From: Planctomycetaceae bacterium
GTDB taxonomy: Bacteria; Planctomycetota; Phycisphaerae; SM23-33
Assembly (NCBI GenBank): GCA_039680605.1
Contig: JBDKTA010000070.1
Location: 1-55,695, forward strand
DNA: 55,695 nucleotides
Reading direction: 5' to 3'
Shown here: positions 1-55,695 of the stretch, piece by piece
Numbering within the stretch: position 1 is the stretch's first letter
How the letters are laid out: the number at the start of each line of letters is the position of its first letter
The notes under the pieces: generated by a model
The model's database searches: none
The model's input: the letters and a program-made list of their open reading frames with translations, nothing else
Told to the model about the DNA's origin: nothing
Made by a program: the position numbers and the translations under genes

Positions 1-127
1 AACAAAAAGCGCCGCCGTGCCAACGCACGACAGCGCCTATGCGGTTTGTCAAGCCCCCTTGTGCCTTTTGCACACATAATTCCCATGCCTAGAGTATAGC
101 ATACCGCCGGCCCGCTGTCAATAGGTT
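1..127. repeat. Left copy of the 127-bp terminal direct repeat (circular contig overlap)
   Basis: Bases 1-127 are identical to 55569-55695. A perfect repeat of exactly 127 bp at contig ends is what a de Bruijn assembler with k=127 leaves when it closes a circle, so the unique genome is 55,568 bp. It contains the leftward late promoter and the leader terminator, listed separately. Confidence 0.93.
4..36 (-). terminator. Intrinsic terminator in the leader of the late operon
   Basis: Read on the minus strand, positions 36-25 and 20-9 form a 12-bp stem (two G-T wobbles) with loop GTTG, followed at once by TTTTT (8-4). It lies between the leftward promoter at 93-121 and the first late gene (start 55542 across the circle joint), about 60-80 bases into the transcript. 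Placed there it would stop late transcription unless bypassed, so it is an attenuator or antitermination target. The same hairpin appears at 55577-55604 in the right repeat copy. Confidence 0.75.
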
Positions 128-138
128 TTGCGCCCAAT
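93..138 (-). promoter_or_regulatory. Leftward sigma70-type promoter of the late operon, with upstream ATTGG box
   Basis: On the minus strand TTGACA (121-116), a 17-base spacer and TATACT (98-93) make a near-consensus promoter. ATTGG (138-134) lies exactly 12 bases upstream of TTGACA, as in the promoters at 204-249 and 13299-13344. It fires toward position 1 and, across the joint, into the genes from 55542 downward. The core is duplicated at 55661-55689. Confidence 0.8.
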
Positions 139-203
139 AGCGTGTAATGTTCTTTGATTTCCTGCTACAGGATTTCAACAAGTGTATCGAAAACTGGCCC
201 GAA

Positions 204-249
204 ATTGGCCGTTATGTATATTGACAATTCGCTGAAAATAAATTATAAT
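204..249 (+). promoter_or_regulatory. Rightward early promoter with upstream ATTGG box
   Basis: TTGACA (221-226), a 17-base spacer and TATAAT (244-249) match the sigma70 consensus perfectly. ATTGG (204-208) lies 12 bases upstream of the -35. It is divergent from the late promoter at 93-138, with about 70 bases between the two boxes that could hold shared operator sites. It serves the early operon beginning with the ribbon-helix-helix gene at 289. Confidence 0.88.
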
Positions 250-288
250 AGCAGTACACTTAGATGGGGGGGATAAGATGAACAACAG

Positions 289-489
289 ATGAACAACAAA
301 GAGACTGGAAATCCGTACCGCAACCAAGAAGGGGTAAAGCAGCTCACCCTGTACCTGTCGCCGGAATCTCAAGGCGACCTGGACGAAATCAAGGGCTATT
401 ACGGCATCAAGAATAACACTGAGGCGATGCGCTTCTTGATCCGCCAAGAGGCCCGCCGACTCCGCCCGCTCGTAGCGGAGTCGAAATGA
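289..489 (+). CDS. Small ribbon-helix-helix (CopG/Arc-like) DNA-binding protein
   Basis: The 66-residue product has the pattern of a ribbon-helix-helix protein: a short beta strand (KQLTLYLS, about residues 17-24) and two helices ending in a basic tail. Such proteins dimerise and bind operator DNA. It is the first gene after the strong early promoter at 221-249, so it may autoregulate the divergent promoter region. The best ribosome site, a G-run at 265-272, actually serves an upstream AUG at 278 that opens a 4-codon ORF (MNNR) whose TGA overlaps this ATG, so translation may be by re-initiation. Fold assignment is by pattern only. Confidence 0.7.
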   Translation: MNNKETGNPYRNQEGVKQLTLYLSPESQGDLDEIKGYYGIKNNTEAMRFLIRQEARRLRPLVAESK

Positions 490-605
490 CCGCCATCATC
501 ATCCTGGGCATCGCCGCCATACTGAGCGCGCCGGCCATCATCTGGCTCAAGACCCGCCGCCGGCACTATGTCGAAATCAGACCAAAGACAAGGGGAGAGA
601 AATGA
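486..605 (+). CDS. Small single-span membrane protein
   Basis: This 39-residue ORF overlaps its neighbours by ATGA at both ends (start in the stop of the upstream gene, stop in the start of the Toprim gene), which is strong evidence that it is translated. Residues 3-20 are hydrophobic (IIILGIAAILSAPAIIW), followed by a basic stretch KTRRR, so it should be a membrane peptide with a basic C-terminal side. No function can be assigned. Confidence 0.7.
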   Translation: MTAIIILGIAAILSAPAIIWLKTRRRHYVEIRPKTRGEK

Positions 606-1528
606 AAGAGGCGTTTAAGTCTTTCAACTTTCGAGCTGACACACTGGAAACAATCGGGCAAGTCAACGGCATCCTGGTAGACTATGCCAAGCAGGGGTTT
701 GTCTTGACCGTCCGTCAACTCTATTATCAGCTTGTATCCCGTGGCTACATCCCCAACAACATCCGGTCCTACAAGCGGATCGTCGGGGTTGTGGGGGATG
801 GCCGGCTGGCCGGGATGATCGACTGGGCAATGATAGAGGACAGGGGCCGGGATGTTCTGTACCCGGCACACTGGGACACTGTAGCCGACATCGCCCACGC
901 AGCGGCAGCGCAATTCAGGATCGACCGCTGGCAAAACCAGGGCGTGCATATCGAGGTAATGATTGAGAAAGACGCCCTGGCCGGGGTGCTGCAACCAATC
1001 TGCCGGGAACTGGACATCAGGCTCTCGCCCAACCGGGGATATTCCTCACTGAGCGCCCTGTACGAGCACGCCCAACTCATGCAGCAAATGAGCCTGATCA
1101 ACGGCAAGGATGTACACCTGTTTTACCTGGGCGACCACGACCCGTCAGGGCTGGATATGGACCGGGACATCGCGGATCGACTGAGGATGTTCACCAGCGG
1201 CACGCGGATATACTTTGAGCGCCTGGCCTTGACCGAACCGCAGATCGAGGAATACGACCCACCCCCCAACCCCGCCAAGGAATCAGATAGCCGGTTCCTG
1301 GCCTACGTCGAGGAGCACGGAGACGAGTCTTGGGAGCTTGACGCCCTTGACCCGGTGCTGCTCAGGGATTTGGTCAAGGACGCCGTTCTGGAGTTGCGCG
1401 ACGAGGAAGCCTATCAGCGGGTAATGAGCCGCGAGGAGCCAATGAGGGCCGAGTTGGAAGATTTCGCCAATGACTGGGAAGCACGCAACGACGAGGGCGA
1501 GATCGAGTATATGCAAGTTGACCTTTAG
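602..1528 (+). CDS. Toprim-domain protein (Topo VI-A/Spo11-type Toprim)
   Basis: The 308-residue protein has the two hallmarks of a Toprim metal-binding fold: an acidic-Lys motif (VMIEKDAL, about 119-126) and a DxD motif in LGDHDPSGLDM (about 178-188). The N-terminal 100 residues (RQLYYQL) look like the winged-helix part seen in phage relatives of topoisomerase VI subunit A. Such proteins nick or cleave DNA through a metal-dependent tyrosine reaction, but I cannot place a catalytic tyrosine with confidence. RBS AGGGGAG (590-596) precedes the ATG. Its position upstream of the recombinase suggests a DNA-metabolism role. Confidence 0.72.
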   Translation: MKEAFKSFNFRADTLETIGQVNGILVDYAKQGFVLTVRQLYYQLVSRGYIPNNIRSYKRIVGVVGDGRLAGMIDWAMIEDRGRDVLYPAHWDTVADIAHAAAAQFRIDRWQNQGVHIEVMIEKDALAGVLQPICRELDIRLSPNRGYSSLSALYEHAQLMQQMSLINGKDVHLFYLGDHDPSGLDMDRDIADRLRMFTSGTRIYFERLALTEPQIEEYDPPPNPAKESDSRFLAYVEEHGDESWELDALDPVLLRDLVKDAVLELRDEEAYQRVMSREEPMRAELEDFANDWEARNDEGEIEYMQVDL

Positions 1529-1543
1529 GCGAAGGGGTGAGAA

Positions 1544-1744
1544 ATGACCGCATCAGAGCTTTTGAGTGAAGGATACCGACCAGGCGCGCCGACGCTAGAC
1601 GCAGAGGCGATTGACGAAGCGCAGACGCACGGAATGACCTGCCGCAAGTGTGGCGGGTTGGTGCGCTACGAGGGCTGGAGCAAGGTGGGCAGCTATCGCG
1701 CCCTTGCCGTCTGCTGCAAGTGCGGGCACGAAGAGGAGTTCTAG
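1544..1744 (+). CDS. Zinc-ribbon protein
   Basis: The 66-residue product has two CxxC pairs (CRKC near residue 33, CKCG near residue 58), which should bind one zinc. The N-terminal half is acidic. RBS AAGGGGTGAG precedes the ATG. It overlaps the GTG of the next small ORF by one base. One of several zinc-ribbon mini-proteins in this arm; partner unknown. Confidence 0.65.
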   Translation: MTASELLSEGYRPGAPTLDAEAIDEAQTHGMTCRKCGGLVRYEGWSKVGSYRALAVCCKCGHEEEF

Positions 1745-1863
1745 TGAGCAAGCATAGCCTGTACCTGGCGCTGTTTGCCCTGAGAAGCAAGGGGAGGATC
1801 AGCCGGGCCGCGTTTCTGAAAGCGTGTGCCAGGCTAGACGAAATCAAGGAGAGAGAACGATGA
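1744..1863 (+). CDS. Small basic protein (GTG start)
   Basis: A 39-residue ORF begins with GTG directly at the stop of the zinc-ribbon gene and ends in an ATGA overlap with the Bet/RecT gene. It is basic and helical (RSKGRISRAAFLKACARLDEI). The tight overlaps argue that it is a real translated cistron bridging the two larger genes. Function unknown. Confidence 0.6.
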   Translation: MSKHSLYLALFALRSKGRISRAAFLKACARLDEIKERER

Positions 1864-2867
1864 GCGACGAAAAAGCACTGACCACGACAAGTCAAGCAAG
1901 CGCCCTGGACGTGTACGGCAGCGGCACGGACATCAAGACCCTGGCAGAGCGGATCAAGCTGTGCCTGCCAAACGGAAACAAGCTCCAGGCCAATGAGGCG
2001 CTTGCCCTGGCGCAGTTGGCCGTTGCCTACGAGCTGAACCCGTTTAATGGCGAGGTCTGGTACATCCCCGGTCGCGGCACAATGGTCGGCATCAAGGGGC
2101 TCCGCAAGGCCGCCCGCAAGCAGGGCAACTATTGGCCGGCCTTTGACATCATAGGCGAGCAGGAAAAGGCGCAGCTCGGCATCCCCAAGGAGGCGGTCGC
2201 CTATCGGTGCAAAATCTACCAAACCGACCTGCTCCGCAAGGCCGCCGAGGCGATCGACCTGCTGACCAGGTCCGGCATGAAAGACGCCTTCGAGGTGTAC
2301 GCTTACCGGCCGGCCGAGGGCATCGGTTACGGGATACCAAGCGAGGATTCCCGCATGAAGTTGGACCAGCGCGCGCGCAAGCGGGCCGAGGCTGATGCGC
2401 TCAAGGTCGCATTCGATCTGCCGTTCGCCTCCGAGGTCGGCAACGGAGATCGGGTCGGCTACGTCGACGCCGAGTGGACGGATGTATCGGACCAACAGCA
2501 ACCGGGCCAATCCGGTCCCAAGTGGACGCCCGAAGTCGTCAACGCCGGCGAAGAGCCGCCCGCCAAGCCAGAGCCGCCCAGGCCGTCGGCATTCCCGTCC
2601 GGCCCGATCCCCTGCGAGCCGTCAAAATTCTTTGCCGCCGTCAACAAGGAAACCAACTTTTACTACCGGAACCTGTCGCACCTGGCCAACGCGCTCAAGG
2701 GCGACATCGGCCGCACGGCATGGCCGGCGACGAAAGACGTAGACGCATGGGGCGAGTGCTGGGCCGCTGCCGTCAAGCACGCGGAGAGCAAGCGCCAGGA
2801 AAGCGAACCGCCCACCGAACAGCCGCCGCTCGTCGACGACAACGGCGACCTGCTGCCGCCGCTTTAG
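1860..2867 (+). CDS. Bet/RecT-family single-strand annealing protein
   Basis: The 335-residue protein carries the phage Bet/RecT pattern: a helical N-terminus, then LALAQLAVAYELNPFNGEV (about 49-67) and the strand-turn IPGRGTMVGIKGLRKAAR (about 71-88). Members bind single-stranded DNA and anneal complementary strands in phage recombination and concatemer formation. The C-terminal third is Pro/Glu-rich and probably disordered. The ATG at 1860 is chosen because it overlaps the upstream stop (ATGA). No cognate exonuclease is adjacent; the nuclease-like proteins at 6982 or 8320 could be partners. Confidence 0.78.
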   Translation: MSDEKALTTTSQASALDVYGSGTDIKTLAERIKLCLPNGNKLQANEALALAQLAVAYELNPFNGEVWYIPGRGTMVGIKGLRKAARKQGNYWPAFDIIGEQEKAQLGIPKEAVAYRCKIYQTDLLRKAAEAIDLLTRSGMKDAFEVYAYRPAEGIGYGIPSEDSRMKLDQRARKRAEADALKVAFDLPFASEVGNGDRVGYVDAEWTDVSDQQQPGQSGPKWTPEVVNAGEEPPAKPEPPRPSAFPSGPIPCEPSKFFAAVNKETNFYYRNLSHLANALKGDIGRTAWPATKDVDAWGECWAAAVKHAESKRQESEPPTEQPPLVDDNGDLLPPL

Positions 2868-2882
2868 GAAAGGGGAGAAACG

Positions 2883-3326
2883 ATGGACCTAAACGATTCT
2901 GTCAAGTATCTGGCCCAAGCCAGAAAAGAGGCCGCTGACGTAAGGGCGGAGGTTGAGGCCGCCCAGGCCGCACTTGAAGCGACCACGGAATGGACCACGC
3001 TGCAAACCGAAAAGGCGCGGCTGGCGCGATACGCACTCGCTGAATCTGAGGCCGATGCCAACCTACGCGAGCTGGCCCGCAGTGTCTATGAAAACAGCGA
3101 CGGCAATAAGCATCCTCACCCGGCCGTCACCGTCAAGCTATTTGACGTGCTGGTATATGATCCGGGGCAAGCCAAATCCTACGCCATCGCCCATCTGCCC
3201 AACGCGCTCAAGCTGGACGCCAGGGCATTTGAGAAGGCGGCCAGGGTGCTCGGCCTTGATTTCGTGACTATCGTTACGGATGCGCGGGCGACCATTGCCA
3301 CGGACCTTTCGGAGTGGGTAGCATAG
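2883..3326 (+). CDS. Phage protein with N-terminal coiled coil, unknown function
   Basis: Of 147 residues the first 65 are a charged heptad-like helix (ARKEAADVRAEVEAAQAALE), followed by a globular part with KHPHPAVTVKLFDVLVYDPGQAKSYA wording that recurs in phage recombination-region proteins I know by pattern only. RBS GGGGAGAAACG precedes the ATG. Its place after the annealing protein suggests a recombination accessory. An intrinsic terminator follows at once (3334-3384). Confidence 0.6.
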   Translation: MDLNDSVKYLAQARKEAADVRAEVEAAQAALEATTEWTTLQTEKARLARYALAESEADANLRELARSVYENSDGNKHPHPAVTVKLFDVLVYDPGQAKSYAIAHLPNALKLDARAFEKAARVLGLDFVTIVTDARATIATDLSEWVA

Positions 3327-3333
3327 GACCATC

Positions 3334-3384
3334 ACCGGGCGGGCGGCTCGGCTTGGCGGCTGGTAGCTGCCCCGCCCGGTTTTG
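3334..3384 (+). terminator. Probable intrinsic terminator
   Basis: ACCGGGCGGG (3334-3343) pairs perfectly with CCCGCCCGGT (3371-3380), followed by TTTGG with one stem T, giving a T-run of four. The loop is long (27 bases) and itself GC-rich. It divides the recombination genes from the next block and may cause partial termination. Confidence 0.6.
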
Positions 3385-3397
3385 GTAAAGGTGACAC

Positions 3398-3748
3398 ATG
3401 GCAAACAGAAATCCGGCAGGTGTATGGCACAATCCCGACTGGCTCACAGAGCAGCGCGTGGTGCGCGGCTTGACCACCTACGAGATCGCGGATCTGGCCG
3501 GTTGCAGCCGGGCATCGGTGGAGCGCGAATTGCACCGCATTGGCCTGTTGCCCGACCGCGAGCGCAAAGAGCCGCCGCCGGTGGTTGCTGTTCCGGTTGT
3601 GGACGATGAGCCGGACGATGAGCCCGAGCCGCCGATGGTGGATTGCCTGGATTGCGACCGGCCCGAAGGCAGCGGCTGCGACGGGTGTGCGCTGGCGTAT
3701 GAGATGCAGGGCGAGTTGTGGGTGGACGTGCGGGCGGTGCGAGGATAA
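3398..3748 (+). CDS. Helix-turn-helix protein with Cys-rich C-terminus
   Basis: Residues about 24-50 (GLTTYEIADLAGCSRASVERELHRIGL) form a clear helix-turn-helix. An acidic Pro-rich linker (VVDDEPDDEPEPP) leads to a Cys cluster (CLDCDRPEGSGCDGC, about 85-99) that probably binds zinc. The product is likely a DNA-binding regulator or small replication factor. It follows directly after the terminator hairpin. Confidence 0.6.
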   Translation: MANRNPAGVWHNPDWLTEQRVVRGLTTYEIADLAGCSRASVERELHRIGLLPDRERKEPPPVVAVPVVDDEPDDEPEPPMVDCLDCDRPEGSGCDGCALAYEMQGELWVDVRAVRG

Positions 3749-3750
3749 CT

Positions 3751-4191
3751 GTGGTTATGGGTGCTAAAACGCTCACGCTTGACGAGCGGGCGCGGCGACG
3801 CGCCAAGCGCAAAAGCAATCAGGTCAAGAGCAAGTATCCTCTCTTGGCGCAGGCCGGCGTAGTAGAGGACTGGATGACTACCACCGACGAAGCCAGAGAA
3901 CAGATCGAGCGGTTTGACCAAGCGGCAGCGGAATGGGCCGCGCAACGTGCCAAGAATAGGGAGGATGCCTTACAGTTGGCGGCGGAGCTTCGTGCCCAGG
4001 TGGCACAACGGGTGGACGCTGACACGCTGGCCCTATACGACGAACATCTAGCCAGGGTCTACCCGCCAGATTACGAGGTTGGATTCTGGCAGAGAGTACT
4101 AGATGGCAAGTTTGACATTCACGACTGGTTAGCTTGCATAGAGAACATCCGGGCATTGGGCAAATCTCATCAAGGGAGCGAATGGAAATGA
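3751..4191 (+). CDS. Hypothetical protein, basic and helical
   Basis: The 146-residue product begins with a basic segment (DERARRRAKRKSNQVKSK) and continues as acidic amphipathic helix, then a short globular end (YPPDYEVGFWQRVLDG). GTG 3751 is preferred because GAGG (3741-3744) lies six bases ahead; ATG 3757 is the alternative. It overlaps the ASCH gene by 10 bases. No family recognised. Confidence 0.55.
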   Translation: MVMGAKTLTLDERARRRAKRKSNQVKSKYPLLAQAGVVEDWMTTTDEAREQIERFDQAAAEWAAQRAKNREDALQLAAELRAQVAQRVDADTLALYDEHLARVYPPDYEVGFWQRVLDGKFDIHDWLACIENIRALGKSHQGSEWK

Positions 4192-4610
4192 AAGCTCTGA
4201 CACTCTGGCAGCCGTGGGCGTCAATGGTCGCCCTGGGCTACAAGACAATCGAAACGCGGTCGTGGGCCACAGATCATCGTGGGCCACTGGCAATCCACGC
4301 GGCCAAGGTTATGCCACATGAGGCGGAGTTGGCCTGTTATGAGAACGAGACAATCTACAACATCCTACAGCGCAACGGGCTGACGGTCTGCAACCTGCCA
4401 CGCGGCTTTGTCATCGCTATCGTAAGGCTGCACACCATCCAGAAAACGGAGGACGCCTTGGCGCTAGGGTTGGTCAACGACGTTAATCTGGCGCTTGGCG
4501 ACTTTGCGCCCGGTCGCTATGCCTGGACGCTGAACAATATAACGGCAGTAGAGCCGGTGCGGTCCATCGGCGGTCAGCGAATATGGAACTTTGTTGAGCC
4601 TGGCGATTAG
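4182..4610 (+). CDS. ASCH-domain protein
   Basis: The 142-residue protein opens with KALTLWQPWASMVALGYKTIETRSW and then GPLAIHAAK, the signature of the ASCH fold (a PUA-like barrel that binds RNA or modified nucleosides). Family members include amidohydrolases acting on N4-acetylcytidine and putative RNA-binding regulators. Two in-frame ATGs (4182, 4188) are possible; GGGAG at 4173-4177 fits the first. It is the last gene before the HNH element. Confidence 0.8.
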   Translation: MEMKALTLWQPWASMVALGYKTIETRSWATDHRGPLAIHAAKVMPHEAELACYENETIYNILQRNGLTVCNLPRGFVIAIVRLHTIQKTEDALALGLVNDVNLALGDFAPGRYAWTLNNITAVEPVRSIGGQRIWNFVEPGD

Positions 4611-4669
4611 CACTCATAATCATCATTAACCAGGCGAGAGAGATGACCACAACACAGCCGATCCGATAT

Positions 4670-4698
4670 TTGACAACGTGCGCGAGGTATGCTAGAAT
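4670..4698 (+). promoter_or_regulatory. Own promoter of HNH gene 1
   Basis: TTGACA (4670-4675), a 17-base spacer and TAGAAT (4693-4698). The core GATATTTGACAACG (4665-4678) is identical over 14 bases to that of the HNH promoter at 39588 and shares GATATTTGAC with the one at 16817-16845. A transcript would start near 4705, at the first base of the leader stem. Confidence 0.82.
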
Positions 4699-4703
4699 GT
4701 ACC

Positions 4704-4809
4704 TGTCAGGGGCGAGCGGTTGTTTCTTTTCCAACAGAATACAATGGGCATCAGCCCCGTACCGAATGGCCGCCGCTCCTGACAAGCGAAGGTTTCTCGG
4801 TGCGGGGCT
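4704..4809 (+). ncRNA. Pseudoknotted 5' leader RNA of HNH gene 1
   Basis: Arm A (4704-4719) pairs with A' (4770-4784) over 15 bp, with one wobble and one bulged A. Arm B (4753-4763) pairs with B' (4799-4809) over 11 bp with one wobble. The order A-B-A'-B' is an H-type pseudoknot. It starts at the predicted transcription start and ends 10 bases before the GGAGGG ribosome site. The HNH2 leader (16657-16810) has the same topology. A control of HNH translation or a catalytic or mobility RNA are the options. Confidence 0.6.
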
Positions 4810-4831
4810 TGCTATTTCTGGAGGGTGGACG

Positions 4832-5095
4832 TTGGCGCACAAACAGACACGCAACGCAAAAAGTCAGGAGTTGGCACGCAAGCGAATTATAAAGGCGCGA
4901 GGCGAGAGCTGTGAAGATTGCGGCAGAGATGGCCCCATTGAACTACACCATAAGCAACGAGCAGTCGATGGTGGCACCTTTGCCGATGATAACCTTATTC
5001 TATTGTGCTCCTCTTGCCACTTGAAGGCGCATGGACAACAACGACATAGGCGATGGTACGACGACGATCCACGCCTAGCAAGGATGTTAGGCTAA
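4832..5095 (+). CDS. HNH homing endonuclease 1 (free-standing)
   Basis: The 87-residue protein is little more than an HNH nuclease: CEDCG, IELHHKQRAVDGG, NLILLCSSCHLKAH give the two Cys pairs that bind structural zinc plus the catalytic His-Asn-His set. TTG 4832 is preferred because GGAGGG (4820-4825) is six bases upstream and because transcription starts near 4705. The frame is open back to an ATG at 4643, but that stretch encodes the promoter and structured leader. It sits between the ASCH and replication genes with its own promoter, as a mobile endonuclease would. Confidence 0.8.
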   Translation: MAHKQTRNAKSQELARKRIIKARGESCEDCGRDGPIELHHKQRAVDGGTFADDNLILLCSSCHLKAHGQQRHRRWYDDDPRLARMLG

Positions 5096-5096
5096 C

Positions 5097-5852
5097 ATGA
5101 GAACCTGGATCAAACTTTACACCGAGATCCTACGAGACCCAAAGATGGGCAGGCTGACCGATCGGCAAGGATGGACATTCACCCGCTTGCTATTGCTTGC
5201 CGGGACCGTTGATGGTGGCACACTTGGCAGCCTTGAAGATATTGCTTGGAGCCTCCGCATACAGCCCGTCGATCTTTCCGACGATCTCGCCGTTTTGTCA
5301 GAGTTGGGCATGGTGGAACAAAGCCAAATCGGAGATTGGACCGTTGTGAACTTTGAGAAACGACAAGCCCGGCCACCCAGCGCAGAGCCCGAAGCTGTTA
5401 CCGAGCGAGTGAAACGGCACCGGGAGAACATGAAACGAGAATGTAACGAGGATGTAACGACCCTGCAACGAGGCGTAACGCCCTCAGATCCAGAAGCAGA
5501 TCAGATCCAGAGCAGAAGCAGACAAGATACAGAGGCAGAAGCAGACACAGATCAAGCGCCGACCAAAAGCCAGAATCTGCCTGCTGATGCTGCCCTTCGG
5601 GCATTGCTTGCCTTGCCTGACATGGATGAGGCCGTCGCCCAAGAGCTGCTAGAACAGCACGAGCCCGGGTACTGCCTGGCCTGGGCGCAATATGCCGCGA
5701 GCCAGGGCAAGCTGGAAAACCCGGCCGGGTACTGCGTCAAGGGCATCCGATCCAAGCGTGAGCCGCCGGCGCCCCGCCAGAAATCGCCGCCGAAAAACAA
5801 ATGGCTGGCACAGATCACGACCGGCCAGTATGCCGACATAATCAGGCATTGA
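5097..5852 (+). CDS. Replisome-organizer-like protein (DnaD-type N-terminal domain)
   Basis: The 251-residue protein starts with RTWIKLYTEILRDPKMGRLTDRQGWTFTRLL, then a winged-helix segment (LGSLEDIAWSLRI), as in phage replisome organizers that bind the origin and recruit helicase loaders. The middle (about 100-160) is charged and repetitive, and the C-terminal region has an NPAGYCVKGIR motif seen in primosomal proteins. No helicase or polymerase is encoded nearby, so host enzymes are presumably recruited. Confidence 0.7.
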   Translation: MRTWIKLYTEILRDPKMGRLTDRQGWTFTRLLLLAGTVDGGTLGSLEDIAWSLRIQPVDLSDDLAVLSELGMVEQSQIGDWTVVNFEKRQARPPSAEPEAVTERVKRHRENMKRECNEDVTTLQRGVTPSDPEADQIQSRSRQDTEAEADTDQAPTKSQNLPADAALRALLALPDMDEAVAQELLEQHEPGYCLAWAQYAASQGKLENPAGYCVKGIRSKREPPAPRQKSPPKNKWLAQITTGQYADIIRH

Positions 5853-5881
5853 GAGATCATAAATCCTGAAAGGAGATCGAA

Positions 5882-6055
5882 ATGGCACAAGGTCAATTCA
5901 CAAAAGAGGAAGCACGGGAAACCAAAAAGGCAGTTGAGGAAATGTTCGATGCCCTGCCCAAGAGCAAGCGGTTTGACTTTATCGGGCACCTCAACGACGT
6001 GATGCTCTTCCTGGGTGCGGCTGAAAAGGCCGCGCCAGGCGAGATGGTCCAATAA
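5882..6055 (+). CDS. Small acidic/helical protein
   Basis: A 57-residue ORF with a very good ribosome site (AAAGGAG, 5869-5875). The sequence is helical (TKEEARETKKAVEEMFDALPKS) and ends APGEMVQ. It follows the replisome organizer by 29 bases. No family recognised. Confidence 0.65.
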   Translation: MAQGQFTKEEARETKKAVEEMFDALPKSKRFDFIGHLNDVMLFLGAAEKAAPGEMVQ

Positions 6056-6059
6056 CACA

Positions 6060-6257
6060 ATGACCGCCGCCCTGTCCGCCCTGCTCAAAGCCCAAGCGCG
6101 CCTATGGCTGCTCACCGAGCAGCTTGACCCGGCGACCGACCCGGCGACGCTGGAACGGCTGGCCGCAGACGTGCGGCAGATCGTGGCCGAGTCCGAAGGG
6201 CTACAGGCGGCAGCGGAAGAGCAGCCGCGATTGTTTCCGAGGGAGTGGGTGGGATGA
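6060..6257 (+). CDS. Small helical protein
   Basis: The 65-residue product is a nearly continuous amphipathic helix (ALSALLKAQARLWLLTEQ, then LERLAADVRQIVAESEG). The start ATG 6060 lies 4 bases after the previous stop and the gene ends in an ATGA overlap with the PAPS-reductase-like gene. Function unknown. Confidence 0.6.
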   Translation: MTAALSALLKAQARLWLLTEQLDPATDPATLERLAADVRQIVAESEGLQAAAEEQPRLFPREWVG

Positions 6258-6979
6258 CCGAGATGATCAGCTTTGGAGCGGGCGTCAATTCTGTCGCCAT
6301 GACAATAATGCTGATAGAGCAGGGCTGGCGCGGGCCGGTGGTGTTCGCTGATACTGGCGGAGAGCACCCGGACACCTACTGCTACCTTGAGTATTTCGAG
6401 CGCGACTATCTCAAGCCGCGAGGGATGGAGATCACCCGCCTGGCACCTGGCAGTGAATGGCACGAACCGCGCCAGAATTGCAGCCTGTATCAGTTCTGTT
6501 TTGACCGGGGCATCATCCCACTGGCTATGACGAAATGGTGTTCTGTAGAATGGAAACAGGAACCGCAACGGCGCTGGCTTGAGGCGCATGGCATAACGAC
6601 CAGGCTGATCGGTTTTGCCCTGGACGAAAGCAACCGGGTTAAGGACTATCCCGGCCTTAGTTATCCGCTGATCGACGCTGGCATCACTCGCGCCGAATGT
6701 GGGCGCATCATTCAGCGGGCAGGGCTGCTTGCGCCCAAGAAATCGGGCTGTTTCTACTGCCCTTCTCAGAGCGTGGCGGCGTGGCGGGCGCTTCATTACG
6801 AATACCCGGACCTGTACGAGCAAGCGATCGCGCTTGAGGAAAACGCCACAGCTCGCGCCGGGCAAGTCGTGACATTGGACGCTCACGGTATCAGTTTGCG
6901 GCAACACCTAGAACGCCGCTGGCAAGGGCAGATGGAAATGGACCTGTCCGACTGGCTGCCCTGCGCGTGTAGGCTATAG
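6254..6979 (+). CDS. PAPS-reductase/adenine nucleotide alpha-hydrolase family protein
   Basis: The 241-residue protein has the PP-loop SFGAGVNS (residues 6-13; family norm SxGxxS), then VFADTGGEHPDTY (about 34-46) and a conserved Cys region (KWCSVEW, CFYCPSQS). Enzymes of this fold activate sulfate or a carboxylate by adenylation. In phages they are linked to DNA or tRNA thio-modification (as in DndC) or cysteine metabolism. Two Cys clusters could hold an Fe-S cluster. ATGA overlap with the upstream gene; a nuclease-like gene follows 2 bases later. Confidence 0.75.
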   Translation: MTEMISFGAGVNSVAMTIMLIEQGWRGPVVFADTGGEHPDTYCYLEYFERDYLKPRGMEITRLAPGSEWHEPRQNCSLYQFCFDRGIIPLAMTKWCSVEWKQEPQRRWLEAHGITTRLIGFALDESNRVKDYPGLSYPLIDAGITRAECGRIIQRAGLLAPKKSGCFYCPSQSVAAWRALHYEYPDLYEQAIALEENATARAGQVVTLDAHGISLRQHLERRWQGQMEMDLSDWLPCACRL

Positions 6980-6981
6980 CC

Positions 6982-7257
6982 ATGACGCCCTACTGCCTAC
7001 GCGATTTTGTGCCAGAATACCGATTCGACCTGACCCGGCGCTGGAGATTCGACTTCGCTGACGTTCGGCGCAAAATAGCGGTCGAGCTGGAGGGTGGAGT
7101 CTGGGTGCAGGGCCGCCATGTTCGCGGCAAGGGCTACGAAAACGATTGCCGCAAGTACAACGCCGCGGCGCTGCAAGGCTGGACGGTGCTGCGGTTTACA
7201 AGCGGCATGGTGAAGGACGGGACGCTGGAAAAGACGATTGCGGAGGCGCTGAGATGA
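6982..7257 (+). CDS. Vsr/DUF559-like PD-(D/E)XK endonuclease
   Basis: The 91-residue protein shows the compact restriction-like core: RWRFDFADVRRKIAVELEGG (D and E x E of the metal site), then GRHVRGKGYENDCRKYNAAALQGWTVLRFT. This is the pattern of small Vsr/DUF559-type nucleases found beside phage replication genes, where they may resolve junctions or nick DNA. It is followed by an ATGA overlap with a zinc-ribbon gene. Confidence 0.75.
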   Translation: MTPYCLRDFVPEYRFDLTRRWRFDFADVRRKIAVELEGGVWVQGRHVRGKGYENDCRKYNAAALQGWTVLRFTSGMVKDGTLEKTIAEALR

Positions 7258-7421
7258 CCCATCGCGGCTTTTGCGCTCACTGTGGCATTTGGAGCGACCG
7301 CCTTGACCGGGCCGGCTGGTGCCCGGAGTGCCAGCGCGAATTGGCAGACGGCAAGCGGCGCTGGTACTGGGATGCGCTGCCGATGTTAACGGCGAGGTTG
7401 ACGAAAGGGGAGGGAGCATGA
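7254..7421 (+). CDS. Zinc-ribbon mini-protein
   Basis: 55 residues with CAHC (near residue 7) and CPEC (near residue 22), one predicted zinc site, and a basic/aromatic tail. The start is fixed by ATGA overlap with the nuclease gene. Function unknown; it resembles other zinc ribbons in this arm only in metal ligands. Confidence 0.6.
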   Translation: MTHRGFCAHCGIWSDRLDRAGWCPECQRELADGKRRWYWDALPMLTARLTKGEGA

Positions 7422-7657
7422 AAACCACGAAAGCGGAACGCGACGAAATCAGGCGCCAGATTGCCGAGGCCGACAACGCCGGCAACGGCTTGGAGCTGCC
7501 GCCGGGTGGGGGGATTCTAGCCGAGGCATTGGATGATCTGGACGAAGCGACAGCAGCACTGCGCGGGCTCTATGGCACCGTCTCAGTCAAGCCGACATGG
7601 GAGCGCCAATGGCCGCATATCGCCGCGCTGGTCAAGGCAGTATTGGAGGCAGAATGA
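7418..7657 (+). CDS. Hypothetical small acidic protein
   Basis: 79 residues, helical and acidic (KAERDEIRRQIAEADNAG, then LAEALDDLDEATAALRGL). GGGGAGGGAGC lies just before ATG 7418, which overlaps the upstream stop. No family recognised. Confidence 0.55.
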   Translation: MKTTKAERDEIRRQIAEADNAGNGLELPPGGGILAEALDDLDEATAALRGLYGTVSVKPTWERQWPHIAALVKAVLEAE

Positions 7658-7839
7658 AAACACGTTCAGTGAGAATGTCCCTGGTTAACGCTTGCGAGGT
7701 TGGAAGTGACTTTGTATATGACTGGCTGTGCTCCCTGTCATACATCGCACTGTATGCCGTCACGAGCATCCTGGTTGCACCAGTCAACGCGGCATACCTG
7801 GTATTCAAGCGGCATAAAAGCCTGTGGCTGAAAGAATGA
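7654..7839 (+). CDS. Small membrane protein
   Basis: 61 residues. Residues about 22-48 (YDWLCSLSYIALYAVTSILVAPVNAAYLV) form one hydrophobic segment followed by basic residues (KRHKS). Start and stop overlap neighbours by ATGA. Probably an inner-membrane peptide; function unknown. Confidence 0.55.
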   Translation: MKTRSVRMSLVNACEVGSDFVYDWLCSLSYIALYAVTSILVAPVNAAYLVFKRHKSLWLKE

Positions 7840-7965
7840 CCAGCCTCGACTACCTCAAGCCGCTGTTGATTCAAGCCCTGCGCCACGCCCGCTATTGGAT
7901 GCGAAAGCATGACGCCGGCACAGCGGCGGGCGGTGTGGCGGATGATGATGGAGGGGGAACGGTGA
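7836..7965 (+). pseudogene. Frameshifted paralog of the 51-residue gene at 10056
   Basis: From ATG 7836 the frame encodes LIQALRHARYWMRK, matching VLQALKHARSWMR of the intact gene 10056-10211. The match then continues only in the +1 frame as TPAQRRAVWRMMMEGER with stop 7963-7965 (TAEQRRAVWKMMMEGER in the paralog). Skipping one base (7908) joins the two halves. The stop then overlaps GTG 7962 of the next gene by the usual 4 bases, which supports the joined reading. It may be an indel, a sequencing error or a programmed +1 shift. Confidence 0.7.
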
Positions 7966-8105
7966 ACACACTACAGATTTGCGGGCTGGCTGTCTCAGTG
8001 GCGATCTTTGCCGCAATCGGCCTCGCGTTTATCTTTGGCTCTTGCCGGTTGTCGGGCGATGCCGATGATGAGGCGGATCGGCAGTTGGAGGAGATGCGGA
8101 AATGA
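7962..8105 (+). CDS. Small single-span membrane protein (GTG start)
   Basis: The 47-residue product begins VNTLQICGLAVSVAIFAAIG, one transmembrane segment ending in FGSC, with an acidic cytoplasmic-type tail (DADDEADRQLEEM). GTG 7962 is chosen because GGAGGGGGA (7950-7958) precedes it and because it overlaps the stop of the frameshifted upstream gene. The frame is open back to 7836. Confidence 0.55.
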   Translation: MNTLQICGLAVSVAIFAAIGLAFIFGSCRLSGDADDEADRQLEEMRK

Positions 8106-8323
8106 GCGACGCAATCACCACGACAGCAACCAGGGAGTTAGAAAACCTATGCCCGTCATGCCTGCATTTTCGCGGCGGGATAGTTTGCGCCGCAAATTGC
8201 CTGATAGTCTATGCCGGCGAAGTGGTAAAAAGGTGCGGGTGGTATCAGCGGGCGGTGTTCACCTGTCCAAAGTGCGGGACGCCGATACAGTTGAAGCTAG
8301 ACATGAAAGGCGGGCAGGAATGA
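8102..8323 (+). CDS. Zinc-ribbon mini-protein with two Cys clusters
   Basis: 73 residues with CPSCLHF (near 17), CAANC (near 29) and CPKCG (near 55). These could build one or two zinc sites. ATGA overlaps at both ends. No function assigned. Confidence 0.55.
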   Translation: MSDAITTTATRELENLCPSCLHFRGGIVCAANCLIVYAGEVVKRCGWYQRAVFTCPKCGTPIQLKLDMKGGQE

Positions 8324-8865
8324 TGATACCGACTAATGAGCAAGGGGTTGTTGCGCTATTCTCAGAATATGCGGGCGAGCTTGGCTACATCTTCAAGCGT
8401 ATCCAGGCCGGATGCCCGGATGCCATAATGGAAAAGGACGGAAGCGAAGTCAGGATCGAGTTTGAGTTCAACGCCTTAAACTTCAAGAAACACGGTCACG
8501 ATCAGGCAAAAGTTGACATGATCGTCTGCTGGAACGATGACTGGCCAGGTAGTCCGATCCCGGTCTTGTCTTTACAGATGTACCTTACCCTTTATCGGGG
8601 CAGGGCGCCAAAAGAACCGGCCTGGCTGCGGTTTCTGAATTGGCTACAACTGGTCAAGACTGCAAGGATGGCAAACCTCGTTGCCCTGCAACTTGCTTGT
8701 CCTGTTTGCAGTACCGCTATGGCACCACGGACAAAATACGCTGACTGGACATGGGAACACGCAAACGGCGACATACTCCGCAACGGCATCATTTTCCGCA
8801 CTTGCCCCAAGTGCGGATATACCGAATCCGAGGCGACATTCAGGGAGGATTTAGGCGATGACTAA
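8320..8865 (+). CDS. Putative restriction-like (PD-(D/E)XK) nuclease with zinc ribbon
   Basis: The 181-residue protein has FKRIQAGCPDAIMEKDGSEVRIEFEFNALNFKKHGHD, with D, E x E spaced as in PD-(D/E)XK sites, followed by VDMIVCWNDDWP. The C-terminal part (CPVCS, CPKCGY, about 126-165) is a zinc ribbon. A DNA-end processing or homing-type role is possible. The start overlaps the upstream stop; ATG 8323 is an alternative. Confidence 0.55.
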   Translation: MMIPTNEQGVVALFSEYAGELGYIFKRIQAGCPDAIMEKDGSEVRIEFEFNALNFKKHGHDQAKVDMIVCWNDDWPGSPIPVLSLQMYLTLYRGRAPKEPAWLRFLNWLQLVKTARMANLVALQLACPVCSTAMAPRTKYADWTWEHANGDILRNGIIFRTCPKCGYTESEATFREDLGDD

Positions 8866-9622
8866 GGCCAAGTGGTCAACTGTTGCCCTGTGGGGCGTCT
8901 ATGTCGCCTTACTCCTGGTCCTATTGCCGCACACGGCCTGGGCGTTCAGCCTATTTGAGCCGAAAACCACATTCGGTCAAGTCGTCGGCTGGTTCGCTGC
9001 CGTCTCTTTTGAGTTCGCTATCCTGGTCCTGACCCACAAGCTGGCAAGGCATCTTGAGACCGTGCCGAACCGGGGCGACGCCAAGCGCAAGTTTCAGCGG
9101 CGATACCTGAACGCCTATGCGGCCGGCCTGGCGGTCGCCATCTCCGTATCGGCCTTTGCCAACGTCGCTCATGCAGTCGAGTTCGGCGGGAAAATGGCGA
9201 TATTCGCCGGCTGGCCCTGGGGGTTCGTCGTCTATGTCGCTGCCTTCGGTGGTATCCTGCCGCTAACCTCGCTCCTGTTCGCCCGCGTCCTGTCCAACGT
9301 CGCAGATACCGAACAGGAAACAGACCCGGAGGTGCTAGACCTTCGGGCCAAACTGAAAGAGGCGAAAGAGACGTTGACAGAGGCTGGGCGCAAAGTGCAA
9401 GAGATCGAGCGCCGGGCGCAAAAGGCCGAAACAGAGCTGGCTATCACCGGACGGCTGTTCACTGGCGACAAGCGGGATCGGATCGTCGCCGCACTGGAAA
9501 CATGGCCAGCCCTGCCATCTTCGGCGGTTGCGATTATCACCAGATCGTCTGCCTCTTATGTTTCGGAGGTTGTCAACGGCAACGGGCACGAGCGGGTGCA
9601 AGTACAGGAGGCGCAAGAATGA
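8858..9622 (+). CDS. Four-span membrane protein with coiled coil and wHTH-like end
   Basis: 254 residues with about four hydrophobic segments (about 8-28, 40-60, 85-107, 115-145), then a coiled coil (LRAKLKEAKETLTEAGRKVQEIERRAQKAE) and a C-terminal segment resembling a winged helix (DKRDRIVAALETWPALPSSAVAIITRSSASYVSEVV). This layout resembles membrane-anchored DNA-binding or Spd/DUF2637-type proteins of actinobacterial mobile elements. Its relation to the FtsK-like protein downstream is open. Confidence 0.55.
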   Translation: MTKAKWSTVALWGVYVALLLVLLPHTAWAFSLFEPKTTFGQVVGWFAAVSFEFAILVLTHKLARHLETVPNRGDAKRKFQRRYLNAYAAGLAVAISVSAFANVAHAVEFGGKMAIFAGWPWGFVVYVAAFGGILPLTSLLFARVLSNVADTEQETDPEVLDLRAKLKEAKETLTEAGRKVQEIERRAQKAETELAITGRLFTGDKRDRIVAALETWPALPSSAVAIITRSSASYVSEVVNGNGHERVQVQEAQE

Positions 9623-9885
9623 ACGAAGCGTTGCCGCTGCTATGCTCACAGCTTTACGAACGATGGCAAAACCAAATGGTGGAGGCATACCGGCTGGCTG
9701 ACATCCTACAAGTGGATCGAGATCGGCTCTATACCGACATCATGGCCTGGGTGCAAAGGAACCCGTTTGACTTTGACACCGGACTGCGGATAGTGAAGGC
9801 ATTTGGACCGCAAGTATTCAGTAAGCAGTATGACAGCATAACGGCCCGCGCATTGGCGGCACAGGAGGCGCAAGGTGCCAATTAG
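9619..9885 (+). CDS. Hypothetical protein
   Basis: 88 residues starting in an ATGA overlap with the membrane-protein gene. The middle (AYRLADILQVDRDRLYTDIMAW) looks like a short helix-turn-helix. No family recognised; it overlaps the next GTG start by 11 bases. Confidence 0.5.
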   Translation: MNEALPLLCSQLYERWQNQMVEAYRLADILQVDRDRLYTDIMAWVQRNPFDFDTGLRIVKAFGPQVFSKQYDSITARALAAQEAQGAN

Positions 9886-10063
9886 TGTAGCCCTGGTTAT
9901 CAGATGCGACAAGTGCCAAGCATTCGTCCTGTCGTATGCCAAGAACACGAGGTCAGCGGTAAAGGACGCGCAGCGAGAAGGATGGGAAATCCGCGGGCTA
10001 GTATGTCATTGCCCGGAGTGCATATTGAAAGTGCAAGGCATAATGGAGGCGCAAGATGCCTAG
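9875..10063 (+). CDS. Zinc-binding mini-protein (GTG start)
   Basis: 62 residues with CDKC (near 10) and CHCPEC (near 44), forming one zinc ribbon with WEIRGLVC between them. GGAGG (9863-9867) lies 7 bases ahead of GTG 9875. Function unknown. Confidence 0.55.
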   Translation: MPISVALVIRCDKCQAFVLSYAKNTRSAVKDAQREGWEIRGLVCHCPECILKVQGIMEAQDA

Positions 10064-10211
10064 CCACACCGCAACCGAAAAGGAAACGCCGACCTATCAG
10101 GCGCTTGTGTTGCAGGCGCTCAAGCACGCCAGATCGTGGATGCGCTACCTAGGGCTGACAGCGGAGCAGCGCCGGGCGGTGTGGAAGATGATGATGGAGG
10201 GGGAGAGATAA
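10056..10211 (+). CDS. Small helical protein, intact paralog of the broken gene at 7836
   Basis: 51 residues, two helices: YQALVLQALKHARSWMRY and LTAEQRRAVWKMMMEGER. The paralog at 7836-7965 keeps both halves but in different frames. Start overlaps the upstream gene by 8 bases; stop TAA overlaps the next ATG (TAATG). Such a duplicated small gene suggests a useful but unknown role. Confidence 0.65.
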   Translation: MPSHTATEKETPTYQALVLQALKHARSWMRYLGLTAEQRRAVWKMMMEGER

Positions 10212-10426
10212 TGTATCTATCGGGTGGATCGGGAATAGACCATTACAGGACGCTAACCTGTGCCAAGTGTCCATATTACTACAGATTTCAGGACGAACAA
10301 AGAGGCTGGACAGTATGGCGGCACATTTGCGAAAAAGACCCAGACCGCAAGCGACAGATTTGCGCCAACGCCATGCGCCGCGCACCCGATAGGCCGAATT
10401 GGTGCCCAAGAGAGGCGCAACCGTGA
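10211..10426 (+). CDS. Cys-rich mini-protein
   Basis: 71 residues with CAKCPYYY (17-24), HICE and CANAMRR ... WCPRE, giving a Cys4/His set for zinc or a small Fe-S cluster. It begins in TAATG overlap and ends in GTGA overlap with the next gene. Function unknown. Confidence 0.55.
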   Translation: MYLSGGSGIDHYRTLTCAKCPYYYRFQDEQRGWTVWRHICEKDPDRKRQICANAMRRAPDRPNWCPREAQP

Positions 10427-10611
10427 CCCGCGACGATTGGCCCGACGGCGCTGACTGGCGACTACCGTATCTGTCATGGAACCTGCCGAAAGACGATGAC
10501 GAGGCCGCCGCGGAGTTCGAGCGGCTGCACGGCAAGCCGCCCGAGTTCGTGTGGGCCACGAAACACGGCGGCGGGGTATTGCGGGCTGGGCCGGTGAAGG
10601 TGGTAGAATGA
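10423..10611 (+). CDS. Small acidic protein (GTG start)
   Basis: 62 residues beginning VTRDDWPDGADW, acidic, then EFERLHGKPPEFVW. GTG 10423 is chosen for its 4-base overlap with the upstream TGA; TTG 10399 is less likely. No family recognised. Confidence 0.5.
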   Translation: MTRDDWPDGADWRLPYLSWNLPKDDDEAAAEFERLHGKPPEFVWATKHGGGVLRAGPVKVVE

Positions 10612-10832
10612 GCGAACAGGGCAAGGTTGCTTGTAGGGAGTGCGGGCTGATCGTGGATGCCAGCGACCGCAAATACTGTCCAGATTGCCGCGCCAGGGGC
10701 TATTCCAGAAATATACTAATGAGCCTCAAGGAATTGAATGAATCCATTATGAGAAACGAGGCGTGGGGATTTCTTGACTATGCCGACAAGGTGCGTAGCG
10801 TAAGGGACAAACTGGCGAAGGCGCAACCGTGA
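10608..10832 (+). CDS. Zinc-ribbon mini-protein with helical tail
   Basis: 74 residues with CRECG (near 9) and YCPDCRARG (near 24), a zinc ribbon, then a helix (LMSLKELNESIMR and KVRSVRDKLAKA). ATGA overlap upstream and GTGA overlap downstream. Function unknown. Confidence 0.55.
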   Translation: MSEQGKVACRECGLIVDASDRKYCPDCRARGYSRNILMSLKELNESIMRNEAWGFLDYADKVRSVRDKLAKAQP

Positions 10833-10975
10833 TCCGCGTCAAGAGCGGCAACCGGGTTCGGTACGTGAGCCGCCGGCCCTGGCGCGCTAGGCTCGGCTGG
10901 CTCATGGCCGCGCTGATACCGCTTGGCGTGGTGGTGGTTGTGGCGTTGACGAAAGAAGGGAACTATGGACGGTAG
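10829..10975 (+). CDS. Small single-span membrane protein (GTG start)
   Basis: 48 residues: a very basic N-terminus (VIRVKSGNRVRYVSRRPWRARLG) then a hydrophobic segment (LMAALIPLGVVVVVAL) and a short tail. GTG 10829 overlaps the upstream stop. It overlaps the FtsK-like gene by 11 bases, so the two are coupled. Confidence 0.6.
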   Translation: MIRVKSGNRVRYVSRRPWRARLGWLMAALIPLGVVVVVALTKEGNYGR

Positions 10976-12278
10976 GGATACACTCTTGAGAACTTGGGCG
11001 CAATCGGTAGCCCAAGCCGCCGGGCAGGGAGCGTTGACCGGCAAGCAGATTCAGATCAGCAACGTTGACTACATCGCCGGGCCTCGGGCCGGCGCCATCC
11101 TGCTGTATGCCGGCCTGGACGCTGACAAACTGCTTGACGTAATGCTCAAGTCTGAAATGGCAAAACTGCGCCAGCTCGTGCCGTGGGATTTCCCCGGCGA
11201 CCCCCAAGCATACATGGCCGGGCGGGCCGTGCGACTTGAGGCGGGCTGGCCGAAAGGGTACGCTGAAACGATGGTCCGCTTGTCGCAGCTTGGGCAGCAC
11301 GTCAAGCACGTCGATCAGGATGGGCGCTGGATTGTTGGCAAAGACGAATATGGCCGGACGGTTGTCGCCGGCCTATCCGATGCCTCGCCTCACTTCCTGA
11401 TAGCCGGTCAGTCAGGCAGCGGTAAAAGCGTTGCCCTGCGCGGCGCGGTGACACAGCTTGCCCGCGACCCACTCAACCGCGTCATTCTGTGCGATGGAAA
11501 GCACGGCGAAGGGTTGTCGGCACTCTCTCGCTTGTCCGTCGCTCCTGTAGCCGACGATGGCGCAACCATCCGATCCGCGCTCAGTTGGGCCTGTACCGAG
11601 ATGCGCCACCGGTACGAGGCGGGCGGGCACGAGGGCCGGATCGTCGTGGTCTTTGACGAGTTCCAAGAGTTCGCCAAAGACGCCGCCATATCTGGGCTGA
11701 TGGCACGCATAGCTGCCCAGGGTCGAGCCGCCGGCGTCCACCTCCTGGCCGCCACACAGCACCCGTCAGTTGACAGCTTTGGCGACAAGGGCACTAGGAG
11801 AAACCTGTCGGGCAGAATGGCCTTGAGAGTAGGCGATGCAGAGGCGAGCCGGGTCGCTGTTGGTGGGTCGAATCCTCGCGCCGATCGGCTGTTCGGCTGC
11901 GGCGACTGTTACGCCGTCGGGCCGCAGAATATCAACCGTGTCCAGGTCGCCTATGTGGACGCAGATGACATAAACAGGGAGCCTGGAAGAGAACCGGAGT
12001 TCGTCGAATGGCCGGTCTTTACGCCGGAAGAGATCGGGCAAGACATCCCAGGACCGGGCCGGCCGGTATCGGTATTCACCAACGACCAGATCGCCGTCGC
12101 GCTCATATCGGCGGCGATGGGCGAAGGGCGCGGCAAGTTCGAGGGCAGGTTGAGAAAAGCGGGATTGCAGGTGCCGGGAACCGACAACTTGCGGCGGTTG
12201 TTGGAGGATGGAAAAGCCATTCGCAACCGGCTTGACTCGCTGGTAGAATGGGAAATATCGGGAGAGGTGACTGACTGA
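10965..12278 (+). CDS. FtsK/SpoIIIE-HerA-type DNA-pumping ATPase
   Basis: The 437-residue soluble protein has Walker A GQSGSGKS (148-155), Walker B RIVVVFDE (225-232) and the sensor-like AATQHPSVDSFG typical of FtsK/SpoIIIE/Tra ATPases (about 262-273). These form hexamers that move double-stranded DNA. No membrane span is present; the upstream membrane proteins (8858, 10829) could anchor it. In a siphovirus that already has a terminase its role is unclear: replication, segregation or transfer. A 16-bp inverted repeat straddles its stop codon. Confidence 0.82.
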   Translation: MDGRDTLLRTWAQSVAQAAGQGALTGKQIQISNVDYIAGPRAGAILLYAGLDADKLLDVMLKSEMAKLRQLVPWDFPGDPQAYMAGRAVRLEAGWPKGYAETMVRLSQLGQHVKHVDQDGRWIVGKDEYGRTVVAGLSDASPHFLIAGQSGSGKSVALRGAVTQLARDPLNRVILCDGKHGEGLSALSRLSVAPVADDGATIRSALSWACTEMRHRYEAGGHEGRIVVVFDEFQEFAKDAAISGLMARIAAQGRAAGVHLLAATQHPSVDSFGDKGTRRNLSGRMALRVGDAEASRVAVGGSNPRADRLFGCGDCYAVGPQNINRVQVAYVDADDINREPGREPEFVEWPVFTPEEIGQDIPGPGRPVSVFTNDQIAVALISAAMGEGRGKFEGRLRKAGLQVPGTDNLRRLLEDGKAIRNRLDSLVEWEISGEVTD

Positions 12279-12359
12279 CCGGAAATCCAAACACACACCC
12301 GCGCCGGGCCTGATACGCTCGATCTGGCGGTGAGTGTGTCAAATCCGGTCAGTCAGTCA
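12268..12359. repeat. 16-bp perfect inverted repeat around the end of the FtsK-like gene
   Basis: TGACTGACTGACCGGA (12268-12283) is the exact reverse complement of 12344-12359, separated by 60 bases. The inner flanks also pair partly (ACACAC at 12291 with GTGTGT at 12334). No T-run follows, so it is not a standard terminator. It contains the stop codon of the ATPase gene. It could be a protein-binding or loading site, or an mRNA-end structure. Confidence 0.75.
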
Positions 12360-12372
12360 GGAAAGGAGCATG

Positions 12373-12765
12373 ATGGATTGGAAATCGACGGCAATCAAAG
12401 TCACGAGTGGCATATCCTTTCTGATTGGCGTTGTGGGCCTGGCCTGGCTCGGCATGGAAAAGGTTAGCCCGGACGCCGCCCGGTTCTGGGCGCTGTTGTC
12501 AACGGTCCTGCTCATAGCCGGCGCGCCGTTGGCGTTCCTGGCCGGTGTGCGATACGGGCACGCTGAATCGAAGGGCGCAATCACCGGCCTGGATATGGGC
12601 GTGTCCAGGGTACAGCAGGCGGCGGCTCAGGCGGCGAGCCTGGGCCTGTCTAACATAAGAACGACCCGCGAGATCGTCCGAGAGACGCCGCAATCCGTGT
12701 TTGTCCTGCCGCCGATAAGCGCGGCCCGGCAAATAGGCAGCGGGCAAGAGATCGTAGAGGTATAG
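12373..12765 (+). CDS. Two-span membrane protein
   Basis: 130 residues; hydrophobic segments at about 10-27 (VTSGISFLIGVVGLAWLG) and 38-58 (FWALLSTVLLIAGAPLAFLAGV), then a soluble Ala/Gln-rich helix. ATG 12373 fits AAAGGAG (12362-12368) better than ATG 12370. Function unknown. Confidence 0.6.
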   Translation: MDWKSTAIKVTSGISFLIGVVGLAWLGMEKVSPDAARFWALLSTVLLIAGAPLAFLAGVRYGHAESKGAITGLDMGVSRVQQAAAQAASLGLSNIRTTREIVRETPQSVFVLPPISAARQIGSGQEIVEV

Positions 12766-12791
12766 CCGGTCAACCCGGCGAAAGGAGAGCG

Positions 12792-13010
12792 ATGATCGTT
12801 ATCAGTGGTAGAACCTATCGAATCTGGTCTGCGCTGACCATCACCCTGGCCGTGGTGCTGACGGCGCTGATCCTGGGTGGGGTGCTGCGGCTGTGCGGGG
12901 TGGACTCGCGGCCGCTGGCGGTCGGGATTGGCTGCGCGCTGCTGGCGTGGCTCGTTACCGTGCCGGTGTTTCTCGTGCTATTGGAAGATGTGGAGCGGCG
13001 GAGGGGGTGA
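12792..13010 (+). CDS. Two-span membrane protein
   Basis: 72 residues with two hydrophobic helices (about 14-36 and 44-64) and a short basic end (EDVERRRG). AAAGGAG (12781-12787) precedes ATG 12792. A small holin-like topology, but its place in the early arm gives no support for lysis. Confidence 0.6.
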   Translation: MIVISGRTYRIWSALTITLAVVLTALILGGVLRLCGVDSRPLAVGIGCALLAWLVTVPVFLVLLEDVERRRG

Positions 13011-13012
13011 GC

Positions 13013-13219
13013 ATGGCGCTTGACCTGTGGTTTAAGGACCAACTGAAACGGACGATCGATAGCAAGGCGCAGGCGGTCGCTAGGCTGCCGGTCAATGACT
13101 ATCGGCTGGGCTACGAGGATGCGCTGGACGACTTCCGTAAAGAGTTTGGCTTGGACGACATAGACGCCCGCCTAGCGCATTGGCAGGTAGTCAACGCAGT
13201 GCCGATAGAGGGGAGGTGA
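13013..13219 (+). CDS. Hypothetical protein, last gene of the early operon
   Basis: 68 residues, charged and helical (DLWFKDQLKRTIDSKAQ, then EDALDDFRKEFGLDD). GGAGGGGGTGAGC precedes ATG 13013. An intrinsic terminator lies 18 bases after its stop. No family recognised. Confidence 0.6.
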   Translation: MALDLWFKDQLKRTIDSKAQAVARLPVNDYRLGYEDALDDFRKEFGLDDIDARLAHWQVVNAVPIEGR

Positions 13220-13237
13220 TAATTGCAGGCTTGGCGC

Positions 13238-13264
13238 GGGCCGGGAGCAATCCCGGCCCTTTTT
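13238..13264 (+). terminator. Intrinsic terminator of the early operon
   Basis: GGGCCGGGA (13238-13246), loop GCAA, TCCCGGCCC (13251-13259), then TTTTT: a perfect 9-bp GC stem with a T-run. It closes the transcription unit that starts at position 221. Confidence 0.93.
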
Positions 13265-13298
13265 GTTGCCAATGTTAAAACTTTCGATTTGGGGCAAA

Positions 13299-13344
13299 AT
13301 TGGTCCGTTTACCTATTGACAAATCATACATTGTATGCTATTAT
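13299..13344 (+). promoter_or_regulatory. Promoter of the 13.4-14.4 kb cassette, with ATTGG box
   Basis: TTGACA (13316-13321), 17-base spacer, TATTAT (13339-13344). ATTGG (13299-13303) lies 12 bases upstream of the -35, as in the two promoters near position 100-250; ACCTATTGACA is shared with the late promoter. The same regulator probably controls all three. Confidence 0.85.
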
Positions 13345-13374
13345 ATAGTCAACAAATAGAGACAGGAGAGCAAG

Positions 13375-13584
13375 ATGGAAAACAGATTTCAGACCAGAGT
13401 TAGCAAAATAGAGGACTTTTCAACAGCCAAGCCGGTTTTTACCGAAGCTGATTTGACCGCTAATGGAAAGCCAACCGGGCTTTTCGTGTACTACCAGGAT
13501 GGCGGGCTTTACATCGTAGCGGCGGCAACGCTGGCCCGCCTTCTCAGGAAATCCGGCTTCACCGTTGACAACCGGCTGGTATAG
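13375..13584 (+). CDS. Hypothetical protein, first gene of the cassette
   Basis: 69 residues, alternating strands (TRVSKIEDF, PVFTEADL, GLFVYYQDGGLYIVAAATLARLL). GACAGGAGAGC (13361-13371) is a good ribosome site. First product of the promoter at 13316. No family recognised; a 59-base gap follows. Confidence 0.6.
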   Translation: MENRFQTRVSKIEDFSTAKPVFTEADLTANGKPTGLFVYYQDGGLYIVAAATLARLLRKSGFTVDNRLV

Positions 13585-13643
13585 CACCACCAAACACCGC
13601 GCAGGCCCGGCAGGCGCGGGGAAGGGGCCAACAGGGGGAGAGG

Positions 13644-13949
13644 ATGGCACACACGACAGGGCCGTTTACAATTGAAGCGACGCATTACGGCAAGCAAAAC
13701 CAAGTCAAACTTGAGATAATGAGCCCGTATGGGCCAGTGGCACATATCTACAATGGCGGACTGTGGGACCGGGCGCGCTATGTTATGCCGGCAGCAGATA
13801 ACGCCCACCTGTTCGCCGCCGCGCTCGATCTACTGGAAGTCGCTAAAATGCTGGCATCGCTAGAATCCGCTGACGGCGGTCGCACGTTCCCGACAAAAGA
13901 AATGTGCGCCGCTGCCCGCGCCGCTATCGCCAAGGCGGTGCCCCAATGA
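13644..13949 (+). CDS. Hypothetical phage protein
   Basis: 101 residues. The end (NAHLFAAALDLLEVAKMLASLESADGG ... FPTKEMCAAARAAIAKA) is a motif often seen in small phage proteins of unknown role. GGGGGAGAGG precedes the ATG. It overlaps the next start by ATGA. Confidence 0.6.
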   Translation: MAHTTGPFTIEATHYGKQNQVKLEIMSPYGPVAHIYNGGLWDRARYVMPAADNAHLFAAALDLLEVAKMLASLESADGGRTFPTKEMCAAARAAIAKAVPQ

Positions 13950-14134
13950 CCAAGCACATCCAGAACGCTAGCAGGGTGGGCATCCTGCTAGACGGTGAGG
14001 ACAAGGCCAACGCGGCGCTTATCGCCAAGGTGTACCGGACCTCGAACAGCGGCGCGGTACGGATCGCGCTGGCAGAGGTGGCGGAGAGGTTGCGATTGCA
14101 TAGCGACTACGTGCGGCCATATGTGGAGGAATGA
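13946..14134 (+). CDS. Ribbon-helix-helix-like small protein
   Basis: 62 residues: VGILLDGEDKANAALIAKVYRTSNSGAVRIALAEVAERL fits a strand followed by two helices, as in Arc/MetJ-type DNA-binding proteins. It could regulate this cassette or the ATTGG promoters. Start by ATGA overlap. Confidence 0.55.
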   Translation: MTKHIQNASRVGILLDGEDKANAALIAKVYRTSNSGAVRIALAEVAERLRLHSDYVRPYVEE

Positions 14135-14170
14135 TGGACATAACGCGGATTATGAGTTCAGGAGGACGCT

Positions 14171-14419
14171 ATGAGATGCCAGTTTGTTTTTACCCCGGTA
14201 GAGAAACAGAGCCTAATACGTGTCTGTGAGTTGCATTTTCTACCAGGCACCCAGGAAAGCCTGAAGGTAGACGGGTCTACAGTGCTTGATCCAGGCGATG
14301 CAATAGTTTTGGCTGGCTATGCGCTACCCTACTACCATTTCTTGTCAGATCGGCTTATCCATCATCCGGCGGTTCAGGACGCGCTATTCAATGGCCCGCA
14401 CGCACGGCAGGATCAATAA
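14171..14419 (+). CDS. Hypothetical protein
   Basis: 82 residues; strand-rich start (CQFVFTPVEKQSLIRVCELHFLPG), then LVLDPGDAIVLAGYALPYY-like wording. AGGAGGACGCT precedes the ATG. Last gene before the terminator at 14446. No family recognised. Confidence 0.55.
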   Translation: MRCQFVFTPVEKQSLIRVCELHFLPGTQESLKVDGSTVLDPGDAIVLAGYALPYYHFLSDRLIHHPAVQDALFNGPHARQDQ

Positions 14420-14445
14420 GAAAGGTTCTGGCCCCTAGACAGTCA

Positions 14446-14470
14446 AGCCCCCTGGCAGCAGGGGGCTTTT
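14446..14470 (+). terminator. Intrinsic terminator of the cassette
   Basis: AGCCCCCTG (14446-14454), loop GCAG, CAGGGGGCT (14459-14467) and a T-run of four. It ends the unit that starts at 13316. The gene at 14487 lies beyond it. Confidence 0.88.
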
Positions 14471-14486
14471 GTGAGAGGAGTACGAA

Positions 14487-14969
14487 GTGAGCGACAATTA
14501 CACCGATGAGATGAAGCAATCAACTGGCATCCTATGGGGTGGGCACGTTGCAGAAATCCCCTTACCGCATATTCGTAAGTGGCCCGGTCATAGTACTAAG
14601 CGCCCGGTCAGTGTAGCTATCCAGGTCTATGCAGTCGGAATCCATTACTCTGCTGATGTAAAGGAAGAGGATAATCCAGTCTGGAACCCTCTAACCCAAG
14701 CTCAAGCAAACCCAACCTGGAAGGAAATCCAGGGACCGGAATCAGAGTACGGCAAGCAGATAGTTGGTTGGCAGTCATCCTGGGATGATGTAGAGGGGAA
14801 GGGCAAGCAGTTCTTCTCTGACCGTTGCCTGAGTCGGCATTGGGTTATCAGGTGGCTTGAGGAAATACTGGCAAAGCACTTCAGCCCAGAAACCCATGAG
14901 ATCCATGGGTGGAGTAGCAATTTGCTGAAAGAAATCCGTTGGGGCGGATATTTGAAGGAAGGTGACTAA
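14487..14969 (+). CDS. Hypothetical protein, last rightward gene (GTG start)
   Basis: 160 residues with many Trp and His (KQFFSDRCLSRHWVIRWLEEILAKHF). GAGAGGAG (14473-14480) fits GTG 14487. It lies between two terminators with no clear promoter of its own, so it depends on read-through. No family recognised. Confidence 0.6.
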   Translation: MSDNYTDEMKQSTGILWGGHVAEIPLPHIRKWPGHSTKRPVSVAIQVYAVGIHYSADVKEEDNPVWNPLTQAQANPTWKEIQGPESEYGKQIVGWQSSWDDVEGKGKQFFSDRCLSRHWVIRWLEEILAKHFSPETHEIHGWSSNLLKEIRWGGYLKEGD

Positions 14970-15042
14970 GTGCCGGGTTGGGTGCCCTGCTCTTACCATG
15001 TGTGCAGAATGTGACAATTCCTTGATGGTTTTGTACAACTGC

Positions 15043-15085
15043 TAAGAAAAAGAGACAGCCCCCTGGTAACGAATCGCCAGGGGGC
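15043..15085 (-). terminator. Terminator at the end of the late operon
   Basis: Read leftward, GCCCCCTGG (15085-15077) pairs with CCAGGGGGC (15066-15058), followed by TGTCTCTTTTTCTT. A second perfect hairpin of 10 bp (15110-15119 with 15124-15133) lies upstream and could act in either direction. The stretch 14970-15214 holds only these structures, where the two arms of the genome converge. Confidence 0.75.
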
Positions 15086-15109
15086 AAAACCCTTATATTC
15101 CATGCAAGG

Positions 15110-15133
15110 AAACTACCCTCTGTAGGGTAGTTT
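15110..15133. terminator. Hairpin between converging operons
   Basis: AAACTACCCT (15110-15119), loop CTGT, AGGGTAGTTT (15124-15133): a perfect 10-bp stem flanked by A- and T-rich ends on both strands, so it can terminate transcripts from either side. Confidence 0.65.
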
Positions 15134-15214
15134 CTCGACACAGAATGTAATGCACAAGTCGCCGGTTTCAGTCCCGGCGACTCGCGATCTCCTCCCACTC
15201 GTGGCGGGTGAGGC

Positions 15215-15958
15215 TCACGGTACGCGGATTACCCACATCCGCCGTCCGCCGATCTCTTGCTGATAGACGACCGCCCCGGTCGAATATCCCCGATCGGCGT
15301 CAACGGCTTTCCCGTCCACCGTCCACACGGAGTTTAGATGTTGGTGGTCGGTGCCGCCCAGCATCCCCAGGCCCGACAAGCACGACGGCCCGCCTGCGAC
15401 AAACATGAGGTGAGGCCCGCCCGCAGGTGGGAAGTAGTACGACCCCGGCCCCAGCCCGAACCCGATGTCGCCGCCGCTGTTCGTCGGCCCGAACACCCCC
15501 CGGTCCACCCCGCACTGTTGCAGCTCCGGAGGCAGAAACGGCGCATCCGGCCAGTACAAGACAACCGTCGCGTTTTCGACCGGTTGCCCGTTTATGTCAA
15601 CGACGTGAGCGACCAACACAGACGGGCCGATAGAACAGCGCAGCTCGAGCAGGTTGCCCTCACTCCACGTCACCGCGCCAAAAGTGGTAGTTAGCCATAA
15701 GGTATTTGTAATCCCGCCGTCGCAGTCGTAGATCGTGACCGGCCCCGGTGTTGGTGTGGGCCCTGGCGTCGGGGTCGGTGGGACGCAGGTGCAAGGGCAG
15801 CCGCGTTCGACGTAGGGCAGGAAAGCGGCGGCGGTTGGGGTCATGGCCAGGCCGGGCAGGTCCGCCGGCGTTGGCAGCAGCAATGGCGAGGTGGTCAGAG
15901 TTGGCACCGTGCAGGCAGCCAGGGCAAACAGGATTAGGATAAACGTAATGGTCCTCAT
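15215..15958 (-). CDS. Secreted lipoprotein with Thr/Pro linker
   Basis: 247 residues: signal peptide (TITFILILFALAAC) with a lipobox LAAC at 12-15, so Cys15 should be lipidated. A linker (about 60-75) of PTPTPGPTPTPGP type follows, then a beta-rich domain with several Cys. Such linkers are common in Chloroflexota surface proteins. As the last late gene it may act on the host surface, for example in superinfection exclusion or lysis, or belong to the tail tip. Function not known. Confidence 0.7.
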   Translation of the reverse strand: MRTITFILILFALAACTVPTLTTSPLLLPTPADLPGLAMTPTAAAFLPYVERGCPCTCVPPTPTPGPTPTPGPVTIYDCDGGITNTLWLTTTFGAVTWSEGNLLELRCSIGPSVLVAHVVDINGQPVENATVVLYWPDAPFLPPELQQCGVDRGVFGPTNSGGDIGFGLGPGSYYFPPAGGPHLMFVAGGPSCLSGLGMLGGTDHQHLNSVWTVDGKAVDADRGYSTGAVVYQQEIGGRRMWVIRVP

Positions 15959-15986
15959 TCTCTATGATCCCCTTATCAGAAGCGGC

Positions 15987-16115
15987 TTAGATTGCCCCTG
16001 GCGGGTCTGGTATGCCCAGGGTTGCATACCTGTAAACGTGCGGAGGCAGCTTGGACAGGTCGCACCCCTCGCGGCGTTGCAAATCCAAGACATTGCCAAT
16101 CAAATATGCTTCCAT
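15987..16115 (-). pseudogene. Stranded original C-terminus of the lysozyme gene
   Basis: The segment 15987-16100 encodes 37 residues plus stop that align without gaps to the last 37 residues of the lysozyme (20 of 37 identical: LD.Q, GCDL, LP, GIP.PP.A). It lies directly after the HNH gene, whose stop codon ends at 16100. The lysozyme with its own C-terminus lies on the other side of the HNH unit. This is therefore the displaced 3' end of the interrupted gene. An in-frame ATG exists at 16115, so a 42-residue peptide could be made. Confidence 0.78.
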
Positions 16116-16651
16116 GCCCTGCGGTTGATTATGCGATTTATATGCCCGGTACTAACTCCGAACATGGCTGATAGTGCAGCCTGGACTATCCCTTTTGCAG
16201 ACAATTCTCTAATCTCTCTCACTTTACGTTCTGTCAATTTTGCTTCGGCATGATCCTCCCCGCATATAGGGCGTGAGTGCACTCTTCTAACTCCCAGGAC
16301 CCTAGAAGAATGTATCAGATTTTCTGACCGAGTGACATATTCAAGATTTTCAATCTGGTTGTCGCGTTTATTTCCATTCTTATGGTTAACCTCTTTTCCC
16401 GCCGGGCAAGGTCCAACAAACACAGACAGCACAAGGCGGTGAACAAGAAATACGGTCTGGTCCCCGGCCATGTATAGATGGACTTGAAGATAGCCGTCTC
16501 TCGTATTACCATAACGCAAAATCTGGCCCTTGTGTTTCCTTGTTTTTCCACCGTGTTCGATAACTGTGAAATCTACACTTCTCACCCGGCCCGCATTAGA
16601 AACCTGATAGTGGTCGCCAAATCCCGGTATGCTTTTCCATATTTCGTCCAT
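16100..16651 (-). CDS. NUMOD4-HNH homing endonuclease 2
   Basis: 183 residues: an N-terminal NUMOD4 DNA-contact motif (DEIWKSIPGFGDHYQVSNAGRVRS), an HNH core (LVHRLVLSVFV, KEVNHKNGNKRDNQIENLEYVTRSEN) and a C-terminal helix-turn-helix (IVQAALSAMFGVSTGHINRIINR). This is the layout of free-standing phage homing endonucleases. ATG 16651 is chosen because GGAGGG (16666-16661) precedes it and the protein family starts here. The frame is open to 16852 through the leader. It has its own promoter and sits between two copies of the lysozyme C-terminus. Confidence 0.88.
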   Translation of the reverse strand: MDEIWKSIPGFGDHYQVSNAGRVRSVDFTVIEHGGKTRKHKGQILRYGNTRDGYLQVHLYMAGDQTVFLVHRLVLSVFVGPCPAGKEVNHKNGNKRDNQIENLEYVTRSENLIHSSRVLGVRRVHSRPICGEDHAEAKLTERKVREIRELSAKGIVQAALSAMFGVSTGHINRIINRRAWKHI

Positions 16652-16656
16652 AGCAA

Positions 16657-16810
16657 AGCGCCCTCCACAAGATTTGCCACCGTTGCTTGGACGAATGGCG
16701 GGACGTTTGTCCTCTTGCGAAGGGCGCTCTGCCCACAACTGATATTCAGTTATGAATGATCTCGATGGCTCTTTAGATGCAAAGCGCCCCGTTAATCCAT
16801 TCGTCCAAGC
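16657..16810 (-). ncRNA. Pseudoknotted 5' leader RNA of HNH gene 2
   Basis: In the leftward transcript arm A (16810-16797) pairs perfectly with A' (16698-16685), 14 bp. Arm B (AGCGCCCT, 16728-16721) pairs with B' (AGGGCGCT, 16664-16657), which overlaps the GGAGGG ribosome site. The order A-B-A'-B' is a pseudoknot, as in the HNH1 leader. B can instead pair with GGGGCGCT (16788-16781), giving a possible on/off switch for translation. The A arm starts at the predicted transcription start. Confidence 0.6.
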
Positions 16811-16816
16811 ATTCAT

Positions 16817-16850
16817 AGTATAAACCATCTTGTGGGCAACGTCAAATATC
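16817..16850 (-). promoter_or_regulatory. Own promoter of HNH gene 2
   Basis: TTGACG (16845-16840), 17-base spacer, TATACT (16822-16817) on the minus strand. The extended core GATATTTGAC (16850-16841) matches the promoters of HNH1 and HNH4. The TGA stop of the lysozyme gene lies within this core. Confidence 0.8.
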
Positions 16851-17229
16851 AATTCGCATTAGGCGGCTCTGGTATTCCTATCACGACATACCAATAGATA
16901 CGATCTGGCAACATCCTTAGATCGCAACCGTATTCACGCTGAAAATCAAGCAGCCATCCGATCCCTGCGTTATAGGCCGCCAATCCCCAAGCGGTGGACG
17001 GCTCGCACATCTGCCGGCCCTTGAGGTTTTCCAGGTAGCCCATAGCGCAGGCCGCCGAATCCTTCCACTTGAGCGGGTCGCCCTCGCAGCCCCGGCCCTC
17101 CCACACGGACGGGTGGATCTGAAAAGGCCCAAGCTCACCCCGTGCCCCAACGCCGCAAACCATATCCGGGCCGCACTCCTGAACGGACCAGGATTCCAGA
17201 AACGAGAGCGCCAGCAGCACAGCGGTCAT
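16849..17229 (-). CDS. Lysozyme/SLT-type transglycosylase with replaced C-terminus
   Basis: 126 residues with the lysozyme-like set: a Glu after the first helix (FLESW, residue 11-12) and GELGPFQIHPSVW (about 31-43), then AAYNAG (about 83-88), the usual last motif of soluble lytic transglycosylases. It should cut peptidoglycan. Lying among tail genes, it may be a tail-tip enzyme or the endolysin. Its last 37 codons are probably supplied by the adjacent HNH unit (see 15987-16115). Start by ATGA overlap. Confidence 0.75.
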   Translation of the reverse strand: MTAVLLALSFLESWSVQECGPDMVCGVGARGELGPFQIHPSVWEGRGCEGDPLKWKDSAACAMGYLENLKGRQMCEPSTAWGLAAYNAGIGWLLDFQREYGCDLRMLPDRIYWYVVIGIPEPPNAN

Positions 17230-17993
17230 GCGCCTAGCCACGCATCGTCGTTGTCGATGTCCACCCAGTCTACAATGTGATTCCAGCCGTTGCCATCGTC
17301 TATCGTGTTGTCAAATACCAGGCCGCAGCGCCTCGGCGCAAAGCCGCCGCCCGACAGCGTGGCGGCCTGCTTGGTCATTGTCCCGGTGATGCCAAACGGT
17401 GTATGCAGGTAGCTGTCAACGTCCCAGCTTATGAACGGAGCGCCTACGAGGTGCATGTGCAGTACCATTGCCGTGGGTATGGTCATGGCGTCGCCGTCGT
17501 TGACCACGACCACGCCGCCGCCGGTCCTATGCCGCCGCCGGACGATCCATTGTGTCGGGCTGGCTTGCGATACGCACAAGACCAACTCGACATAGTTGTT
17601 GTCTGTGGCGTCGTCAATCCGCAAGCCGCAATAAACGTCAACAGCATTGGCATACAACGCCACAGACGCCAGCTTGCAGCCGGCCGGAACGGTGCCGATG
17701 TTGTAGTACAAAAACGACCGTTGGCCCGCGGATGTCCTGACCTTGAGCAGCGAATCTTCCAACGTCACCGCGGCCGCGGCGGCGAATGGCGCGCCGGCCC
17801 ACGTCCAGTAATCGGTGAGCGTCGCGGCGGCATAGCGGAAATGGTCGGTGATACTGTGCCGGCCGCCATAGTGCAAGCAGGTGAGCTGATCCCAGTAATC
17901 GAGCGCGCTGGTACAGCGCATCCCATGTTTTTGCAGCATGACCGCCACGTCGCGGGCATCTCTTGTCGCGTTGCGCTTGCCGAGTTGTCTCAT
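17226..17993 (-). CDS. Putative tail-tip protein with beta-sandwich domain
   Basis: 255 residues. The N-terminal 35 residues (DARDVAVMLQKHG) are helical. The rest is beta-rich with GTVPAGCKLASVALYANAVDVYCGLRIDDATDNNYVEL, like a carbohydrate-binding jelly roll or receptor-binding domain. ATGA overlaps with both neighbours. Likely part of the distal tail; receptor unknown. Confidence 0.55.
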   Translation of the reverse strand: MRQLGKRNATRDARDVAVMLQKHGMRCTSALDYWDQLTCLHYGGRHSITDHFRYAAATLTDYWTWAGAPFAAAAAVTLEDSLLKVRTSAGQRSFLYYNIGTVPAGCKLASVALYANAVDVYCGLRIDDATDNNYVELVLCVSQASPTQWIVRRRHRTGGGVVVVNDGDAMTIPTAMVLHMHLVGAPFISWDVDSYLHTPFGITGTMTKQAATLSGGGFAPRRCGLVFDNTIDDGNGWNHIVDWVDIDNDDAWLGA

Positions 17994-19744
17994 GGCCTGG
18001 CCCCCGGATCTTGGATTGGCGGGAATGGCGACGCCGGCCCTTCCGGCTCCATCAGCGACAGGTCAAGCTGTGCTTTCAGTATTTCGCTTTCGTCAAGCAG
18101 CACCGTCTTTAGCGCCGCCCGGCTCCAACCATCGGCCATCTCTACCTCTTCGACGTAAAGGTCTTTATTGGTCGGCAGGAACGACCCCGGCTCGTTGAAC
18201 CCGCTGCGGTAGGTCATATCGCGCACCACGCCCGGAACCATGCGCCAGGGGTTGGACGGGTTGACGCCGGACATGGTATCGAATATGCCGTCATTGCGCA
18301 GGAAGTAGCGCGGGTCCGTGCTGACCTGGGCATAGTGCAGCAGGCGATTGGCGGCAACCGCGACGTGCCACTGGTTGTGGCTTTGGTCGCCAAGGTTGAC
18401 CAGCTCCATAATCCGGTCGAAGGGCCGCTCTTCCAGACTGACCGCCTGGACGACGGCCAGGGCGTTGGTCCCGAACGGGTCGATGCTGCCGGCCTTGAGG
18501 AATTGGCAATCGCCGGCGCCGGCCACCGATCCGCCGTGCGACTCACTCAAGCCGAACTCTGAGCCGACGATGGCTGAGATCCAGTCGCCGATTTTGTGCG
18601 ACTGGCCGTCGCCTTCTGTCAAGTACAGCCAATTCGCGGTGAAAACGTAGCCACACACCTGGACATCCAGCGTCGCCTCGCCGGGCGGCTGGGCTGATAC
18701 CGGGCGCATCCACGGCCAGGCGTTGCGCTTCCAGTAGGTGCCGCGAAACTCGATCGACGTGTCGTGGCTGTATTCGTCCAGGTGGACGATCTCCTCTTTG
18801 CGGCCATAGGTGTCCATCGGGTAAGGCGGCGAGTAGGCCGGCGGCGGCGCGGCGTTGACCTCGCCGATCTGCCAGTCGGTCTCGTAGACGCCGGGCAGGT
18901 ATTCGTACATCTCGATATAGTCAAAGTCGGCGCGTGGGTAGACGTAGCCGCCGGGCAAGTCAAGCCGCAGCGGGGCAAGAATGAAAATCTGAATATCACC
19001 CTCAGACGGGCCAATAAACTCAATGCCGCGCTGCGTCCAGGTATTCAGCTTGACGCCGGTCGATTGCGGGTACACCACCCAATCGTCGACGCCGCTGCCG
19101 ATATTCGGGTCGTTGATGCCGATCCGGCCGGGGTAGCCGTCGGGCGATTTCGTCCAGTAGGTCAGTTTGTACTTGTTGCCCGGCGTGATCGGGATATTCT
19201 GCCGGACGTAGGTCATCCCTTCCGGGTCGTCGTCCTGATCGGCGGTGAGCCGGACAAAGCGCAGGTTATCCACCGCGCCGCCGGGTGTGACACTGGCGAT
19301 CGCGCCTCCGGTGCCCAGGTTCTCATACCAGCCGGCGAACACGTCCGAGCCGCCGTTGCCCAGCGTCTCGAATGAGAAGTTGCCGACGTGGTTGTCGCCG
19401 CTGTACTCTTCCTTGGTGTAGGTGGTCTTGACCGCGTTGGCCATCAGGTCCAACGAGCGCCGCCGCCGGACGCCGTTGACGGTCAGGTCCATCTCGCAGA
19501 TCAGCCCTTCCCAGGTCGTGACCCCGCCGCTCGTTTCCTGGACGTGATAGCCCAACCACCGCTCAAACGCCGCCTGCAACCCTTTGGCGTCGCCGGTCTG
19601 GCGAAACGAGCCGAGCCAGTAGCCGCCATTGGCCCGGATCGACCGTCTCCAGTTGACATTGTAGCGGGTCAGGTCCATCTGGAACTTTGACCCGTTGGGG
19701 TCGATCACGCTGGAAAAGACGCGGAGATTGAACGGCTTGGGCAT
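17990..19744 (-). CDS. Minor tail/baseplate protein with carbohydrate-binding-like domain
   Basis: 584 residues. The N-terminus (VFSSVIDPNGSKFQMDLTRYNVNWRRS) looks like a baseplate hub. The region about 120-280 (NFSFETLGNGGSDVFAGWYENLGTGG ... FVRLTADQ) has the NxSFE opening of CBM-type jelly rolls. Its place after the distal tail gene suggests the tail-associated hub. No catalytic motif seen. Confidence 0.6.
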   Translation of the reverse strand: MPKPFNLRVFSSVIDPNGSKFQMDLTRYNVNWRRSIRANGGYWLGSFRQTGDAKGLQAAFERWLGYHVQETSGGVTTWEGLICEMDLTVNGVRRRRSLDLMANAVKTTYTKEEYSGDNHVGNFSFETLGNGGSDVFAGWYENLGTGGAIASVTPGGAVDNLRFVRLTADQDDDPEGMTYVRQNIPITPGNKYKLTYWTKSPDGYPGRIGINDPNIGSGVDDWVVYPQSTGVKLNTWTQRGIEFIGPSEGDIQIFILAPLRLDLPGGYVYPRADFDYIEMYEYLPGVYETDWQIGEVNAAPPPAYSPPYPMDTYGRKEEIVHLDEYSHDTSIEFRGTYWKRNAWPWMRPVSAQPPGEATLDVQVCGYVFTANWLYLTEGDGQSHKIGDWISAIVGSEFGLSESHGGSVAGAGDCQFLKAGSIDPFGTNALAVVQAVSLEERPFDRIMELVNLGDQSHNQWHVAVAANRLLHYAQVSTDPRYFLRNDGIFDTMSGVNPSNPWRMVPGVVRDMTYRSGFNEPGSFLPTNKDLYVEEVEMADGWSRAALKTVLLDESEILKAQLDLSLMEPEGPASPFPPIQDPGARP

Positions 19745-19747
19745 CTA

Positions 19748-20050
19748 TCACCTACACGTCACATATTTTGTCACGTTAAACACTTGGCACTCGCCCGGTT
19801 CGTCTGTCATGTAGCCATCTAGGCGCATGGGCCGTTCTGGCGTGCCTGGAACATGCTCGGGCCATCTAATCCACACCAAGCATCCCCGGCACGGCTCAAA
19901 ATAGTTGGACAGGTTGTCGCATGGCCTCGTGCCATACCACAGCTCAACCTGGGTCCAGACTGAAAACACGTCCGGCTGTTTCTTGGCGCTTGCCGCCACC
20001 GTGCCCAGGATGACGGCGGTCAGCAGTAGGGCAATCAATAGCTTTTTCAT
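19748..20050 (-). CDS. Small secreted protein with signal peptide
   Basis: 100 residues starting KKLLIALLLTAVILGTVAASA, a clear signal peptide with an AxA cleavage site near residue 22. The mature part has four to six Cys (CDNLSNYFEPCRGC) that probably form disulfides. AAAGGA precedes the ATG. An exported protein among tail genes may act in the envelope. Confidence 0.65.
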   Translation of the reverse strand: MKKLLIALLLTAVILGTVAASAKKQPDVFSVWTQVELWYGTRPCDNLSNYFEPCRGCLVWIRWPEHVPGTPERPMRLDGYMTDEPGECQVFNVTKYVTCR

Positions 20051-20063
20051 TTCGATCCTTTCG

Positions 20064-21509
20064 TTATGTCTGTTCGTCGTACCGATACGACAGCCATCGC
20101 GGGTAGTAGGTCATGGCCAGATGATAGCTGTCGGCGTGATTGTGTTGCGTCTGGCTCTGGCCCGCCATAACAACCGCGCCGCCCTCCTGCGGGATGTACC
20201 ACACTAGCGGGATGATCGACAGCGCGTCGTTTACGGCATCCGGCGTGGCTCTGGTGTAGCCAATGGCGAACATGGTATCATTTGCCGATGTATAGATCAC
20301 ATCGCGCATTGTGTGCAGGGCATCGTAGTCGATAACAGACCCACTGACGTGTAAGAAGTGCTCCGACGGGATCAGGATAAACAAATCGCAATCCAGGCTG
20401 CCGGTGCCGGCTAACCGTTCGGCATACATGCTCAACATGAAAGATCTGATCCAGTTGCCATAATTCATGCCTGATTGACTTGCCGGCGGCAACTCGATCT
20501 CGCCTAGCTCGTACAGAAACCAGGACGTGCTGCTCATGTAAATCTCTTCATGGATGATCTGGTCACTATAGCCGCTTCTTAGTTGAATCCCGACAGTTGT
20601 TCCGGCAACCGTCGTCTTGGCCCGAACTAACACAAGGTAACGCCCGACGTAATCCTGTTCATTCCCGGCGGTGGTTGCTACGTCCTGGGTCTGGATATGG
20701 AACCGCTTTATCAGCGATGCGTCGGTAGCAAAGTCCGTCTGCTGCTTGGCGCTATTGCTGGCCGTGCCGTCGATGATGGCGGATGTATCGGCTACGTCGT
20801 CAATCGTTCCATTCTCGCATTGCCACTCCCCGTCAAAATTCGCCACGCCGTTGTGATAGGGCCGGATGCCGATCCAATACTCGTGCAATGGCGTGCCGAT
20901 TAGCGACGTATCCAGGTAGACCTCCAGATTTGCGATACGGGCCGGCGCAGTGCCTTCGATATTGGTGATAACCCACTTATCAAAGGCCGGCAGAAGCTGA
21001 ACGCCCTGGATTGTGTCGCTGATAGACGTGCTAACGTCGTTTTCCCACAGCGGGTGCCGGACCAACGTAAACTTGACGACGATGGTCAGACATTCGATCA
21101 TCGGCGATATGCCGACCAGGGAGGGGTATTCCATCTGCCCGGTGTAAAGCAGCGCCCGCCGCTCCTCCTCGCCGTCGACGTGCCACTCAAGCCACCATTG
21201 CGCCGCCGCGGGCTTTAGGTCGTGGTACTGGCGCACCTCGTCTAGCACATCCTCCAGGCGCTTTAGCTCGTACAGCAGATTGGGAACCGTGTCCGTGGCA
21301 ATCACGGAAAACGACTCGATCACATAGTCGTAATACTGAAAGCTAGGCTGATGCCCGAACGATGTGCGGTCGTACTTAACCGACGGCTTGCACGTCTCGG
21401 TTGACCACGAGCGGTCGATCAGCTTCCAGGGCGACGTGATCAGATCAATGGTCTCCGTTGGTACTACGTTGGTCGATTCGCACTTTGCCAGTCTAAAGCG
21501 GTGTGCCAT
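20064..21509 (-). CDS. Putative distal tail / tail-tip protein
   Basis: 481 residues directly after the tape measure, the usual place of Dit. The first 160 residues (DYVIESFSVIATDTVPNLLYELKRLEDVLDE) are followed by beta-rich regions with jelly-roll wording. ATG 21509 is 1 base after the tape-measure stop. Assignment rests mainly on order. Confidence 0.55.
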   Translation of the reverse strand: MAHRFRLAKCESTNVVPTETIDLITSPWKLIDRSWSTETCKPSVKYDRTSFGHQPSFQYYDYVIESFSVIATDTVPNLLYELKRLEDVLDEVRQYHDLKPAAAQWWLEWHVDGEEERRALLYTGQMEYPSLVGISPMIECLTIVVKFTLVRHPLWENDVSTSISDTIQGVQLLPAFDKWVITNIEGTAPARIANLEVYLDTSLIGTPLHEYWIGIRPYHNGVANFDGEWQCENGTIDDVADTSAIIDGTASNSAKQQTDFATDASLIKRFHIQTQDVATTAGNEQDYVGRYLVLVRAKTTVAGTTVGIQLRSGYSDQIIHEEIYMSSTSWFLYELGEIELPPASQSGMNYGNWIRSFMLSMYAERLAGTGSLDCDLFILIPSEHFLHVSGSVIDYDALHTMRDVIYTSANDTMFAIGYTRATPDAVNDALSIIPLVWYIPQEGGAVVMAGQSQTQHNHADSYHLAMTYYPRWLSYRYDEQT

Positions 21510-21510
21510 G

Positions 21511-24456
21511 CTATCCCCCCATGCCGGCGGCCAGTCGCTGCTGTTGCCGGCCTCGCACGTTGGACAGCAGGGTAGCCGCCGCCAGCCGGTCGGTGACGGT
21601 GACATAGTAGGTGTCGCCGGTGACGGTCAGGTTGCCCGGTATCGGCGCCCCGTTCGAGGTTGCCCCTCCGCCGCCGGTTGCCCCGCCGGTTGCCCCGCTT
21701 GCCGATCCGCCGGTGAGCATCCCGGCCAATAGGGCTTGAATCAGGGCAACGATCTTGTTAGAGACCCACGCCGAAAAGCTGGCCCAGTTCTCTTCAATGC
21801 CAGCTTGGATACCGTCTAGCATAGAGCCGCCAACCTTTTTCATGTTGGTTTCCATGTTGCCGAACGCACCGATGATGTCCCGCGATAGCCCCTCGGCGGC
21901 CTTGACCGTTTCGTCGCCCTTGGACTCTACCGAGTTTTTGATATTTTTCATGGCGGTATCGACAACGCCCTCGGCCTCGCCCATGGTATCATCCATGACG
22001 TACTTGGTATTAGCCGCCGTGTTTTCGACCTCAGTCAGCGCCGCTTTCGTGCCGGTTTCCGTTTCCGTTTGCACGCCGGCCACGATGCCCGCCAGCTCTG
22101 CGTTTGTCTCTTGCGCCTGGCTTGCCGTGGTATCGAGCATCGTGGTCAGGTTGCTGGTATAGCCTCCGATGATGCCGGTCAAGCCTTCGTCCAGGCCCAT
22201 CATACCCGACTGCAACAGCGCCCACACCTCATCGGCAGTATCAGCCACCCCGGACAGCGCGCCCATGCGCTGGGTAGCCCACTGCGCCAACAGGCCAGAC
22301 TCTTCCGCGACCTGTAGGGCCATCTGGACAATCGCGTCTTGCCGGGCCTGCTGTTGGGCGGCAAGCTCTGCGGCGCGCTCCGCCTCAAGCGCGGCTCGGC
22401 GGTTGCCTATCTCGGCATTTACCGCCGCCGTTTCGTCGGCCTGTGCGGCGGCGACCTGATCGGCGTGCTCTTGCCATGCTGCCGTGCCGGTGTTGATCAG
22501 CCCCGGCAGCTCGCCCTCGTAGAAATCGGCCTTGAGTTGCGCCGCCCATTCTTTGACCCCCACGTCCGGCGGCTTGGCGTAGCCCATCGCGGTCAGGGCA
22601 GCATACCAGGGCGATTCGACGCCATTCTGAATGATGTCTTGCAGGCGCAAGCCCCATTCGTCCCAAGCGTCGGCAGCCATGCCCATGCGCTCGGCAACTG
22701 TCGTGGCATCGGGCAGGCTGGCCTTGAACTTGTCGGCAATGCCGCCATACGCTGCGCTGGCATCGGCTTCTAGCTGGGCCAGGGCATCAGCGTAATTCTC
22801 TGCCGATTGGCTGGCCTCCCGGTCCATGTTGCGCAGCTCGATAATGCTATTGGCGACCGTCCCGGTTATGGCGAGTTGGATGTCCTTTGCCTTTTGGGCG
22901 GCGTTGTTGTATATCTCAACAGCCTTGCTCGCTATGTCAACCGCGCGGGCATAAGCCACCATTGCGCCGGTTGCGCCGTCCGTGGCTTGCATGGCCTCGG
23001 TGAGCACCCGTGCCCGTGTTTGCTCGAATGAGGCGTAATTTTCAGCCTCACGCCGGCCGTTGTACTCTGCCCGCGTCAGGTTGATGATCTTGTCGGTCAA
23101 GAACTTGGCTTCGTCGGCGCTGTAGCCCATGGCCTGCGCCCACTTGGAAACGGTCGCCTTGTTTTGCAGCGCGGTCAGTGTCATGTCGTCCAGGCCGTCG
23201 ACCATCTCGGCAATCGCTCGCTCCGACTCCGCGATCAGCTCTGGCGCGCCTTCCAGCGCCCAGGCAAAGCCCTCGCCAAACGCCTGGTCAACCTTGTCCA
23301 GAAAGTAGTCCATCTCTTTCTGGGAGTCTTTCAGGCTCTTGACGAACGCATCGTCGGTTGCGCCGGCTTGCGCTTTTGCCAGATCGTACAGCCCCTCTGA
23401 CAACTCGTAGGCTTTCAGGTTGGCCGCCTCAAGCCTGCCGATATACTCAACATAAGAGCTAGAAGATTCTAGGACGGCGATTGCTTCGTCTTGGTGCGCT
23501 TTTTCGTTGTTCTTGATCGCCATGACCAACGCGGCCAGGCCGCCGATGACAATGGCCCCGCCGGCGACGATCGGGTTTGCGGCTATCAGGCCCAGCGCCG
23601 TGCTGATACCGCCGATCGCCGTCGTTACCGGGCCGGCCAGGGCGGCTATCCCGGCGATAGCCATAACGGTTTTCATGACCGGATCGGGTAGGGCGGTGAA
23701 CTTGCCAACTAGATCGCCAACAACCCCGATAAGTTGGGTAGCGATTGGCAATAGCCGTTGCCCGAGCATGGCCGCCGCGTTTTCAAGCTCCGCCTTGGCG
23801 ATGCGCGTAGAGTTTGCCAGGCCGTCAGACGTGCGGGCAAAGTCACCCTGTGCGTTTTTCGTCTGTTGCAGGATCAGGCTGTAACGGGCCTGGACAGCTA
23901 TCTGCGCCGACATCTCCTGTCCGGCCTTGATTAGCCCCAAGCGCAGCGCCTCAGCCTGCACGACGGCTTGATTGATGTTGACGCCAAGGGTGCGCAGTGG
24001 CTCGACTTCGCCAACCAGGCCAGATCGCAGCTTTTCCAGGGCAAGGCCGGGATCGATGTTGTTGAACGATGCCAGGTCGCCGGCAAGCTCTACTAACCCC
24101 TTGCTCATCTTGGCCGATTCTTCTTGGGCCATGCCCATCGAGGTAAACAGGTTGCCGAACGTGCCCGCCGCCTCAAGCGCCTGGCGGCTGCTCTGGCCAA
24201 ACGCCTGCGCCGATGCCTTGGCCCACGACTGGACAGAATCGGCGGCGTCGCCGAAAACAACGTCCACCTTATTCATGCTCTCGGACAGGTCCGACGCCAT
24301 TTTGACCGATGCCGTGCCAAGTGCGACGATCGGCAAGGTGACGGCGGCGGTTAGCTTTGTGCCAACCTCCGTCATTTTCTTGCCGACAGCAGTCAGCACC
24401 TTCGACGCCTTGTCGGATGCCGTTATTTCGATTTGGATCGTGTTTCTAGTCGGCAT
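21511..24456 (-). CDS. Tape measure protein
   Basis: 981 residues, Ala/Gln-rich and mostly helical, with a hydrophobic central stretch (about 240-310, VMKTVMAIAGIAALAGPVTTAIGG) and phage tail-tape repeats of the MKMASDLSESMNKV type near residue 50. At about 1.5 angstrom per residue it predicts a tail near 150 nm. Starts at TAATG overlap with the frameshifted chaperone. It sets tail length and helps DNA ejection. Confidence 0.9.
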   Translation of the reverse strand: MPTRNTIQIEITASDKASKVLTAVGKKMTEVGTKLTAAVTLPIVALGTASVKMASDLSESMNKVDVVFGDAADSVQSWAKASAQAFGQSSRQALEAAGTFGNLFTSMGMAQEESAKMSKGLVELAGDLASFNNIDPGLALEKLRSGLVGEVEPLRTLGVNINQAVVQAEALRLGLIKAGQEMSAQIAVQARYSLILQQTKNAQGDFARTSDGLANSTRIAKAELENAAAMLGQRLLPIATQLIGVVGDLVGKFTALPDPVMKTVMAIAGIAALAGPVTTAIGGISTALGLIAANPIVAGGAIVIGGLAALVMAIKNNEKAHQDEAIAVLESSSSYVEYIGRLEAANLKAYELSEGLYDLAKAQAGATDDAFVKSLKDSQKEMDYFLDKVDQAFGEGFAWALEGAPELIAESERAIAEMVDGLDDMTLTALQNKATVSKWAQAMGYSADEAKFLTDKIINLTRAEYNGRREAENYASFEQTRARVLTEAMQATDGATGAMVAYARAVDIASKAVEIYNNAAQKAKDIQLAITGTVANSIIELRNMDREASQSAENYADALAQLEADASAAYGGIADKFKASLPDATTVAERMGMAADAWDEWGLRLQDIIQNGVESPWYAALTAMGYAKPPDVGVKEWAAQLKADFYEGELPGLINTGTAAWQEHADQVAAAQADETAAVNAEIGNRRAALEAERAAELAAQQQARQDAIVQMALQVAEESGLLAQWATQRMGALSGVADTADEVWALLQSGMMGLDEGLTGIIGGYTSNLTTMLDTTASQAQETNAELAGIVAGVQTETETGTKAALTEVENTAANTKYVMDDTMGEAEGVVDTAMKNIKNSVESKGDETVKAAEGLSRDIIGAFGNMETNMKKVGGSMLDGIQAGIEENWASFSAWVSNKIVALIQALLAGMLTGGSASGATGGATGGGGATSNGAPIPGNLTVTGDTYYVTVTDRLAAATLLSNVRGRQQQRLAAGMGG

Positions 24457-24916
24457 TATCTACGTCCAGCCTCGTTCTCTTTCGCCATGCACTCCAGGTG
24501 CGCCTGGATACGGCTCCAGTCCTCTTCGTCGAGCTGGGAGGGCAGGCAGTGATACACGTCACGGCACAGCCTATATTCCACATACTCCCACGGCGGCTGG
24601 CCGACGCCTGTCCATAGGTATTCGGCCAGCCGCTGCTTTAGTTTTTTGTGGTGCCTGTCAGCGCGTCATTGATGAAGGTGATCTCGTCTGCGGTCAGCAG
24701 CTCAAAGACGCCCGGATCGTCCTTTGGTTGTGGCAATGGGCTACCTTCGTCGTCAACCCAGTTCCAACCCAGGACGATGCGGGCCAGCGACTCATTGCCG
24801 CCGATGCCTGCCATCTCTCGCGCTTCCTTGACCGTCGGCTTGCGGACCTCAACCCAGGAGTCATCGCCCTGGATCGCCGCGCTAACCAAGCGCTTGACAT
24901 TTTGCCGCTTTGGCAT
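24456..24916 (-). CDS. Tail assembly chaperone, -1 frameshift product (G-T)
   Basis: Ribosomes that slip -1 at A AAA AAC (24647-24641) continue from the G protein into the overlapping T frame and end at 24456-24458, giving about 153 residues. The T part adds 61 residues (LKQRLAEYLWTGVGQPPWEYV and on). Long-tailed phages use the G:GT ratio to coat the tape measure during tail assembly. The T frame has no start codon of its own at the right place and ends in TAATG with the tape measure gene. Confidence 0.85.
24638..24916 (-). CDS. Tail assembly chaperone G
   Basis: 92 residues (PKRQNVKRLVSAAIQGDDSWVEVRKPTVKEAREMAG ...). It lies between the major tail protein and the tape measure, where G is expected. 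It stops at TAA immediately after the slippery heptamer. RBS GGAAAGGAACGC precedes the ATG. Confidence 0.82.
   Translation of the reverse strand: MPKRQNVKRLVSAAIQGDDSWVEVRKPTVKEAREMAGIGGNESLARIVLGWNWVDDEGSPLPQPKDDPGVFELLTADEITFINDALTGTTKN
24641..24647 (-). other. -1 ribosomal frameshift site A AAA AAC
   Basis: The heptamer fits X XXY YYZ in the zero frame (ACA AAA AAC TAA). Slipping opens a 61-codon frame that reaches exactly the tape measure start. A GC-rich region follows (GCAGCGGCTGGCC ... GGCCAGCCGCC, about 24634-24597) that can form a stem. Confidence 0.88.
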
Positions 24917-24937
24917 GTGCGTTCCTTTCCCGCTGCC

Positions 24938-25393
24938 TTACGTGGTCAGCGTCTTGTGGGTGATCGTGCCGTACACGGTGAACCCGCCCATGATCGGGCC
25001 GGCTTCGCCCGCGTTGCCCGGCGGATACTTGAACGTCTTGAGCACGCCGTCAACGGTGTACTCTTCGTCGCCCACGTCGCCGCCGCCCGGACTCCAGGCC
25101 ACACAGATGTCCGCACCACAGCCCACCGACTCAAAGATCGCCTGTGCCTGCTCATAGGCTTCGGTGTTCTGCTCGGTGTAGACGATGTTGAACGCCACGT
25201 TGGACGGCTGAATCTTGCCGGCCTTGACGATGGCCCGCAGGCCGTCGAACGTGTACGTTTCGCCGGTCATCCGTTCGGTATCGCCCGGATCGACGGCGTT
25301 GGTCGAGCCGCTGATGTTCGTCCAGGTCAGGCAGTCGGTTGACACCCGGACCCGCAGGCAGCTCATGGGCAGAGCATTGTTAGTTTGTGCCAT
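24938..25393 (-). CDS. Major tail protein (tail tube)
   Basis: 151 residues, beta-rich, with WTNISGSTNAVDPGDTERMTGETYTFDG wording typical of siphoviral tube proteins (ISG...G.R...). It sits immediately upstream of the G/T chaperones, its usual place. Forms the hexameric rings of the tail tube. Assignment is by size, pattern and order. Confidence 0.72.
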   Translation of the reverse strand: MAQTNNALPMSCLRVRVSTDCLTWTNISGSTNAVDPGDTERMTGETYTFDGLRAIVKAGKIQPSNVAFNIVYTEQNTEAYEQAQAIFESVGCGADICVAWSPGGGDVGDEEYTVDGVLKTFKYPPGNAGEAGPIMGGFTVYGTITHKTLTT

Positions 25394-25796
25394 CTTTTAC
25401 CTCCGTAACTTTGGCTTTCCGTGCCCTTGATTTCTTTTTCTTGTCGCACCCGTCGCAGTCCTCTTTCACTTTGTACGGGTCTTTCAGATACCAGCCCTCG
25501 GGGGCCGGGTATTGCAGCAGGTCTTTCGCTTCTTTCTGCCACTGTTGGACCTGTTCGGGAAACTCGTATGCCGCCGGGTCCACCTCCGCCGCGTCTGCCA
25601 GCGTCTCGACCCCCAGGATCGGCTGGCGGTCATTCCAGACCGGCAGATCGCGCAATGGCGGCGCGGCGACCTCGGCGATCTTGCCCAGCTTCAGTAGGAT
25701 CGGGATCGCCTTTTGGCTGATGCGATGCCCCGGAAACAGCTCGCCCCGCCTGATCCCAATGTCCAGATCCGATAACGCCCGGTACAGCATGGGCAT
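25380..25796 (-). CDS. Hypothetical protein between tail terminator and tube
   Basis: 138 residues: N-terminal PMLYRALSDLDIGIRRGELFPGHRISQKAI, Trp/Pro-rich middle, and a basic end with CDGCDKKKKSRARKAKV. GAGGGGGTGG precedes ATG 25796. Its place suggests a head-tail joining role; no family recognised. Confidence 0.5.
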   Translation of the reverse strand: MPMLYRALSDLDIGIRRGELFPGHRISQKAIPILLKLGKIAEVAAPPLRDLPVWNDRQPILGVETLADAAEVDPAAYEFPEQVQQWQKEAKDLLQYPAPEGWYLKDPYKVKEDCDGCDKKKKSRARKAKVTEVKDGTN

Positions 25797-25809
25797 GACC
25801 ACCCCCTCT

Positions 25810-26295
25810 CTAAAAGACCACCAAATTGAGCGTGAACCGCGCGCCCATGTAACCGACGCCGCCATAGTCGAATATCACCCGCTGCCACGACCAACGGAAG
25901 GAGCGGATCGGCCCTTTCGTCGCCCCGGCCACGGTCAGGCCGAACAGCGGGCAATCCAGCGTCTCCAGAATGTCCTCGATCTGGTCAATCGCCGTCACCA
26001 GCCGGGCCATGTCCTCGCCGATGTTTGACCGCTGATTGGCGTACACGTCGGCCAGAATCGTGTATTCCTTCTGGCGGTGCTTGACGTTGCCCGTCGCCAG
26101 GTCGGTGAATGCCGTCCGGTCGGTTGCCTGGCCCCGGTCGGTGCCGGTGTTGGCATCGGGATAGACTTGCAGCATCGGCGTATCATGGATGCCCTCTGTC
26201 AACTCGTCAAAGGTCTGCGAGCGAACCAGGCTGGCCGCCGCGCTCAGTGTCGTCTCTACCGCGTCAACGATCTGATGGACTGTTACCGTTGCCAT
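25810..26295 (-). CDS. Putative tail terminator/neck protein
   Basis: 161 residues (VHQIVDAVETTLSAAASLVR ... QKEYTILADVYANQRSNIGEDMARLVTAIDQIEDIL), the pattern of gpU-like or tail-completion proteins. It starts in TAATG overlap with the connector gene. It would cap the tube and join it to the neck. Confidence 0.6.
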   Translation of the reverse strand: MATVTVHQIVDAVETTLSAAASLVRSQTFDELTEGIHDTPMLQVYPDANTGTDRGQATDRTAFTDLATGNVKHRQKEYTILADVYANQRSNIGEDMARLVTAIDQIEDILETLDCPLFGLTVAGATKGPIRSFRWSWQRVIFDYGGVGYMGARFTLNLVVF

Positions 26296-26924
26296 TATCG
26301 CCGCCCCACCGACGGCCGGATCAGCCGCCCTTCGATCAGGATTAGTTTGACCTCGGGGTCCATCGCCGCCCGGTATAGCAGCATCCCCAGCTCGCCGCTT
26401 GCCAGCACGTCAGACCACGCCGATTGCCCGCGCTTGTAGGCTCTGGCCGCAAGGACAATGGTTGCTTCGCGGACCATAGCCGGCACGGTGACGGCGTTGC
26501 CCCACTTGGCGGTCACTTCGACATTGGGGTAGCCGCCGGCATAGTACCAGGTCGAATAATCGCCGTTTTCGTCCATCCGCAGGGCGGTGTAGGGCGTGAC
26601 GTTGTACTCGGGCCGCCGCCTGTCGCCGGTCGCTTTGAGATAGTCGGCCGCGGCCAGTGTGGCATAGGTGTCGGTCGCCGATGTCTTGAGCCGGACCTGT
26701 GTCACCTCTACACACTCATCGATCCGCTGCCACTCCGAGCCACTTCCGGGGTAGATGCGCGCCGAGGCGATGGTATCGGCGACAAAGCCGTCAGGCCGCT
26801 GGCATACGGCGTCTATCACCTCTGAGGCGGCGTCGATGATGAATTGGATCGCGGGATCGTCCAGGGTTGACGTTTTGTCTATCGCCGCCCTGAATGTTGC
26901 AACATCGACATAGCTACTTGACAT
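26295..26924 (-). CDS. Head-tail connector (gp6-like)
   Basis: 209 residues opening SSSYVDVATFRAAIDKTSTLDDPAIQFIIDAASEVIDAVCQR, the helical start of phage gp6/gp15-type adaptor proteins, then a beta region. GGAG (26939-26936) fits ATG 26924. It is split from the upstream structural genes by the inserted endonuclease gene at 26969. Confidence 0.72.
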   Translation of the reverse strand: MSSSYVDVATFRAAIDKTSTLDDPAIQFIIDAASEVIDAVCQRPDGFVADTIASARIYPGSGSEWQRIDECVEVTQVRLKTSATDTYATLAAADYLKATGDRRRPEYNVTPYTALRMDENGDYSTWYYAGGYPNVEVTAKWGNAVTVPAMVREATIVLAARAYKRGQSAWSDVLASGELGMLLYRAAMDPEVKLILIEGRLIRPSVGRR

Positions 26925-26950
26925 TACACACTCTCCGTGTTGTACTGCCA
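26922..26950 (+). promoter_or_regulatory. Weak candidate promoter of endonuclease gene 3
   Basis: TTGACA (26922-26927), 17 bases, TGTACT (26945-26950, 4 of 6 matches). It overlaps the start of the connector gene on the other strand. The predicted start (about 26957) would fall in the AGGAG ribosome site, leaving almost no leader, so this promoter is doubtful. Confidence 0.4.
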
Positions 26951-26968
26951 ATCTATAGGAGAACTAAC

Positions 26969-27916
26969 ATGAGCCGCACCGCGACGACAGCTATTTGTGA
27001 ATATTGCCATCAGCCATACAGTCTTCCCCAATGCAAGGTTGGCAAGCAACGATATTGCTCCCAGTCTTGCCGTGCCAAAGGGAGCCCCCCTCCCGGTATC
27101 CCCCAACCTAAAGAGAAGATTGCCAAGACTTGCCAATATTGCGGCAAGGAGTTTTTTGTCCATCAATACCGCGCTGATACAGCTAAGTATTGCAGCCGTT
27201 CGTGTCAACGGAGATCGCATCCGACGTACAACAGGACCCCGGATGCCATTCGCGCCGAGATTATTATTGCATATCGGGCGGGCGCTAATTCCCCGCAACT
27301 TGCGACTCAATACAATTGCGCGATAACCACAGTGTGCCAGATATTGAAACAGGCAGGCGTGAAATGCAGGCCCCAGATGGGAGGCTCTCTCCATACGCCA
27401 AAGGCCCGTGAAAGACAGCGACAGAACATGCCACGCGGCAAGGATCATCCCAACCACAAGGAGGTGCCAATTGGGGAGATTGTCACCAAATATTTGGCGG
27501 GAGTATCTACCCCCAAGATAGCCAGTGATTACGGCGTATCCGCCATATTTGTGGCGCGCAGGCTGGAAGCTGCCGGCATAGAACGCAGGCGCCCCGGCTA
27601 TCCCCATTGGTGTACCTGTCAAGATGGGCACGTTGCCCAATCCCACCTTGAACAAGCCATTGATGATTGGCTTTCCGGTTGCGGCATTGCCCATGAACTG
27701 CATCCCCTGTGCCCCTGGCCCGGCAAGAATCGCGCTGATTTCCTGGTCAATGGCACGTACATTGAAGTCTGGGGCCTGGAAGGCAATAAGCGTTATGATG
27801 CCAACCGCCTCAAGAAACTTGCAAAGTATCGAGAACACAACGCGCCGCTGATTCAAATCTTTCCTCATCATATTCTTGACGGTGATCTATCAACCGTCCT
27901 ACAGACTCTCCTATAA
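26969..27916 (+). CDS. Zinc-finger/Vsr-type homing endonuclease 3
   Basis: 315 residues: two treble-clef zinc fingers (CEYCHQPYS ... CSQSC and CQYCGKEFF ... CSRSC), a helix-turn-helix region with repeats (QLATQYNCAITTVCQIL; KIASDYGVSAIFVARRL), and a C-terminal Vsr-like nuclease (SHLEQAIDDWLSG ... NRADFLVNGTYIEVWG). The E-D-x-E set fits the EDxHD/PD-(D/E)XK homing type. It lies on the plus strand inside the leftward late operon, as a mobile insertion would. AGGAG lies 8 bases before ATG 26969. Confidence 0.8.
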   Translation: MSRTATTAICEYCHQPYSLPQCKVGKQRYCSQSCRAKGSPPPGIPQPKEKIAKTCQYCGKEFFVHQYRADTAKYCSRSCQRRSHPTYNRTPDAIRAEIIIAYRAGANSPQLATQYNCAITTVCQILKQAGVKCRPQMGGSLHTPKARERQRQNMPRGKDHPNHKEVPIGEIVTKYLAGVSTPKIASDYGVSAIFVARRLEAAGIERRRPGYPHWCTCQDGHVAQSHLEQAIDDWLSGCGIAHELHPLCPWPGKNRADFLVNGTYIEVWGLEGNKRYDANRLKKLAKYREHNAPLIQIFPHHILDGDLSTVLQTLL

Positions 27917-27984
27917 ACAAAAATGCCGCCTCCCGGCAGGCTCTAGGCTCTGCCAGTTGGCGGCGTTCCTCTCGGACTGCCGTT
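27917..27984 (-). terminator. Hairpin-terminator module 1 (shared with 47141-47204)
   Basis: Leftward RNA: AACGGCAGTCC-GAGA-GGAACGCC (27984-27962) forms a stem with a 2x2 inner loop. It is followed by GCCGCC...CTGGCAG...CTGCC...GGCGGC (27964-27925) and ATTTTTGTTT, an intrinsic terminator. The first stem's 3' arm shares three bases with the terminator's 5' arm. Identical 11- and 8-base blocks with a 4-base gap occur at 47204-47182. It follows the stop of the gene at 27993. Confidence 0.72.
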
Positions 27985-27992
27985 GTTGTCGG

Positions 27993-29027
27993 TTACGCCG
28001 TGATGCGCGTCACCGTCTGCCCTAGATTGAACTCGCCTTCGCTCACTACCGTATCGGCCCCGGCGGCGATGCCCGTTTTCACCTGCCACACCCGCCCGGC
28101 CCGAGGCGGGATTCCGGTCTGCGACTTGTTGACCACAATGGTGATGTTGCCCGCTACTGCATCGGTGACGGTCAGCGTCGCGTTGACCCCGACGCCCACC
28201 GCGCCGTTAATGTACTGCAAGCCGGCGGTCTCTTCGACCTGCAAGAATGACGCGGTATCGGCCTCCGTCGCCGGGTCGTCTTTCACGCCGAACCATAGCG
28301 ACGTGCGGCCTACCAGCGAGCCCAGGCCGCTGATATTGATCGTCCAGGTCGTATAGGGCCGGACGGTGATCCGCCCGCCGGCAATGACAGATACCACCGT
28401 GATCGTCGTGGCCGCACTCAACCAGTTGCGCAGCGCCTCAAGGCTGTCGGTCGTGTTGTTGTAGGTCGCGCCCGCCGTCGTGGCGTTGATCTCTGCCAGC
28501 GTCGCGGCGTCTGTCGTCATGCCCGCCAGCGCGCCCAGCCAATCGGCAAGCGAGGTGATCCCGGCAAAATAGGCGTTGGCTACGATGGCCGCCACGATCT
28601 CGTTTACGGCACTGAGAGCCAATTCGTCGGCGCCTATGGCATCGGTCGCGATGGCGTTGTTGGTGATGACACTGTTGTTGATCGCCGATACCGTGCAGGC
28701 CGCGTCAATTTCGGCGGCGTGGACAAACACCAGGGCAAAGCCGCTGCACCATTGCCCGCCTAGCGCATCCTCCCATTTGACCATGATGCGCCCGCCCGCC
28801 GCCGCTGCCGTCGTTTCAGCCGCAGACAGCACGACTTCGACCTGCGCCCCGGCAGCCGGGCTGACCGTCGGCAGGTTATCACAGTTTGCCCAGCCGCCGC
28901 CGTTGATCGACCGCTGAAAATCGCCAAGCGCCAGGGTTGGCGGCGTTTGCAGCAGTTTTGTGTCCGCTATCTGGTACAGGCAAACGCCAAAGGTGAAGGT
29001 TGACCCGGCAATCGCAACAGTTGACAT
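27993..29027 (-). CDS. Structural protein, fibre/baseplate-like
   Basis: 344 residues. N-terminal part (STVAIAGSTFTFGVCLYQIADTK) is followed by low-complexity Ala/Thr/Ile helices (NNSVITNNAIATDAIGADELALSAVNEIVAAI), as in trimeric fibres, and an Ig-like domain (WTINISGLGSLVGRTSLWFGVKDD). Probably a virion surface or fibre protein. ATG 29027 has a nearby GGAG-poor site; assignment by pattern. Confidence 0.55.
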   Translation of the reverse strand: MSTVAIAGSTFTFGVCLYQIADTKLLQTPPTLALGDFQRSINGGGWANCDNLPTVSPAAGAQVEVVLSAAETTAAAAGGRIMVKWEDALGGQWCSGFALVFVHAAEIDAACTVSAINNSVITNNAIATDAIGADELALSAVNEIVAAIVANAYFAGITSLADWLGALAGMTTDAATLAEINATTAGATYNNTTDSLEALRNWLSAATTITVVSVIAGGRITVRPYTTWTINISGLGSLVGRTSLWFGVKDDPATEADTASFLQVEETAGLQYINGAVGVGVNATLTVTDAVAGNITIVVNKSQTGIPPRAGRVWQVKTGIAAGADTVVSEGEFNLGQTVTRITA

Positions 29028-29031
29028 GGCT

Positions 29032-29304
29032 CTACACAAACGCCCCAATCAGCTTGTAGATTGCATTGCGGCTTGACGTGGTGACGACGCTATCAGGCAG
29101 CGCGGCCAAGACAGCACACAGCGCCTCAAAGTCGGCCTGGGTGTAGCCTTCCGGCCACTCGAAACCGGCCAGCGCCGCAACGCCCAGCGCCCCGAACCGC
29201 TCGCCCACGCGGTCGATCAGGTCGTGGATCTCCGCCAGGTCCTCTTTGATCCGGTTGACATCGTTGACCGTCTGATAGACCAGATACGTTCCTTGTACGC
29301 TCAT
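29032..29304 (-). CDS. Small structural-operon protein
   Basis: 90 residues with a helical middle (DVNRIKEDLAEIHDLIDRVGERFG). AGGAGGTAACGA is a strong ribosome site. The stop is 4 bases from the next start. Function unknown; could be a fibre chaperone or trimerisation partner. Confidence 0.5.
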   Translation of the reverse strand: MSVQGTYLVYQTVNDVNRIKEDLAEIHDLIDRVGERFGALGVAALAGFEWPEGYTQADFEALCAVLAALPDSVVTTSSRNAIYKLIGAFV

Positions 29305-29314
29305 TCGTTACCTC

Positions 29315-30049
29315 CTAAACGTCCGACCATCCAGCCGGCCCGCCTACTATCATCTGCCCGCCCCAGGTCGGCTCACCGGCCCCTTTGAACGTGCCATCAT
29401 TGCCCCCCGCCGATTCGTCGTCCAGGGCAACCCCCGCGCCGCCCTCGGTGCGGCCATTCCAACAGGCAACCGTCCAGGTGGCGGCGCTCAGTGGTTTGTG
29501 AAACGTGCCGGCGGCGTACAGGGCCGCCACGTTGATGATGCCCGGCGCTATCCCTATCGCCGCCAGTTGCCCATTCCAGCAGTACGCGTCGCTGTTGCCA
29601 CGCCCGATTTGGTTATAGACTAGATTGCCGACGGCAACACCAAGCGGAGCCGCCGTCACGTCTACTCCGTTTCTAAACACTGTCATCGTCGCCGGACCAA
29701 CCGGACAGACGGCGGCAAGGTGAGTCCAGGTCAGCGCCGCGCTGGCATTCGATTGAGCAGCACCGCCGAACGCATTGTAAATCAGGTTGCCGGCAGACAT
29801 CGCCAGTATAGGTCCGGCCGCTCCGTTTTTCCCAATCACCACGTCCCAGTTCCAGGCAGCGGTCCGTTTTGTCCAGGCCACGATGGTAAACGGCGGCGCG
29901 ATGGTGATACCGGCCAGCGAGATATAGTCATTTGCGCCGTCGAATGTCAGGTAGTAGCAGGGAAGAACAGGCGCCGCCCCGCCATACGCCCCGCTGATTT
30001 CCAGGTCAGAGCCGAACACGAGCGGCTGAGTGTGGCGCAAGATGATCAT
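29315..30049 (-). CDS. LamG/concanavalin-like adhesin
   Basis: 244 residues. The core (YLTFDGANDYISLAGITIAPPFTIVAWTKR ... WTHLAAVC ... MTVFRNGVDVTAAP ... NQIGRG ... FWNGQLAAIGI-like) is a laminin-G/concanavalin fold that binds glycans. It begins in ATGA overlap with the glycosyltransferase at 30046, tying a sugar-binding virion protein to the glycan block. Likely a decoration or receptor-binding protein. Confidence 0.75.
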   Translation of the reverse strand: MIILRHTQPLVFGSDLEISGAYGGAAPVLPCYYLTFDGANDYISLAGITIAPPFTIVAWTKRTAAWNWDVVIGKNGAAGPILAMSAGNLIYNAFGGAAQSNASAALTWTHLAAVCPVGPATMTVFRNGVDVTAAPLGVAVGNLVYNQIGRGNSDAYCWNGQLAAIGIAPGIINVAALYAAGTFHKPLSAATWTVACWNGRTEGGAGVALDDESAGGNDGTFKGAGEPTWGGQMIVGGPAGWSDV

Positions 30050-30681
30050 GCCCCATGCTCCCGGCACACAAACCACGGATGCGACCGACGCCGCCAGCCC
30101 ATGCCGCCGTTAATCGGGTTGACGCGCACCTTGTCGCCCATGAGCCAGCGCACATAATCGAAGCTCAGTTGGTCCCTGGCGCTGCCCTTGACGATCTCCG
30201 CCCACCATAGCGCCATGAACTCACGGACGGCGGGCGTGTCCCGTTTCGCCATGATGCACGTTTCGCCTAGCCCGAAATGGGCCGGGAATCCATCGGCCCT
30301 GTACCGCTCCATCTGCGCGTCTACGACCTCCGCCGCATCCTTGCCCTTCTTGACCACCCGCCGCGCCTCGCCATAGATGCAGTCGCCCGCCGGGTGTTTG
30401 AACAGCGCCAGATCGTAGCCGTCGAGCCACGCGCCAAGCACCTCCGCCACCGGAACAGCAAGCGCGATGTTACCGTCGATCCACAACGACTCCGCCGCCG
30501 GGAATGACAGCAGCTTGAACTGCCGTGCCGTGCGCCGCCGGTCTGTCTGCGGTATGGATGTCCATACCTCCCAGCCCTCGCACATCTGCCCGCCGGTGTA
30601 GGCGACGAACCGGCCCGGTACGGTCGGTGTTTGCAGTTTGTCGTAGCCGCCAAAGATAGCGGTGTAGGCTGCTTGATCCAT
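30046..30681 (-). CDS. Glycosyltransferase (DUF616/TOD1-like, GT-A)
   Basis: 211 residues: IFGGYDKLQTP at the start and RQFKLLSFPAAESLWIDGNIAL (DxN/DxD-like metal motif near residue 71) match DUF616 proteins, which resemble GT-A transferases; HFGLGETCIMAKRDT and FMALWWAEI follow as in that family. ATG 30681 is used; GTG 30687 is possible. The TACAAT box lies only 7 bases ahead, so the transcript may be nearly leaderless. Confidence 0.7.
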   Translation of the reverse strand: MDQAAYTAIFGGYDKLQTPTVPGRFVAYTGGQMCEGWEVWTSIPQTDRRRTARQFKLLSFPAAESLWIDGNIALAVPVAEVLGAWLDGYDLALFKHPAGDCIYGEARRVVKKGKDAAEVVDAQMERYRADGFPAHFGLGETCIMAKRDTPAVREFMALWWAEIVKGSARDQLSFDYVRWLMGDKVRVNPINGGMGWRRRSHPWFVCREHGA

Positions 30682-30687
30682 GCTCAC

Positions 30688-30722
30688 ATTGTACCTTGTC
30701 TAGCGGTTGCCCCTTTGCCGTT
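30688..30722 (-). promoter_or_regulatory. Late repeat-type promoter, copy 1
   Basis: Minus-strand AACGGCAAAGGGGCAACCGC (30722-30703), 9 bases, then TACAAT (30693-30688). The 20-mer is identical in three places (also 47218-47252 and 54662-54696), with the same 9-base spacing to a TATAAT-like box. No normal -35 is present. It lies between the sulfotransferase and glycosyltransferase genes. Confidence 0.7.
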
Positions 30723-30723
30723 G

Positions 30724-31407
30724 TCAGCCATTGTGATTCATGTCGCACCGGCAGAATTGGACGGCCCGGTCGATCTGCTTGTCGCTGGCAGGCATGACCG
30801 CCGTGCCGTCGCGTGCAAAAGCGTTCAGCGCCCGCACCCAGGCCATCGGCTCTTTCAGCAGCGGCCGGTAGCTGACCTCCAATGTCGGACCGTCAAATAC
30901 CGCGATCTGCCGCTCCATCGCCTCGCGCCAGGTGGACAAGATCGCCCGCGCGTGCGGTGGGTCCATGCGCAACGCGCCTCCGTAACTGACGATGCTGTGC
31001 TTGACCAGGCTGGCCACCGACGCCTCGAAATCGCGCCGGACGATGACCAGCCGGGCGTCCTTGAGGTAGGGCGTGATCCAATGCAGCGTGAAGCATAGCC
31101 GCGGGCACTTCATCCCCCACAACGGCTTGCGCTGGCATTCGTCGGCAAGCTCTTTGTAGGCCAGGCGTTGCTCACCGCCGATGTCGTTGGGCTGGCTCGT
31201 GCCGTAACGGATGCCGGTGATGCGCTTATGCAGCGCCTGCCAGCGGAGATCCTCAAAGTATCCGAGCTTGTTGTTGGCGTCCGACGGCTGAAGGTGCCCA
31301 TCGCCCATGTCGACGCCCAGGGTGTGCAGGATGCCGGCGACAAGCGACGTACCCGAGCGCGGGATGCCCAAGACGACAACGCAGCGACTAGGCAAGGAAT
31401 CCTCCAT
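30724..31407 (-). CDS. Sulfotransferase-family protein
   Basis: 227 residues with the PAPS 5'-phosphosulfate loop GIPRSGTSLVAGIL (14-27) and a later ARLVIVRRDFEASVASLVKH (about 124-143), the 3'-phosphate region of sulfotransferases. They move sulfate from PAPS to sugars or proteins. GGAGG lies 8 bases before ATG 31407. In the glycan block it would sulfate the sugar. Confidence 0.8.
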   Translation of the reverse strand: MEDSLPSRCVVVLGIPRSGTSLVAGILHTLGVDMGDGHLQPSDANNKLGYFEDLRWQALHKRITGIRYGTSQPNDIGGEQRLAYKELADECQRKPLWGMKCPRLCFTLHWITPYLKDARLVIVRRDFEASVASLVKHSIVSYGGALRMDPPHARAILSTWREAMERQIAVFDGPTLEVSYRPLLKEPMAWVRALNAFARDGTAVMPASDKQIDRAVQFCRCDMNHNG

Positions 31408-31594
31408 GCTCTTTACCTCCAACGGTCAGAATCAGCCCGGCCAATCGCCATGATACCCACGCGCTGACCAACCGCCCGTTGTACTGGCGCAACACGTGAT
31501 AGTGTGAGCGCCACACCTTCGGGAAGTTGCGACACCGCCTTAGAAACGAGGCCCGATGAAGGCCGACCGTTATGGTACAAGGCGCGCTAGGCAT
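31388..31594 (-). CDS. Hypothetical small basic protein
   Basis: 68 residues, basic, with HRASFLRRCRNFPKVWRSHYHVLRQYNGRLVSAWVSWRLAGLIL. It overlaps the aminotransferase end by 8 bases and the sulfotransferase start by 20. The C-terminal half is hydrophobic. No family recognised. Confidence 0.45.
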   Translation of the reverse strand: MPSAPCTITVGLHRASFLRRCRNFPKVWRSHYHVLRQYNGRLVSAWVSWRLAGLILTVGGKEHGGFLA

Positions 31595-32699
31595 AGAACC
31601 CCCTAATCGTCGTGGTGATCTTGTCAACCTCCTCGCCCGTCAGGTTTTGGTGTAGCGGGATGCACAGGGTGTGCTCGTTGGCCCACTCCGCCTCACTCAA
31701 GCTATTGCCGGTGTTGTAGGCCAGGTGAAGCGGCAGGTAGCGGAATGTGACGTAGATGCCATTCTCGATCATGTGGTGGGCCAATTCGTCGCGGCGGTCG
31801 GTTTGCACCCAGTACAGGTAGTAGCTTGACGTGCAGCCCGGCAGCGGCTCGGGCGGCAAGGTCAAATCACCGACGCCGTACAGCATGGCCTGGTAGGTGT
31901 CCCATATCTCGCCCCGCGCGGCGACGAACGCCGGCACCTTGCGCAGTTGCTCCCGGCCTATGGCGGCCAGGATGTCATTCGACCCGCACCGGCTTGACGG
32001 CTCGGACACGGTGAACTCCCACCACCGGCTGGCCTTGCCCACCTTGTCTGAGCCATAGTTGCTGTCTAGGCCCAGGTTGCGCAGCCGCTTGCCCCGCTCA
32101 TAGTCTGCGTCGCTCCGCAGCCACAGCGCCCCGCCATCGCCCATGACCAGGATTTTCATGCTGTCAAATGACCACGCGCCGGCTTGCCCGAACGTGCCGA
32201 CGGCTTGCCCGTGGTAGGTCGAGGCGACGGCGCAAGCGGCATCCTCCAAGAGCCACAGGCCATGCTCCCGGCATAGCTCCACGATCGGGTCCATGTCGCA
32301 CGGATGGCCGCCATAATGCAGCAGCGATACCCCCACCGTCCGCGAGGTGATGTGCTTCTCGATCTCATCGGCGGTGACGTTCAGGGTGTGGCGATCTACG
32401 TCGCAGAATACGCACTGGCCGCCCTGTTCCATGACCGCGTTTGCCGATGCCACAAAGCTGACCGACGGCATGATCACCTGTTGCCCCGGCTGTAGCCCCA
32501 GGATGCGCGGCGCGAGGTACAGCCCCGACGTGCAACAGTTCAAGAGCAGCACATTCTTGACGCCCCACGTTTCGGCAAGCTCTTTTTCCAGCCGTTCACA
32601 CTGCTTGCCGGTGCCAAGCCAGCGCGAGGCAAAGACGCGAGCGACTGCTTCCCACTCCGATTCGCCCATCGTGTTGCTGAAAATCTCGATCCTGCTCAT
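31587..32699 (-). CDS. DegT/DnrJ/EryC1-type sugar aminotransferase
   Basis: 370 residues. PLP enzyme of the sugar aminotransferase family: Lys182 in SFDSMKILVMGDGG forms the internal aldimine, and LLEDAACA (150-157) holds the PLP Asp. Enzymes of this family aminate NDP-keto-sugars at C3 or C4, as in perosamine or Fuc3N synthesis. No dehydratase or isomerase is encoded here, so the keto sugar would come from the host. ATGA overlap with the upstream gene. Length is normal. Confidence 0.9.
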   Translation of the reverse strand: MSRIEIFSNTMGESEWEAVARVFASRWLGTGKQCERLEKELAETWGVKNVLLLNCCTSGLYLAPRILGLQPGQQVIMPSVSFVASANAVMEQGGQCVFCDVDRHTLNVTADEIEKHITSRTVGVSLLHYGGHPCDMDPIVELCREHGLWLLEDAACAVASTYHGQAVGTFGQAGAWSFDSMKILVMGDGGALWLRSDADYERGKRLRNLGLDSNYGSDKVGKASRWWEFTVSEPSSRCGSNDILAAIGREQLRKVPAFVAARGEIWDTYQAMLYGVGDLTLPPEPLPGCTSSYYLYWVQTDRRDELAHHMIENGIYVTFRYLPLHLAYNTGNSLSEAEWANEHTLCIPLHQNLTGEEVDKITTTIRGFYA

Positions 32700-33313
32700 C
32701 CTTTCCCCCATTTCTGCTTGAACCGTGCCCGGTCCTTGTCGTACCACTCGCCCCACGTCTGGCCCATGGCGTGGTTAATCCACACATCCTGGACATACAC
32801 CGACCGCCAGCCCTTTTCACGCATCCTCATTTCCAGATCGGTATCGTCGCAGTAGTGCTGATAGCCTTCGTCCATGAATCCAACGGCCCGGAACACGTCC
32901 GTCTTGACCGCTGCCACGACCCAGGCCGCCGGGTGTTGCAGCTCGATCACGGCTTGCGGCAGCCCCGGCTTGCCCTTGCCCTGCGGCGTGCTATGGCACG
33001 GCGCGCCCGTCACAGCAACCCCGATTTCCGGCCTGCTGTCAAGCACGTCCACCAGCCGCTTGCACCAGCCGTCCGGGAACTGCGAGCAGTCGTCGTTGAC
33101 GAACACGGCGACGCGAGCGCCCCAATCCATCGCGGCGCGCCATAGCACATTCGACACAACCAGGCCGCCGCGCCGGGCATAGTCTGAAATCAGCAGCGCG
33201 CCCACGTCCAGCCCGGCGGTGTCTTTCGCTTCAGCCAACGTCTGCGCGCCGCGCAATATGTCAAGCGTTGGGCAGACAAGCACGATCTCGGACGTGCGCG
33301 GTTCTATCCCCAT
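32696..33313 (-). CDS. Family 2-like glycosyltransferase
   Basis: 205 residues: EIVLVCPTLDI at the start, VAVFVNDDCSQFPDGW (metal-binding D-D, about 71-86), PAAWVVAAVKTDVFRAVGFMDEGYQHYCDDTDLEMRMREKGW (about 127-170). The last segment is the typical GT2 acceptor/ED motif. It is shorter than usual (about 250-300). Starts 9 bases inside the methyltransferase gene. Confidence 0.85.
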   Translation of the reverse strand: MGIEPRTSEIVLVCPTLDILRGAQTLAEAKDTAGLDVGALLISDYARRGGLVVSNVLWRAAMDWGARVAVFVNDDCSQFPDGWCKRLVDVLDSRPEIGVAVTGAPCHSTPQGKGKPGLPQAVIELQHPAAWVVAAVKTDVFRAVGFMDEGYQHYCDDTDLEMRMREKGWRSVYVQDVWINHAMGQTWGEWYDKDRARFKQKWGKG

Positions 33314-33918
33314 GTCACCACCACCAACCGCGACTTGTCGCCTTCGCCCGGTCCCGGGTCTTGCACGTAGTTGGTCACGGCAAGCTCTTGGAATTGCCAC
33401 GGTGTCACGGTCAGCACCGAGCGCAGGCTGTAGTTTGCCAGCCACGCCGTTACCCTGTCTGGCAGGCTCTCTTCGCCATTATGCAGCCCGGCGTCTTTCC
33501 AGCCCCGGTAGGTGTTGAGCATCATGGTCACGGCGAGGCAATCGGGCGGCGGGCTGTCAACCAGCGCCTGCAATGCCACGCGGTACAATTCGACGCCGGT
33601 TGCTTTCGCCTCTGCTTGGCCGGGAATGTCCAGGCTCAGATCGACGCCATAGCAGGGCACGTCCAGCGCATCCTTGAGCGCCTTGAGCACCAGCGCGTCA
33701 CCGCAGCAAATGTCCAGTACGTTGACCGGCTTGACCTCTCGCAGCGCCTTGATGATCCGCGCCGGCCTTGACGCCGGGTTGCTGACATCGCGGTCGCCGG
33801 CCCCCACCCGCTCGCGGATGCGGCCCTGGATATTCAGCAGCGGCGTGCTGGGCCATAGCAGCAGATCGGCGTCTAGTTCTGCCGTCTTGCGCTCCAAGTC
33901 CTCAAGCCAGTGTTTCAT
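33304..33918 (-). CDS. SAM-dependent methyltransferase
   Basis: 204 residues with the class I motif VNVLDICCGDALVLKAL (about 65-81) and CYGVDLSLDI (motif II). Later motifs (CLAVTMMLNTYRGW) fit a small-molecule methyltransferase. ATGA overlap with the asparagine-synthetase-like gene. Substrate presumed a sugar, from the context. Confidence 0.7.
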   Translation of the reverse strand: MKHWLEDLERKTAELDADLLLWPSTPLLNIQGRIRERVGAGDRDVSNPASRPARIIKALREVKPVNVLDICCGDALVLKALKDALDVPCYGVDLSLDIPGQAEAKATGVELYRVALQALVDSPPPDCLAVTMMLNTYRGWKDAGLHNGEESLPDRVTAWLANYSLRSVLTVTPWQFQELAVTNYVQDPGPGEGDKSRLVVVTWG

Positions 33919-35084
33919 TTGAGCGTGTACCCATCCTTTCGCAAGGCTTCGCAGTAACAGGCCGCCGTCCAGTGTGACCACCACTCCGACCGCTCAAGGT
34001 GCCCCGCGCCGCTTGACCACATGGCCTTCGTCGCCGGCACAGCTTCGGGCGCGCAGTTCTGGCCGTACCATGATTCGTGGTACTGGCACAGCATCCGGGT
34101 CACGATCTCGGGCGGGAACAGCGGCCATTCGTCGGCAAGCCGCGGGAACGCCGCCAGCATCGGATCAAGCCAGGCGCACATCCGCTGCCGCAGGTCAAAC
34201 GCCTCCCTGACCGACGATTCGACCGCGACGCGCAGCACGTCGTAACTCAGCCAGGGCAACACCTCACCGGGCAGGCTTGGCGGGATGCTGGTTGCCACGC
34301 CATAATGCTTGACGGCCCACCTGTGCAGCCGGTTCTTGCCCGCGCCCATAAGCCAGTAGTCAGATCCAAACCCGCTCACCGCTTGCAGATCGGGCAGGCT
34401 CATTTCCGCGCCGCTGCCAATGAGCGACGATGAGCCATAGCCGCTGATGGACTGCCAGCGGTCGCGGTTCTTGGGCAGACATAGCGCCTTTTGGAAAGCG
34501 TGTAGCAGCCAGAAGCGCGATACTGGAATGGTCGGGTGCGCGCCGTTCAGGTATTGGCCGCAGCCGATGTCCAGAATGGGCCAGAGCCACAGCGCCGGGT
34601 CTTTGACGGTCACGATCTGCTCTTCGGCCCAGCCCTCGAATAGCATAATCTGACGGGCGATCTGCGCTTCCGGCCCAAACGAAAAGCAGACGACCGGATC
34701 GGTATAATGCTGGCGGTCTATCACCCGCTTGAGCGCCATGCCCATGATGCGACTGTCCCAGCCGGACGAATGCAGCAGAACATGCACCTTGCCGGGCAGC
34801 CACGACTCTTCCAGGTGGTAGCAAATGGCGTCAAACAGGCGGCCAAAGAACTGTGCTTCTGTCTCTTGCCGGGTCGCCGGCGGCAGGGCAAACAGCGCCA
34901 ATTCATCGGTGTTGGCCCGGTATGGCGCGATGCCCACGTCGATAAAGACGGTGTTTGGCCCTTCGCTGTAAACCGGCTGGACAAAGTTCTTGCGCACCCT
35001 CGCGGTCTTGGGCAGCACGTCGCGGATTAGGTGCGATTGCTTGCCGCCACACTCAAAGACACGGCCCCGGTTGAATTGTCTCAT
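33915..35084 (-). CDS. Asparagine-synthetase-like PP-loop protein
   Basis: 389 residues. VHVLLHSSGWDSRIMGMAL (about 101-119) resembles the PP-loop SGGxDS of asparagine synthetase and related amidotransferases; the second Gly is replaced by Trp. VCFSFGPEAQIARQI and ISGYGSSSLIG fit the later nucleotide and substrate regions of that fold. No N-terminal glutaminase Cys is present. In glycan clusters such proteins amidate uronic acids. ATGA overlap places ATG at 35084. Confidence 0.65.
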   Translation of the reverse strand: MRQFNRGRVFECGGKQSHLIRDVLPKTARVRKNFVQPVYSEGPNTVFIDVGIAPYRANTDELALFALPPATRQETEAQFFGRLFDAICYHLEESWLPGKVHVLLHSSGWDSRIMGMALKRVIDRQHYTDPVVCFSFGPEAQIARQIMLFEGWAEEQIVTVKDPALWLWPILDIGCGQYLNGAHPTIPVSRFWLLHAFQKALCLPKNRDRWQSISGYGSSSLIGSGAEMSLPDLQAVSGFGSDYWLMGAGKNRLHRWAVKHYGVATSIPPSLPGEVLPWLSYDVLRVAVESSVREAFDLRQRMCAWLDPMLAAFPRLADEWPLFPPEIVTRMLCQYHESWYGQNCAPEAVPATKAMWSSGAGHLERSEWWSHWTAACYCEALRKDGYTLK

Positions 35085-36070
35085 GTGTACGCCCATTGCT
35101 CACCAACCTTCCTTCTCAGGTGCGGAAAACAATCGCACAGTATCCCACGCAATTCCCACGACCGCCGCTCCCAGGTGTGGCAGGCGAGGGTGTAGGCTTT
35201 GGCATTGGCCGCTATCGGCTCCCAAAAGCCATGCCCGATCAAGTCGTCAAGCGCGATCTCTACGCCCTCCATCTCTTTGTCGCTGAAAGGCCCTCGCGGC
35301 TTGCCGTCCAAGACATAACTGTCTGCCGGCTTGTCGAATGTCAGGTAATGGACGCCGGGCATCCAACACTCGCCGATAACCGGCGGCATGGGGTTAGACA
35401 GGAACGCCGCGCCCGCCGCCGCACAGTCGAATATCCGCGCCGGTCGCGTGTTGGCCGTGCGGTTCAGGTGAACGACAACCTTTGTCCTTGCCAACAGGCT
35501 GGCGTATTCCTGATTCACGCTTTGCCCGCCGGTGTGCCAGTACACCCAGCCGCGCTTTTTGCAGTAGCCCTCAAGCCACGCGCTGAAAGCGGGCCGGGCC
35601 GGTGAGTGCTGCCACACACAGTAGAACCCCACGTCAATGTCACGTCTCAGCCCCCGATCCCGGTAGTACCGCTCGTTGACGGCGTAGGGGAGCTGCCTTA
35701 CCTGGAAATCGGAGCTGTACCAGTTCTCAGGCTTGTCATGGTCTAACAGCACGAGATCGGCCAGCCGTTCAGCAATGCGCCGCTTCGTTTCGTGGATCGA
35801 CTCGCCCAACGTAGGCCACAGCACGCGGTAGACGACCGGGCTGATCCGGTTGCCCTTGTGCGGCTCGATTGACGGTGCGGAATATTTGCCGTCGTCAAGC
35901 CAGATCGCGTCTACGTCTTTCCAGGCTTTCACGTCCAGGCAAAAGTCACGCTCTACGTCGTGATGCTCCCAGGTCAGGCCCGGCACGTCGTAGGCGAAAT
36001 GACCGTCGATGCGCGGCGCCTGGTTGTACCAATGGCCCCGGTGCAGTAGGGCGAGGTGTAGGGGGATCAT
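35081..36070 (-). CDS. GT-B-type glycosyltransferase (CgeB-like)
   Basis: 329 residues. The C-terminal half (YASLLARTKVVVHLNRTANTRPARIFDCAAAGAAFLSNPMP ... GVHYLTFDKPADS) is the NDP-sugar domain of family-1/CgeB-like transferases. The N-terminal half has WEHHDVERDFCLD and VDAIWLDDGKY. Starts 1 base before the stop of the membrane peptide at 36072. Transfers a sugar to an unknown acceptor. Confidence 0.75.
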   Translation of the reverse strand: MIPLHLALLHRGHWYNQAPRIDGHFAYDVPGLTWEHHDVERDFCLDVKAWKDVDAIWLDDGKYSAPSIEPHKGNRISPVVYRVLWPTLGESIHETKRRIAERLADLVLLDHDKPENWYSSDFQVRQLPYAVNERYYRDRGLRRDIDVGFYCVWQHSPARPAFSAWLEGYCKKRGWVYWHTGGQSVNQEYASLLARTKVVVHLNRTANTRPARIFDCAAAGAAFLSNPMPPVIGECWMPGVHYLTFDKPADSYVLDGKPRGPFSDKEMEGVEIALDDLIGHGFWEPIAANAKAYTLACHTWERRSWELRGILCDCFPHLRRKVGEQWAYT

Positions 36071-36071
36071 A

Positions 36072-36209
36072 CTAAAACGCCCACCACGGCAACCCAGCCC
36101 GATACAGCAACCAACGGGCGCCAATGCCGACCGCGATGCCAAGCGCGATGATAAGCAGGCATATGACAAAGACGACCGGTTTACTCTGTCTCTCTATCCA
36201 GTTAAACAT
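36072..36209 (-). CDS. Small single-span membrane protein
   Basis: 45 residues: NWIERQSK then a hydrophobic helix (VVFVICLLIIALGIAVGIGA, about 12-31) and RWLLYRAGLPWWAF. It overlaps the upstream gene by 16 bases and the next start by none. It could anchor glycan enzymes to the membrane. Confidence 0.6.
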   Translation of the reverse strand: MFNWIERQSKPVVFVICLLIIALGIAVGIGARWLLYRAGLPWWAF

Positions 36210-36979
36210 CCCACCATCTCCAATTCTGCCAGCACTTGCCGGCTCACAAATCCGCTCGTGTCCAGGTCAAACGGCAGCGGGCGGTCACTCCGGTGCTTGC
36301 GGCTGTACTTGTCGGTGAAGTACTTTTTCCAGTCAGACCAGACGAACTCTGCCCGCCGCTTGGGCACGAGGTCATGGTAGCAGCGGATAAAATTCATGCG
36401 CCTGGCGTAATCTGACAGCGGCAATTCCAGCGGCAAGTCGATCACGGCTACACTGTCCATCTCGGGCCAATGCCCGGCGATCCACGGCGTCGGCTTGCCG
36501 TCGTAGGTGATGCCGTCCAGGCCGAATTGTACGTCAGAATCAGCCCGCAGGATGTAGGGCCACATCTTGTCGGCGTGAAACACCACGCCGCTTAGACTAT
36601 CGCAGCGGTGGACATAGCCCAGGCCGTCGACCGGCTGGCGCAGGTAGGCCGCCGCGTCGGGCGTGACGTAGCAGTTGCAGAACATAAAGACGATTTGATC
36701 CGCGCCGCCATGCCGGGCCTCGTGCCAGCCGACATCGGTACTCGTGGCGACCATCTGTGGTACGTAGTAGGATTGGCCGCCAATCTCCGGAAACCACGTC
36801 CGGCGGTCGCTGATAAGGTGCGCATTGTCGGGCAGCCAATCGAACCACCCAGCGTCCTTGCGCGTGGTCAGCGGCAGGTACACGGCGTCAAACTCAGCAC
36901 AGATGCGCTCAAGGCACAGGCGCAGGGTGGCGCGGTAGCCGTCCACGAAACCGACCGGCACAACGGCGGCGGTTATCAT
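36194..36979 (-). CDS. Putative glycosyltransferase-like protein
   Basis: 261 residues. The start (TAAVVPVGFVDGYRATLRLCLERICAEFD) and DQIVFMFCNCYVTPDAAAYL recall GT-A folds, and RADSDVQFGLDG supplies acidic residues, but no clear DxD is present. Surrounded by glycan genes. Could also be a hydrolase. Starts at ATGA overlap. Confidence 0.5.
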   Translation of the reverse strand: MITAAVVPVGFVDGYRATLRLCLERICAEFDAVYLPLTTRKDAGWFDWLPDNAHLISDRRTWFPEIGGQSYYVPQMVATSTDVGWHEARHGGADQIVFMFCNCYVTPDAAAYLRQPVDGLGYVHRCDSLSGVVFHADKMWPYILRADSDVQFGLDGITYDGKPTPWIAGHWPEMDSVAVIDLPLELPLSDYARRMNFIRCYHDLVPKRRAEFVWSDWKKYFTDKYSRKHRSDRPLPFDLDTSGFVSRQVLAELEMVGCLTG

Positions 36980-37191
36980 CCTTGGGCCTCTTTACTGAGC
37001 ACCCTCATTTCTTCAATGACGGCCTCTAGATCGTCGATGGTAAATTCACCGTCCAGAACGGCAATTCCTCCTGGCTGAAATCCGAAATAATCTATATTCG
37101 GCCTTTTGGCCTGGAGGCGCTGAATAGCCGCCGCCTCGATTCTGTCCCAGTCTTTAGTCTCTTGCGAGCGCAGATCAAGGACCTCCATCAT
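36976..37191 (-). CDS. Small protein between acyltransferase and glycosyltransferase genes
   Basis: 71 residues, helical and acidic (DWDRIEAAAIQRLQAKRP ... TIDDLEAVIEEMRVLSKEAQG). ATGA overlaps at both ends show it is translated with its neighbours. No function recognised. Confidence 0.55.
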   Translation of the reverse strand: MMEVLDLRSQETKDWDRIEAAAIQRLQAKRPNIDYFGFQPGGIAVLDGEFTIDDLEAVIEEMRVLSKEAQG

Positions 37192-37751
37192 TTGATTCCC
37201 TTCCTTTCGTTCTCTTCCTGCCACGCCAGAAACTCACGCTCTAGCACCTCGATCTCTTTGCGCGGCCTGTCCCGGTGTGGCCTGGCCGGCGTGCCATAAC
37301 ACAGCGTCCAGGGCGGCAGGTCTTTGGTCACGAGCGACATAGCGCCCACTGCTACCCCGTCGCCGATGGTCACGCCGGGCAAGACAACCGTGCCCGCGCC
37401 GATCACTGTTTGGCGTCCGATGCGCACAAACGAGCGGATCGGCCTGCGAAACGGCGGCATGATGGCCGGGCCTAGCAGCGTGACGCCGGTGTAATCATCC
37501 GAGCCGGTCAGGATCTGCGCGCCCATCGCTATCCCTGAGAATGGGCCGATCTCGCACACCCCGCCGCCCATAATCAGCGCCTGGACGGCAATGTGAACGT
37601 AATCGCCCAGTGTCACACCCTGCCCGCCGTGGATGAACGTAAAGTCGTCGATGATGCAGTGGTCGCCGATGCTCACCATCTCCGGGTAGACGATGCGCGC
37701 CAGCGGGTAGATGATCGTGTTTTCGCCGTGGTGTCTCAGACCTGGAACCAT
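37188..37751 (-). CDS. Hexapeptide (left-handed beta-helix) acyltransferase
   Basis: 187 residues. Repeated hexads (IIDDFTFIHGGQGVTLGDYVHIAVQALIMGG, then VRIGRQTVIGAGTVVLPGVTIGDGVAVGAMSLV) and the end TLCYGTPARP are the WbbJ/NeuD-type O- or N-acetyltransferase pattern. Such enzymes commonly pair with DegT aminotransferases to acylate amino sugars, as in Fuc3NAc pathways. The aminotransferase is at 31587 in the same block. Confidence 0.9.
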   Translation of the reverse strand: MVPGLRHHGENTIIYPLARIVYPEMVSIGDHCIIDDFTFIHGGQGVTLGDYVHIAVQALIMGGGVCEIGPFSGIAMGAQILTGSDDYTGVTLLGPAIMPPFRRPIRSFVRIGRQTVIGAGTVVLPGVTIGDGVAVGAMSLVTKDLPPWTLCYGTPARPHRDRPRKEIEVLEREFLAWQEENERKGIK

Positions 37752-38317
37752 ATCGCCGTCCCGTCCATTTCGTTGATCTTGACGTTCAATTCGTCAACCG
37801 CGGCCCTGCAGCCGGGCCAGTGGTGGTAGTCGTCTACGATGACCAGGCCGCCCTTCGACATAACGGGCAAGAACCGCTCTAGACATGCCCTGGTGGGCGC
37901 ATACCAATCTACGTCGATATGCAGCAGTGCGACCTTGACTACCACGACATTTGCCAGCGTTGTTAGCACGTCGCCGCCGATGATCCGCACCCTGTCAGGC
38001 GATACCTCTAGCTTGTCAAGAACGGCGGTCACGTCTTGCAATGATGCCCGGCACCAGTCGGGCGTCCACTTGGACGCGGCCCTTTCACCGTCGATCTTGT
38101 CCGGCTTGGGCATCCCGATAAAGCGGTCGAATAGCCACAGATCGCGCATTGTTGCCCACGACAGCAGCGCCCCCGAGCCGCCGCGATAGACGCCACACTG
38201 GACGATACAGCCGGGCGGCAGGCGACGGCGGCACAAGGCCAGCATCATCTTGAGCCGGTCAGGCGGGATGCACGAGTAGAGCGCGGCGGTGATAATGGCA
38301 TCGTCGTCTTGGATCAT
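37736..38317 (-). CDS. TylF/MycF-type O-methyltransferase
   Basis: 193 residues: IVQCGVYRGGSGALL (SAM motif, about 38-52), DLWLFDRFIGMPKP, and LLHIDVDWYAPTRACLERF and LVIVDDYHHWPGC, the metal-site Asp residues of TylF macrocin O-methyltransferases. These methylate sugar hydroxyls. ATGA overlap with the next methyltransferase gene. Confidence 0.85.
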   Translation of the reverse strand: MIQDDDAIITAALYSCIPPDRLKMMLALCRRRLPPGCIVQCGVYRGGSGALLSWATMRDLWLFDRFIGMPKPDKIDGERAASKWTPDWCRASLQDVTAVLDKLEVSPDRVRIIGGDVLTTLANVVVVKVALLHIDVDWYAPTRACLERFLPVMSKGGLVIVDDYHHWPGCRAAVDELNVKINEMDGTAIWFQV

Positions 38318-39006
38318 GGCACACCCGGAATCCAGTTGCGGCAGGCTTCGTCGTACTTCCACGAGTAGCGCGCTTCGTCCAGGGCCGGTAGCGTTTCGCC
38401 CTGCTTGCGATACCAGCCGACGAACCCCTGGCCGGCGTCGGTGATGACCTTCACGTCAAAGTCACGGAACGCATCTTTCACCGCCGTTAAGGTCTCGTAC
38501 ACCGGCTGGCAGCCCCTCGTTGCCCGCTTGGGGCTGTAGTCGTGAAACACCATCAGCCCGCCGGCTTTGAGCCATTGCCACCAGGGCAAGTCCCAAACCA
38601 CCATGCCGTGATAGCCGTCGACGAACACGAGATCCAACAGCGGCCCGCTGTAGATTGACAGATAATCCCAGGAGCGCAGCTTGAGCGGCCTCACGTTGGG
38701 CCAATATCTGAGCGCCTGTTCGGCATACGAGAAGTGTTTGGCGCTTGGCGTCAGCGTCGTGATGTTCGCTTTGGGCGCGGCCTCCGCCATGACCGCCGCG
38801 CTGTAGCCGTAACAGGTGCCCAGCTCCAAAATGTGCGACTCGTAGCCGTCGCACTTGGCGGCAAGCACGAACAGCGCCGCCGCCTCGTGCCGGTCGATCT
38901 GGTTCTTGGTCGGCTCGATAGTAGAGCCCACAGCGTCCAGGGCGCGCTTGACCTTGCCATCTTGCAGTGTGGCCAGGATTTCGGCGGGCGTGCCGGTCAG
39001 GTTCAT
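38314..39006 (-). CDS. Class I SAM methyltransferase
   Basis: 230 residues with ILELGTCYGYSAAVMAEA (about 59-76), LLDLVFVDGYHGMVVWDLPWWQWLKAGGLMVFHDYSP (motifs IV-V). This is the catechol-type or class-24 methyltransferase fold. Third methyltransferase in the block. ATGA overlap with the structural-like gene at 39003. Confidence 0.82.
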   Translation of the reverse strand: MNLTGTPAEILATLQDGKVKRALDAVGSTIEPTKNQIDRHEAAALFVLAAKCDGYESHILELGTCYGYSAAVMAEAAPKANITTLTPSAKHFSYAEQALRYWPNVRPLKLRSWDYLSIYSGPLLDLVFVDGYHGMVVWDLPWWQWLKAGGLMVFHDYSPKRATRGCQPVYETLTAVKDAFRDFDVKVITDAGQGFVGWYRKQGETLPALDEARYSWKYDEACRNWIPGVP

Positions 39007-39542
39007 GCGTTGCTGACCGTCCTGACTTTTACCTGGATAGCCACAACCACGTTGTCAAGCGGATCGATGTTCTTGTTGTCGAATACGACGAACCGCTGTT
39101 GCCGCCGTCCCGTCGTCTCGGTGGGCAGCGGCGTAGTCAGGCAGTTGGTGTCGCGGAACGCGGTCAGATCGGCCAGGCCCGGCGCAAAGGTGTAGTAGCG
39201 GGTCAGGCTGGCCGCTTGCGTCGTGCCGGCTGTAGCCAGGACGCCAAGCAAAACGCCGTCATCCCGATAAGCCGCGATCTGAATCTGCCGGGTGCCAACC
39301 GTCGCCGTGGTGGTCACGGTCACACCGGCCCACAGCACTTGCCCCTCGTAATCATCGGGCACGATGTAGGTTTTGCGGTTCTTGACGCCTACATCGGTTG
39401 CAGCGGCAAGGTAGATTTCTTGCACCCGCCAGACCTCATTGGTCGCCACAACCTCGCCGTGGCACTCGTGGCCCACCTCCTGGTACATGGTCCGCATCCC
39501 GTCGGGGATGATTTCGTCTCGCTCTCGGTAGTAATCTGCCAT
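39003..39542 (-). CDS. Putative virion surface protein in the glycan block
   Basis: 179 residues, beta-rich: YIVPDDYEGQVLWAGVTVTTTATVGTRQIQIAAYRDDGVLLG. The wording is like phage decoration or fibre domains rather than enzymes. It may be the acceptor or part of the capsid that is glycosylated. RBS AGGAGGTTGAC precedes the ATG. The HNH4 unit is inserted directly upstream. Confidence 0.5.
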   Translation of the reverse strand: MADYYRERDEIIPDGMRTMYQEVGHECHGEVVATNEVWRVQEIYLAAATDVGVKNRKTYIVPDDYEGQVLWAGVTVTTTATVGTRQIQIAAYRDDGVLLGVLATAGTTQAASLTRYYTFAPGLADLTAFRDTNCLTTPLPTETTGRRQQRFVVFDNKNIDPLDNVVVAIQVKVRTVSNA

Positions 39543-39587
39543 TCTGTCAACCTCCTATTTCTTGCGCTGTCATAGGACAGCAGATAT

Positions 39588-39616
39588 TTGACAACGCGCC
39601 AATCCTATGATAGCAT
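39588..39616 (+). promoter_or_regulatory. Own promoter of HNH gene 4
   Basis: TTGACA (39588-39593), 17-base spacer, TAGCAT (39611-39616). The GATATTTGACAACG core (39583-39596) is identical to that of HNH1. It lies on the strand opposite to the late operon. Confidence 0.8.
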
Positions 39617-39648
39617 GTAACCCTACCAACAACTGGAGGCGCGTAACG

Positions 39649-40203
39649 ATGGAAGATGTTAGGGTATGCAAAAATCCAGATTGCCAATCTGGCGGAAAGC
39701 CGCAGCCGTTGTCTGCATTTCGCAAGAGCGGTAACAAGTATCGTGGGAAGTGTAAGGCGTGCGAGACAGAATATCAGCGCCAATACCGCACAACGGATGC
39801 GGGAAAGAAGGTATATACCGGCTGGAACAATAGCGATAAGGGCAAGGCGTCTATTCGCCGCTTCGACAAGAGCGAAAAGCGCCGCGATTCCCGCTTGCGC
39901 TATCGTACCGAATACCCAGATCGTTGGAAAGAGCAGTATCATCGTAACAATACCAGCGAACGGGCAAGAAAATACAGCAAGGAACGTCAAGCTAAAAAGG
40001 AATATCAGATCATAGTGGCCGCATCTGCCATAGTTGATGCAGCTATCCTGCGGGGCGAAATACCGACGCCAAAAAACTTGGCGTGCCTTGATTGTGGCAA
40101 GCGGGCGCGAGAATATCATCATCATAATGGCTACGATGATGCCCACGTGCTTGACGTTATTCCGCTCTGCCGTTCGTGCCATGCCCGCCGTCATGTTCGA
40201 TAG
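39649..40203 (+). CDS. HNH homing endonuclease 4
   Basis: 184 residues: an N-terminal Cys cluster (CKNPDC, CKACETEYQR), a basic middle, and a C-terminal HNH core (CLDCGKRAREYHHHNGYDDAHVLDVIPLCRSCHARRH). GGAGG (39635-39639) precedes ATG 39649. It is on the plus strand inside the minus-strand operon and overlaps the end of the glycosyltransferase at 40191 by 13 bases. The leader is short, unlike HNH1 and HNH2. Confidence 0.85.
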   Translation: MEDVRVCKNPDCQSGGKPQPLSAFRKSGNKYRGKCKACETEYQRQYRTTDAGKKVYTGWNNSDKGKASIRRFDKSEKRRDSRLRYRTEYPDRWKEQYHRNNTSERARKYSKERQAKKEYQIIVAASAIVDAAILRGEIPTPKNLACLDCGKRAREYHHHNGYDDAHVLDVIPLCRSCHARRHVR

Positions 40204-41840
40204 CCGTGCTCTTTTTCCCATTGTTCTACCACCGCCCATGCTGCCCTACTGTCTGAGCGGTCTATTACCTTACCTCTCCATCGCCTACTGGTCATGGGAA
40301 AATGTTTGAGCACCGCCGTTTTCTCTGCGTCGGGAATGCCCTCCATGCCGGCATACCTGACGATCAGGTTGTAAGGCCAATTCCCCAAGACGTACAGCTT
40401 GACCGGGTTGGCATACAGCGCCCGCAGCAGCGCCCCTTGATCGCGCTTGCCCCAGGCTTTCCATTCCTCGTGCCAGGCGTGAAAGAAGGCCGCCGTCCTG
40501 GCGTTGCGCTGGAAGGTAAAGACGCCCCCATTCAGTTGGATCAGCTCGCCACAGCCGATGGTGTTGAAGGTATGGTCGCACTCATCGGCGTTGTCTGACC
40601 GGCGCATCTCCCACGCGACGTGGTATTTGGCCGGGTTTTTGCAGATGACCATATCCCAACCGTCCATCAGGGCTTGCCACAGGAACGACGGGTCTTGCTG
40701 TAGCTCGGTGTCGCTGTCCATGTAGCCGATGTATTCCCACTCTGCCGGCGCCAGGTCATAGATCAGCGTCTTGGCGTGCCTGCCGCCAATGTCAACGTCC
40801 GGGCATTGGATGAACACATCCTCGCCCGCGTCAAGCGGCTCTGTGCCGATGACCGCGACCTCGATCCCCTTGGCGTGCTGCTTGAACGATGCAATCGCCG
40901 CTTTTGCGCACTCCCTGGACGGACCGCCATAGGCGACATAGACGACGCCGCGCCGGCCATGGCGGTCGCTCTCGATATGCTGTTCAAGGCTCATTTGGGC
41001 CAGGGCGATCTGGTGGTCGTTGGCCCACGAGTCGGCGGTATAGCCTTCGACGGCATGGCGCAGCGCCCCCCGGTCGCTGTCCGTTTTCAGCGCCTCTTTC
41101 AGCGCCCGGCACATGTCGCCGTAATCGCCGGCCTCGTAGCGGTGGACGCCGGGCATGTCGGGCAGGTCGTCAAGCATCCCGACGCCCTTGGGGATGACAA
41201 CGGGCACGCCGCAGGCCAGCGCCTCAAGCGGCGGCATGGGCACGCCTTCGACGGTGCTGGTACACAGAAACACGTCCAGGCTGTTGTACCAGGCCGGCAG
41301 CGCCTCCCATTCCAGCGTCTCGGTATCGACCGGCCAGCCCTTGCCGATGGCCTTGACGGCCCACTTGCCGGACCTGTCGCCGGCCAATTTCGCCACGAGC
41401 TTTTCGCCCTTGCGCCCGCCGGGGTGGACGTAGCCGGCAACGCCGATCACTGGCTTGTCGTTCTTGGCGCGCTCCGTAATCACGAACTGCGGGTCAATCG
41501 GCGGCTTGGGGCACAACGCGACCGGGCCATACTCTGACAACTCGGCCAGGTACTGGCGGGCAGCGGTGATGCGCATGTCCACATTATTGCAGGCCAGCTC
41601 CCACCAAAAGTGCTTCCACGGGACGTGCGTCTCGTGGTGAGTGAACCAGGCCGCGACCGGGGTCACGTGCCAATCGCTGAACTTTTCGGCAAATTCGACG
41701 TAGCAGATAAAGTAGGTGATGTCGGCTTGCCCATTCGGCGTGCGGGTGTATGTCCAGCCGGTCGTATCGGCCAGGATGCGCGCCAGCCGGTCAAGGACCG
41801 TGCCCTTGCCGATGCCAGAGTAGACGATGTTGGCGTTCAA
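40191..41840 (-). CDS. Two-domain glycosyltransferase (GT-B plus GT-A)
   Basis: 549 residues. The first 310 form a GT4-like GT-B domain (PVIGVAGYVHPGGRKGEKL, LDVFLCTSTVEGVPMPPLEALACGVPVV). The remainder is a GT-A domain with YIGYMDSDTELQQD (DSD metal motif), QLNGGVFTFQRN and RDQGALLRALYANPVKL. TTG 41840 is chosen because of GGAG seven bases ahead and the 4-base overlap with the upstream stop. Fused transferases of this kind add two sugars in sequence. Confidence 0.82.
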   Translation of the reverse strand: MNANIVYSGIGKGTVLDRLARILADTTGWTYTRTPNGQADITYFICYVEFAEKFSDWHVTPVAAWFTHHETHVPWKHFWWELACNNVDMRITAARQYLAELSEYGPVALCPKPPIDPQFVITERAKNDKPVIGVAGYVHPGGRKGEKLVAKLAGDRSGKWAVKAIGKGWPVDTETLEWEALPAWYNSLDVFLCTSTVEGVPMPPLEALACGVPVVIPKGVGMLDDLPDMPGVHRYEAGDYGDMCRALKEALKTDSDRGALRHAVEGYTADSWANDHQIALAQMSLEQHIESDRHGRRGVVYVAYGGPSRECAKAAIASFKQHAKGIEVAVIGTEPLDAGEDVFIQCPDVDIGGRHAKTLIYDLAPAEWEYIGYMDSDTELQQDPSFLWQALMDGWDMVICKNPAKYHVAWEMRRSDNADECDHTFNTIGCGELIQLNGGVFTFQRNARTAAFFHAWHEEWKAWGKRDQGALLRALYANPVKLYVLGNWPYNLIVRYAGMEGIPDAEKTAVLKHFPMTSRRWRGKVIDRSDSRAAWAVVEQWEKEHGYRT

Positions 41841-42154
41841 GATGTCGCTCCAATCGCTCGCTGATTGCGTCGGGCCTTCGCCTCTGCAAATCGCGCCTGA
41901 TAATCCTTGACCATCATGGAAATCGCATCTTCTATGCTCGCGCCAGTCCATGACCCGTCAGTCGATACCCCCATCCGCCCCATCTCTCGAAACTCTCCGA
42001 CGGTGAAAGCCCTTAATGGCGCATAATCCCGCGCCTCTGGGTGTCGCTCAAGAATCTTAAGCAGCTTTTCACGGGCAAGCTCACCCTCTGGTTTTCCGGC
42101 TTGGTCCTCCGCCAGCCTTGCGAGTGCCAGCGCCTTTCTCTTCCAGGCGTTCAT
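41837..42154 (-). CDS. Hypothetical helical protein
   Basis: 105 residues, helical (KRKALALARLAEDQAGKPEGELAREKLLKIL), ending with AEAKARRNQR. Start by ATGA overlap with the next gene. No family recognised. Confidence 0.5.
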   Translation of the reverse strand: MNAWKRKALALARLAEDQAGKPEGELAREKLLKILERHPEARDYAPLRAFTVGEFREMGRMGVSTDGSWTGASIEDAISMMVKDYQARFAEAKARRNQRAIGATS

Positions 42155-42339
42155 TTCTCCCCTTTCGTATCCTGCAACTTCTTGCATTGTTCACAAGTAA
42201 CGTTGTCTGGATCAGTGGTTGCCTGCAATGCGTATTTGCCACAGAGACAAAGAGGGTCAAATATGCCGTTAACATAATGAACCGGCCAGTCGGCATCAAA
42301 CTTGAACGCCTTGGTAGTGGTAAGGGTTATTGTCGCCAT
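42151..42339 (-). CDS. Zinc-binding mini-protein
   Basis: 62 residues with CLCG (near 33) and CEQC (near 50), one predicted zinc site. GGGGAGA precedes ATG 42339. Its end overlaps the next start. Function unknown. Confidence 0.5.
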   Translation of the reverse strand: MATITLTTTKAFKFDADWPVHYVNGIFDPLCLCGKYALQATTDPDNVTCEQCKKLQDTKGEK

Positions 42340-42349
42340 CTCTCCCCTT

Positions 42350-42979
42350 TCATGCTTTCGCCGCGCCGAATCGGTGTGTCACCAACTCGCCGCCATTGTA
42401 CGCCCGCCCGAGCAGCCACGTTCTCACCGGCTCGCGGCCCAGCGCCCGAATCAGCGCGCCTTGATCCATCGTGCCGAACCGCGCCCACTCTTCACGCCAT
42501 GCCTGAAAGAATGCGCGGGTCTGGTCTGTTTTGCGTGCGAAAAAGACGCCGCCCTGTAGCTGCAACGGCCTGGGGTTGTCCATCAGGGTCAGCTCGCGGT
42601 CAGCGTCTGAGACGTGCCACAGCAGGCGGGTTTCCTGGTTGTCGCTTGGGGTGATGACCAAATCCCAGCCATCGGCCAGGATGTCGAATCCGGCCATGAG
42701 CGGGCCGTTGACGCGGGTGTCGGCGTCGAGGTACAGAAAGCGATCCCACGGCGATAACTGGTCAACGTGCAGCTTTGCCCGCCGCGCTCCCCAGCCCTCG
42801 TCGCCGCCAAAGCGCATGATGTGATCCGCGCCTTTCATGGCCCGGGCGTCGGTGATGCACAGGACCGGCAGCCGCTTGTTGTGCCGCTTCAGGCTGGCTA
42901 TGCTTGCGGCGGCTTCGGCCTGGGCTGCCGTGCCATAGGCGATGTACACTACGCCGTGATCCACCGTATCAATCGCCAC
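42350..42979 (-). CDS. GT-A glycosyltransferase
   Basis: 209 residues: VVYIAYGTAAQAEAAASIASLKRHNKRLPVLCI, then WDRFLYLDADTRVNGPL (DxD, DAD) and LQLQGGVFFARKTDQTRAFFQAWREEW with MDQGALIRALGREPV. This matches the C-terminal domain of the enzyme at 40191. GTG 42979 is chosen; it overlaps the upstream stop. The ribosome site is weak, so the start is uncertain. Confidence 0.72.
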   Translation of the reverse strand: MAIDTVDHGVVYIAYGTAAQAEAAASIASLKRHNKRLPVLCITDARAMKGADHIMRFGGDEGWGARRAKLHVDQLSPWDRFLYLDADTRVNGPLMAGFDILADGWDLVITPSDNQETRLLWHVSDADRELTLMDNPRPLQLQGGVFFARKTDQTRAFFQAWREEWARFGTMDQGALIRALGREPVRTWLLGRAYNGGELVTHRFGAAKA

Positions 42980-43283
42980 CAGTCCTGTACTGCGCCCGGA
43001 ATGTGGGCGTGATGATCGGAGGCTCTGAATAGGGCACGATCTCGGGCCAGTCAGGGTGCTCAAATATCAGGGCGATGACTTGCCTGATATAGTCATAATA
43101 GGCAGTAATGAACCGTGTACCCTCTGGCAATCCGTTGACGCATTCCATGGCCCTATCTTTGCCAACATGCCATCCGGTTGTCAACATGCCTTGTAGCAGT
43201 TCTGGCGATACAAGTACTATCTTTCGCCGTGTAGGTTGCGATATGTCTAGTCGCCACGGGAGCATTTTCCACGTCTTGTCCAT
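42969..43283 (-). CDS. Hypothetical protein
   Basis: 104 residues (RRKIVLVSPELLQGMLTTGWHVGKDRAMECVNGLPEGTRFITAYYD). Soluble, mixed fold, no motif recognised. GAAAGGGCC precedes the ATG. Overlaps the transferase start by 11 bases. Confidence 0.5.
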   Translation of the reverse strand: MDKTWKMLPWRLDISQPTRRKIVLVSPELLQGMLTTGWHVGKDRAMECVNGLPEGTRFITAYYDYIRQVIALIFEHPDWPEIVPYSEPPIITPTFRAQYRTGGD

Positions 43284-43294
43284 GATGGCCCTTT

Positions 43295-43630
43295 CTATGC
43301 CGTGATCTGAGTCGGGCACGGTATCCACCCATTGCGGAACAGGACATCTACCAGGGCCAAGGCCAATAGATCCAATTCGTCTTCATGTTCACTGCCGGTC
43401 AGCGCCTTCAGTTTTAGTGCGCTGGCAATACCGTGCAAAACCTCGTGCATGATGGTATGCCACAGATCTTCATTTCCGCGCCCGTTGTCATAAATACGGA
43501 TAGTGCGTGTCCAGAAATCGATTTGGCCCCACAGTGATTCGCGCCTGAAGAGGTCTACATCGGAGGGCTTGTCTACATATTCAACTCCATAAACAAGGCC
43601 CAAGATGTTGATAGCTTGTGGTTTTTCCAT
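43295..43630 (-). CDS. Putative HExxH zinc metallopeptidase
   Basis: 111 residues with WHTIMHEVLHGIASAL (HEVLH, about 57-61), a gluzincin-type active site, and EDELDLLALALVDVLFRNGWIP after it. The pattern fits short SprT/ImmA-like phage peptidases. Target unknown; could process a virion or host protein. AAAGG precedes ATG 43630. Confidence 0.65.
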   Translation of the reverse strand: MEKPQAINILGLVYGVEYVDKPSDVDLFRRESLWGQIDFWTRTIRIYDNGRGNEDLWHTIMHEVLHGIASALKLKALTGSEHEDELDLLALALVDVLFRNGWIPCPTQITA

Positions 43631-43641
43631 CGCTTTCCTTT

Positions 43642-44283
43642 CTACGCTGTGGTCGGCGCCCATTGGCCTGTCCAGGTCACCGGCAGGGCCAGCGTCAGCG
43701 GCTTGACCCGGTACAACGCCCGCAGGAATGATAGCCGGTCCATCTTGCCGTTCGACTCGCCGTCCCAAATCTCAAGCAGCGTCCTTGTCTCAGGGCACCT
43801 GCGCATGAATACCAGCCGGGTGTCGTACATTGGCACGCGCAGGTCACGGATGATCGACTTGGTGCGCTCGCGCTCTTCGTCGGTGCCCTCGTTCATGGCC
43901 AGCTCACGGTAATCCCACAACGGCGCGGCGACCTGCCATTTGTTCAAGAATGAGAAGCCGGCCCCTAGCAGGTGGCGAGGGGTGGCGGCGCGGGTATCCC
44001 AGAAGCAGGTTTTCTCCCAGCGCAGCTCATACTTGCCGGGGTTGGCCCATTCGACCTTGACCTCTTCGTAGCTGGCCGATCCCCAAAAGACCATAACGCC
44101 CGCCGTGCCCGCCGGCTCTTCGGCTTGCATCGCTTGGGGGTAGGGCACGACGGCAGAGCCTTCGGCGATCCATGCTTGGGCGGTTTGCTTGCCGACCTGG
44201 ACCCAATCGCCGGGCCAGCGGTCAATCGACTGGCCGCCGGCGCTGATCCTTTTCGGCTTGGTGAGTTGTAACCAGACTGGCAC
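43642..44283 (-). CDS. Hypothetical protein with a glycosyltransferase-like C-terminus
   Basis: 213 residues. The end (TRLVFMRRCPETRTLLEIW ... KMDRLSFLRALYRVKPLTLAL) lines up with the ends of the GT-A domains at 40191 and 42350. The DxD motif is missing, so it is probably inactive or a scaffold. GTG 44283 fits AAAGGAG five bases ahead. ATG 44298 is an alternative. Confidence 0.6.
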   Translation of the reverse strand: MPVWLQLTKPKRISAGGQSIDRWPGDWVQVGKQTAQAWIAEGSAVVPYPQAMQAEEPAGTAGVMVFWGSASYEEVKVEWANPGKYELRWEKTCFWDTRAATPRHLLGAGFSFLNKWQVAAPLWDYRELAMNEGTDEERERTKSIIRDLRVPMYDTRLVFMRRCPETRTLLEIWDGESNGKMDRLSFLRALYRVKPLTLALPVTWTGQWAPTTA

Positions 44284-44300
44284 GGTTGCTCCTTTCATGT

Positions 44301-44335
44301 GGGGGGCCGGGTGAAAGGAGAAGCCCCGGCCCCCC
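44301..44335. other. 11-bp GC hairpin after the capsid genes
   Basis: GGGGGGCCGGG (44301-44311) pairs perfectly with CCCGGCCCCCC (44325-44335); loop 13 bases. No T-run follows leftward. It lies after the gene at 44363 and before the glycan block, where it could protect or cut the capsid mRNA or lower read-through. Confidence 0.7.
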
Positions 44336-44362
44336 ATTGCCAACGCGATCCGCGCTTTGGCC

Positions 44363-44797
44363 TTAGTGGACGATTTCGTCCCACTCCGTTATACCGACGG
44401 GCAGGTAGCGCCCGACGATGCCATAGACGACGACGCTGTAGACGTTGCCGCCCGCGCCGCCGTTGGTGGTCTGGACGCGGATGAAGTCAAAGCCACCATC
44501 CACGTCAAGCTCTTCGGTGCGCAGCTCGATCCCAACGGCGTTGCTGTCGTCGCCGCCGTTCAGTTGGGTGATCGCCTTGCCGGTGACGAACTTTGCGCCG
44601 GTGCCGGCCACATCGGTTGCTTGCCAGATCGCCACGTCGAGGGGGTTGACCATGTTGCCGGTCAGGATCTCGACGAACACCCGATGGTAGGTCGCCACCG
44701 ACACCCACGGCGTCGAGATGACGCCGGCCTTGGCGATCGGGTAAAGGGTTGCCAGTTTTTCGTGAACTTCCGAGAACTCTTCGGTATATGCAGGCAT
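44363..44797 (-). CDS. Putative head decoration/structural protein
   Basis: 144 residues, beta-rich (VDGGFDFIRVQTTNGGAGGNVYSVVVYGIVGRYLPVGITEWDEIVH). It follows the major capsid gene, where decoration proteins lie. AGGAGGATAAC precedes ATG 44797. Assignment by position. Confidence 0.55.
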   Translation of the reverse strand: MPAYTEEFSEVHEKLATLYPIAKAGVISTPWVSVATYHRVFVEILTGNMVNPLDVAIWQATDVAGTGAKFVTGKAITQLNGGDDSNAVGIELRTEELDVDGGFDFIRVQTTNGGAGGNVYSVVVYGIVGRYLPVGITEWDEIVH

Positions 44798-44806
44798 GTT
44801 ATCCTC

Positions 44807-46105
44807 CTAGCTGCCCGTCGCGGCGTCAAGGATGACGAACGGCGAGATTTGCGTGGTTCCGTCGCTCAACCGGAGCGGCTGGGACAGCCATTCCTGCCCG
44901 TCGACGCGATGTACCGCCCGCCAGGTGGTCAGGTCATAGCGGAACTTGTAGTGCTTCGAGGCGTCGATGGTCGTTGCCTGGCGGTCGCCGACGAGGTAGT
45001 ACCGGCAATCGGCCAGGATGATGTCGCCGCGGTTGCCCAGCAGCGGGCAGTGCTCGTTGTAGAACACCGGATAGCCGAACAGCGTGCCAGGCATACCGTC
45101 GCGGGCGTTCGGGATGAACACATAGGACGGGTTGCCGGCCGGGCCGTTCAGTTGGAGCAGGGACGGCAGCGCCGACTTGGTGATGAACCAAACCGGGTTT
45201 CCGTAGCTGTGTTCCAGCATGTTGATGATGTCGACCAGGCCGATAGCGCCCACAACGGCCCTGCCCTGGGCGAACGTACCGGGCGCGCCAATGATGCCCA
45301 TCGGTTGGCCGGCGCCGGTGCCGTTGATGAACGCCTCTTCCTCGTACCAGGAGATCGAGCCGGTGAAGAGCTGCGACAGCAGCGCCTCCAAGGATACGGC
45401 GGAATCCTCAAGCAGCTCGTCTGACGCTTCGGTCAGGCACACCAGCTTGTGGGCCACGAGGTTGATCTGGCGGAACTGCGGATCGGATTCGTCCTTGTAG
45501 GCCGCCTCTTCGGTCCAGTGGCCAAGGACGCCGCCGAACCATGCCGGGCGTCCGGCCGTGGTGTTGGTCTGGTCCAGGACGGGCCATTGAATCTGGCGCC
45601 GCCGCATCGGGACGATGGTTGCCCGCGGGCGGACCTGGAGATCGGGCGCGGGCAGCTTCAACAGCTCGGCCCGCTGCTCGACCGGGACCAGGAAGCCGCC
45701 GGACGCGCCGACGTTCTCTACCAGGTCCTTCGTTTCCTTGCTCTCCCAACCCTCTTTCATCTGGGTTGGCGGCTCGCTGTTGTCCTGAAACGAGGTCAGG
45801 CGCGGGTCGTAGCGGCCTTTGAATGAGGCCGCATGGACGCCGGTCAGCATCTCGCCGAGCGACTTCCAGGTCTTGGGACCCGGCGCGCTCTTGGTCTGGC
45901 CCATGGTCAACAGGTCTTGGCGGCTGCGCTCCAGATCGCCGATAGCGGCGGCCTTTTCGCGGAGTGCCTTGACCTCGACCACGAGGGCCAGGAATTTGGC
46001 GTTTTCCTCACCGCTCGCGTCCGTCTTGGCGGCCAGGGCTTCGGCCTCGGCCATCTTCAGACTTGCGGCGGCCAGGAGATCGGTCTGAGAAGTGCTCAGA
46101 TTCAT
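44807..46105 (-). CDS. HK97-type major capsid protein
   Basis: 432 residues. An N-terminal coiled-coil delta domain (LLAAASLKMAEAEALAAKTDASGEENAKFLALVVEVKALREKAAAI), removed by the protease in HK97-like phages, precedes the capsid fold (GGFLVPVEQRAELLKLPAPDLQVRPRATIVPM, ASDELLEDSAVSLEALL, GTGAGQPMGIIGAPGTF). ATG 46105 fits GGAGG seven bases ahead better than GTG 46111. Confidence 0.92.
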   Translation of the reverse strand: MNLSTSQTDLLAAASLKMAEAEALAAKTDASGEENAKFLALVVEVKALREKAAAIGDLERSRQDLLTMGQTKSAPGPKTWKSLGEMLTGVHAASFKGRYDPRLTSFQDNSEPPTQMKEGWESKETKDLVENVGASGGFLVPVEQRAELLKLPAPDLQVRPRATIVPMRRRQIQWPVLDQTNTTAGRPAWFGGVLGHWTEEAAYKDESDPQFRQINLVAHKLVCLTEASDELLEDSAVSLEALLSQLFTGSISWYEEEAFINGTGAGQPMGIIGAPGTFAQGRAVVGAIGLVDIINMLEHSYGNPVWFITKSALPSLLQLNGPAGNPSYVFIPNARDGMPGTLFGYPVFYNEHCPLLGNRGDIILADCRYYLVGDRQATTIDASKHYKFRYDLTTWRAVHRVDGQEWLSQPLRLSDGTTQISPFVILDAATGS

Positions 46106-46107
46106 AG

Positions 46108-47121
46108 TCACACCTCCGTTAGTTCTAGCTTCAATCGTTCGATCATCGCCTGCTTCTGCCGTGGGTGGAGGTCCGGCCCGGCGGCAGCCTTTGGCTTCTC
46201 TTCATCGCCCTCGTCGGGCGGTTCGGATTCTTCGTCGTAATCGGCCCATTTCAGGAAGGCGTCCAGCGTCGCCATTGCCGCCCGCGCCTCTTCGAGCTTT
46301 TCCTTGCGGACGCGGCGGCCGGCCTTGGCCTCTTCGGGCGGATCGGCGCTATCCAACACAACGGCATGGACCGCGCCTGTCCCGGCGGCCGGCAGCTTGC
46401 GCCGGCGTCGCTTGCGCTTCTCTTCGTCGTCGTCTTTGGTGCCCTCGGCGAACATGCCCACACACATGGCAACAGCCTGGTCTTGCTCGCGGCCCTCGTT
46501 GACCATGGCCGGGATGCAGCGGGCCATGAATGCCTCTTCGGTTTCGTCGTCGCCGGGCTTGACCTTGGCCTCGTCGGCAGCGGGCGCGGCGTCCTTGGCG
46601 GAGAGGTTAGCTGTAGCAGAATTCATACCCCAGATCACGTCACTCCACTCAAAAAGTTTCAGTTCTTTCAACTCCCTGATTGTCTTTTTCCCTTGTGCCG
46701 TGTCAACGCTTGAATACTCGGCAATGATCGGGTCGTAGCCAATCGAGGCTTCGTCAACCGCCCCCTCACGGATAAGGGTAAAGACTTCGCGCCCCGGCTG
46801 TGTGCCCAAGATGTATTGCGCCTTGACCCATAGGCCGCCAGTTGCGTCGGGATATTTCAGCAGCAGATCGGGTGGCAATTCAGCCCGGTTCAATTCGCGC
46901 ATTTCCAGCGTCTTGGCTACGACGTTGCGCACGCTCCTGCTATCGTGCTGATCGAGACCCTTTATCTTTAGGCCGCGTTCTTGGATGGTCTTGCTGAAAG
47001 CTCCATTCCAGATACGGTCATTTCCCTGGTCAATGTTGCCCATGACGGCGACGATCTTTTCAACGATGCCCTGCGCTTCGTCAATCGGCCCGATGTAGGA
47101 TGCAAATTGTTTGTGTTCCAT
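46108..47121 (-). CDS. HK97-type prohead protease with long acidic C-terminus
   Basis: 337 residues. His59 (LDQHDSR) and Ser126 (VDEASIGYDP) form the S78 peptidase catalytic pair, with GRIWNGAF-like wording before. The last 160 residues are charged and Lys/Arg/Glu-rich, possibly a scaffold. It cleaves the capsid delta domain during maturation. It is preceded by a hairpin-terminator leader (47141-47204). Confidence 0.9.
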   Translation of the reverse strand: MEHKQFASYIGPIDEAQGIVEKIVAVMGNIDQGNDRIWNGAFSKTIQERGLKIKGLDQHDSRSVRNVVAKTLEMRELNRAELPPDLLLKYPDATGGLWVKAQYILGTQPGREVFTLIREGAVDEASIGYDPIIAEYSSVDTAQGKKTIRELKELKLFEWSDVIWGMNSATANLSAKDAAPAADEAKVKPGDDETEEAFMARCIPAMVNEGREQDQAVAMCVGMFAEGTKDDDEEKRKRRRRKLPAAGTGAVHAVVLDSADPPEEAKAGRRVRKEKLEEARAAMATLDAFLKWADYDEESEPPDEGDEEKPKAAAGPDLHPRQKQAMIERLKLELTEV

Positions 47122-47128
47122 GCTTACC

Positions 47129-47204
47129 CCCTAAACGCAAAACGCCAGCCCTGGGCCGTCTTGCGACTGGCTCAAATGGCTGGCGTTCCGTGTGGACTGC
47201 CGTT
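47129..47204 (-). terminator. Hairpin-terminator module 2 in front of the protease gene
   Basis: Leftward RNA: AACGGCAGTCC-ACAC-GGAACGCC (47204-47182) forms one hairpin. AACGCCAGCC (47187-47178) pairs with GGCTGGCGTT (47150-47141), followed by TTGCGTTT, as the terminator. The two structures share AACGCC and exclude each other, as in attenuators. The module starts about 7 bases after the predicted transcription start of the promoter at 47218. Confidence 0.75.
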
Positions 47205-47217
47205 ATACGTCTAGTGT

Positions 47218-47252
47218 ATTATACTGTGCCGGGCGGTTGCCCCTTTGCCGTT
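47218..47252 (-). promoter_or_regulatory. Late repeat-type promoter, copy 2
   Basis: Minus strand: AACGGCAAAGGGGCAACCGC (47252-47233), 9 bases, TATAAT (47223-47218). The same 20-mer stands at 30703 and 54677. It encodes TAKGQPPGTV, the C-terminus of the small gene at 47219, whose stop lies in the TATAAT. It drives protease and capsid genes. Confidence 0.78.
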
Positions 47253-47362
47253 TTTCGCAGCTCCGCCGTCCGTGGCGATATGCCCAGCTCGCGCTCAAGT
47301 GCATCGACCAGCATGAGCAGCGCCTGGCGCACGGCAACCCAGAACTCGCGGCCTGGGGTCAT
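47219..47362 (-). CDS. Small protein ending in the late-promoter repeat
   Basis: 47 residues (PGREFWVAVRQALLMLVDALERELG ...). Its last residues TAKGQPPGTV are encoded by the repeated promoter element; the gene at 54663 ends the same way (TAKGQPPNVP). Start in ATGA overlap. Function unknown. Confidence 0.55.
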   Translation of the reverse strand: MTPGREFWVAVRQALLMLVDALERELGISPRTAELRKTAKGQPPGTV

Positions 47363-47577
47363 TTCCCTAGCTCCAAGATGGTCACGGTTGCGATGCTGCT
47401 GCCCTTGAATAGCTGTTCCCATTGCGCCTTGAGTTCTTGCAGCTCACCACACGACAACGGACCCTCTACCACAATCCCGGCCTCGCTGAAATCGCCTAGC
47501 GGGATAAAGTCACCGTCGGCATCTGGCGCGCCGGCCAGCGTGGTGAGCGTAATGTTGCCGGTAGATTGGATGGTCAT
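47359..47577 (-). CDS. Hypothetical small protein
   Basis: 72 residues, mixed (TIQSTGNITLTTLAGAPDADGDFIPLGDF ... FKGSSIATVTILEL). Both ends in ATGA overlap. Could be a small head protein; no family recognised. Confidence 0.5.
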   Translation of the reverse strand: MTIQSTGNITLTTLAGAPDADGDFIPLGDFSEAGIVVEGPLSCGELQELKAQWEQLFKGSSIATVTILELGK

Positions 47578-47738
47578 TTCGTCTCACTCGGCCCGACAAC
47601 CGGCCCCGACTTGACGTCGATCTCGACCGTGACCGGATGGCCGCACGTCCGGCAGTTGACGGTCGCGGTGTAGGTCTGGTAGCTCTGCGGCAGCAGAACG
47701 TCAACCCAGCCTTGACAATTCGGACAGCGGACTTTCAT
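47574..47738 (-). CDS. Zinc-ribbon mini-protein
   Basis: 54 residues with CPNCQGW (near 5) and CRTCG (near 29), one zinc site. ATGA overlaps at both ends. Function unknown. Confidence 0.55.
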   Translation of the reverse strand: MKVRCPNCQGWVDVLLPQSYQTYTATVNCRTCGHPVTVEIDVKSGPVVGPSETK

Positions 47739-48076
47739 GCCGGCGCTCCTTCTTGCCAACTGGCGGGCACCGATAGGCCCCGCCCATTCAAGAACTCAAC
47801 AATAAACGGGTCAGGGCCGGCGGTGCGCGCAAACCGTACTGCAAGCGTGTCGGTTTCAGGGCCATAGCCCAGGCCCCATATACCGGGCACGCCCGCCAGG
47901 AACGAAACGCCGATCTCTTCCGTTGTGTATTCTGTCGGCGGCGGGGTAGCTGTCCAGTCCATCTTTTCCATTAGCACGTTGTTTTGGTGAACTTGTATAA
48001 CCACCGTCTTGCGCGTTACCTTGAATCCAAGCACCCGCGCCAATGCCAGCACGCGGTTGTCTGTCCACGTTTTCAT
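47735..48076 (-). CDS. Hypothetical protein
   Basis: 113 residues (TWTDNRVLALARVLGFKVTRKTVVIQVHQ ... EEIGVSFLAGVPGIWGLGYGPETD). GAAAGGGGAGAAC precedes ATG 48076. No family recognised. Confidence 0.5.
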   Translation of the reverse strand: MKTWTDNRVLALARVLGFKVTRKTVVIQVHQNNVLMEKMDWTATPPPTEYTTEEIGVSFLAGVPGIWGLGYGPETDTLAVRFARTAGPDPFIVEFLNGRGLSVPASWQEGAPA

Positions 48077-48087
48077 GTTCTCCCCTT

Positions 48088-48207
48088 TCAATTCAGCGTA
48101 ATGGTTATCCACTCAGGCCACCACGGCGCCTTGACATATTGCACCGGCACCGGACCTTCGTTTGTGCGCAGCCCGAACCATTCTACAAGGCCATACCAGA
48201 CGTTCAT
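48088..48207 (-). CDS. Small Trp-rich peptide
   Basis: 39 residues (NVWYGLVEWFGLRTNEGPV, then KAPWWPEWITITLN) with six Trp. GAAAGGAGAGTCA precedes ATG 48207. It fills the gap between the gp10-like and the next gene. Could be membrane-active; function unknown. Confidence 0.55.
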   Translation of the reverse strand: MNVWYGLVEWFGLRTNEGPVPVQYVKAPWWPEWITITLN

Positions 48208-48218
48208 TGACTCTCCTT

Positions 48219-48698
48219 TCACTTTGCCACGATCTTGACCACGAAATCTTCTAGCTTGTCCTTGATCGCGCTTTCGTTCTTCTCAAAGGCCGGTTGCAGG
48301 TATGGCTGCGCCCGCGTGCCCTTGATGCCGATGGCCCACCAGACCTCGGCCTCGTTTGCGCCATGCCGGCGCGCCCAGCCCTCCAGCGCCCGGAACGGTG
48401 GCCAGTGTGGCTTCGATCCCGTCTCAACCGCAGCGGCATACTTCACATTCGAGCCGACGACGCCCTTGACGCCGCTGCCAATAACGCCCCTTTCGACCCG
48501 TGGTGTGATGCTGGCTCTCAGCCGCCCAGTGTCCACCGGGGCTAGAATCTTGGCGTCGCGCTCTACCATCAGCGTACAGGTGCGCATTGTCTCTACCAAC
48601 GGCGAGCCTTCCAAGTCGCGGGCTACTTGCTCCATCTTGGCTTGGGTTTCCTTTAGGCCCTTTATTTCTAGCCGGGTCGCTTCGTCAAGCCTGGGCAT
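48219..48698 (-). CDS. HK97 gp10-like protein
   Basis: 159 residues: TRLEIKGLKETQAKMEQVARDLEG at the start and ILAPVDTGRLRASITPRVE (about 51-69), then VGSNVKYAAAVETGSKPHWPPF. This is the gp10/tail-component pattern, normally next to the connector and tail terminator. Here it lies directly after the portal gene, far from the tail genes. It overlaps the portal by 14 bases. Confidence 0.82.
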   Translation of the reverse strand: MPRLDEATRLEIKGLKETQAKMEQVARDLEGSPLVETMRTCTLMVERDAKILAPVDTGRLRASITPRVERGVIGSGVKGVVGSNVKYAAAVETGSKPHWPPFRALEGWARRHGANEAEVWWAIGIKGTRAQPYLQPAFEKNESAIKDKLEDFVVKIVAK

Positions 48699-50943
48699 CG
48701 TCCATCACCGGCAGAATAGTACAGCGGCAATTGCACACCTCTTCAGCCGGTGCGTTCATGTCGCCTGGGTATTCCATGTCATAGCCGCCAACCCGAAACG
48801 GCTCGCCTACTTCGACGACCTGCCCATTGGCTGCGCCGTGGCTATCGCGTTGCCTGCCGTCTATCGCGGTTAGCCATTCTTTGCGCTTGACGCCCCAGCC
48901 CTTGTAGATGGCATTGCTGCCGTATGCTGAGCTGCGGATGGTTTCCGTTCGGGCGATCACCTCTCGTCTATAGGCCGGCATACGTTCTTTGTACCAGGCG
49001 AAATCTTCCGGCGATAGGCTGCCATTCATCCATTGCTCAAACATCTTGTCCAGGTTGTCGGTCATTTCGTCGATTGACCAGCCCTCGGTCATGCCCTGCT
49101 GTAGCATAGAGCGGACCGATCCTTCTGTCGTCTCGGCTATCTTTTGCGCGAACGGGATCAAGTAGGTGTCGAAAAATGCCTCAGAAAACAGATTACGCAC
49201 GTCAAACGATATGCCGAATGCGGCATTCAGCATTTGCCCTTGGTCGGTAACAATCGCCTCAATCAGCGGCCAAAACTGCTTGCGCCAGTTCTCTTGGCTA
49301 TCCCCGGCGATGTAGGCCAGGATCATGTCCAGCAGCTCGCCATAGTTCAGCGTCGCCTTGCGCGCCTTGCTCTTGCCCTTGGCGTCCGCGACCAGGGCCA
49401 GGATAGCGCGGCGGTCATCCTCGAAAGCCTGGACGGCCGCCTCGCTGAACTTGGGCTCCCAACGGCGGGCGATGTTGTCTTGCTGTTTCCAGAGTAGGGC
49501 TTTTTGGTCGGGGGTCAGGGTGGATTTGGTTTCGGCGGGCGCGGTCGCCTTCCCCTCCGCCTCTTCGCCCTCGCTCTCCGTTATCGTTTCTTGCCCGGTC
49601 GGCTCCGCCTCTTCGGCCTGGGTCGTGCGTGCCGGGATGGCGGCTTGGCGCTGTCCGGCACCTAGCAGCGACGTTACCGGCACGGAGTTGAAGGGCAAGA
49701 ACCCCACGTCATCACCGGGGAATCTGTCGGCCAATTCTACGCCAACCGTCTTGGCGGCGACTGTCCAGGGCATACCACGATCCCATGCTTCGCATATACT
49801 GGTCATCAGTTTCGGGGTGTCTTTGCGCAAGGCCGGCACATTGGCAAAGTCAAACTCCACAAACGAGCCGGCGACGGTGGGTAGCTTGCTCTGGTACTCT
49901 GTCTCGAATAGGCCCATTTCGGGAACCATCGTATCTTCCCAGAATGCCTTGCGCGCCTCTTCGTAGTTGCTGAACGTGCTGCGCTCCATGCCGTACCGGG
50001 TGCTAATCAGCACGGCCGGCACGCCGAACGGAGCGACCATGCGCGATTCGTCGCGGCTGTCGATGTTCTCAAAGCCCATCTCGTTGAACGCCAGGCCCAC
50101 CCGCTGGTACTTGCCGCCCTGGTCCAGCACGGCGGTATCTGACCAGTTCTCATAGCCGCCGTAAACCTCCATCCAACGCTCGCGGGCACTGGCCACTTCG
50201 TCGTTGGTCATGGGCACGTCAAACGACAGCACGCCGGGGATCATCGCGCCATGCTCAAAAAAGAGCTTGAGAAACTTGGTCGCGGCGTTGTCTACGTCGG
50301 CAGACCAGGCCATCGGGCTGATAGGCGACAGGCCCCAGCCCAGCCCTTCCAGCGGGTCGCCGGGGTTGGGCAAGCGGACGTGGATCATGTCTTGGGGCAG
50401 GATCGGGAAAGCGTCAACCCATGACTTGCCCTCGGGTGTGTAGAGGTAGCCCTTGAGCGTGTTGCGCGGCCCCGGCACAATGGCGACGCGATCCGGCCGT
50501 AGGGCATACAGCGACGTGGGCGCGCCGTCCTTGCGAACCTTGTTGTCGACGTAGACAAATGAGTTGCCGATCAGGTTCAGGAATACGGTGTTGAGCATCT
50601 GAAACTCTGACCAGGCCATGAACTCGTTTGGCTGCCGGCACAGCGCGGCGAGGGGTGCGGCATCGGGCAGCGTGATGTGTTCGTCACGGTTGCCAGCGTA
50701 GGCGCGCAGAGGTGCGACACAAGCGGCGCGGGCCTTATACATGATTGCGCTGTAGATGATCGCGTTTTGCTCAAAGCCTTCCTGTACATAGGCTTCGGCG
50801 TTGACGATCGACCACTGCGGTTGACCGGAACGCCACGACGGCCAGTAGAACGGCGCTTGCTTGCGCTCGATTGCCGGCCAGCCGTGGCGGTAGTAGGCGA
50901 CTGCCTTTCTCAGGCGCTCGATTGCTGATGGTTTGTTAGCCAA
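48685..50943 (-). CDS. Portal protein fused to a MuF-like head morphogenesis domain
   Basis: 752 residues. Residues 1-430 are a portal (WSEFQMLNTVFLNLIGNSFVY, VRLPNPGDPLEGLGWGLSPI, FFEHGAMIPGVL, ISTRYGMERSTFSNYEEARKAFWEDTMVPE). After an acidic linker, residues about 480-752 resemble the minor head/MuF family, ending in ARTETIRSSAYGSNAIYKGWGVKRKEW, DGRQRDSHGAANGQ and CNCRCTILPV. In most phages these are two genes. TTG 50943 follows GGGGGG by six bases. It forms the DNA channel of the capsid. Confidence 0.88.
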   Translation of the reverse strand: MANKPSAIERLRKAVAYYRHGWPAIERKQAPFYWPSWRSGQPQWSIVNAEAYVQEGFEQNAIIYSAIMYKARAACVAPLRAYAGNRDEHITLPDAAPLAALCRQPNEFMAWSEFQMLNTVFLNLIGNSFVYVDNKVRKDGAPTSLYALRPDRVAIVPGPRNTLKGYLYTPEGKSWVDAFPILPQDMIHVRLPNPGDPLEGLGWGLSPISPMAWSADVDNAATKFLKLFFEHGAMIPGVLSFDVPMTNDEVASARERWMEVYGGYENWSDTAVLDQGGKYQRVGLAFNEMGFENIDSRDESRMVAPFGVPAVLISTRYGMERSTFSNYEEARKAFWEDTMVPEMGLFETEYQSKLPTVAGSFVEFDFANVPALRKDTPKLMTSICEAWDRGMPWTVAAKTVGVELADRFPGDDVGFLPFNSVPVTSLLGAGQRQAAIPARTTQAEEAEPTGQETITESEGEEAEGKATAPAETKSTLTPDQKALLWKQQDNIARRWEPKFSEAAVQAFEDDRRAILALVADAKGKSKARKATLNYGELLDMILAYIAGDSQENWRKQFWPLIEAIVTDQGQMLNAAFGISFDVRNLFSEAFFDTYLIPFAQKIAETTEGSVRSMLQQGMTEGWSIDEMTDNLDKMFEQWMNGSLSPEDFAWYKERMPAYRREVIARTETIRSSAYGSNAIYKGWGVKRKEWLTAIDGRQRDSHGAANGQVVEVGEPFRVGGYDMEYPGDMNAPAEEVCNCRCTILPVMDDAQA

Positions 50944-52243
50944 CGAATACCCCCCTTGGCCCGTCCAGGTACATTACCGCATACCGCATAGCATCCATGC
51001 CGTGATCGTTCTCTTTGATTGGAGCCTCTTTCACTATGCGGCCCGACGGGTCTTTGGGCCAGACATAGCCGGTGAACTCATCTTCTGTGCAAGTCGGGCG
51101 CTTGTCGTGCTCTAGGTTTGGGTCGTATTCAACCGACGAACCGCGCATCAAGAACAAGCGCGGCTTGCCGTCATTTGCAATTTTCAGGCGCGATTGGACG
51201 GCCTGGATGCCCGGCGATACGTCCTTCTTTGCCGGCCTGGTTGTCACGCCGTACTTTTCCAATGTGGCCCTGTCCTCTGCGTCGTGATCTGCAACCGTCG
51301 CCTCGATCTTTTCCCCCTCGCTCAGCCTGACAATGTGCCGGGCGTGATCCTCTACCAGCTTGCGGGTGTGGTAAATCTCCCGGTAACGGTATGCCCGCCC
51401 GTCGCCGTCCATCGCCCACCACTGGCAGACAAAAGCGTTGGTGTACCCAAAATCTATCGCCCTGATTCGCCGCCATTCCGCCGGGATGTCAAACCTGTCA
51501 ACAACATGGATCGCCTGGTCGAATGTGTCATAGACCGCGCCCTCAGCTTGTATCCATTGGCCCAACGCCAGCCGCTTGTGCAAAACGCCGGTCAGCCCGG
51601 CCAATGTCTCGCTGTACGACGCCGGGTTGTGCCAGTTGTCGGTAGCGGAGCTGTAATAGACCTTCGCCCCGCCGCCGCTGATAAGCCGTTTGTAAATCCA
51701 ATGCGTCGGCGAGTCCGGGTTGGTGGTCAGCACGATCTGGAGCCACGGCGCCGCCTTGCCGCGCATACGGGTCAGGATTTCGTTATAGTCATCCTCAACA
51801 AAGCGGGTCGCCTCTTCCATCCATACGATGTCAAGCGCCCCGTCTTGCCCGATGCTCCTGATTTGCTCCCGCTGCTGTTCGTCGGCCATGCCGCCATAGG
51901 CCAGGATCGAGCCGTTGTCATACTCGAATCGGTGCTTGCTCGGGTAGTGCCGGACCTGCGGGTCGCGGCCTATCACCGCCCGGTCCATGAAAAGGACCGT
52001 GCTGTTGGTCATCGAGTCGCGGGTCTTGCGGAGCATCAGGCCCATCGCGCCGGGATAGCGTTTCATGTAGCCGTGCAGCTTCTCGGCCGCCAGCCGTGAT
52101 TTGCCGCCGCCCGCGCTGCCGGTAAACAGCACAACCGGCGAGGTGTCCCGCCACGGCTCGACCTGCCAGGACAGCGGGTTGAATCTGGCTATGATTTTGG
52201 TGTTAAGGTTCTGTCGGCCAATCGTCGGGCGAGATGCTAACAT
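50936..52243 (-). CDS. Terminase large subunit
   Basis: 435 residues: Walker A TGSAGGGKS (41-49), Walker B LDIVWMEEATRF (137-148), motif III VLTTNPDSPTHW, and the RNase H-like nuclease with AIDFGYTNAF, VADHDAEDRA and DHGMDAMRYA. It packages and cuts concatemeric DNA. ATG 52243 overlaps the small subunit by 41 bases. Confidence 0.95.
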   Translation of the reverse strand: MLASRPTIGRQNLNTKIIARFNPLSWQVEPWRDTSPVVLFTGSAGGGKSRLAAEKLHGYMKRYPGAMGLMLRKTRDSMTNSTVLFMDRAVIGRDPQVRHYPSKHRFEYDNGSILAYGGMADEQQREQIRSIGQDGALDIVWMEEATRFVEDDYNEILTRMRGKAAPWLQIVLTTNPDSPTHWIYKRLISGGGAKVYYSSATDNWHNPASYSETLAGLTGVLHKRLALGQWIQAEGAVYDTFDQAIHVVDRFDIPAEWRRIRAIDFGYTNAFVCQWWAMDGDGRAYRYREIYHTRKLVEDHARHIVRLSEGEKIEATVADHDAEDRATLEKYGVTTRPAKKDVSPGIQAVQSRLKIANDGKPRLFLMRGSSVEYDPNLEHDKRPTCTEDEFTGYVWPKDPSGRIVKEAPIKENDHGMDAMRYAVMYLDGPRGVFVG

Positions 52244-52532
52244 AGCCCTTGACCGCCATTTCTACCGGCCCGCCGTCCGGCCCGCTGATTTCCTTGCGCT
52301 CGATTGGCAAGCCGACAAGATAATTCAGGATCAGCTTTGCCCATGCCACGTCGCCGGATTGCGCCCTGGACAATCCGGTATTGAAGAGCTTATCTAGCTC
52401 TTCGTCTGTCATGATGTTTGCAAGGCGGGCGATGCACCGCTCTTCAACGGAACGCCGCGGGCGGCCGCCATTGTTGCCCTTGGCCGCCTGGTTGCCCTTA
52501 CCAAATCGCCCGTTTTGTTCCCGTTCGCTCAC
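52203..52532 (-). CDS. Terminase small subunit
   Basis: 109 residues (EREQNGRFGKGNQAAKGNNGGRPRRSVEERCIARLANIMTDEELDKLFNTGLSRAQSGD), the pattern of small terminase subunits that recognise pac/cos DNA. It starts at GTG 52532 and overlaps the large subunit. Assignment by pattern and place. Confidence 0.72.
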   Translation of the reverse strand: MSEREQNGRFGKGNQAAKGNNGGRPRRSVEERCIARLANIMTDEELDKLFNTGLSRAQSGDVAWAKLILNYLVGLPIERKEISGPDGGPVEMAVKGYVSISPDDWPTEP

Positions 52533-52565
52533 CGTGTTATTCCCGTGTTATCTCGGCTCCCCTCT

Positions 52566-52603
52566 GCCGGGCCGGATGCAGGAGAGAGAACACCCGGCCC
52601 GGC
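52566..52603. other. 10-bp GC hairpin upstream of the terminase genes
   Basis: GCCGGGCCGG (52566-52575) pairs perfectly with CCGGCCCGGC (52594-52603), loop 18. No T-run leftward. It lies in the only gap (52533-52643) of this region, next to the small terminase gene, so a packaging site or mRNA end are both possible. Confidence 0.6.
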
Positions 52604-52643
52604 TCTGAAAGGGAGGAACGATGCGCCGCCCCCGCTGCGGCCT

Positions 52644-52883
52644 TCATTCTGCGCTCGCGTTCGTCTGGTCAGCGCAGGTGATGGTTATTGTTGTGTCGTG
52701 TGGCGGCTGGCAGGTCGGCTCTCCGATCCACCATGTGCCACCGTAGGGCCACCACTGTTTGGCCTCCAATGCCGCTACCCGCTCTTCCAGCGCCTTGATG
52801 CGCTTGAGCAAGTACTTGACTTTGAGCTTCTTTTTCACGGCCTTACCCCCGACGATGTAGCAATCTGCCATGTCGCCTCTCAT
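52644..52883 (-). CDS. Small protein with basic coiled coil
   Basis: 79 residues. KKKLKVKYLLKRIKALEERVAALEAK (about 16-41) is a basic coiled coil, then a Trp/Gly segment (WWPYGGTWWIGEP). ATG 52883 overlaps the upstream stop. Function unknown. Confidence 0.5.
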   Translation of the reverse strand: MRGDMADCYIVGGKAVKKKLKVKYLLKRIKALEERVAALEAKQWWPYGGTWWIGEPTCQPPHDTTITITCADQTNASAE

Positions 52884-53152
52884 TTCGGCACCCAAAACGC
52901 CGTGGCTCTGCGCTTGGTCGTCGTATCCATCCGTTGGGCACATTCCAACTGTCCGGCCTTGACCATCTCAGCCAATAACCTCTCTGCAAAGTTGCGGCTC
53001 ACCCGCCGCCGCTCGGCAAACTGGGTGATGGTGAACTCGTGAGCGGCTATCGGCGGCGGGATGTCTGCCAGCCTGGCCGCCGCGTCAATCGCCTCTGCCC
53101 TGGCCAGCAAATCTTCGGCGGTCACATTGCCAAACGGCCTCACTTCGTCCAT
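52880..53152 (-). CDS. Winged-helix DNA-binding protein
   Basis: 90 residues. FTITQFAERRRVSRNFAERLLAEMVKAGQLE (about 40-70) is a helix-turn-helix with wing. It may regulate the late operon or act as a DNA-binding partner of the terminase. Start overlaps the phosphoesterase gene by 13 bases. Confidence 0.6.
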   Translation of the reverse strand: MDEVRPFGNVTAEDLLARAEAIDAAARLADIPPPIAAHEFTITQFAERRRVSRNFAERLLAEMVKAGQLECAQRMDTTTKRRATAFWVPK

Positions 53153-53964
53153 GCTACCCTGTTTCTCGGCCTGAAGCGCAGCTCGTATGGCGTCCAGGTC
53201 CCGTCCTTGCAAAACAGCCGCAGCCCGCCCGGCGGCTCGACCTTTGGCGTGTGCAGCTTGCCGTTGACCCACGCCGTCGGCAATTGCCAAGCTGGGCAGA
53301 AATGGCAATAAAGCGACTCAAAGAAGCCTCGTGCCCGGATGTGGACATGGTGAAAGATGGCGACGTGTGGCGGCGGAGTGCCTATCTTGGCATATTCGAT
53401 CCATAGGTATTCGGCCTCTCTGGCGGCCCCGCTGTCCACCTTCGACGGGATGCGGCTCACGGTGCCCGGCGCGTGCTTCTCCTGGATGCGAACCCCGTCT
53501 ATCTCGTCGGTCCAGATCCACCACGAGAACTGCTGCCCGTTGCGAACCACCGGCCAGCCCCGCTCTGCCAGCGTCTCGGCGTACCGTTCGTCTCCGTTGG
53601 AGGCCGGCCCGTCGTGCGCCGGCGTCCCTCGCAGAAACACCGCGCCGTCAAGCACCGGCCTGGCAACCGCCAATGCCTGGTACACCGCCCGATCCTGGTC
53701 GTGCTCGTTTTTGGCCCATAACTGCGTTGTGCCGTGGTGATCTCCGTCGCGCAGGTCGCCGCCGAATACGGCAAGCACGGGACAACCGAGCTTTTCCTTC
53801 AGTCGCGCAGTGTCTGCCCAGAACGCGCACCAGCACTCCCAGAACCACAGCATCTCTTTCGGCGGCTGATACGTGCCGCCATCGTCCAGGCGCACAATTG
53901 GCGGGCACAGGGCAAGCGTCGATCCGACGTGCAGATCGCCGACGTGTACGGTTAGCGTTGCCAT
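53140..53964 (-). CDS. Metallophosphoesterase (calcineurin-like)
   Basis: 274 residues with the metal-site motifs GDLHVGS (residues 8-14), FGGDLRDGDHHG (about 66-77), RGTPAHDG (about 110-117) and FHHVHI (about 218-223). They cleave phosphoester bonds in nucleotides, DNA ends or lipids. ATG 53964 begins the fold. A 113-base gap (53965-54077) upstream holds nothing I recognise. Confidence 0.82.
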   Translation of the reverse strand: MATLTVHVGDLHVGSTLALCPPIVRLDDGGTYQPPKEMLWFWECWCAFWADTARLKEKLGCPVLAVFGGDLRDGDHHGTTQLWAKNEHDQDRAVYQALAVARPVLDGAVFLRGTPAHDGPASNGDERYAETLAERGWPVVRNGQQFSWWIWTDEIDGVRIQEKHAPGTVSRIPSKVDSGAAREAEYLWIEYAKIGTPPPHVAIFHHVHIRARGFFESLYCHFCPAWQLPTAWVNGKLHTPKVEPPGGLRLFCKDGTWTPYELRFRPRNRVAWTK

Positions 53965-54077
53965 ATCGGCGCGGCCTGAATGCGGCGAGCTGTCATATTG
54001 CCCGATCTCCGGGCGTGCGTCTCGGCAACCCGGCACAAGGCCGGCTCAGGTCGCGCCGGTTGGTTTTCGCCATGCTG

Positions 54078-54356
54078 TTAAGGTGCGGCTGCCCTGCGTT
54101 GCTTTGCCATGATGCACGGCCGCCCGGCAACCTCTTTCTCGTGCTCTGTCATGGTCTCTTGCATAGACGCGAGCCGGGTATTGCCGTTGGTCTGTAGTTG
54201 CTCCATCCGCGCCAGAATCTTGGCTATCTCAAGCAGTGACCCGTTGACCTTTTCGGTCCACTTGTCGAGCTGCTTATTCCAGATGACAAGCAGGGCGATG
54301 ATCACGCCCGCGACGGGCATCTGGGTGAACAGCGCCTCCCACATCGCCTCGGTCAT
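54078..54356 (-). CDS. Single-span membrane protein, XhlA/holin-partner-like
   Basis: 92 residues: one hydrophobic segment (VAGVIIALLVIWN, about 15-27), then a coiled coil (LLEIAKILARMEQLQTNGNTRLASMQETM). This is the layout of holin-associated proteins. It overlaps the next membrane protein by ATGA. Confidence 0.6.
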   Translation of the reverse strand: MTEAMWEALFTQMPVAGVIIALLVIWNKQLDKWTEKVNGSLLEIAKILARMEQLQTNGNTRLASMQETMTEHEKEVAGRPCIMAKQRRAAAP

Positions 54357-54631
54357 GGTTCGTCCTTCTTGCAGCAATCGCCGCCGATAAATAGGGAATT
54401 AGCCGTGTCGATCTTGGCGATCATCTCCATGTTGGCTTTATCCTCGTAGGCAATGGCGGCGATGACCGTCACGAACACGGGCTGCGTCGCGGCCCACGTT
54501 GCCATAATGAGCTTTGCTGTGGCTTCGTCAACGAGCGTGCCGACCCACAGGCCCAGGATTGCGGCGATAGCGTCCAGAATGGCGAGCCAGAACTTGCGGC
54601 TACGGAGTAAGACTTTGAACGGATTTTCCAT
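54353..54631 (-). CDS. Holin-like membrane protein
   Basis: 92 residues with two hydrophobic segments (FWLAILDAIAAILGLWVGTLV, about 14-34; KLIMATWAATQPVFVTVIAAIAY, about 40-62), basic at the start and acidic/Lys at the end, a class II holin topology. GGGAGGGG precedes ATG 54631. It would permeabilise the membrane at lysis. Confidence 0.65.
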   Translation of the reverse strand: MENPFKVLLRSRKFWLAILDAIAAILGLWVGTLVDEATAKLIMATWAATQPVFVTVIAAIAYEDKANMEMIAKIDTANSLFIGGDCCKKDEP

Positions 54632-54661
54632 GATTATCCCCTCCCGTTTATGTTCTATCAC

Positions 54662-54696
54662 ATTATGGCACGTTGGGCGGTTGCCCCTTTGCCGTT
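54662..54696 (-). promoter_or_regulatory. Late repeat-type promoter, copy 3
   Basis: Minus strand: AACGGCAAAGGGGCAACCGC (54696-54677), 9 bases, CATAAT (54667-54662). Identical 20-mer and spacing to the copies at 30688 and 47218. It precedes the holin-like genes and terminase module. The element also encodes the last residues of the gene at 54663. Confidence 0.72.
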
Positions 54697-54893
54697 TGCG
54701 TGCAAATCGTCCATTTGCCGTCGTCGTCGCGGTATATCGGGACCATGCGCGATATTCTGTTGAGCATGTCCCGAGCCGAGCGGTCGGTTATGCCGACGAT
54801 GCGAGCGGCGTCTTGCGCCGTCACCCGCTTGCCGATGGTCAGTAGGTAGACCAGCACGGCAACTCTCTCGCTTGGGGTGCAGGGGTCTAACAT
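54663..54893 (-). CDS. Winged-helix regulatory protein
   Basis: 76 residues: SERVAVLVYLLTIGKRVTAQDAARIVGITDRSARDMLNRISR is a helix-turn-helix of the winged type, and the wing follows (VPIYRDDDGKWTI). It ends TAKGQPPNVP, encoded by the late-promoter repeat. ATG 54893 follows the upstream stop; ATG 54956 in frame is possible. A candidate regulator of late genes. Confidence 0.55.
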   Translation of the reverse strand: MLDPCTPSERVAVLVYLLTIGKRVTAQDAARIVGITDRSARDMLNRISRMVPIYRDDDGKWTICTQTAKGQPPNVP

Positions 54894-54897
54894 GGCG

Positions 54898-55542
54898 CTA
54901 GTCGCTGGGTGCGCTGTCTTTCTTGCCTGGTGCGGCGCATGATTCGATGCCTTCATACCATCGACCGTTAACCACCAACGCGGACGGGCACCATTTGCTC
55001 TCTATGAAGTTTCGGGCGGCCGTTTCGCTAGTCCCTTGCGCCATGAGCCACGCGACAAGCTCTTCACTTGTGGCGAATACCGGACTTATCGGCGAGCCTT
55101 CCGATACGGTTTCCCAGACCTGCCAGCCGTCGCCCTCTAGCGGCTCTGTCTTTTCCCAGGCATCGGCAAGCTCTTTGTACCCAGGGGCCAAGCCGCTGCC
55201 GTTGCACTCCGGGCACCTTTCCCAATCCTCTGGAAGATTGGCAAGCGTGGCGAGCTTATCGACCGCCGCCCACGCATCCATACTGTCATGGCCTAAACCG
55301 CTACGAAGCCCAGACCTGCCACACAGCCATTCGGTGAGCTTGGCATACTCTGGAAACTTGCGGAGGTTGTCGGTATCCCACAAGAGATGGTTGACGTGCT
55401 CAGATATGGCCCAATAGGCCCCAGACCACCCGGCCCGACATGCCGGGCATTTATGGCTATCATACTCACAGACGTAGCCATCCCATACCTTTCCAATCGG
55501 CCAATCGAAATCTAGCGGCACCCGTTTGATTTCCCTGCTCAT
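54898..55542 (-). CDS. Phage protein of unknown function, first late gene
   Basis: 214 residues. The start SREIKRVPLDFDWPIGKVWDGYV and the inner zinc motif (CPACRAGWSG; CPECNGSGLAPGYKEL, a DnaJ-type zinc finger) are common in a family of phage proteins of unknown role. ATG 55542 has GAAAGGAGAGAAC. It is the first gene after the leader terminator. Confidence 0.7.
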   Translation of the reverse strand: MSREIKRVPLDFDWPIGKVWDGYVCEYDSHKCPACRAGWSGAYWAISEHVNHLLWDTDNLRKFPEYAKLTEWLCGRSGLRSGLGHDSMDAWAAVDKLATLANLPEDWERCPECNGSGLAPGYKELADAWEKTEPLEGDGWQVWETVSEGSPISPVFATSEELVAWLMAQGTSETAARNFIESKWCPSALVVNGRWYEGIESCAAPGKKDSAPSD

Positions 55543-55568
55543 AGTTCTCTCCTTTCAATCGTTGCAAC

Positions 55569-55695
55569 AACAAAAAGCGCCGCCGTGCCAACGCACGACA
55601 GCGCCTATGCGGTTTGTCAAGCCCCCTTGTGCCTTTTGCACACATAATTCCCATGCCTAGAGTATAGCATACCGCCGGCCCGCTGTCAATAGGTT
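55569..55695. repeat. Right copy of the 127-bp terminal direct repeat
   Basis: Identical to 1-127. It contains the late promoter core (55661-55689) and the leader terminator (55572-55604) in genuine position relative to the first late gene at 55542. Confidence 0.93.

Follow-up and report, generated by a model that had tools for sequence, protein, structure and literature searches.

What does the 128-nt leader that separates the HNH endonuclease gene HNH1 from its near-consensus promoter do for the phage that carries it? The window, meaning the whole 55,695-nucleotide stretch of DNA analysed, is a closed, phage-like contig of 55.6 kb (positions 1-127 recur at 55569-55695) that was binned with a 5.2-Mb bacterial genome. 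Early genes occupy the plus strand up to about 15 kb, and the minus strand carries the genes for head, portal, TerL and tail; a scan for tRNA and tmRNA genes found none. HNH1 is flanked by an ASCH-domain-like gene (4179-4610) on one side and on the other by a gene for a DnaD-like replication initiator (5097-5852). A second HNH gene, HNH2, occupies 39588-40203 on the plus strand together with its own promoter, among the minus-strand structural genes, and is a moron-like insertion. The GC content of HNH1 and HNH2 (52% and 51%, versus 60% for the phage) is what would be expected of recent arrivals. The features discussed below are collected in Table 1.

Table 1. Promoter, RNA elements and coding sequence at the HNH1 locus.
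Feature	Position	Strand	Basis or remark
Sigma70-type promoter, TTGACA-N17-TAGAAT, extended -10 TG	4670..4698	+	sequence
Possible anti-S1 hairpin	4669..4710	+	readthrough transcripts only; -35-region UUUGACA with S1 UGUCAGG
S1 5' arm	4704..4719	+	begins at predicted transcription start
Predicted Shine-Dalgarno partner	4730..4739	+	4735-4739 with 4816-4820, 4730-4732 with 4823-4825
Hairpin 2, a nested alternative (S2 with internal 4-bp helices and 2x2 internal loops)	4747..4813	+	folding; excludes S1
S2 5' arm	4753..4765	+	13 bp including one G-U; inside S1 loop
S1 3' arm	4770..4784	+	15 bp with 4704-4719, A4715 bulged, one G-U
S2 3' arm	4797..4809	+	crosses S1 if both stems form
HNH1 Shine-Dalgarno GGAGGG	4820..4825	+	sequence
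HNH1, 87-aa single-domain HNH endonuclease, TTG start	4832..5095	+	Pfam, family profiles

The promoter combines a perfect -35 element (TTGACA, 4670-4675), a 17-nt spacer and a -10 element matching at five of six positions (TAGAAT, 4693-4698). With the extended -10, these near-consensus elements make a strong promoter, and they bear out an earlier proposal that its predicted start lies at the base of a long stem: its +7 position falls at about 4704-4705, and the predicted start, which we infer to be 4704, is the first base of stem S1. The preliminary description called this promoter private, which holds for its position but not for its kind, since the phage has five promoters of the TTGACA-17 type, this one included. 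Four of the five contain a TATG(C/A)TA core (besides that of HNH1, those at 121 to 93 on the minus strand, at 13316 on the plus strand and at 39588 on the plus strand before HNH2), and the promoter at 221 on the plus strand lacks it. A search with the exact promoter pattern returned no matches. Two further arrangements are found on the minus strand. Between 7 and 121, the same-family promoter (121 to 93) is followed about 50 nt on by a strong intrinsic terminator (38 to 7), which could represent either a small RNA of about 85 nt or a promoter-terminator leader ahead of the late operon, comparable to lambda pR'-tR'. Three identical AACGGCAAAGGGGCAACCG blocks (30688-30722, 47218-47252 and 54662-54696) are each followed by a -10-like TACAAT, TATAAT or CATAAT; they may be late promoters, each equipped with a site for an activator.

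HNH1 itself matches only the Pfam family PF01844 (E 7.6e-10). In the product that begins at TTG 4832, the match to family profiles sets in at residues 3-5, and the assignment of that start, upheld also by the Shine-Dalgarno sequence ahead of it, is therefore sound. An N-terminal extension from ATG 4643, from which the same frame stays open, was rejected on a codon score that is not gene-like. A search for the HNH protein that covered 35 genomes of the family, 392 of the phylum and viral contigs turned up only relatives of 34-50% identity. The preliminary description spoke, wrongly, of leaders at both HNH genes; HNH2 has the promoter in common with HNH1, and its leader is about 27 nt long, without S1/S2-type structure. 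The HNH genes of mycobacteriophages Bromden and Dulcita and of phiH overlap the upstream coding sequence and have no leader. Homologous HNH genes thus largely lack the leader, and a conserved mobile unit of HNH gene plus leader was rejected on these grounds and on the self-matches of the covariance models described below. A terminator-like hairpin lies directly before the HNH Shine-Dalgarno in the Ca. Heliusvirales phages L125, L138, L140, L149 and L150 and in L013 (terminator scores 28-42); none of the remaining HNH relatives surveyed has one. What these hairpins and the HNH1 leader have in common is layout, not sequence. Recurring with a U-tract in several gut phages (L125, L138, L140, L149 and L013), the hairpin may be an attenuator or a late-operon antitermination site. 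In L142 and L148, phages of Agathobacter and Dorea, two strong consecutive hairpins precede the HNH gene (z -5.8 and -5.0).

Within the HNH1 leader, all 15 pairs described earlier for S1 were verified one by one, with A4715 bulged. The second pairing also exists and crosses S1 in the H-type topology, although its length is 13 bp and not the 11 bp first given. A crossing pair as strong as S1 and S2 together arose in none of 6000 dinucleotide shuffles, and a single stem as strong in one of 6000. Across the window, one of 1854 tiles betters the crossing pair, the coding tile 16636-16755 outscores the leader, and S1 is among the two strongest single stems. The nested minimum free energy (MFE) of the leader is moderately unusual (z -3.27; in a second estimate z -2.95, a value that 15 of 870 tiles equal or exceed), and several coding tiles fold as strongly. 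S1 and S2 are probably not accidental, a conclusion that stops short of proof because they were chosen by a scan of the window and no homologues of the leader were found. Elsewhere, on the minus strand at 16636-16783, a 21-bp stem within a coding frame forms the window's most extreme tile (MFE z about -6.2).

Folding calculations predict that the leader can adopt alternative folds. As nested structures, hairpin 1 (4704-4784) has an energy of -37.7 kcal/mol, compared with -41.1 for the core of hairpin 2 (4747-4813), and in a chain grown from 4704 hairpin 1 is predicted to dominate at lengths 4784-4802 and hairpin 2 from 4808 on. Hairpin 2 would permit 4730-4739 to pair over the HNH1 Shine-Dalgarno, whose predicted unpaired probability is 0.66 with S1 forced and 0.39 unforced. 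For transcripts from the gene's own promoter, the mean unpaired probability is 0.33-0.41 (ends at 4850 or 4871) or 0.36-0.57 (end at 4900); the occluding helix is weak, its 5+3 bp being interrupted by a 2x2 loop, and the predicted occlusion varies with transcript length. The S1+S2 pseudoknot, with loops of 33, 4 and 12 nt, is estimated at about -48 kcal/mol, from computed stem stacks near -31 each and a general pseudoknot penalty, against -46.5 for the nested fold (4704-4815), a difference within error. By this estimate the pseudoknot and a bistable two-hairpin leader would cost about the same, and the calculation does not separate them. The H-type pseudoknot of the preliminary description is a possible outcome of the crossing pairings, but it is not favoured over two mutually exclusive hairpins. 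Within the HNH1 frame, GTCAGGAG at 4864-4872 is a second copy of S1 5'-arm sequence; being complementary to CTCCTGAC (4776-4783), it is a possible further competitor of S1.

The predicted folds also depend on where the message begins. In readthrough transcripts from upstream, the probability of S1 is at most 0.001, and seven upstream starts were modelled for the anti-S1 hairpin. Its probability is 0.43-0.95 when the transcript begins at 4500-4640, 0.69-0.78 when it begins at 4300-4400, and about 0 for the one start at 4660. In the two longest readthrough transcripts, the Shine-Dalgarno is predicted to pair elsewhere. Unlike the proximal transcripts of I-TevI, transcripts from 4704 keep both arms, and the predicted equilibrium fold is hairpin 2 for own and readthrough transcripts. 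These models suggest that the leader responds to the start point of the message.

We tentatively read the leader as a lineage-specific element that controls HNH1 expression in cis and works like the T4-type endonuclease RNA hairpins, a reading we consider plausible rather than probable. In such a mechanism, polymerase starting at 4704 would make S1 first, as a 5'-terminal stem that protects the message and leaves the Shine-Dalgarno fairly open. After synthesis of 4797-4825, S2 would form; it would either join S1 in an H-type pseudoknot or displace it as the RNA refolds into hairpin 2, upon which 4730-4739 could pair over the Shine-Dalgarno and lower HNH1 translation. In transcripts of the upstream operon, the S1 5' arm would instead pair with 4669-4675, favouring the closed hairpin-2 state. 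The net effect would be HNH1 produced mainly, and modestly, from its own promoter. We infer this folding order and the regulation built on it, as well as any protein or ligand that might shift the balance, and the leader may perhaps also control the replication-protein gene that starts just past HNH1. For cis control speak the strength of the crossing stems far beyond chance, their placement exactly from the near-consensus promoter to the HNH Shine-Dalgarno, the predicted folds, the phage endonuclease leaders described below and the strong hairpins ahead of the Shine-Dalgarno in close HNH relatives; against it stand the failure to find a homologue of the leader, the weakness of the Shine-Dalgarno helix, the coding tiles of similar folding strength and the fact that own transcripts are also predicted to reach hairpin 2. 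Among the three functions proposed earlier (regulation of endonuclease synthesis, a ribozyme, or a guide for mobility), regulation appears the most plausible; the cis position of the leader, right before the Shine-Dalgarno, is likewise supported.

Searches for the leader outside this locus found no counterpart. DNA similarity searches of phages, plasmids and 60 relatives gave short chance matches only, and two covariance models (R1 and R2), each derived from this one sequence and run over 298 class genomes and 42 loci, recovered nothing beyond the leader and its complement. The exact S2 pattern gave no matches; the exact S1 pattern occurs in six viral contigs, all of one structural-gene family, and was set aside as coincidence. 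Within the window, antisense targets of the leader did not rise above chance, and its pairing with a candidate small RNA (7-86, minus strand) was no better than in shuffles. For the surrounding genes, a search for relatives of the DnaD-like replication-protein neighbour found none, the two relatives found for the ASCH neighbour do not share synteny, and none of 106 TerL loci has the early region of the present phage.

A transcription attenuator is unlikely, though less so than the other alternatives: S2 or hairpin 2 would act as a terminator-like element and S1 as the antiterminator, their balance setting polymerase access to HNH1 and the replication genes. S2 is GC-rich, ends in GGGGCUU and is followed by UGCUAUUUCU, and the HNH relatives in Ca. 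Heliusvirales and L013 have clear terminator hairpins before their HNH Shine-Dalgarno. However, the U-tract here is poor, with terminator scores of -2.9 to +7.5 against 28-42 in those relatives and 64 for the phage terminator at 13238, and the 31-nt loop of S2 is above the usual length. A static 5' structure, in which S1 is a mere mRNA stabiliser or insulator, S2 an incidental hairpin and no switching occurs, is distinctly unlikely; it would fit a stem of S1's rank in the window that begins at the predicted +1, but S2 is strong too and no shuffle matched the two together. It is improbable that the stems pair by accident in a GC-rich sequence, or that they are palindromes acting in the DNA (as operator, origin or endonuclease site) and have no function as RNA. 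The moderately unusual MFE, the better-scoring coding tile and the selection of the leader by a whole-window scan allow for this, yet the shuffles of the crossing pair and the coincidence with the predicted transcription start argue against it. We judge equally improbable the more far-reaching idea that the leader is a phage regulatory RNA of a novel type. Such a switch, bistable or pseudoknotted and set during transcription, would report local-promoter versus upstream-operon origin and control both the HNH nuclease and the replication genes that follow, perhaps with the help of a protein or ligand. An RNA acting on RNA polymerase or in trans (an antitermination RNA of the put kind, or a small RNA cut out of the leader) is very improbable. 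Like HK022 putL (PMC9378689), the leader is a structured RNA that follows a promoter, here a strong one heading the replication genes, but put consists of two consecutive stem-loops that do not cross. The leader is moreover a single copy that matched no sequence or model, its antisense targets in the window are unconvincing, and its small-RNA pairing is no better than shuffles. The ribozyme and mobility-guide proposals find no support. For the first, no relevant Rfam match appears even at E 10 (Rfam 15, whose families include ribozymes, riboswitches and HEARO, gives none for the whole window at the gathering score, and for the leader at E up to 10 only a chance SNORD23 match inside HNH1); for the second, there is neither a homologue nor an IscB/TnpB-like partner, HNH1 being a bare HNH of 87 aa with no RuvC.

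Stand-alone phage nucleases can harm their own genome, and T4-like phages restrain them with RNA structures. If a promoter plus leader served this end in a phage unrelated to those, a different, switch-like RNA would be seen to answer the same need. The leader offers a compact test case of whether such an element can tell local from readthrough transcription.

Among known systems, HK022 putL is likewise a structured RNA, of about 70 nt, directly after an early phage promoter, and put RNAs act on polymerase (PMC9378689). Both it and the HNH1 leader adjoin a phage promoter, but put is formed of two tandem stem-loops over about 70 nt and the HNH1 leader of crossing stems. The known phage pseudoknot operator is the gene 32 leader (PMC3014915). 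There the gene's own product, a single-strand binding protein, binds the operator, and an A+U-rich tract follows it, which the HNH1 leader lacks. The HNH1 stems also look much longer than the gene 32 pseudoknot stems. The closest HNH relatives compared, in Ca. Heliusvirales (NatCom_21982, 3357, 11578 and 11393) and IMG/VR L013, resemble HNH1 in having a GC-rich hairpin ending in GGGGCUU or similar right before the Shine-Dalgarno, but their hairpins have short 4-nt loops, good U-tracts (terminator scores 28-39), no visible S1-like partner and no detectable sequence similarity to the HNH1 leader.

The nearest functional parallel lies with the T4-type endonuclease leaders. According to reviews, RNA structures cover the ribosome binding site in I-TevI, I-TevII, I-TevIII, segB and Aeh1 mobE, and the transcripts from a proximal promoter lack the inhibitory structure (PMC2988022, PMC3014915). 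As in these systems, of which Aeh1 mobE encodes an HNH enzyme, HNH1 has a close upstream promoter within a larger same-strand operon, and its leader RNA is predicted to pair with the Shine-Dalgarno. It differs in its two long crossing or competing stems and its weak Shine-Dalgarno helix, and homology to the T4-type leaders is not shown. The T4-type proximal promoters lie within the structure, so that their transcripts escape it, whereas the predicted HNH1 start at 4704 precedes both 4730-4739 and both stems. Because this escape is absent from the predicted transcripts, we do not file the HNH1 leader as a member of the T4-type group, although it is with these leaders that its proposed mode of working agrees most closely.

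Follow-up and report, generated by a model that had tools for sequence, protein, structure and literature searches.

The HNH2 locus and its leader

The window, by which we mean the whole analysed stretch of 55,695 nucleotides, contains two HNH genes, HNH1 and HNH2. It derives from a phage that has genes for capsid, portal and tape measure, and its minus strand at 30000-43000 carries many glycosyltransferase-, sulfotransferase-, methyltransferase- and aminotransferase-like genes. By its Pfam domains, NUMOD4 (9e-14) and HNH_3 (9e-17), both past the Pfam cut-offs, HNH2 is a homing-type endonuclease, homing activity itself being predicted. The gene and its neighbours are arranged as follows:

16849..17241, minus strand: upstream gene, 130 aa, ending just ahead of the HNH2 promoter; its own 3′ end is the second version of the copy behind HNH2
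16100..16651, minus strand: HNH2 gene, 183 aa, with NUMOD4, HNH_3 and a weak HTH (Pfam, run on the longer open frame 16100-16852)
15990..16101, minus strand: duplicate 3′ end of the upstream gene, behind HNH2, ending in GNVLDLQRREGCDLSKLPPHVYRYATLGIPDPPGAI and a stop (DNA and protein match)

Thus, within 15990-17241, HNH2 parts two 3′-end versions of one gene. Its last 30-odd codons recur, in a second version, immediately behind HNH2, with 59% DNA identity over 86 bases and a protein match as well. The 130-aa product of the upstream gene contains AAYNAGIG and is transglycosylase-like by eye, without a Pfam match. From this arrangement HNH2 looks like an insertion close to the 3′ end of the upstream gene, the alternative end having been either brought by the newcomer or kept by the recipient. 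Searches for relatives of the upstream gene in IMG/VR, named phages and the other 297 class genomes searched returned none, and no uninterrupted version was found.

The leader of HNH2 comprises the following parts, in the order of transcription:

16840..16845, minus strand: -35 box TTGACG (promoter search)
16827..16836, minus strand: strand X, CCCACAAGAT, located between the two promoter boxes; in read-through transcripts alone it can pair with B′ (5′ part); HNH2 only
16817..16822, minus strand: -10 box TATACT
16797..16811, minus strand: A, 5′ strand of stem S1, beginning at the predicted transcription start; 9 of 15 pairs changed on both sides among seven members
16779..16789, minus strand: P2 strand, GGGCGCUUUGC, a copy of the S2 3′ strand and alternative partner of B
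16763..16769, minus strand: C, 5′ strand of helix S3 (GCCAUCG)
16734..16754, minus strand: P4 hairpin adjoining B; 86% of cells paired, two pairs with double changes
16713..16733, minus strand: B, 5′ strand of S2, which pairs with P2 too (duplex score and alignment)
16701..16712, minus strand: P3 hairpin GGAC-AAAC-GUCC, paired in 7/7 members and nearly invariant
16684..16698, minus strand: A′, 3′ strand of S1 (perfect stem with A; alignment)
16676..16682, minus strand: C′, 3′ strand of S3 (CGGUGGC), with A′ as alternative partner (hairpin P5)
16652..16672, minus strand: B′, 3′ strand of S2, holding the ribosome site (duplex score and alignment)
16661..16666, minus strand: ribosome site GGAGGG (sequence)

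The promoter TTGACG-17-TATACT (16845..16817) is the sole sigma-70-like site in 14900-17400, where 1.7 are expected by chance, so that taken alone it is not significant. With the transcription start set at 7 nt past the -10 box (about 16810), transcription is predicted to begin on the first bases of S1. A TATAAT-like box stands at a like place ahead of S1 in all nine leaders compared (the seven members introduced below, L263 and HNH1), six of which have a recognisable -35 box at exactly 17 nt (by eye). This places the beginning of the fold at the expected start of the RNA.

A reading of the letters alone had proposed a 14-bp stem from the predicted transcription start, a second pairing that crosses it and covers GGAGGG, and an alternative upstream partner for the middle strand. 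All three are real. The stem is perfect and has 15 bp (16797-16811/16684-16698). The crossing helix S2 has 21 consecutive pairs instead of the eight proposed (16713-16733/16652-16672), ends directly ahead of the AUG and holds GGAGGG inside. The upstream partner (16779-16789) is an exact 11-nt copy of 16653-16663, within the 3′ strand of S2.

This fold stands well clear of chance. The leader gives z = -5.8 and its core z = -8.5, unmatched by any of 200 shuffles each; the crossing helix scores -71.9 against a shuffle mean of -28.0 (0/30 shuffles), and the predicted duplex of S2 over GGAGGG has z = -7.95 (0/100 shuffles). In a scan of the 200-mers of the window, the HNH2 leader ranks with the strongest outliers, behind terminator-like hairpins at 15001-15240. 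The latter are the strongest hairpins of the window and probably act as terminators between converging genes. A terminator reading of the HNH2 leader itself was considered and rejected.

An RNA family ahead of different nuclease genes

DNA similarity searches found no relatives. A first pattern for IMG/VR was built from TGGGCA and TTGCTAT, which are similarly placed in the HNH2 and HNH1 leaders; it returned 93 stretches, five of them members by crossing-helix scoring (L200, L136, L122, L144, then L173), and the first four have an anatomy almost identical to that of the HNH2 leader. Other pattern searches gave 6 stretches (five members) and 22 stretches (the five known members and L243). Further patterns yielded 18 stretches in genomes, none a member by structure and context, and 12 more stretches, also without a member. 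The covariance model R1, built from seven members (HNH2, L200, L136, L122, L144, L173 and L243), adds L263 (E 1.5e-8), which shares a record with L136, and the weak L264 (E 0.02) from the L144 record. The model R2, built without HNH2, recovers HNH2 at E 8.7e-30; it includes L263, which is therefore no test of it. The search for homologues suggested by the sequence-only reading thus produced six close relatives, one further and one weak, all in IMG/VR phage records.

Searches elsewhere added no member. R1 matched 2/397 class genomes, namely the window's own and G396 (E 0.007, without the fold), and 1/392 phylum genomes, a set overlapping that of the class, where the match is again the window's own. 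The leaders of HNH2, HNH1, L200 and L144 gave nothing past short chance pieces against named phages, and L136 and the HNH2 region had no match in plasmids. Rfam 15 gave no match above thresholds in the window or the relatives' loci; a permissive Rfam search of 16500-17000 returned a single microRNA match at chance level. Nothing similar was found in Rfam 15 or in the literature searched, a collection thin in subscription papers. We also note a weak RNA relative without a nuclease gene in L268 (G398 40000-51316, complement of 4733-4826), located before a rep-like ORF that has no Pfam match.

The alignment of the seven members (55-82% pairwise identity) covers five helices, S1, S2, S3, P3 and P4. 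Paired cells amount to 93.6%, and 21 of 53 pairs are changed on both sides, in 39 such cells. On the percentage paired, on both counts of double changes and on the covariation score, none of 500 shuffles matches the alignment; for the count of further pair types 19/500 do. Kinship alone can beat shuffles without any structure. Sliding the partners by 1-3 columns lowers pairing to 37-45% and leaves 2-11 double-change pairs; since the structure was drawn from HNH2, it is favoured in this comparison and not in that with shuffles. The helix S3 crosses both S1 and S2 and is present in all seven members. Gaps leave it countable in four alignment rows, so it was tested sequence by sequence, and it proved to be the best C-C′ duplex in 7/7 members (shuffle p 0 to 0.011). 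The hairpin P5 (A′-C′) is weakly supported: 89% of its cells are paired, and its covariation score is matched by 15/500 shuffles.

Substitutions in S2 follow a distinct pattern. Pairs beyond the strand shared with P2 show double changes at 7/9 positions (14 cells), while those inside it show them at 0/11; the P2-B pairing has 96% of its cells paired and zero double changes. Such absence of covariation in the shared strand, together with covariation in the rest of S2, is expected of a real switch because one strand must fit two partners. The missing covariation in P2-B-B′ could also stem from a bound protein or another contact.

HNH2 and six others carry all the marks of the new family: the stem S1 at the transcription start, the crossing S2 and S3, and the P2 copy of B′. 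We regard the existence of a structured, conserved RNA family as near certain. The RNA ahead of HNH2 belongs to a previously unlisted, knotted, switch-like family that precedes unrelated homing nuclease genes in different phages.

The gene behind the RNA varies between members. HNH2 itself encodes NUMOD4/HNH_3, L136 and L200 carry HNH genes (5e-12 and 1e-8, respectively), L122 and L144 a GIY-YIG gene with NUMOD3, and L263 a T5orf172 gene. The L243 protein belongs to no family and is PD-(D/E)XK-like by eye; it has no match in Pfam, PHROG or PDB, and its fold model is uninformative (pLDDT 38). In L173 the RNA is followed by just a 25-aa ORF, and in the weak relative L264 no nuclease gene lies behind. 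The leader is therefore constant and the nuclease variable. Searched alone, the HNH2 protein finds 0 IMG/VR loci; with an alignment of six relatives, 80 of 566 were kept. Relatives of this protein occur in 11/397 class genomes, its own included, and HNH1-like proteins in 2 viral loci and 3 other genomes. A covariance-model scan of 100 loci chosen by relatedness to the HNH2 or HNH1 proteins found none with the RNA, so the RNA does not travel with the HNH family of HNH2. The phages have little in common: window proteins compared with the relatives' loci, as distinct from whole records, have only weak matches in L200, L122, L173 and L243 and none in L136, L144, L263 and L264.

A plus-strand gene of the window (8008-8865) has a PD-(D/E)XK-like motif by eye and a 35% identical relative in L243, which there lies behind the RNA; no such RNA was found ahead of the gene in the window. 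Another HNH relative, L025, is preceded by a very stable hairpin (complement of about 1930-2030, leader z -6.5) that is apparently unrelated and has no Rfam match.

The second HNH gene of the window is a candidate for the same family:

4670..4698, plus strand: HNH1 promoter TTGACA-17-TAGAAT
4704..4809, plus strand: HNH1 leader, with stem 4704-4719/4770-4784 and crossing helix 4753-4765/4797-4809
4832-5095, plus strand: HNH1 gene, just ahead of a replication-initiation-like gene (5097-5852)

The sequence-only reading had assigned the same architecture to both leaders and called their sequences unrelated. The promoter, the stem at the transcription start and a crossing helix of 13 bp (score -52.6, 0/30 shuffles) agree with the first statement in HNH1, but a coding region of the window holds a crossing pair nearly as strong (-51.8), and both covariance models, R1 and R2, miss HNH1. 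As to the second, the two leaders share a promoter decamer, GATATTTGAC, along with TGGGCA and TTGCTAT (by eye), but HNH1 lacks the 11-nt P2 copy and escapes the models. Membership of HNH1 in the family is unproven. About 10 nt separate its crossing helix from the ribosome site downstream, so direct masking cannot be its function there.

A putative translation switch and its alternatives

We lean, by a modest degree and on modelled pairings, towards the HNH2 leader being a conserved, exchangeable expression leader that acts as a two-state translation switch. Free-standing homing-type endonuclease genes of phages would carry this leader, and HNH2 would be read from it; the RNA would begin at S1 and have two states available. 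In the open state S1 would be formed and P2 would occupy B, leaving the ribosome-site strand B′ free. In the closed state B would lie on B′ over 21-22 bp and hide the Shine-Dalgarno as far as the start codon. This could take the form of a local hairpin, with A′ on C′, or of a rod in which S1, S3 and S2 all cross one another. The sequences show the possible pairings and their conservation, the position of the promoter and the variety of nucleases; we infer how translation is affected, the folding order and the signal. P2-B would form first, B′ would invade by way of a toehold left free in the 3′ half of B, and the site would close. Given that P2-B can form ahead of the transcription of B′, and given this toehold, a new transcript may be briefly translatable and then closed, or may be held in one state until a phage-timed factor intervenes. 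Read-through transcripts of HNH2 would also be kept closed by strand X, which lies upstream of the start site.

Nested-folding programs, which cannot score the crossing state, were applied to own-promoter transcripts containing both P2 and B. They place B on B′ and close the site in 6/7 members (mean unpaired 0.00-0.25). The exception is HNH2, for which P2-B is predicted and the site is mostly open (0.68) from its own promoter, as against 0.22 in read-through via X. Masking of the ribosome site at z < -2 is slightly commoner in HNH leaders than in control genes: 7 of 78 leaders, including those of HNH1 and HNH2, versus 0 of 71 (of 79 leaders, one was too short and was left out). In L263 and HNH1 the crossing helix stops short of the ribosome site; masking is therefore not a feature of all leaders and cannot be the whole explanation. 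In L263 the distance is considerable and the P2 copy is absent (by eye). By the precedent of phage T4, the arrangement suggests that the ribosome site is hidden so as to time nuclease synthesis. Judged from the modelled pairings, the leader RNA probably decides whether the nuclease is made.

An alternative that we hold to be unlikely, though it has real points in its favour, is that the RNA, structured and transcribed from a promoter of its own, acts independently (as a stable small RNA, a ribozyme or a protein-binding RNA), and that the nuclease genes are passengers taking their ribosome site from its 3′ end. This would account for the differing nuclease families, for L173 and the weak L264 carrying the RNA without an intact nuclease gene behind, for the RNA of L263 ending well ahead of the ribosome site, and for three mutually crossing helices, which exceed the needs of a ribosome-site lock. 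However, in the seven aligned members the last helix, S2, reaches the same TTGCTATG start, the Shine-Dalgarno inside it (GGAGGG or AAGGGG) varies along with its partner, and there is no Rfam match. A little less probable still is a reading in which the RNA is the constant part of a new phage mobile element: knotted and self-switching, with its own promoter and its own activity, it would spread among unrelated phages with any homing endonuclease gene that lands behind it. The activity in that case may lie in ribozyme-like processing, in action in trans, or in an mRNA that times itself and gives one nuclease burst per transcript. We give little credence to a simple lock of the T4 I-TevI/mobE type, where read-through is shut by a hairpin strand upstream of the gene's own promoter and own-promoter transcripts are open. 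X can indeed pair with the ribosome site of HNH2, with the predicted openness differing between the two transcripts as given above, and the HNH relatives L029 and L053 have a promoter within such a hairpin (by eye). But X occurs in HNH2 only, whereas the masking strand B of the other six members lies downstream of the promoter, in both transcripts; P2, S1 and S3 would also be left unexplained.

Two further readings strike us as highly improbable. The leader could operate as DNA, in the form of a folded single strand, a binding site or a recombination site, as its direct and inverted repeats and the sequence ATATTTGA, shared by the promoter and the 3′ end of HNH2, might imply. The G-U pairs of S2 (23/142 cells, one of them fixed in 7/7 members) suit RNA, the minus strand of the leader folds better than the plus strand, and the conserved -10 box sets the fold exactly at the RNA start; on these grounds a DNA-only element was rejected. 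Equally remote is a leader that belongs to the coding sequence, as the N-terminus of a longer nuclease. In the window, both HNH genes have leaders that are open in frame with the nuclease (16100-16852; 4643-5095), and the nuclease frame is stop-free from the RNA start in 7/9 leaders versus 4/18 other-frame counts, with a Fisher p of 0.011 that is optimistic since the members are related and the test is not independent. Against this, the frame relative to the conserved RNA differs between members, no leader peptide is conserved, stops occur in L243 and L263, and the Pfam domains of HNH2 begin downstream of its ATG.

If the expression-leader reading is true, it describes a conserved RNA family tied to homing endonucleases whatever family the nuclease belongs to, in which three helices cross one another and an alternative pairing is built in. 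Such a leader would show how selfish nuclease genes may borrow or swap regulatory RNAs, would serve as a marker for these elements in metagenomes, and could find use as portable on/off control for nucleases whose over-expression must be avoided.

Comparison with known systems

In translational riboswitches and attenuator-type switches, mutually exclusive helices free or hide the ribosome site. The predicted pairings of the HNH2 leader resemble them in that one strand alternates between a freeing and a hiding partner, but no metabolic gene follows and there is no Rfam match. The riboswitch-like control claimed earlier for HNH2 holds as anatomy only: the exclusive pairings are kept in seven relatives with a substitution pattern that fits two partners.

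The HEARO RNA, or IscB omega RNA, which we take to be RF02033, is likewise a structured RNA beside an HNH nuclease gene. It was rejected as an explanation, as the HNH2 family has no Rfam match and its nucleases, assigned by Pfam to NUMOD4/HNH_3, HNH, GIY-YIG and T5orf172, include no IscB-like (RuvC+HNH) gene. Group I introns with homing endonuclease ORFs share with the HNH2 family the combination of structured RNA and interchangeable endonuclease families. They too were rejected: no group I match was found in Rfam, and the HNH2 family has its own promoter and helices of 15 and 21 bp. The out-of-frame HNH insertion element of phage ShiLan is neither an intron nor an intein according to the accessible part of its description (PMC11855218). 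Like HNH2 it is inserted in a phage, contains an HNH gene and has a second frame that is open, but it lies within a gene, and neither a promoter nor a conserved leader RNA is mentioned in that part of the source (PMC11855218).

The closest parallel comes from ribosome-site hairpins in phage homing endonuclease genes, described for T4 I-TevI, I-TevII, I-TevIII and SegB and for Aeh1 MobE in the available portion of PMC2988022. As reported there, I-TevI, segB and mobE hide their ribosome sites, and I-TevI thereby confines translation to late times (PMC2988022). Ribosome-site-hiding hairpins with a promoter-like sequence inside, as in I-TevI, also occur upstream of the HNH genes in L029 and L053, which lack the HNH2 RNA family. 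Both the T4-type hairpins and, by prediction, the HNH2 leader combine a hidden Shine-Dalgarno with a nearby promoter of their own and a nuclease synthesis that is limited or timed (PMC2988022, in the part available). In I-TevI the transcript from its own promoter escapes the masking strand, whereas in the seven members of the HNH2 family the masking strand B lies inside the own-promoter transcript; X of HNH2 is the one strand that fits the T4 scheme. Unlike the T4 hairpins, as far as that portion of PMC2988022 describes them, the HNH2 family is a homologous RNA that several nuclease families have in common, with an anti-masking copy in addition to three helices that cross. By this analogy, the logic of the HNH2-type leader is related to that of the T4 I-TevI/mobE hairpins, yet distinct from it.

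Follow-up and report, generated by a model that had tools for sequence, protein, structure and literature searches.

A glycosyltransferase-rich gene block beside the capsid genes of a phage contig from a Planctomycetaceae bin, predicted to glycosylate the virion

The phage contig

The window analysed is a whole contig of 55,695 nt. Its ends share an exact 127-nt overlap (1..127 = 55569-55695), and it is therefore taken to be a circular or complete phage. Head genes upstream of the block were identified with PHROGs in the order terminase, portal-MuF, protease and major capsid protein (MCP). Phage and host are linked by binning and by a single related phage contig, which lies in a same-family bin. 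A CRISPR-spacer search of 35 genomes of the family gave no spacer match to the phage; besides the contig, the hits were all short or came from diverged phage-like sequence. A DNA-level search of phage records with the window gave no match, and the three core glycosyltransferase (GT) genes described below had zero relatives among 50,697 phage records; isolated phages thus do not yet sample this system. Genes are on the reverse strand unless marked (+).

Borders and packing of the block

The block starts just past a jellyroll decoration protein gene (44363-44797), which directly follows the MCP gene. The far end of the slot is a head-tail adaptor gene (26295-26951; PHROGs phrog_442), with relatives in five other loci (L028, L034, L037, L046 and L073). 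The original prediction placed a sugar pathway between the capsid and tail-side genes at 30046-44283; the block is real and lies where predicted, while the slot as delimited by relatives is wider, from approximately 44298 down to 26951. The enzyme set occupies 13-17 kb between the shell and tail-connector genes, and includes five or six GT genes (at least five had been predicted, and four have Pfam matches above cut-off), a C4-type sugar aminotransferase, an acyltransferase, three methyltransferases, a sulfotransferase and a PP-loop-like protein. Genes overlap by four bases at 9 of the 20 junctions in the block, fewer than the 'almost all' first described. The 19-residue hydropathy maximum among block proteins is 1.85 and none reaches a peak typical of a membrane helix; all thus look soluble, as would suit a pathway that glycosylates a virion protein in the cytoplasm more than one that changes the host envelope.

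An exact 20-nt promoter-like element, AACGGCAAAGGGGCAACCGC, occurs three times, every copy on the late strand; three copies were reached in 0 of 100 shuffles. The first copy (47214-47252), followed by TATAAT, is upstream of the protease gene, the MCP gene and the block; the second (30684-30722) is within the block; and the third (54658-54696) is upstream of the first late genes. The 15-nt core of the element, searched for as an exact match, is missing from relatives. Sharing of the element with the MCP gene suggests that the block is expressed late, in agreement with the predicted timing at virion assembly.

Capsid-side genes

PHROGs identifies the head maturation protease (46108-47121) and an HK97-type MCP (44807-46111). 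The decoration or cement-like protein (44363-44797; phrog_28483) follows the MCP in every relative that covers the region. Its AF2 model (pLDDT 86) has the jellyroll fold of a BPP-1-type cement protein, aligning with 3j4u_H at Z 9.3 and rmsd 3.0 over 109 residues. The jellyroll is a common fold, and other jellyrolls score equally against the model. Its position after the MCP makes it a candidate for a capsid-surface location, and it is, along with the MCP, the leading candidate for the glycan acceptor.

Core glycosyltransferase genes

The first core gene (43642-44298), which opens the block and is additional to the genes first listed there, encodes an N-terminal beta module and a GT-A-like domain. 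The DxD motif is found at the aligned site in 0 of 19 family members, and although fold and profile match GT-A we therefore treat the protein as a pseudoenzyme. Its model aligns with the PBCV-1 capsid GT 2p72 at Z 8.0 and rmsd 3.1 over 128 residues, a borderline score (Z approximately 8) used only alongside the profile match. No free-standing relative of the N-terminal module was found in outgroups.

The second core gene (42350-42979) encodes a GT8-like or glycogenin-like enzyme, with Pfam Nucleotid_trans above the curated cut-off and the metal site DADT invariant (DxD kept in 16 of 16 family members); its resemblance to glycogenin itself is weak (E 1.4e-4). The third (40191-41840) is a fusion of a GT4 domain, above the Pfam cut-off, to a second GT8-like domain (MDSDT), for which Nucleotid_trans falls slightly below.

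Sugar-making, further transfer and capping enzymes

Pfam calls were counted as confirmed when above the curated cut-off. By this measure these named members of the original prediction hold: the DegT aminotransferase (31587-32699), hexapeptide acyltransferase (37188-37751), TylF-type O-methyltransferase (37736-38317; 3e-26), sulfotransferase (30724-31407) and LamG protein (29315-30049). Together with the further methyltransferases, they encode amination, acylation, methylation and sulfation among virion genes, as had been proposed. Two other GTs are confirmed likewise, a TOD1/MUCI70-type enzyme (30046-30681; TOD1_MUCI70, 1.6e-20) and a CgeB-like GT-B (35081-36070; Glyco_trans_1_2), and a GT2-like enzyme (32696-33313) is below cut-off with conserved relatives. 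The two further methyltransferases that had been predicted divide in the same way: the Methyltransf_24 protein (38314-39006) is above cut-off, and the methyltransferase-like protein (33304-33918) is below it with conserved relatives.

The DegT protein matches its Pfam family at 2e-80 (271 bits over 355 residues) and has the PLP lysine motif FDSMK. It is assigned to the C4-aminotransferase type because the match to its nearest solved structure, TlmJ (5uid; E 1.3e-104), far exceeds the next best (2.7e-44). None of the NCBIfam equivalogs with a named substrate passed, the best scoring 222 against a required 375 bits (PRK11706). The acyltransferase has Hexapep repeats in Pfam and is nearest to structures 3vbi-3vbp, which we take to be AntD of anthrose synthesis. 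The PAPS sulfotransferase (Sulfotransfer_3, 1.5e-12; 48.7 bits against a 27-bit cut-off) has the P-loop-like 5'PSB motif GIPRSGTS. A protein first called asparagine-synthetase-like (33915-35084) has resemblance at the level of a PP-loop-like motif (SSGWDSR), of which SSGWDS is common to one distant relative. It may be an amide-forming enzyme; identity as asparagine synthetase was rejected, there being no match in Pfam, NCBIfam, PHROGs or PDB sequences.

In the host bin are genes for APS kinase, which supplies PAPS, and for a PglF-like dehydratase that would yield a 4-keto precursor. No curated RmlB or Gmd was found in the bin above its cut-off, so the precursor source is uncertain.

The slot in related phages

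Relatives were fetched with the MCP alone, and the first block gene is present in 14 of the 14 that reach past the MCP gene (46-71% capsid identity). The gene order sought in relatives is found in them: after the MCP come the decoration protein, the GT-A pseudoenzyme, the glycogenin-like GT, usually the GT4+GT8 fusion, and then variable enzymes. Additional loci fetched by core gene have the same core order and end at the head-tail adaptor. In a distant outgroup (L047) the decoration protein is followed by connectors with no GT block between. One relative (G100) shares the window's order of DegT (53%), TOD1 GT (39%) and adaptor, and adds a PglD-PglF fusion (4,6-dehydratase) that would make the 4-keto precursor and so complete the amino-sugar branch. 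Sulfotransferases recur in the slots of two others (L034 and L031). In scans of viral contigs the MCP and a profile (A1) retrieved relatives as seeds, whereas single-sequence DegT or GT4-fusion seeds found none, though relatives exist. As judged from sequence and gene order, a whole group of phages that have not been studied shares this slot, in which the core is conserved and the other enzymes are exchangeable.

Comparison with known systems

Phage virion glycosylation has so far been shown, within the literature reached, for a few mycobacteriophages with small gene sets. The cluster O mycobacteriophages (Corndog, Firecracker, Dylan) resemble the window in that their head operon includes GTs together with a TylF-like O-methyltransferase. 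In cluster O there are four genes between portal and protease, with no aminotransferase, acyltransferase or sulfotransferase annotated, whereas the block in the window is far larger and downstream of the MCP. Thus the description of the block as unusually rich holds against cluster O, while among the phage's own relatives such richness is the rule. By tblastn the window GTs have no match in Firecracker at E 0.01; only TylF matches, distantly (24%), the gp33 O-methyltransferase. Capsid modification has been proposed (PMC4351075), and PMC12363180, citing Freeman et al. 2023, reports glycosylation of the Corndog virion. At the level of genes, the window resembles self-glycosylation systems of the Corndog/Che8/Myrna type in having GT genes of the phage's own linked to its virion genes.

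Cellulophaga phage phi12:1, like the window, has a TOD1-family GT (29.6% to 30046-30681) beside a Methyltransf_24 gene in the head operon, but these are two genes only, in another slot between head morphogenesis and protease genes, with no core GTs. Chlorovirus PBCV-1 and giant viruses have GTs of their own and use virus-encoded enzymes to make the sugars of a capsid glycan and to methylate it; these are eukaryotic viruses whose capsid or fibre glycosylation shares no gene order with the window, and the likeness is at the fold level. Pathways for N-acyl-4-amino-4,6-dideoxy sugars (bacillosamine PglF/E/D, anthrose Ant, tallysomycin Tlm) include the nearest matches of the window aminotransferase and acyltransferase; the window pathway differs in being phage-borne, without a dehydratase and below NCBIfam equivalog cut-offs.

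Proposed function

We think it probable that the block is a late-expressed locus for glycosylation by the phage of its own virion, specifically the capsid, because of the enzyme families, the conserved core order, the block-free outgroup, the cement-like acceptor model, the promoter-like 20-mer shared with the MCP gene, the lack of membrane proteins, the host capacity for PAPS and precursor, the recurrence of DegT, TOD1 GT and adaptor in order in G100, and the sulfotransferases of other slots. Precedent is offered by the GT and O-methyltransferase genes between portal and protease in cluster O and by the glycosylation reported for the Corndog virion. The predicted product is most likely a coat on the phage's own shell, built of an amino sugar that is methylated, acylated and sulfated; this coat may alter recognition or adsorption of the particle.

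Synthesis could proceed as follows. The host would provide PAPS and nucleotide sugars, among them a 4-keto-6-deoxy sugar produced by its PglF-like dehydratase. The phage DegT enzyme would aminate C4 and the hexapeptide transferase acylate that amine, yielding a nucleotide-activated N-acyl-4-amino-4,6-dideoxy sugar. The DADT-bearing GT8-like enzyme would prime the glycan on a capsid-surface protein, likeliest the decoration protein or the adjacent MCP, with the neighbouring pseudoenzyme (beta module and dead GT domain) as adaptor or partner. The GT4+GT8 fusion, CgeB-like, GT2-like and TOD1 enzymes would extend the chain, and the methyltransferases and sulfotransferase would cap it.

Remodelling of the host envelope (capsule, LPS or S-layer), for superinfection block or serotype change, is an unlikely alternative function. 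DegT, hexapeptide and GT genes are found also in envelope glycan loci, and the LamG protein (29315-30049) could bind glycans; however, no membrane GT, flippase, polymerase or lipid-carrier transferase was found in the block by Pfam and hydropathy, in many phages it has a fixed place, with capsid decoration genes on one side and head-tail connector genes on the other, genes expressed along with the capsid would come late to shape the envelope, and no integrase was found among the early genes scanned, a part of the gene set. In place of a capsid coat, the block might modify proteins of the tail or those that bind the receptor, or make a polysaccharide that is free or only loosely attached. We consider this quite improbable: the LamG and 27993-29027 proteins lie where the slot borders the tail side, and mycobacteriophage virion glycans are reported (PMC12363180 and PMC12619734) on the tail tube as well as the capsid, but the conserved core adjoins the MCP and decoration protein, not tail genes. 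Modification of phage DNA (hypermodified bases) against restriction is very improbable: phage GTs are often DNA-modifying according to PMC12619734, but no base-modifying partner gene was recognised, the genes are late-strand and capsid-adjacent, and enzymes for amino-sugar, acyl, sulfate and methyl groups share the set.

Capsid self-glycosylation can be extended, tentatively, to a reading in which the locus is dedicated to a capsid-surface glycan much as an O-antigen locus is in bacteria. A fixed slot from decoration protein to adaptor would hold a conserved core for priming, in which the jellyroll protein is the acceptor, the GT-like pseudoenzyme the adaptor, the GT8-like enzyme the initiator and often a GT4 enzyme the extender. 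It would also hold a swappable sugar-making and capping set, including full synthesis of an N-acyl-4-amino sugar, through which every phage would have a capsid 'serotype' of its own; the lineage, as part of this same reading, would occur in Phycisphaerae bins and many metagenomes. In this phage lineage the predicted trait takes the form of a conserved locus of variable content, which is tied by position to the decoration protein and brings enzymes of its own for amino-sugar synthesis and for sulfation, and it offers a testable acceptor, initiator and adaptor. It suggests that environmental phages diversify the chemistry of their capsid surfaces in the manner of bacterial surfaces.

Other genes in the slot

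The LamG/ConA-like lectin-fold protein (Laminin_G_3, 4e-9) and the protein at 27993-29027, whose relative by sequence comparison lies between GT genes in another locus (L026), are nearest the adaptor. The protein at 36194-36979 has no library match, is kept in the G100 slot (33%) and is possibly a GT; next to it is a small protein (36976-37191). The gene at 39003-39542 has a strong ribosome-binding site and possibly encodes a virion protein; it was considered as a relative of the decoration protein, and comparison found no relation. An HNH-like endonuclease gene (39649-40203, +; only weak DUF6349 in Pfam) is an antisense insertion in the operon and outside the glycan pathway. It comes with a ribosome-binding site and a promoter-like site of its own, and the 'membrane peptide' first listed at 39547-40239 on the reverse strand is its antisense shadow, rejected also on the hydropathy of the block proteins. 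Small proteins near the second core gene are one with an HExxH-like motif (IMHEVLH; 43295-43630), with no NCBIfam match, one of no assigned family (42969-43283), and one (41837-42154) with a 49.5% relative at L039:4372-4830, which sits upstream of the capsid genes of that locus.

Phage map and content of the block

The window, of 55,695 bases, is a contig in its entirety; its first and last 127 bases are identical, so that it represents a complete circular phage map of ~55.57 kb. Early genes, with topoisomerase-like, RecT-like, DnaD-like, FtsK-like and HNH members, occupy the + strand; no integrase was seen in the subset of them that was scanned. The late genes, on the - strand, run in the order terminase, portal-MuF, neck, protease, major capsid protein (MCP; 44807-46111), decoration protein (44363-44797), glycan-enzyme block, head-tail adaptor (26295-26951) and tail genes. 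An early gene (6254-6979, +) belongs to a PAPS-reductase-like PP-loop family frequent in phages, with no evident sulfotransferase link.

The original prediction, a 14-kb glycan-making block (30046-44283) inside the virion operon, is mostly correct, with three details wrong. Glycosyltransferase (GT) domains score above the Pfam cut-off in 42350-42979, 40191-41840, 35081-36070 and 30046-30681 and below it in 32696-33313, and Pfam likewise supports the DegT, hexapeptide, TylF, Methyltransf_24, sulfotransferase and LamG assignments. The supposed membrane peptide is read from the opposite strand of an HNH-like gene (39649-40203, +) that has a ribosome-binding site and a promoter-like site; 4-base overlaps, said to join almost all genes, were counted at 9 of 20 junctions; and the sole basis for the asparagine-synthetase label is a PP-loop-like motif.

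Two endonuclease-like genes lie antisense within the late operon, at 39649-40203 (+) and 26894-27916 (+); a 37-nt promoter-like stretch upstream of the former recurs at the start region of the HNH gene 4643-5095 (+) (repeat D4). The small protein encoded by 43295-43630 (-), between core GT genes, contains IMHEVLH, which resembles an HExxH motif, and has no NCBIfam match.

The slot in relatives

Relatives were collected via MCP alone, plus bin G016, and the loci were therefore not picked by their glycan genes. Relatives of the decoration protein and then of 43642-44298 directly follow MCP in all 14 loci that reach past it (MCP identity 46-71%), and a 42350-42979 relative is present in 10/10 MCP-collected loci reaching further. 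Sequence is common to L015/L016, L017/L018 and L019/L020, so the 14 loci are not 14 independent events.

Further loci were collected with a core gene as query. Wherever both ends of the slot are visible it ends at the head-tail adaptor, and its size is about 4.5 kb (L028), 7 kb (L037), 8.7 kb (L034), 13 kb (G100), 16 kb (L046, an SM23_33 phage contig) or 17 kb (window). Contents differ: a CgeB-like GT and a methyltransferase only (L028); a methyltransferase and a sulfotransferase (L031); a TOD1-methyltransferase fusion, a sulfotransferase, several methyltransferases and a GNT-I-like protein (L034); or GT47-like proteins, methyltransferases and a relative of the PP-loop protein (L046). In the distant outgroup L047 (MCP ~30%) the genes after the decoration-protein relative are two small ones, a gp6-like connector and an HK97-gp10-like gene, with no glycan genes.

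The L046 slot also holds, at 5822-8102 (-), a phosphonate-binding ABC protein, an ABC permease and a radical SAM/SPASM protein, odd cargo for a virion operon. In L022 (2630-3581, +) the decoration protein gene follows MCP in two tandem copies.

Comparison with known systems

In cluster O mycobacteriophages the interval from portal to protease holds an O-methyltransferase and GTs, for which capsid modification has been proposed (PMC4351075); virion glycosylation of Corndog, Che8 and Myrna is reported in later work, as cited through PMC12363180 and PMC12619734. In Cellulophaga phi12:1 a TOD1-type GT adjoins a methyltransferase in the head operon. The window locus would work in a similar way, but its slot, its size, its core genes and its sugar synthesis set it apart from both. 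Gene content and gene order give good support to a variant locus of the known virion-glycosylation type, with putative glycan chemistry.

Core genes and decoration protein

None of the three core genes matched any of 50,697 phage records. The product of 42350-42979 is a predicted GT-A enzyme, with DADT in 16/16 aligned relatives; its profile weakly matches glycogenin. Aligned to it profile-to-profile, 43642-44298 gives E 7.7e-16 over 123 columns, and its confident structural model (pLDDT 85.8) matches GT-A structures, a PBCV-1 capsid GT among them, at Z ~8. DxD occurs at the aligned site in 0/19 of its relatives, and the preferred reading is a pseudoenzyme that carries a beta module at its N-terminus and is kept directly beside the decoration protein. 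The third, 40191-41840, is a fusion of a GT4 domain with a further GT8-like domain; its position is taken by a shorter GT4 in some relatives. The decoration protein is modelled as a confident jellyroll (pLDDT 86), matching the BPP-1 cement protein at Z 9.3, with which other jellyrolls tie.

Predicted sugar

The product we favour, at slightly better than even confidence, would be an N-acyl-4-amino-4,6-dideoxy sugar, on the following grounds. Among solved structures the aminotransferase is by far nearest to TlmJ (E 1.3e-104; second 2.7e-44), the next matches are C4-aminotransferases, and C4 types rank first in NCBIfam, under cut-off. The acyltransferase is nearest to 3vbi-3vbp, which we take to be AntD, the N-acyltransferase of anthrose synthesis. 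The G100 slot holds a DegT relative (53%) and a PglD-PglF fusion, giving that phage dehydratase, aminotransferase and acyltransferase. The window is without a dehydratase, and the host bin encodes a strong PglF-like protein (392 bits). APS kinases, for PAPS, are also found in the host bin. Among the chromosomal DegT enzymes in bin G016, the two with the highest scores share just 27-28% identity with the phage enzyme.

Host and promoter-like element

The host is probably a Phycisphaerae (Planctomycetota) bacterium, mainly on the basis of binning. Bin G016 shares its family with the bin of the window. Over the 4 kb compared, one of its contigs is identical to LJUF01000001.1 of Phycisphaerae bacterium SM23_33, and this contig is a related phage in its own right, bearing the same slot.

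The window has three exact copies of the 20-mer AACGGCAAAGGGGCAACCGC, each with a TATAAT-like box after it and all on the late strand (chance expectation 0.02 even with three mismatches allowed), preceding the first late genes, protease/MCP and, immediately, the TOD1 GT. In the last copy (30684-30722, -) the TACAAT box stands only about six bases ahead of the TOD1 GT start codon, a spacing that would be compatible with leaderless transcription.

Follow-up and report, generated by a model that had tools for sequence, protein, structure and literature searches.

Late gene blocks of a circular phage contig

The window, that is, the whole stretch of DNA analysed here, is the complete 55,695-nucleotide contig JBDKTA010000070.1. 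Its two ends are identical over 127 nt (1-127 and 55569-55695), an assembly overlap which shows that the contig closes completely into a circular molecule of 55,568 bp. Three late gene blocks on its minus strand are each preceded by an exact copy of the same 20-mer, AACGGCAAAGGGGCAACCGC, and these sites are referred to as P1, P2 and P3 (Table 1). P1 lies upstream of the terminase/portal block, P2 before the protease S78 and capsid genes, and P3 before genes encoding a TOD1/MUCI70-like glycosyltransferase and a Laminin_G_3 protein. The initial annotation had placed every copy at the head of a late block, which it named holin/terminase, protease/capsid and glycan/adhesin. The terminase, protease/capsid and glycan/adhesin assignments hold, whereas 'holin' is a label given by eye alone to the small membrane protein at 54353-54661, for which no family match was found.

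By signatures that we take to be diagnostic, the 16S sequence of this assembly appears to be planctomycetal. The phage contig could have been wrongly binned; the link is supported by a related phage contig (C35) in a sister genome of the same bacterial family (G031), to which it is 25-54% identical in its genes for portal, protease, capsid and tail. Among the viral contigs, 260 relatives of the terminase were found, of which 80 were kept, together with 15 of the capsid protein. No relatives of the portal protein or of the proteins encoded at 54898 and 54663 were found in the viral contigs, and none of the portal and capsid proteins in the genome contigs.

Elsewhere in the same phage, consensus promoters of the form TTGACA-17-TATAAT appear to serve early genes. 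The rightward example near the start of the window matches at 12/12 positions, those at +4670, +13316, -4915 and -55689 at 11/12 each, and that at +39588 at 10/12. Two of these promoters, at 4665-4701 (+) and 39583-39619 (+), are similar to one another (TTGACA-17-TAG(A/C)AT), have GATATTTGACAACG in common and directly precede an HNH-type gene, the second of these HNH labels having been given by eye. The second lies inside the minus-strand late region and, for this reason, the open reading frame at 39547-40239 (-) is probably spurious. At 55575-55689 (-), a near-consensus leftward promoter, whose expected +1 coincides with an ATG, has a strong intrinsic terminator (14 pairs and a T tract) no more than ~80 nt behind it, ahead of the gene at 54898-55542. 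Such an arrangement points to antitermination or to a short leader RNA.

Table 1. Coordinates of the repeated box, the associated promoter elements, the leader RNAs and the neighbouring genes in the window.
Feature	Position	Strand	Remarks
20-mer box P1	54677..54696	-	exact copy, about -41 to -22
-10 box P1, CATAAT	54662..54667	-	TGC in front gives an extended -10, at P1 only
20-mer box P2	47233..47252	-	exact copy
-10 box P2, TATAAT	47218..47223	-	9 nt after box
20-mer box P3	30703..30722	-	exact copy, intergenic
-10 box P3, TACAAT	30688..30693	-	9 nt after box
Canonical early promoter, TTGACA-17-TATAAT	221..249	+	12/12, internal contrast
Canonical leftward promoter, TTGACA-17-TATACT	55661..55689	-	upstream of candidate activator gene
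97-aa winged-helix protein, candidate activator	54663..54956	-	gene 3' end forms the P1 box
Small membrane protein, first gene after P1	54353..54661	-	holin-like by eye; likely ATG 54631
Terminase large subunit (P1 block)	50936..52243	-	
Small ORF ending in P2 box	47219..47422	-	homologues in relatives lack TAKGQPP
Terminator-like leader RNA, P2 to protease gene	47135..47217	-	cmsearch 62.6 bits (in model); fold z -5.1
Prohead protease (P2 block)	46108..47121	-	Peptidase_S78
Major capsid protein (P2 block)	44807..46111	-	Phage_capsid
Glycosyltransferase-like, first gene after P3	30046..30687	-	TOD1_MUCI70
Laminin_G_3 protein (P3 block)	29315..30076	-	domain match
Second leader/terminator copy, after last P3-block gene	27916..27997	-	60.4 bits (in model)

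The 20-mer and the geometry of the predicted promoters

All three copies reported in the initial annotation are present, each on the minus strand, and a search of the window allowing up to three mismatches returned these three matches (shuffle mean 0.02). No 20-mer of the 55,568-bp circle other than AACGGCAAAGGGGCAACCGC is present three times or more, the longest triple repeat in 30 order-3 Markov simulations being 12-14 nt, and the shuffle and simulation counts together rule out a chance origin. The rest of the 5.23-Mb assembly holds no copy at up to two mismatches. A search of relatives, which the initial annotation had proposed, found no copy in any of them, and conservation of the box is thus known from three copies in one genome. 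In the viral contigs the 17-mer core had three matches, none with a correctly placed -10, and a combined search for core and -10 gave two matches, both unrelated. Among 397 genomes of the class, 12 others had one two-mismatch match each, counted as sequence matches alone. Repeats in two relatives, L078 and L085, were rejected as their sequences differ from the 20-mer, and so was a GGCAAAGGGCA that precedes TATAAT in L232 at the position of P2. Its distance is off by 2 nt, it occurs once in the 10-kb record, and the match is likely due to chance or to coding. The terminase relative L085 has an element of its own, 28 nt long and present three times (7620, 12851 and 15606) near gene starts, where it is followed by (T/G)AATAATG; it bears no sequence relation to the 20-mer. 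A literature search combining the 20-mer with planctomycete phages returned no paper.

The gap between the box and the TATAAT-like hexamer, given as 9 bases in the initial annotation, measures exactly 9 nt in each of the copies. These hexamers match TATAAT at 5/6 (P1), 6/6 (P2) and 5/6 (P3) positions and are canonical sigma-70 -10 elements in this respect. Hexamers within one mismatch of TATAAT number 67 on the minus strand, or 0.12% of its positions, and with 30 offsets considered, three at one common offset would have a P of about 5e-8, which is a post hoc figure. The claim that a normal -35 is missing is likewise borne out, the best match to TTGACA in any copy at spacers of 15-19 nt being 1/6. 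In pairwise comparisons the box is identical at 20/20 positions and the -10 hexamers agree at 4-5 of 6, whereas the 9-nt spacers agree at 3, 3 and 4 of 9, which is background level; the 30-nt upstream flanks agree at 5-9 of 30. As the box and -10 have been kept whilst the spacer has drifted to background, this is not the pattern expected of neutral duplication. At P3 the -10 is followed by N6 and then ATG, which places the expected +1, at 30681, on the A of the start codon, and the glycosyltransferase mRNA may therefore be leaderless.

That two copies also encode the final codons of the upstream gene is evident from the translations: at P1 and P2 the box is read in one and the same frame as TAKGQPP, and the TAA stop codon falls within the -10 hexamer. 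A shared coding sequence or mobile repeat without regulatory role, or a conserved peptide tail, could in principle account for such an arrangement, and the 23 nt common to two of the copies, as well as the ending GGKGQ of the small open reading frame in L232, are consistent with it. The P3 box, however, starts one base past the TGA of a sulfotransferase gene and is intergenic. The P2 small-ORF homologues in seven relatives have R-T-(A/G/S)-E-(L/I/M)-R-(K/H) in common, and TAKGQPP is absent from all seven of those listed, the tails of those other than L232 being unrelated to it. In the P1 gene the peptide forms the low-confidence end of the winged-helix model (mean of 49 in the last block, against a core near 90). 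Given in addition that the spacer has drifted whilst the box and -10 have not, a coding repeat is the least probable of the explanations considered here and is largely refuted. The outcome that the initial annotation had named as fatal to a promoter, a repeat conserved in amino acids but not in bases, is not what is found; the promoter reading is well supported by the fixed geometry, by the drifting spacer beside an invariant box, by the promoter that some relatives have at the corresponding site and by ordinary -35/-10 promoters in other parts of the phage.

The P2 position in relatives and its leader RNA

The P2 position, defined as the interval that separates the small ORF from the gene for the protease or scaffold, was compared in 17 relative loci: 13, left from 15 elements once the two in the window had been set aside, were searched over 130 nt upstream with spacers of 15-19, L035, L036 and L037 over 300 nt with spacers of 16-18, and the G031 phage was added to these. 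The set includes near-duplicates (L118/L119 and L035/L036/L037). A -35/-10 pair matching at 10/12 positions or better is present in 4 of the 17 loci, namely L185 (TTGACA-17-CATAAT), the G031 phage (TTGACA-17-TAAGAT) and L118 and L119 (TTGTCA-17-TACAAT), where the pair lies further upstream with other sequence between promoter and leader. Pairs of 9/12 were found in L164, with a 15-nt spacer, in L199, and in L232, the last with a -35 of 3/6, and the remaining 10 loci reach at most 8/12, that is, no good -35/-10 pair. As promoter pairs occur in some but not all of these loci, the predicted promoter at the P2 position is old, yet not universal, and by this comparison the box at P2 of the window occupies the place at which a -35 has been kept in a few relatives.

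The interval from P2 to the protease gene holds a terminator-like leader RNA, an 84-position element that begins ~10 nt or less from the expected P2 start. It consists of an A-rich lead, GGCAGTCC-N4-GGAACGCC, a variable stem-loop and then GGCGTTTT. A pattern search, which matched at least 120 stretches, together with inspection yielded further copies in the viral contigs. Where downstream open reading frames were listed, the gene following the leader is, by eye, a prohead protease or scaffold in 9 of 10 loci; in the tenth (L164) the first listed frame is ~1 kb away and uninformative. A covariance model that included the sequences of the window, L118 and L121 was run on 97 sources (1.1 Mb) not fetched by the pattern. 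Besides the known copies it returned three that were new, one apiece in L035, L036 and L037 and all immediately ahead of a protease homologue, as well as one weak match in L030; positions in relatives are L035:5867, L036:6615, L037:8719, L118:1365 and L121:7391. In four further protease loci (L120, L125, L126 and L130), the stretch immediately preceding the protease gene lacks the leader as well as a promoter of the kind described above. In an alignment of nine matches (seven distinct, L030 included), 93.4% of cells pair and 10 are changed on both sides, counts that are biased toward the structure of the model to which the alignment was fitted; neither value is reached in any of 500 shuffles, and slid controls fall far below. 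Rfam gave no match at gathering score in the window and none up to E 5 around P2, and in five other leader loci only a weak sroD match in L195, below the gathering score. Two members used as blastn queries had no match in cultured phages, and a search of 392 genomes of the phylum found the two copies of the window, one borderline match and no others.

The leader resembles an attenuator or terminator, and transcripts from P2 would thus probably meet a second control step. Its GGCAGTCC-N4-GGAACGCC region, in which L118 has one compensatory change, might fold into a small hairpin as a competitor of the terminator stem, and the leader as a whole may possibly act as an attenuator for the capsid block.

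Proposed activation of the late promoters and its alternatives

In T4 middle promoters, a MotA box stands in for the -35 beside a good sigma-70 -10; it is described as about 9 bp long and centred at -30, has TGCTT as its core and lies at a distance of 12 +/- 1 bp from the -10 (PMC2988021). At Mu late promoters the activator C serves several promoters that have a poor -35 and a common upstream site, the C site lying upstream of the -35 (PMC4461284), whilst the Mor-dependent middle promoter of Mu has a 16-bp element centred at -43.5 (PMC4390567). Judged against these descriptions, P1-P3 resemble T4 middle promoters in having a phage box where the -35 would be, beside a good sigma-70 -10, and Mu late promoters in being several predicted late promoters with a poor -35 and one upstream site in common. 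Unlike the MotA box, however, the present box is 20 bp long, GC-rich, centred near -31.5 and rigidly conserved, and both its sequence and its 9-bp distance from the -10 differ from the TGCTT core at 12 +/- 1 bp. Unlike the sites of Mu C and Mor, it extends from about -41 to -22, and no clear inverted repeat is apparent by eye. MotA and AsiA had no match among the phage proteins scanned with Pfam or PHROGs. As length, sequence and position of the box all differ, the three promoters are members of neither the T4 middle nor the Mu late class as these sources define them; on the same descriptions, they are best read as promoters that would work like one or the other, without a common sequence. At the cII-dependent promoters of lambda, and in the case of Alt of lactococcal TP901-1, the activator occupies a phage promoter over its -35 region. 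Judged by eye, the present box contains an imperfect GGCAA repeat of 8-bp period and not TTGC-N6-TTGC.

Promoter activity and late timing of P1-P3 are predicted from sequence, and we infer that a phage activator binding the box is the best explanation of their geometry. It is probable that P1, P2 and P3 are co-regulated late promoters for lysis/packaging, protease/capsid and glycan/adhesin genes, respectively, with the 20-mer as their upstream half and a phage DNA-binding protein replacing the -35 contact. The main sigma factor of the host RNA polymerase would contact the -10 box, whilst a phage protein made earlier from a canonical promoter would bind the 20-mer and supply the contact otherwise given by the -35 hexamer. 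The late blocks would then switch on together, only once this protein is present.

The initial annotation named two winged-helix proteins, encoded at 54663 and 52880, as possible activators. The former remains the most likely, leading candidate: its AlphaFold model has a confident core (pLDDT about 90) and a poor tail (about 49), with winged-helix matches in the PDB, none below E 0.001. Its gene has a canonical leftward promoter upstream and P1 directly downstream, and many phages keep a late activator gene at this position. No homologue was found at the tested thresholds in named phages, viral contigs or 34 other genomes of the family. The protein at 52880-53308 lies downstream of the box and is less likely. 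Other candidate binders are the products of 3398-3748, an early phage protein with a weak match to a sigma-70 region-4-like helix-turn-helix (E 0.0019, below the curated cut-off), 289-489, which has a ribbon-helix-helix look by eye with no meaningful Pfam match, and 54898-55542.

The same helix-turn-helix match at 3398-3748 would also fit a different reading, in which the 20-mer is recognised by an alternative sigma factor of host or phage, or by a host regulator. This is unlikely, as the -10 boxes are of ordinary sigma-70 type and as the box is found nowhere else in the assembly at up to two mismatches, the latter arguing against a host regulon with a strict site, although not against one with degenerate sites. 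An operator at which a repressor silences the late promoters would likewise be identical and fixed in register at -41 to -22, but a repressed promoter would still require a workable -35, of which there is none, making such an operator very improbable.

A further possibility is that the 20-mer loads a phage factor onto polymerase for read-through of terminators, in the manner of lambda Q. The terminator-like RNA after P2 and the strong hairpin with T tract right behind the leftward early promoter are in keeping with this, as are the CxxCxGxG zinc motif of the 54898-55542 protein and its weak match to a Q-like PHROG (E 0.0095). That match, however, is a single short motif of 15 residues in a protein whose structure model is too poor to be of use. 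Q-type sites sit on promoters that are able to fire unaided, whereas P1-P3 lack a -35, and, whilst a terminator-like hairpin follows P2, no comparable one was seen after P1 or P3. Antitermination through the 20-mer is accordingly quite unlikely. Against an activator that replaces the -35 contact, it may be held that the possibly leaderless P3 and the terminator-like hairpin after P2 both call for extra assumptions, that the 20-mer was found in no relative and that 10 of the 17 relative loci have no good -35/-10 pair at the P2 position.

A tentative evolutionary scenario, more doubtful than the activator itself, is that of a lineage-specific takeover, in which the capsid block of this phage originally had a sigma-70 promoter of the ancestral type, which some relatives still have together with its -35, and in which a 20-bp box serving a new phage activator has taken the place of that -35. 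Two other late blocks carry this box as well, and in two of its three copies it would have overwritten the last part of a gene. With P2 feeding the conserved attenuator-like leader, control of initiation and of early termination would then act in series.

If the activator model is true, the late-gene switch of an uncultured environmental phage would be readable from its sequence alone, and the box would provide a defined DNA site with which to pull down its activator. A sigma-70 promoter in which the -35 has been swapped for a private box, whilst some relatives have a -35, would represent a case for the rewiring of a phage regulon. The P2 leader RNA, present in diverse uncultured phages, may be a wider phage control element.
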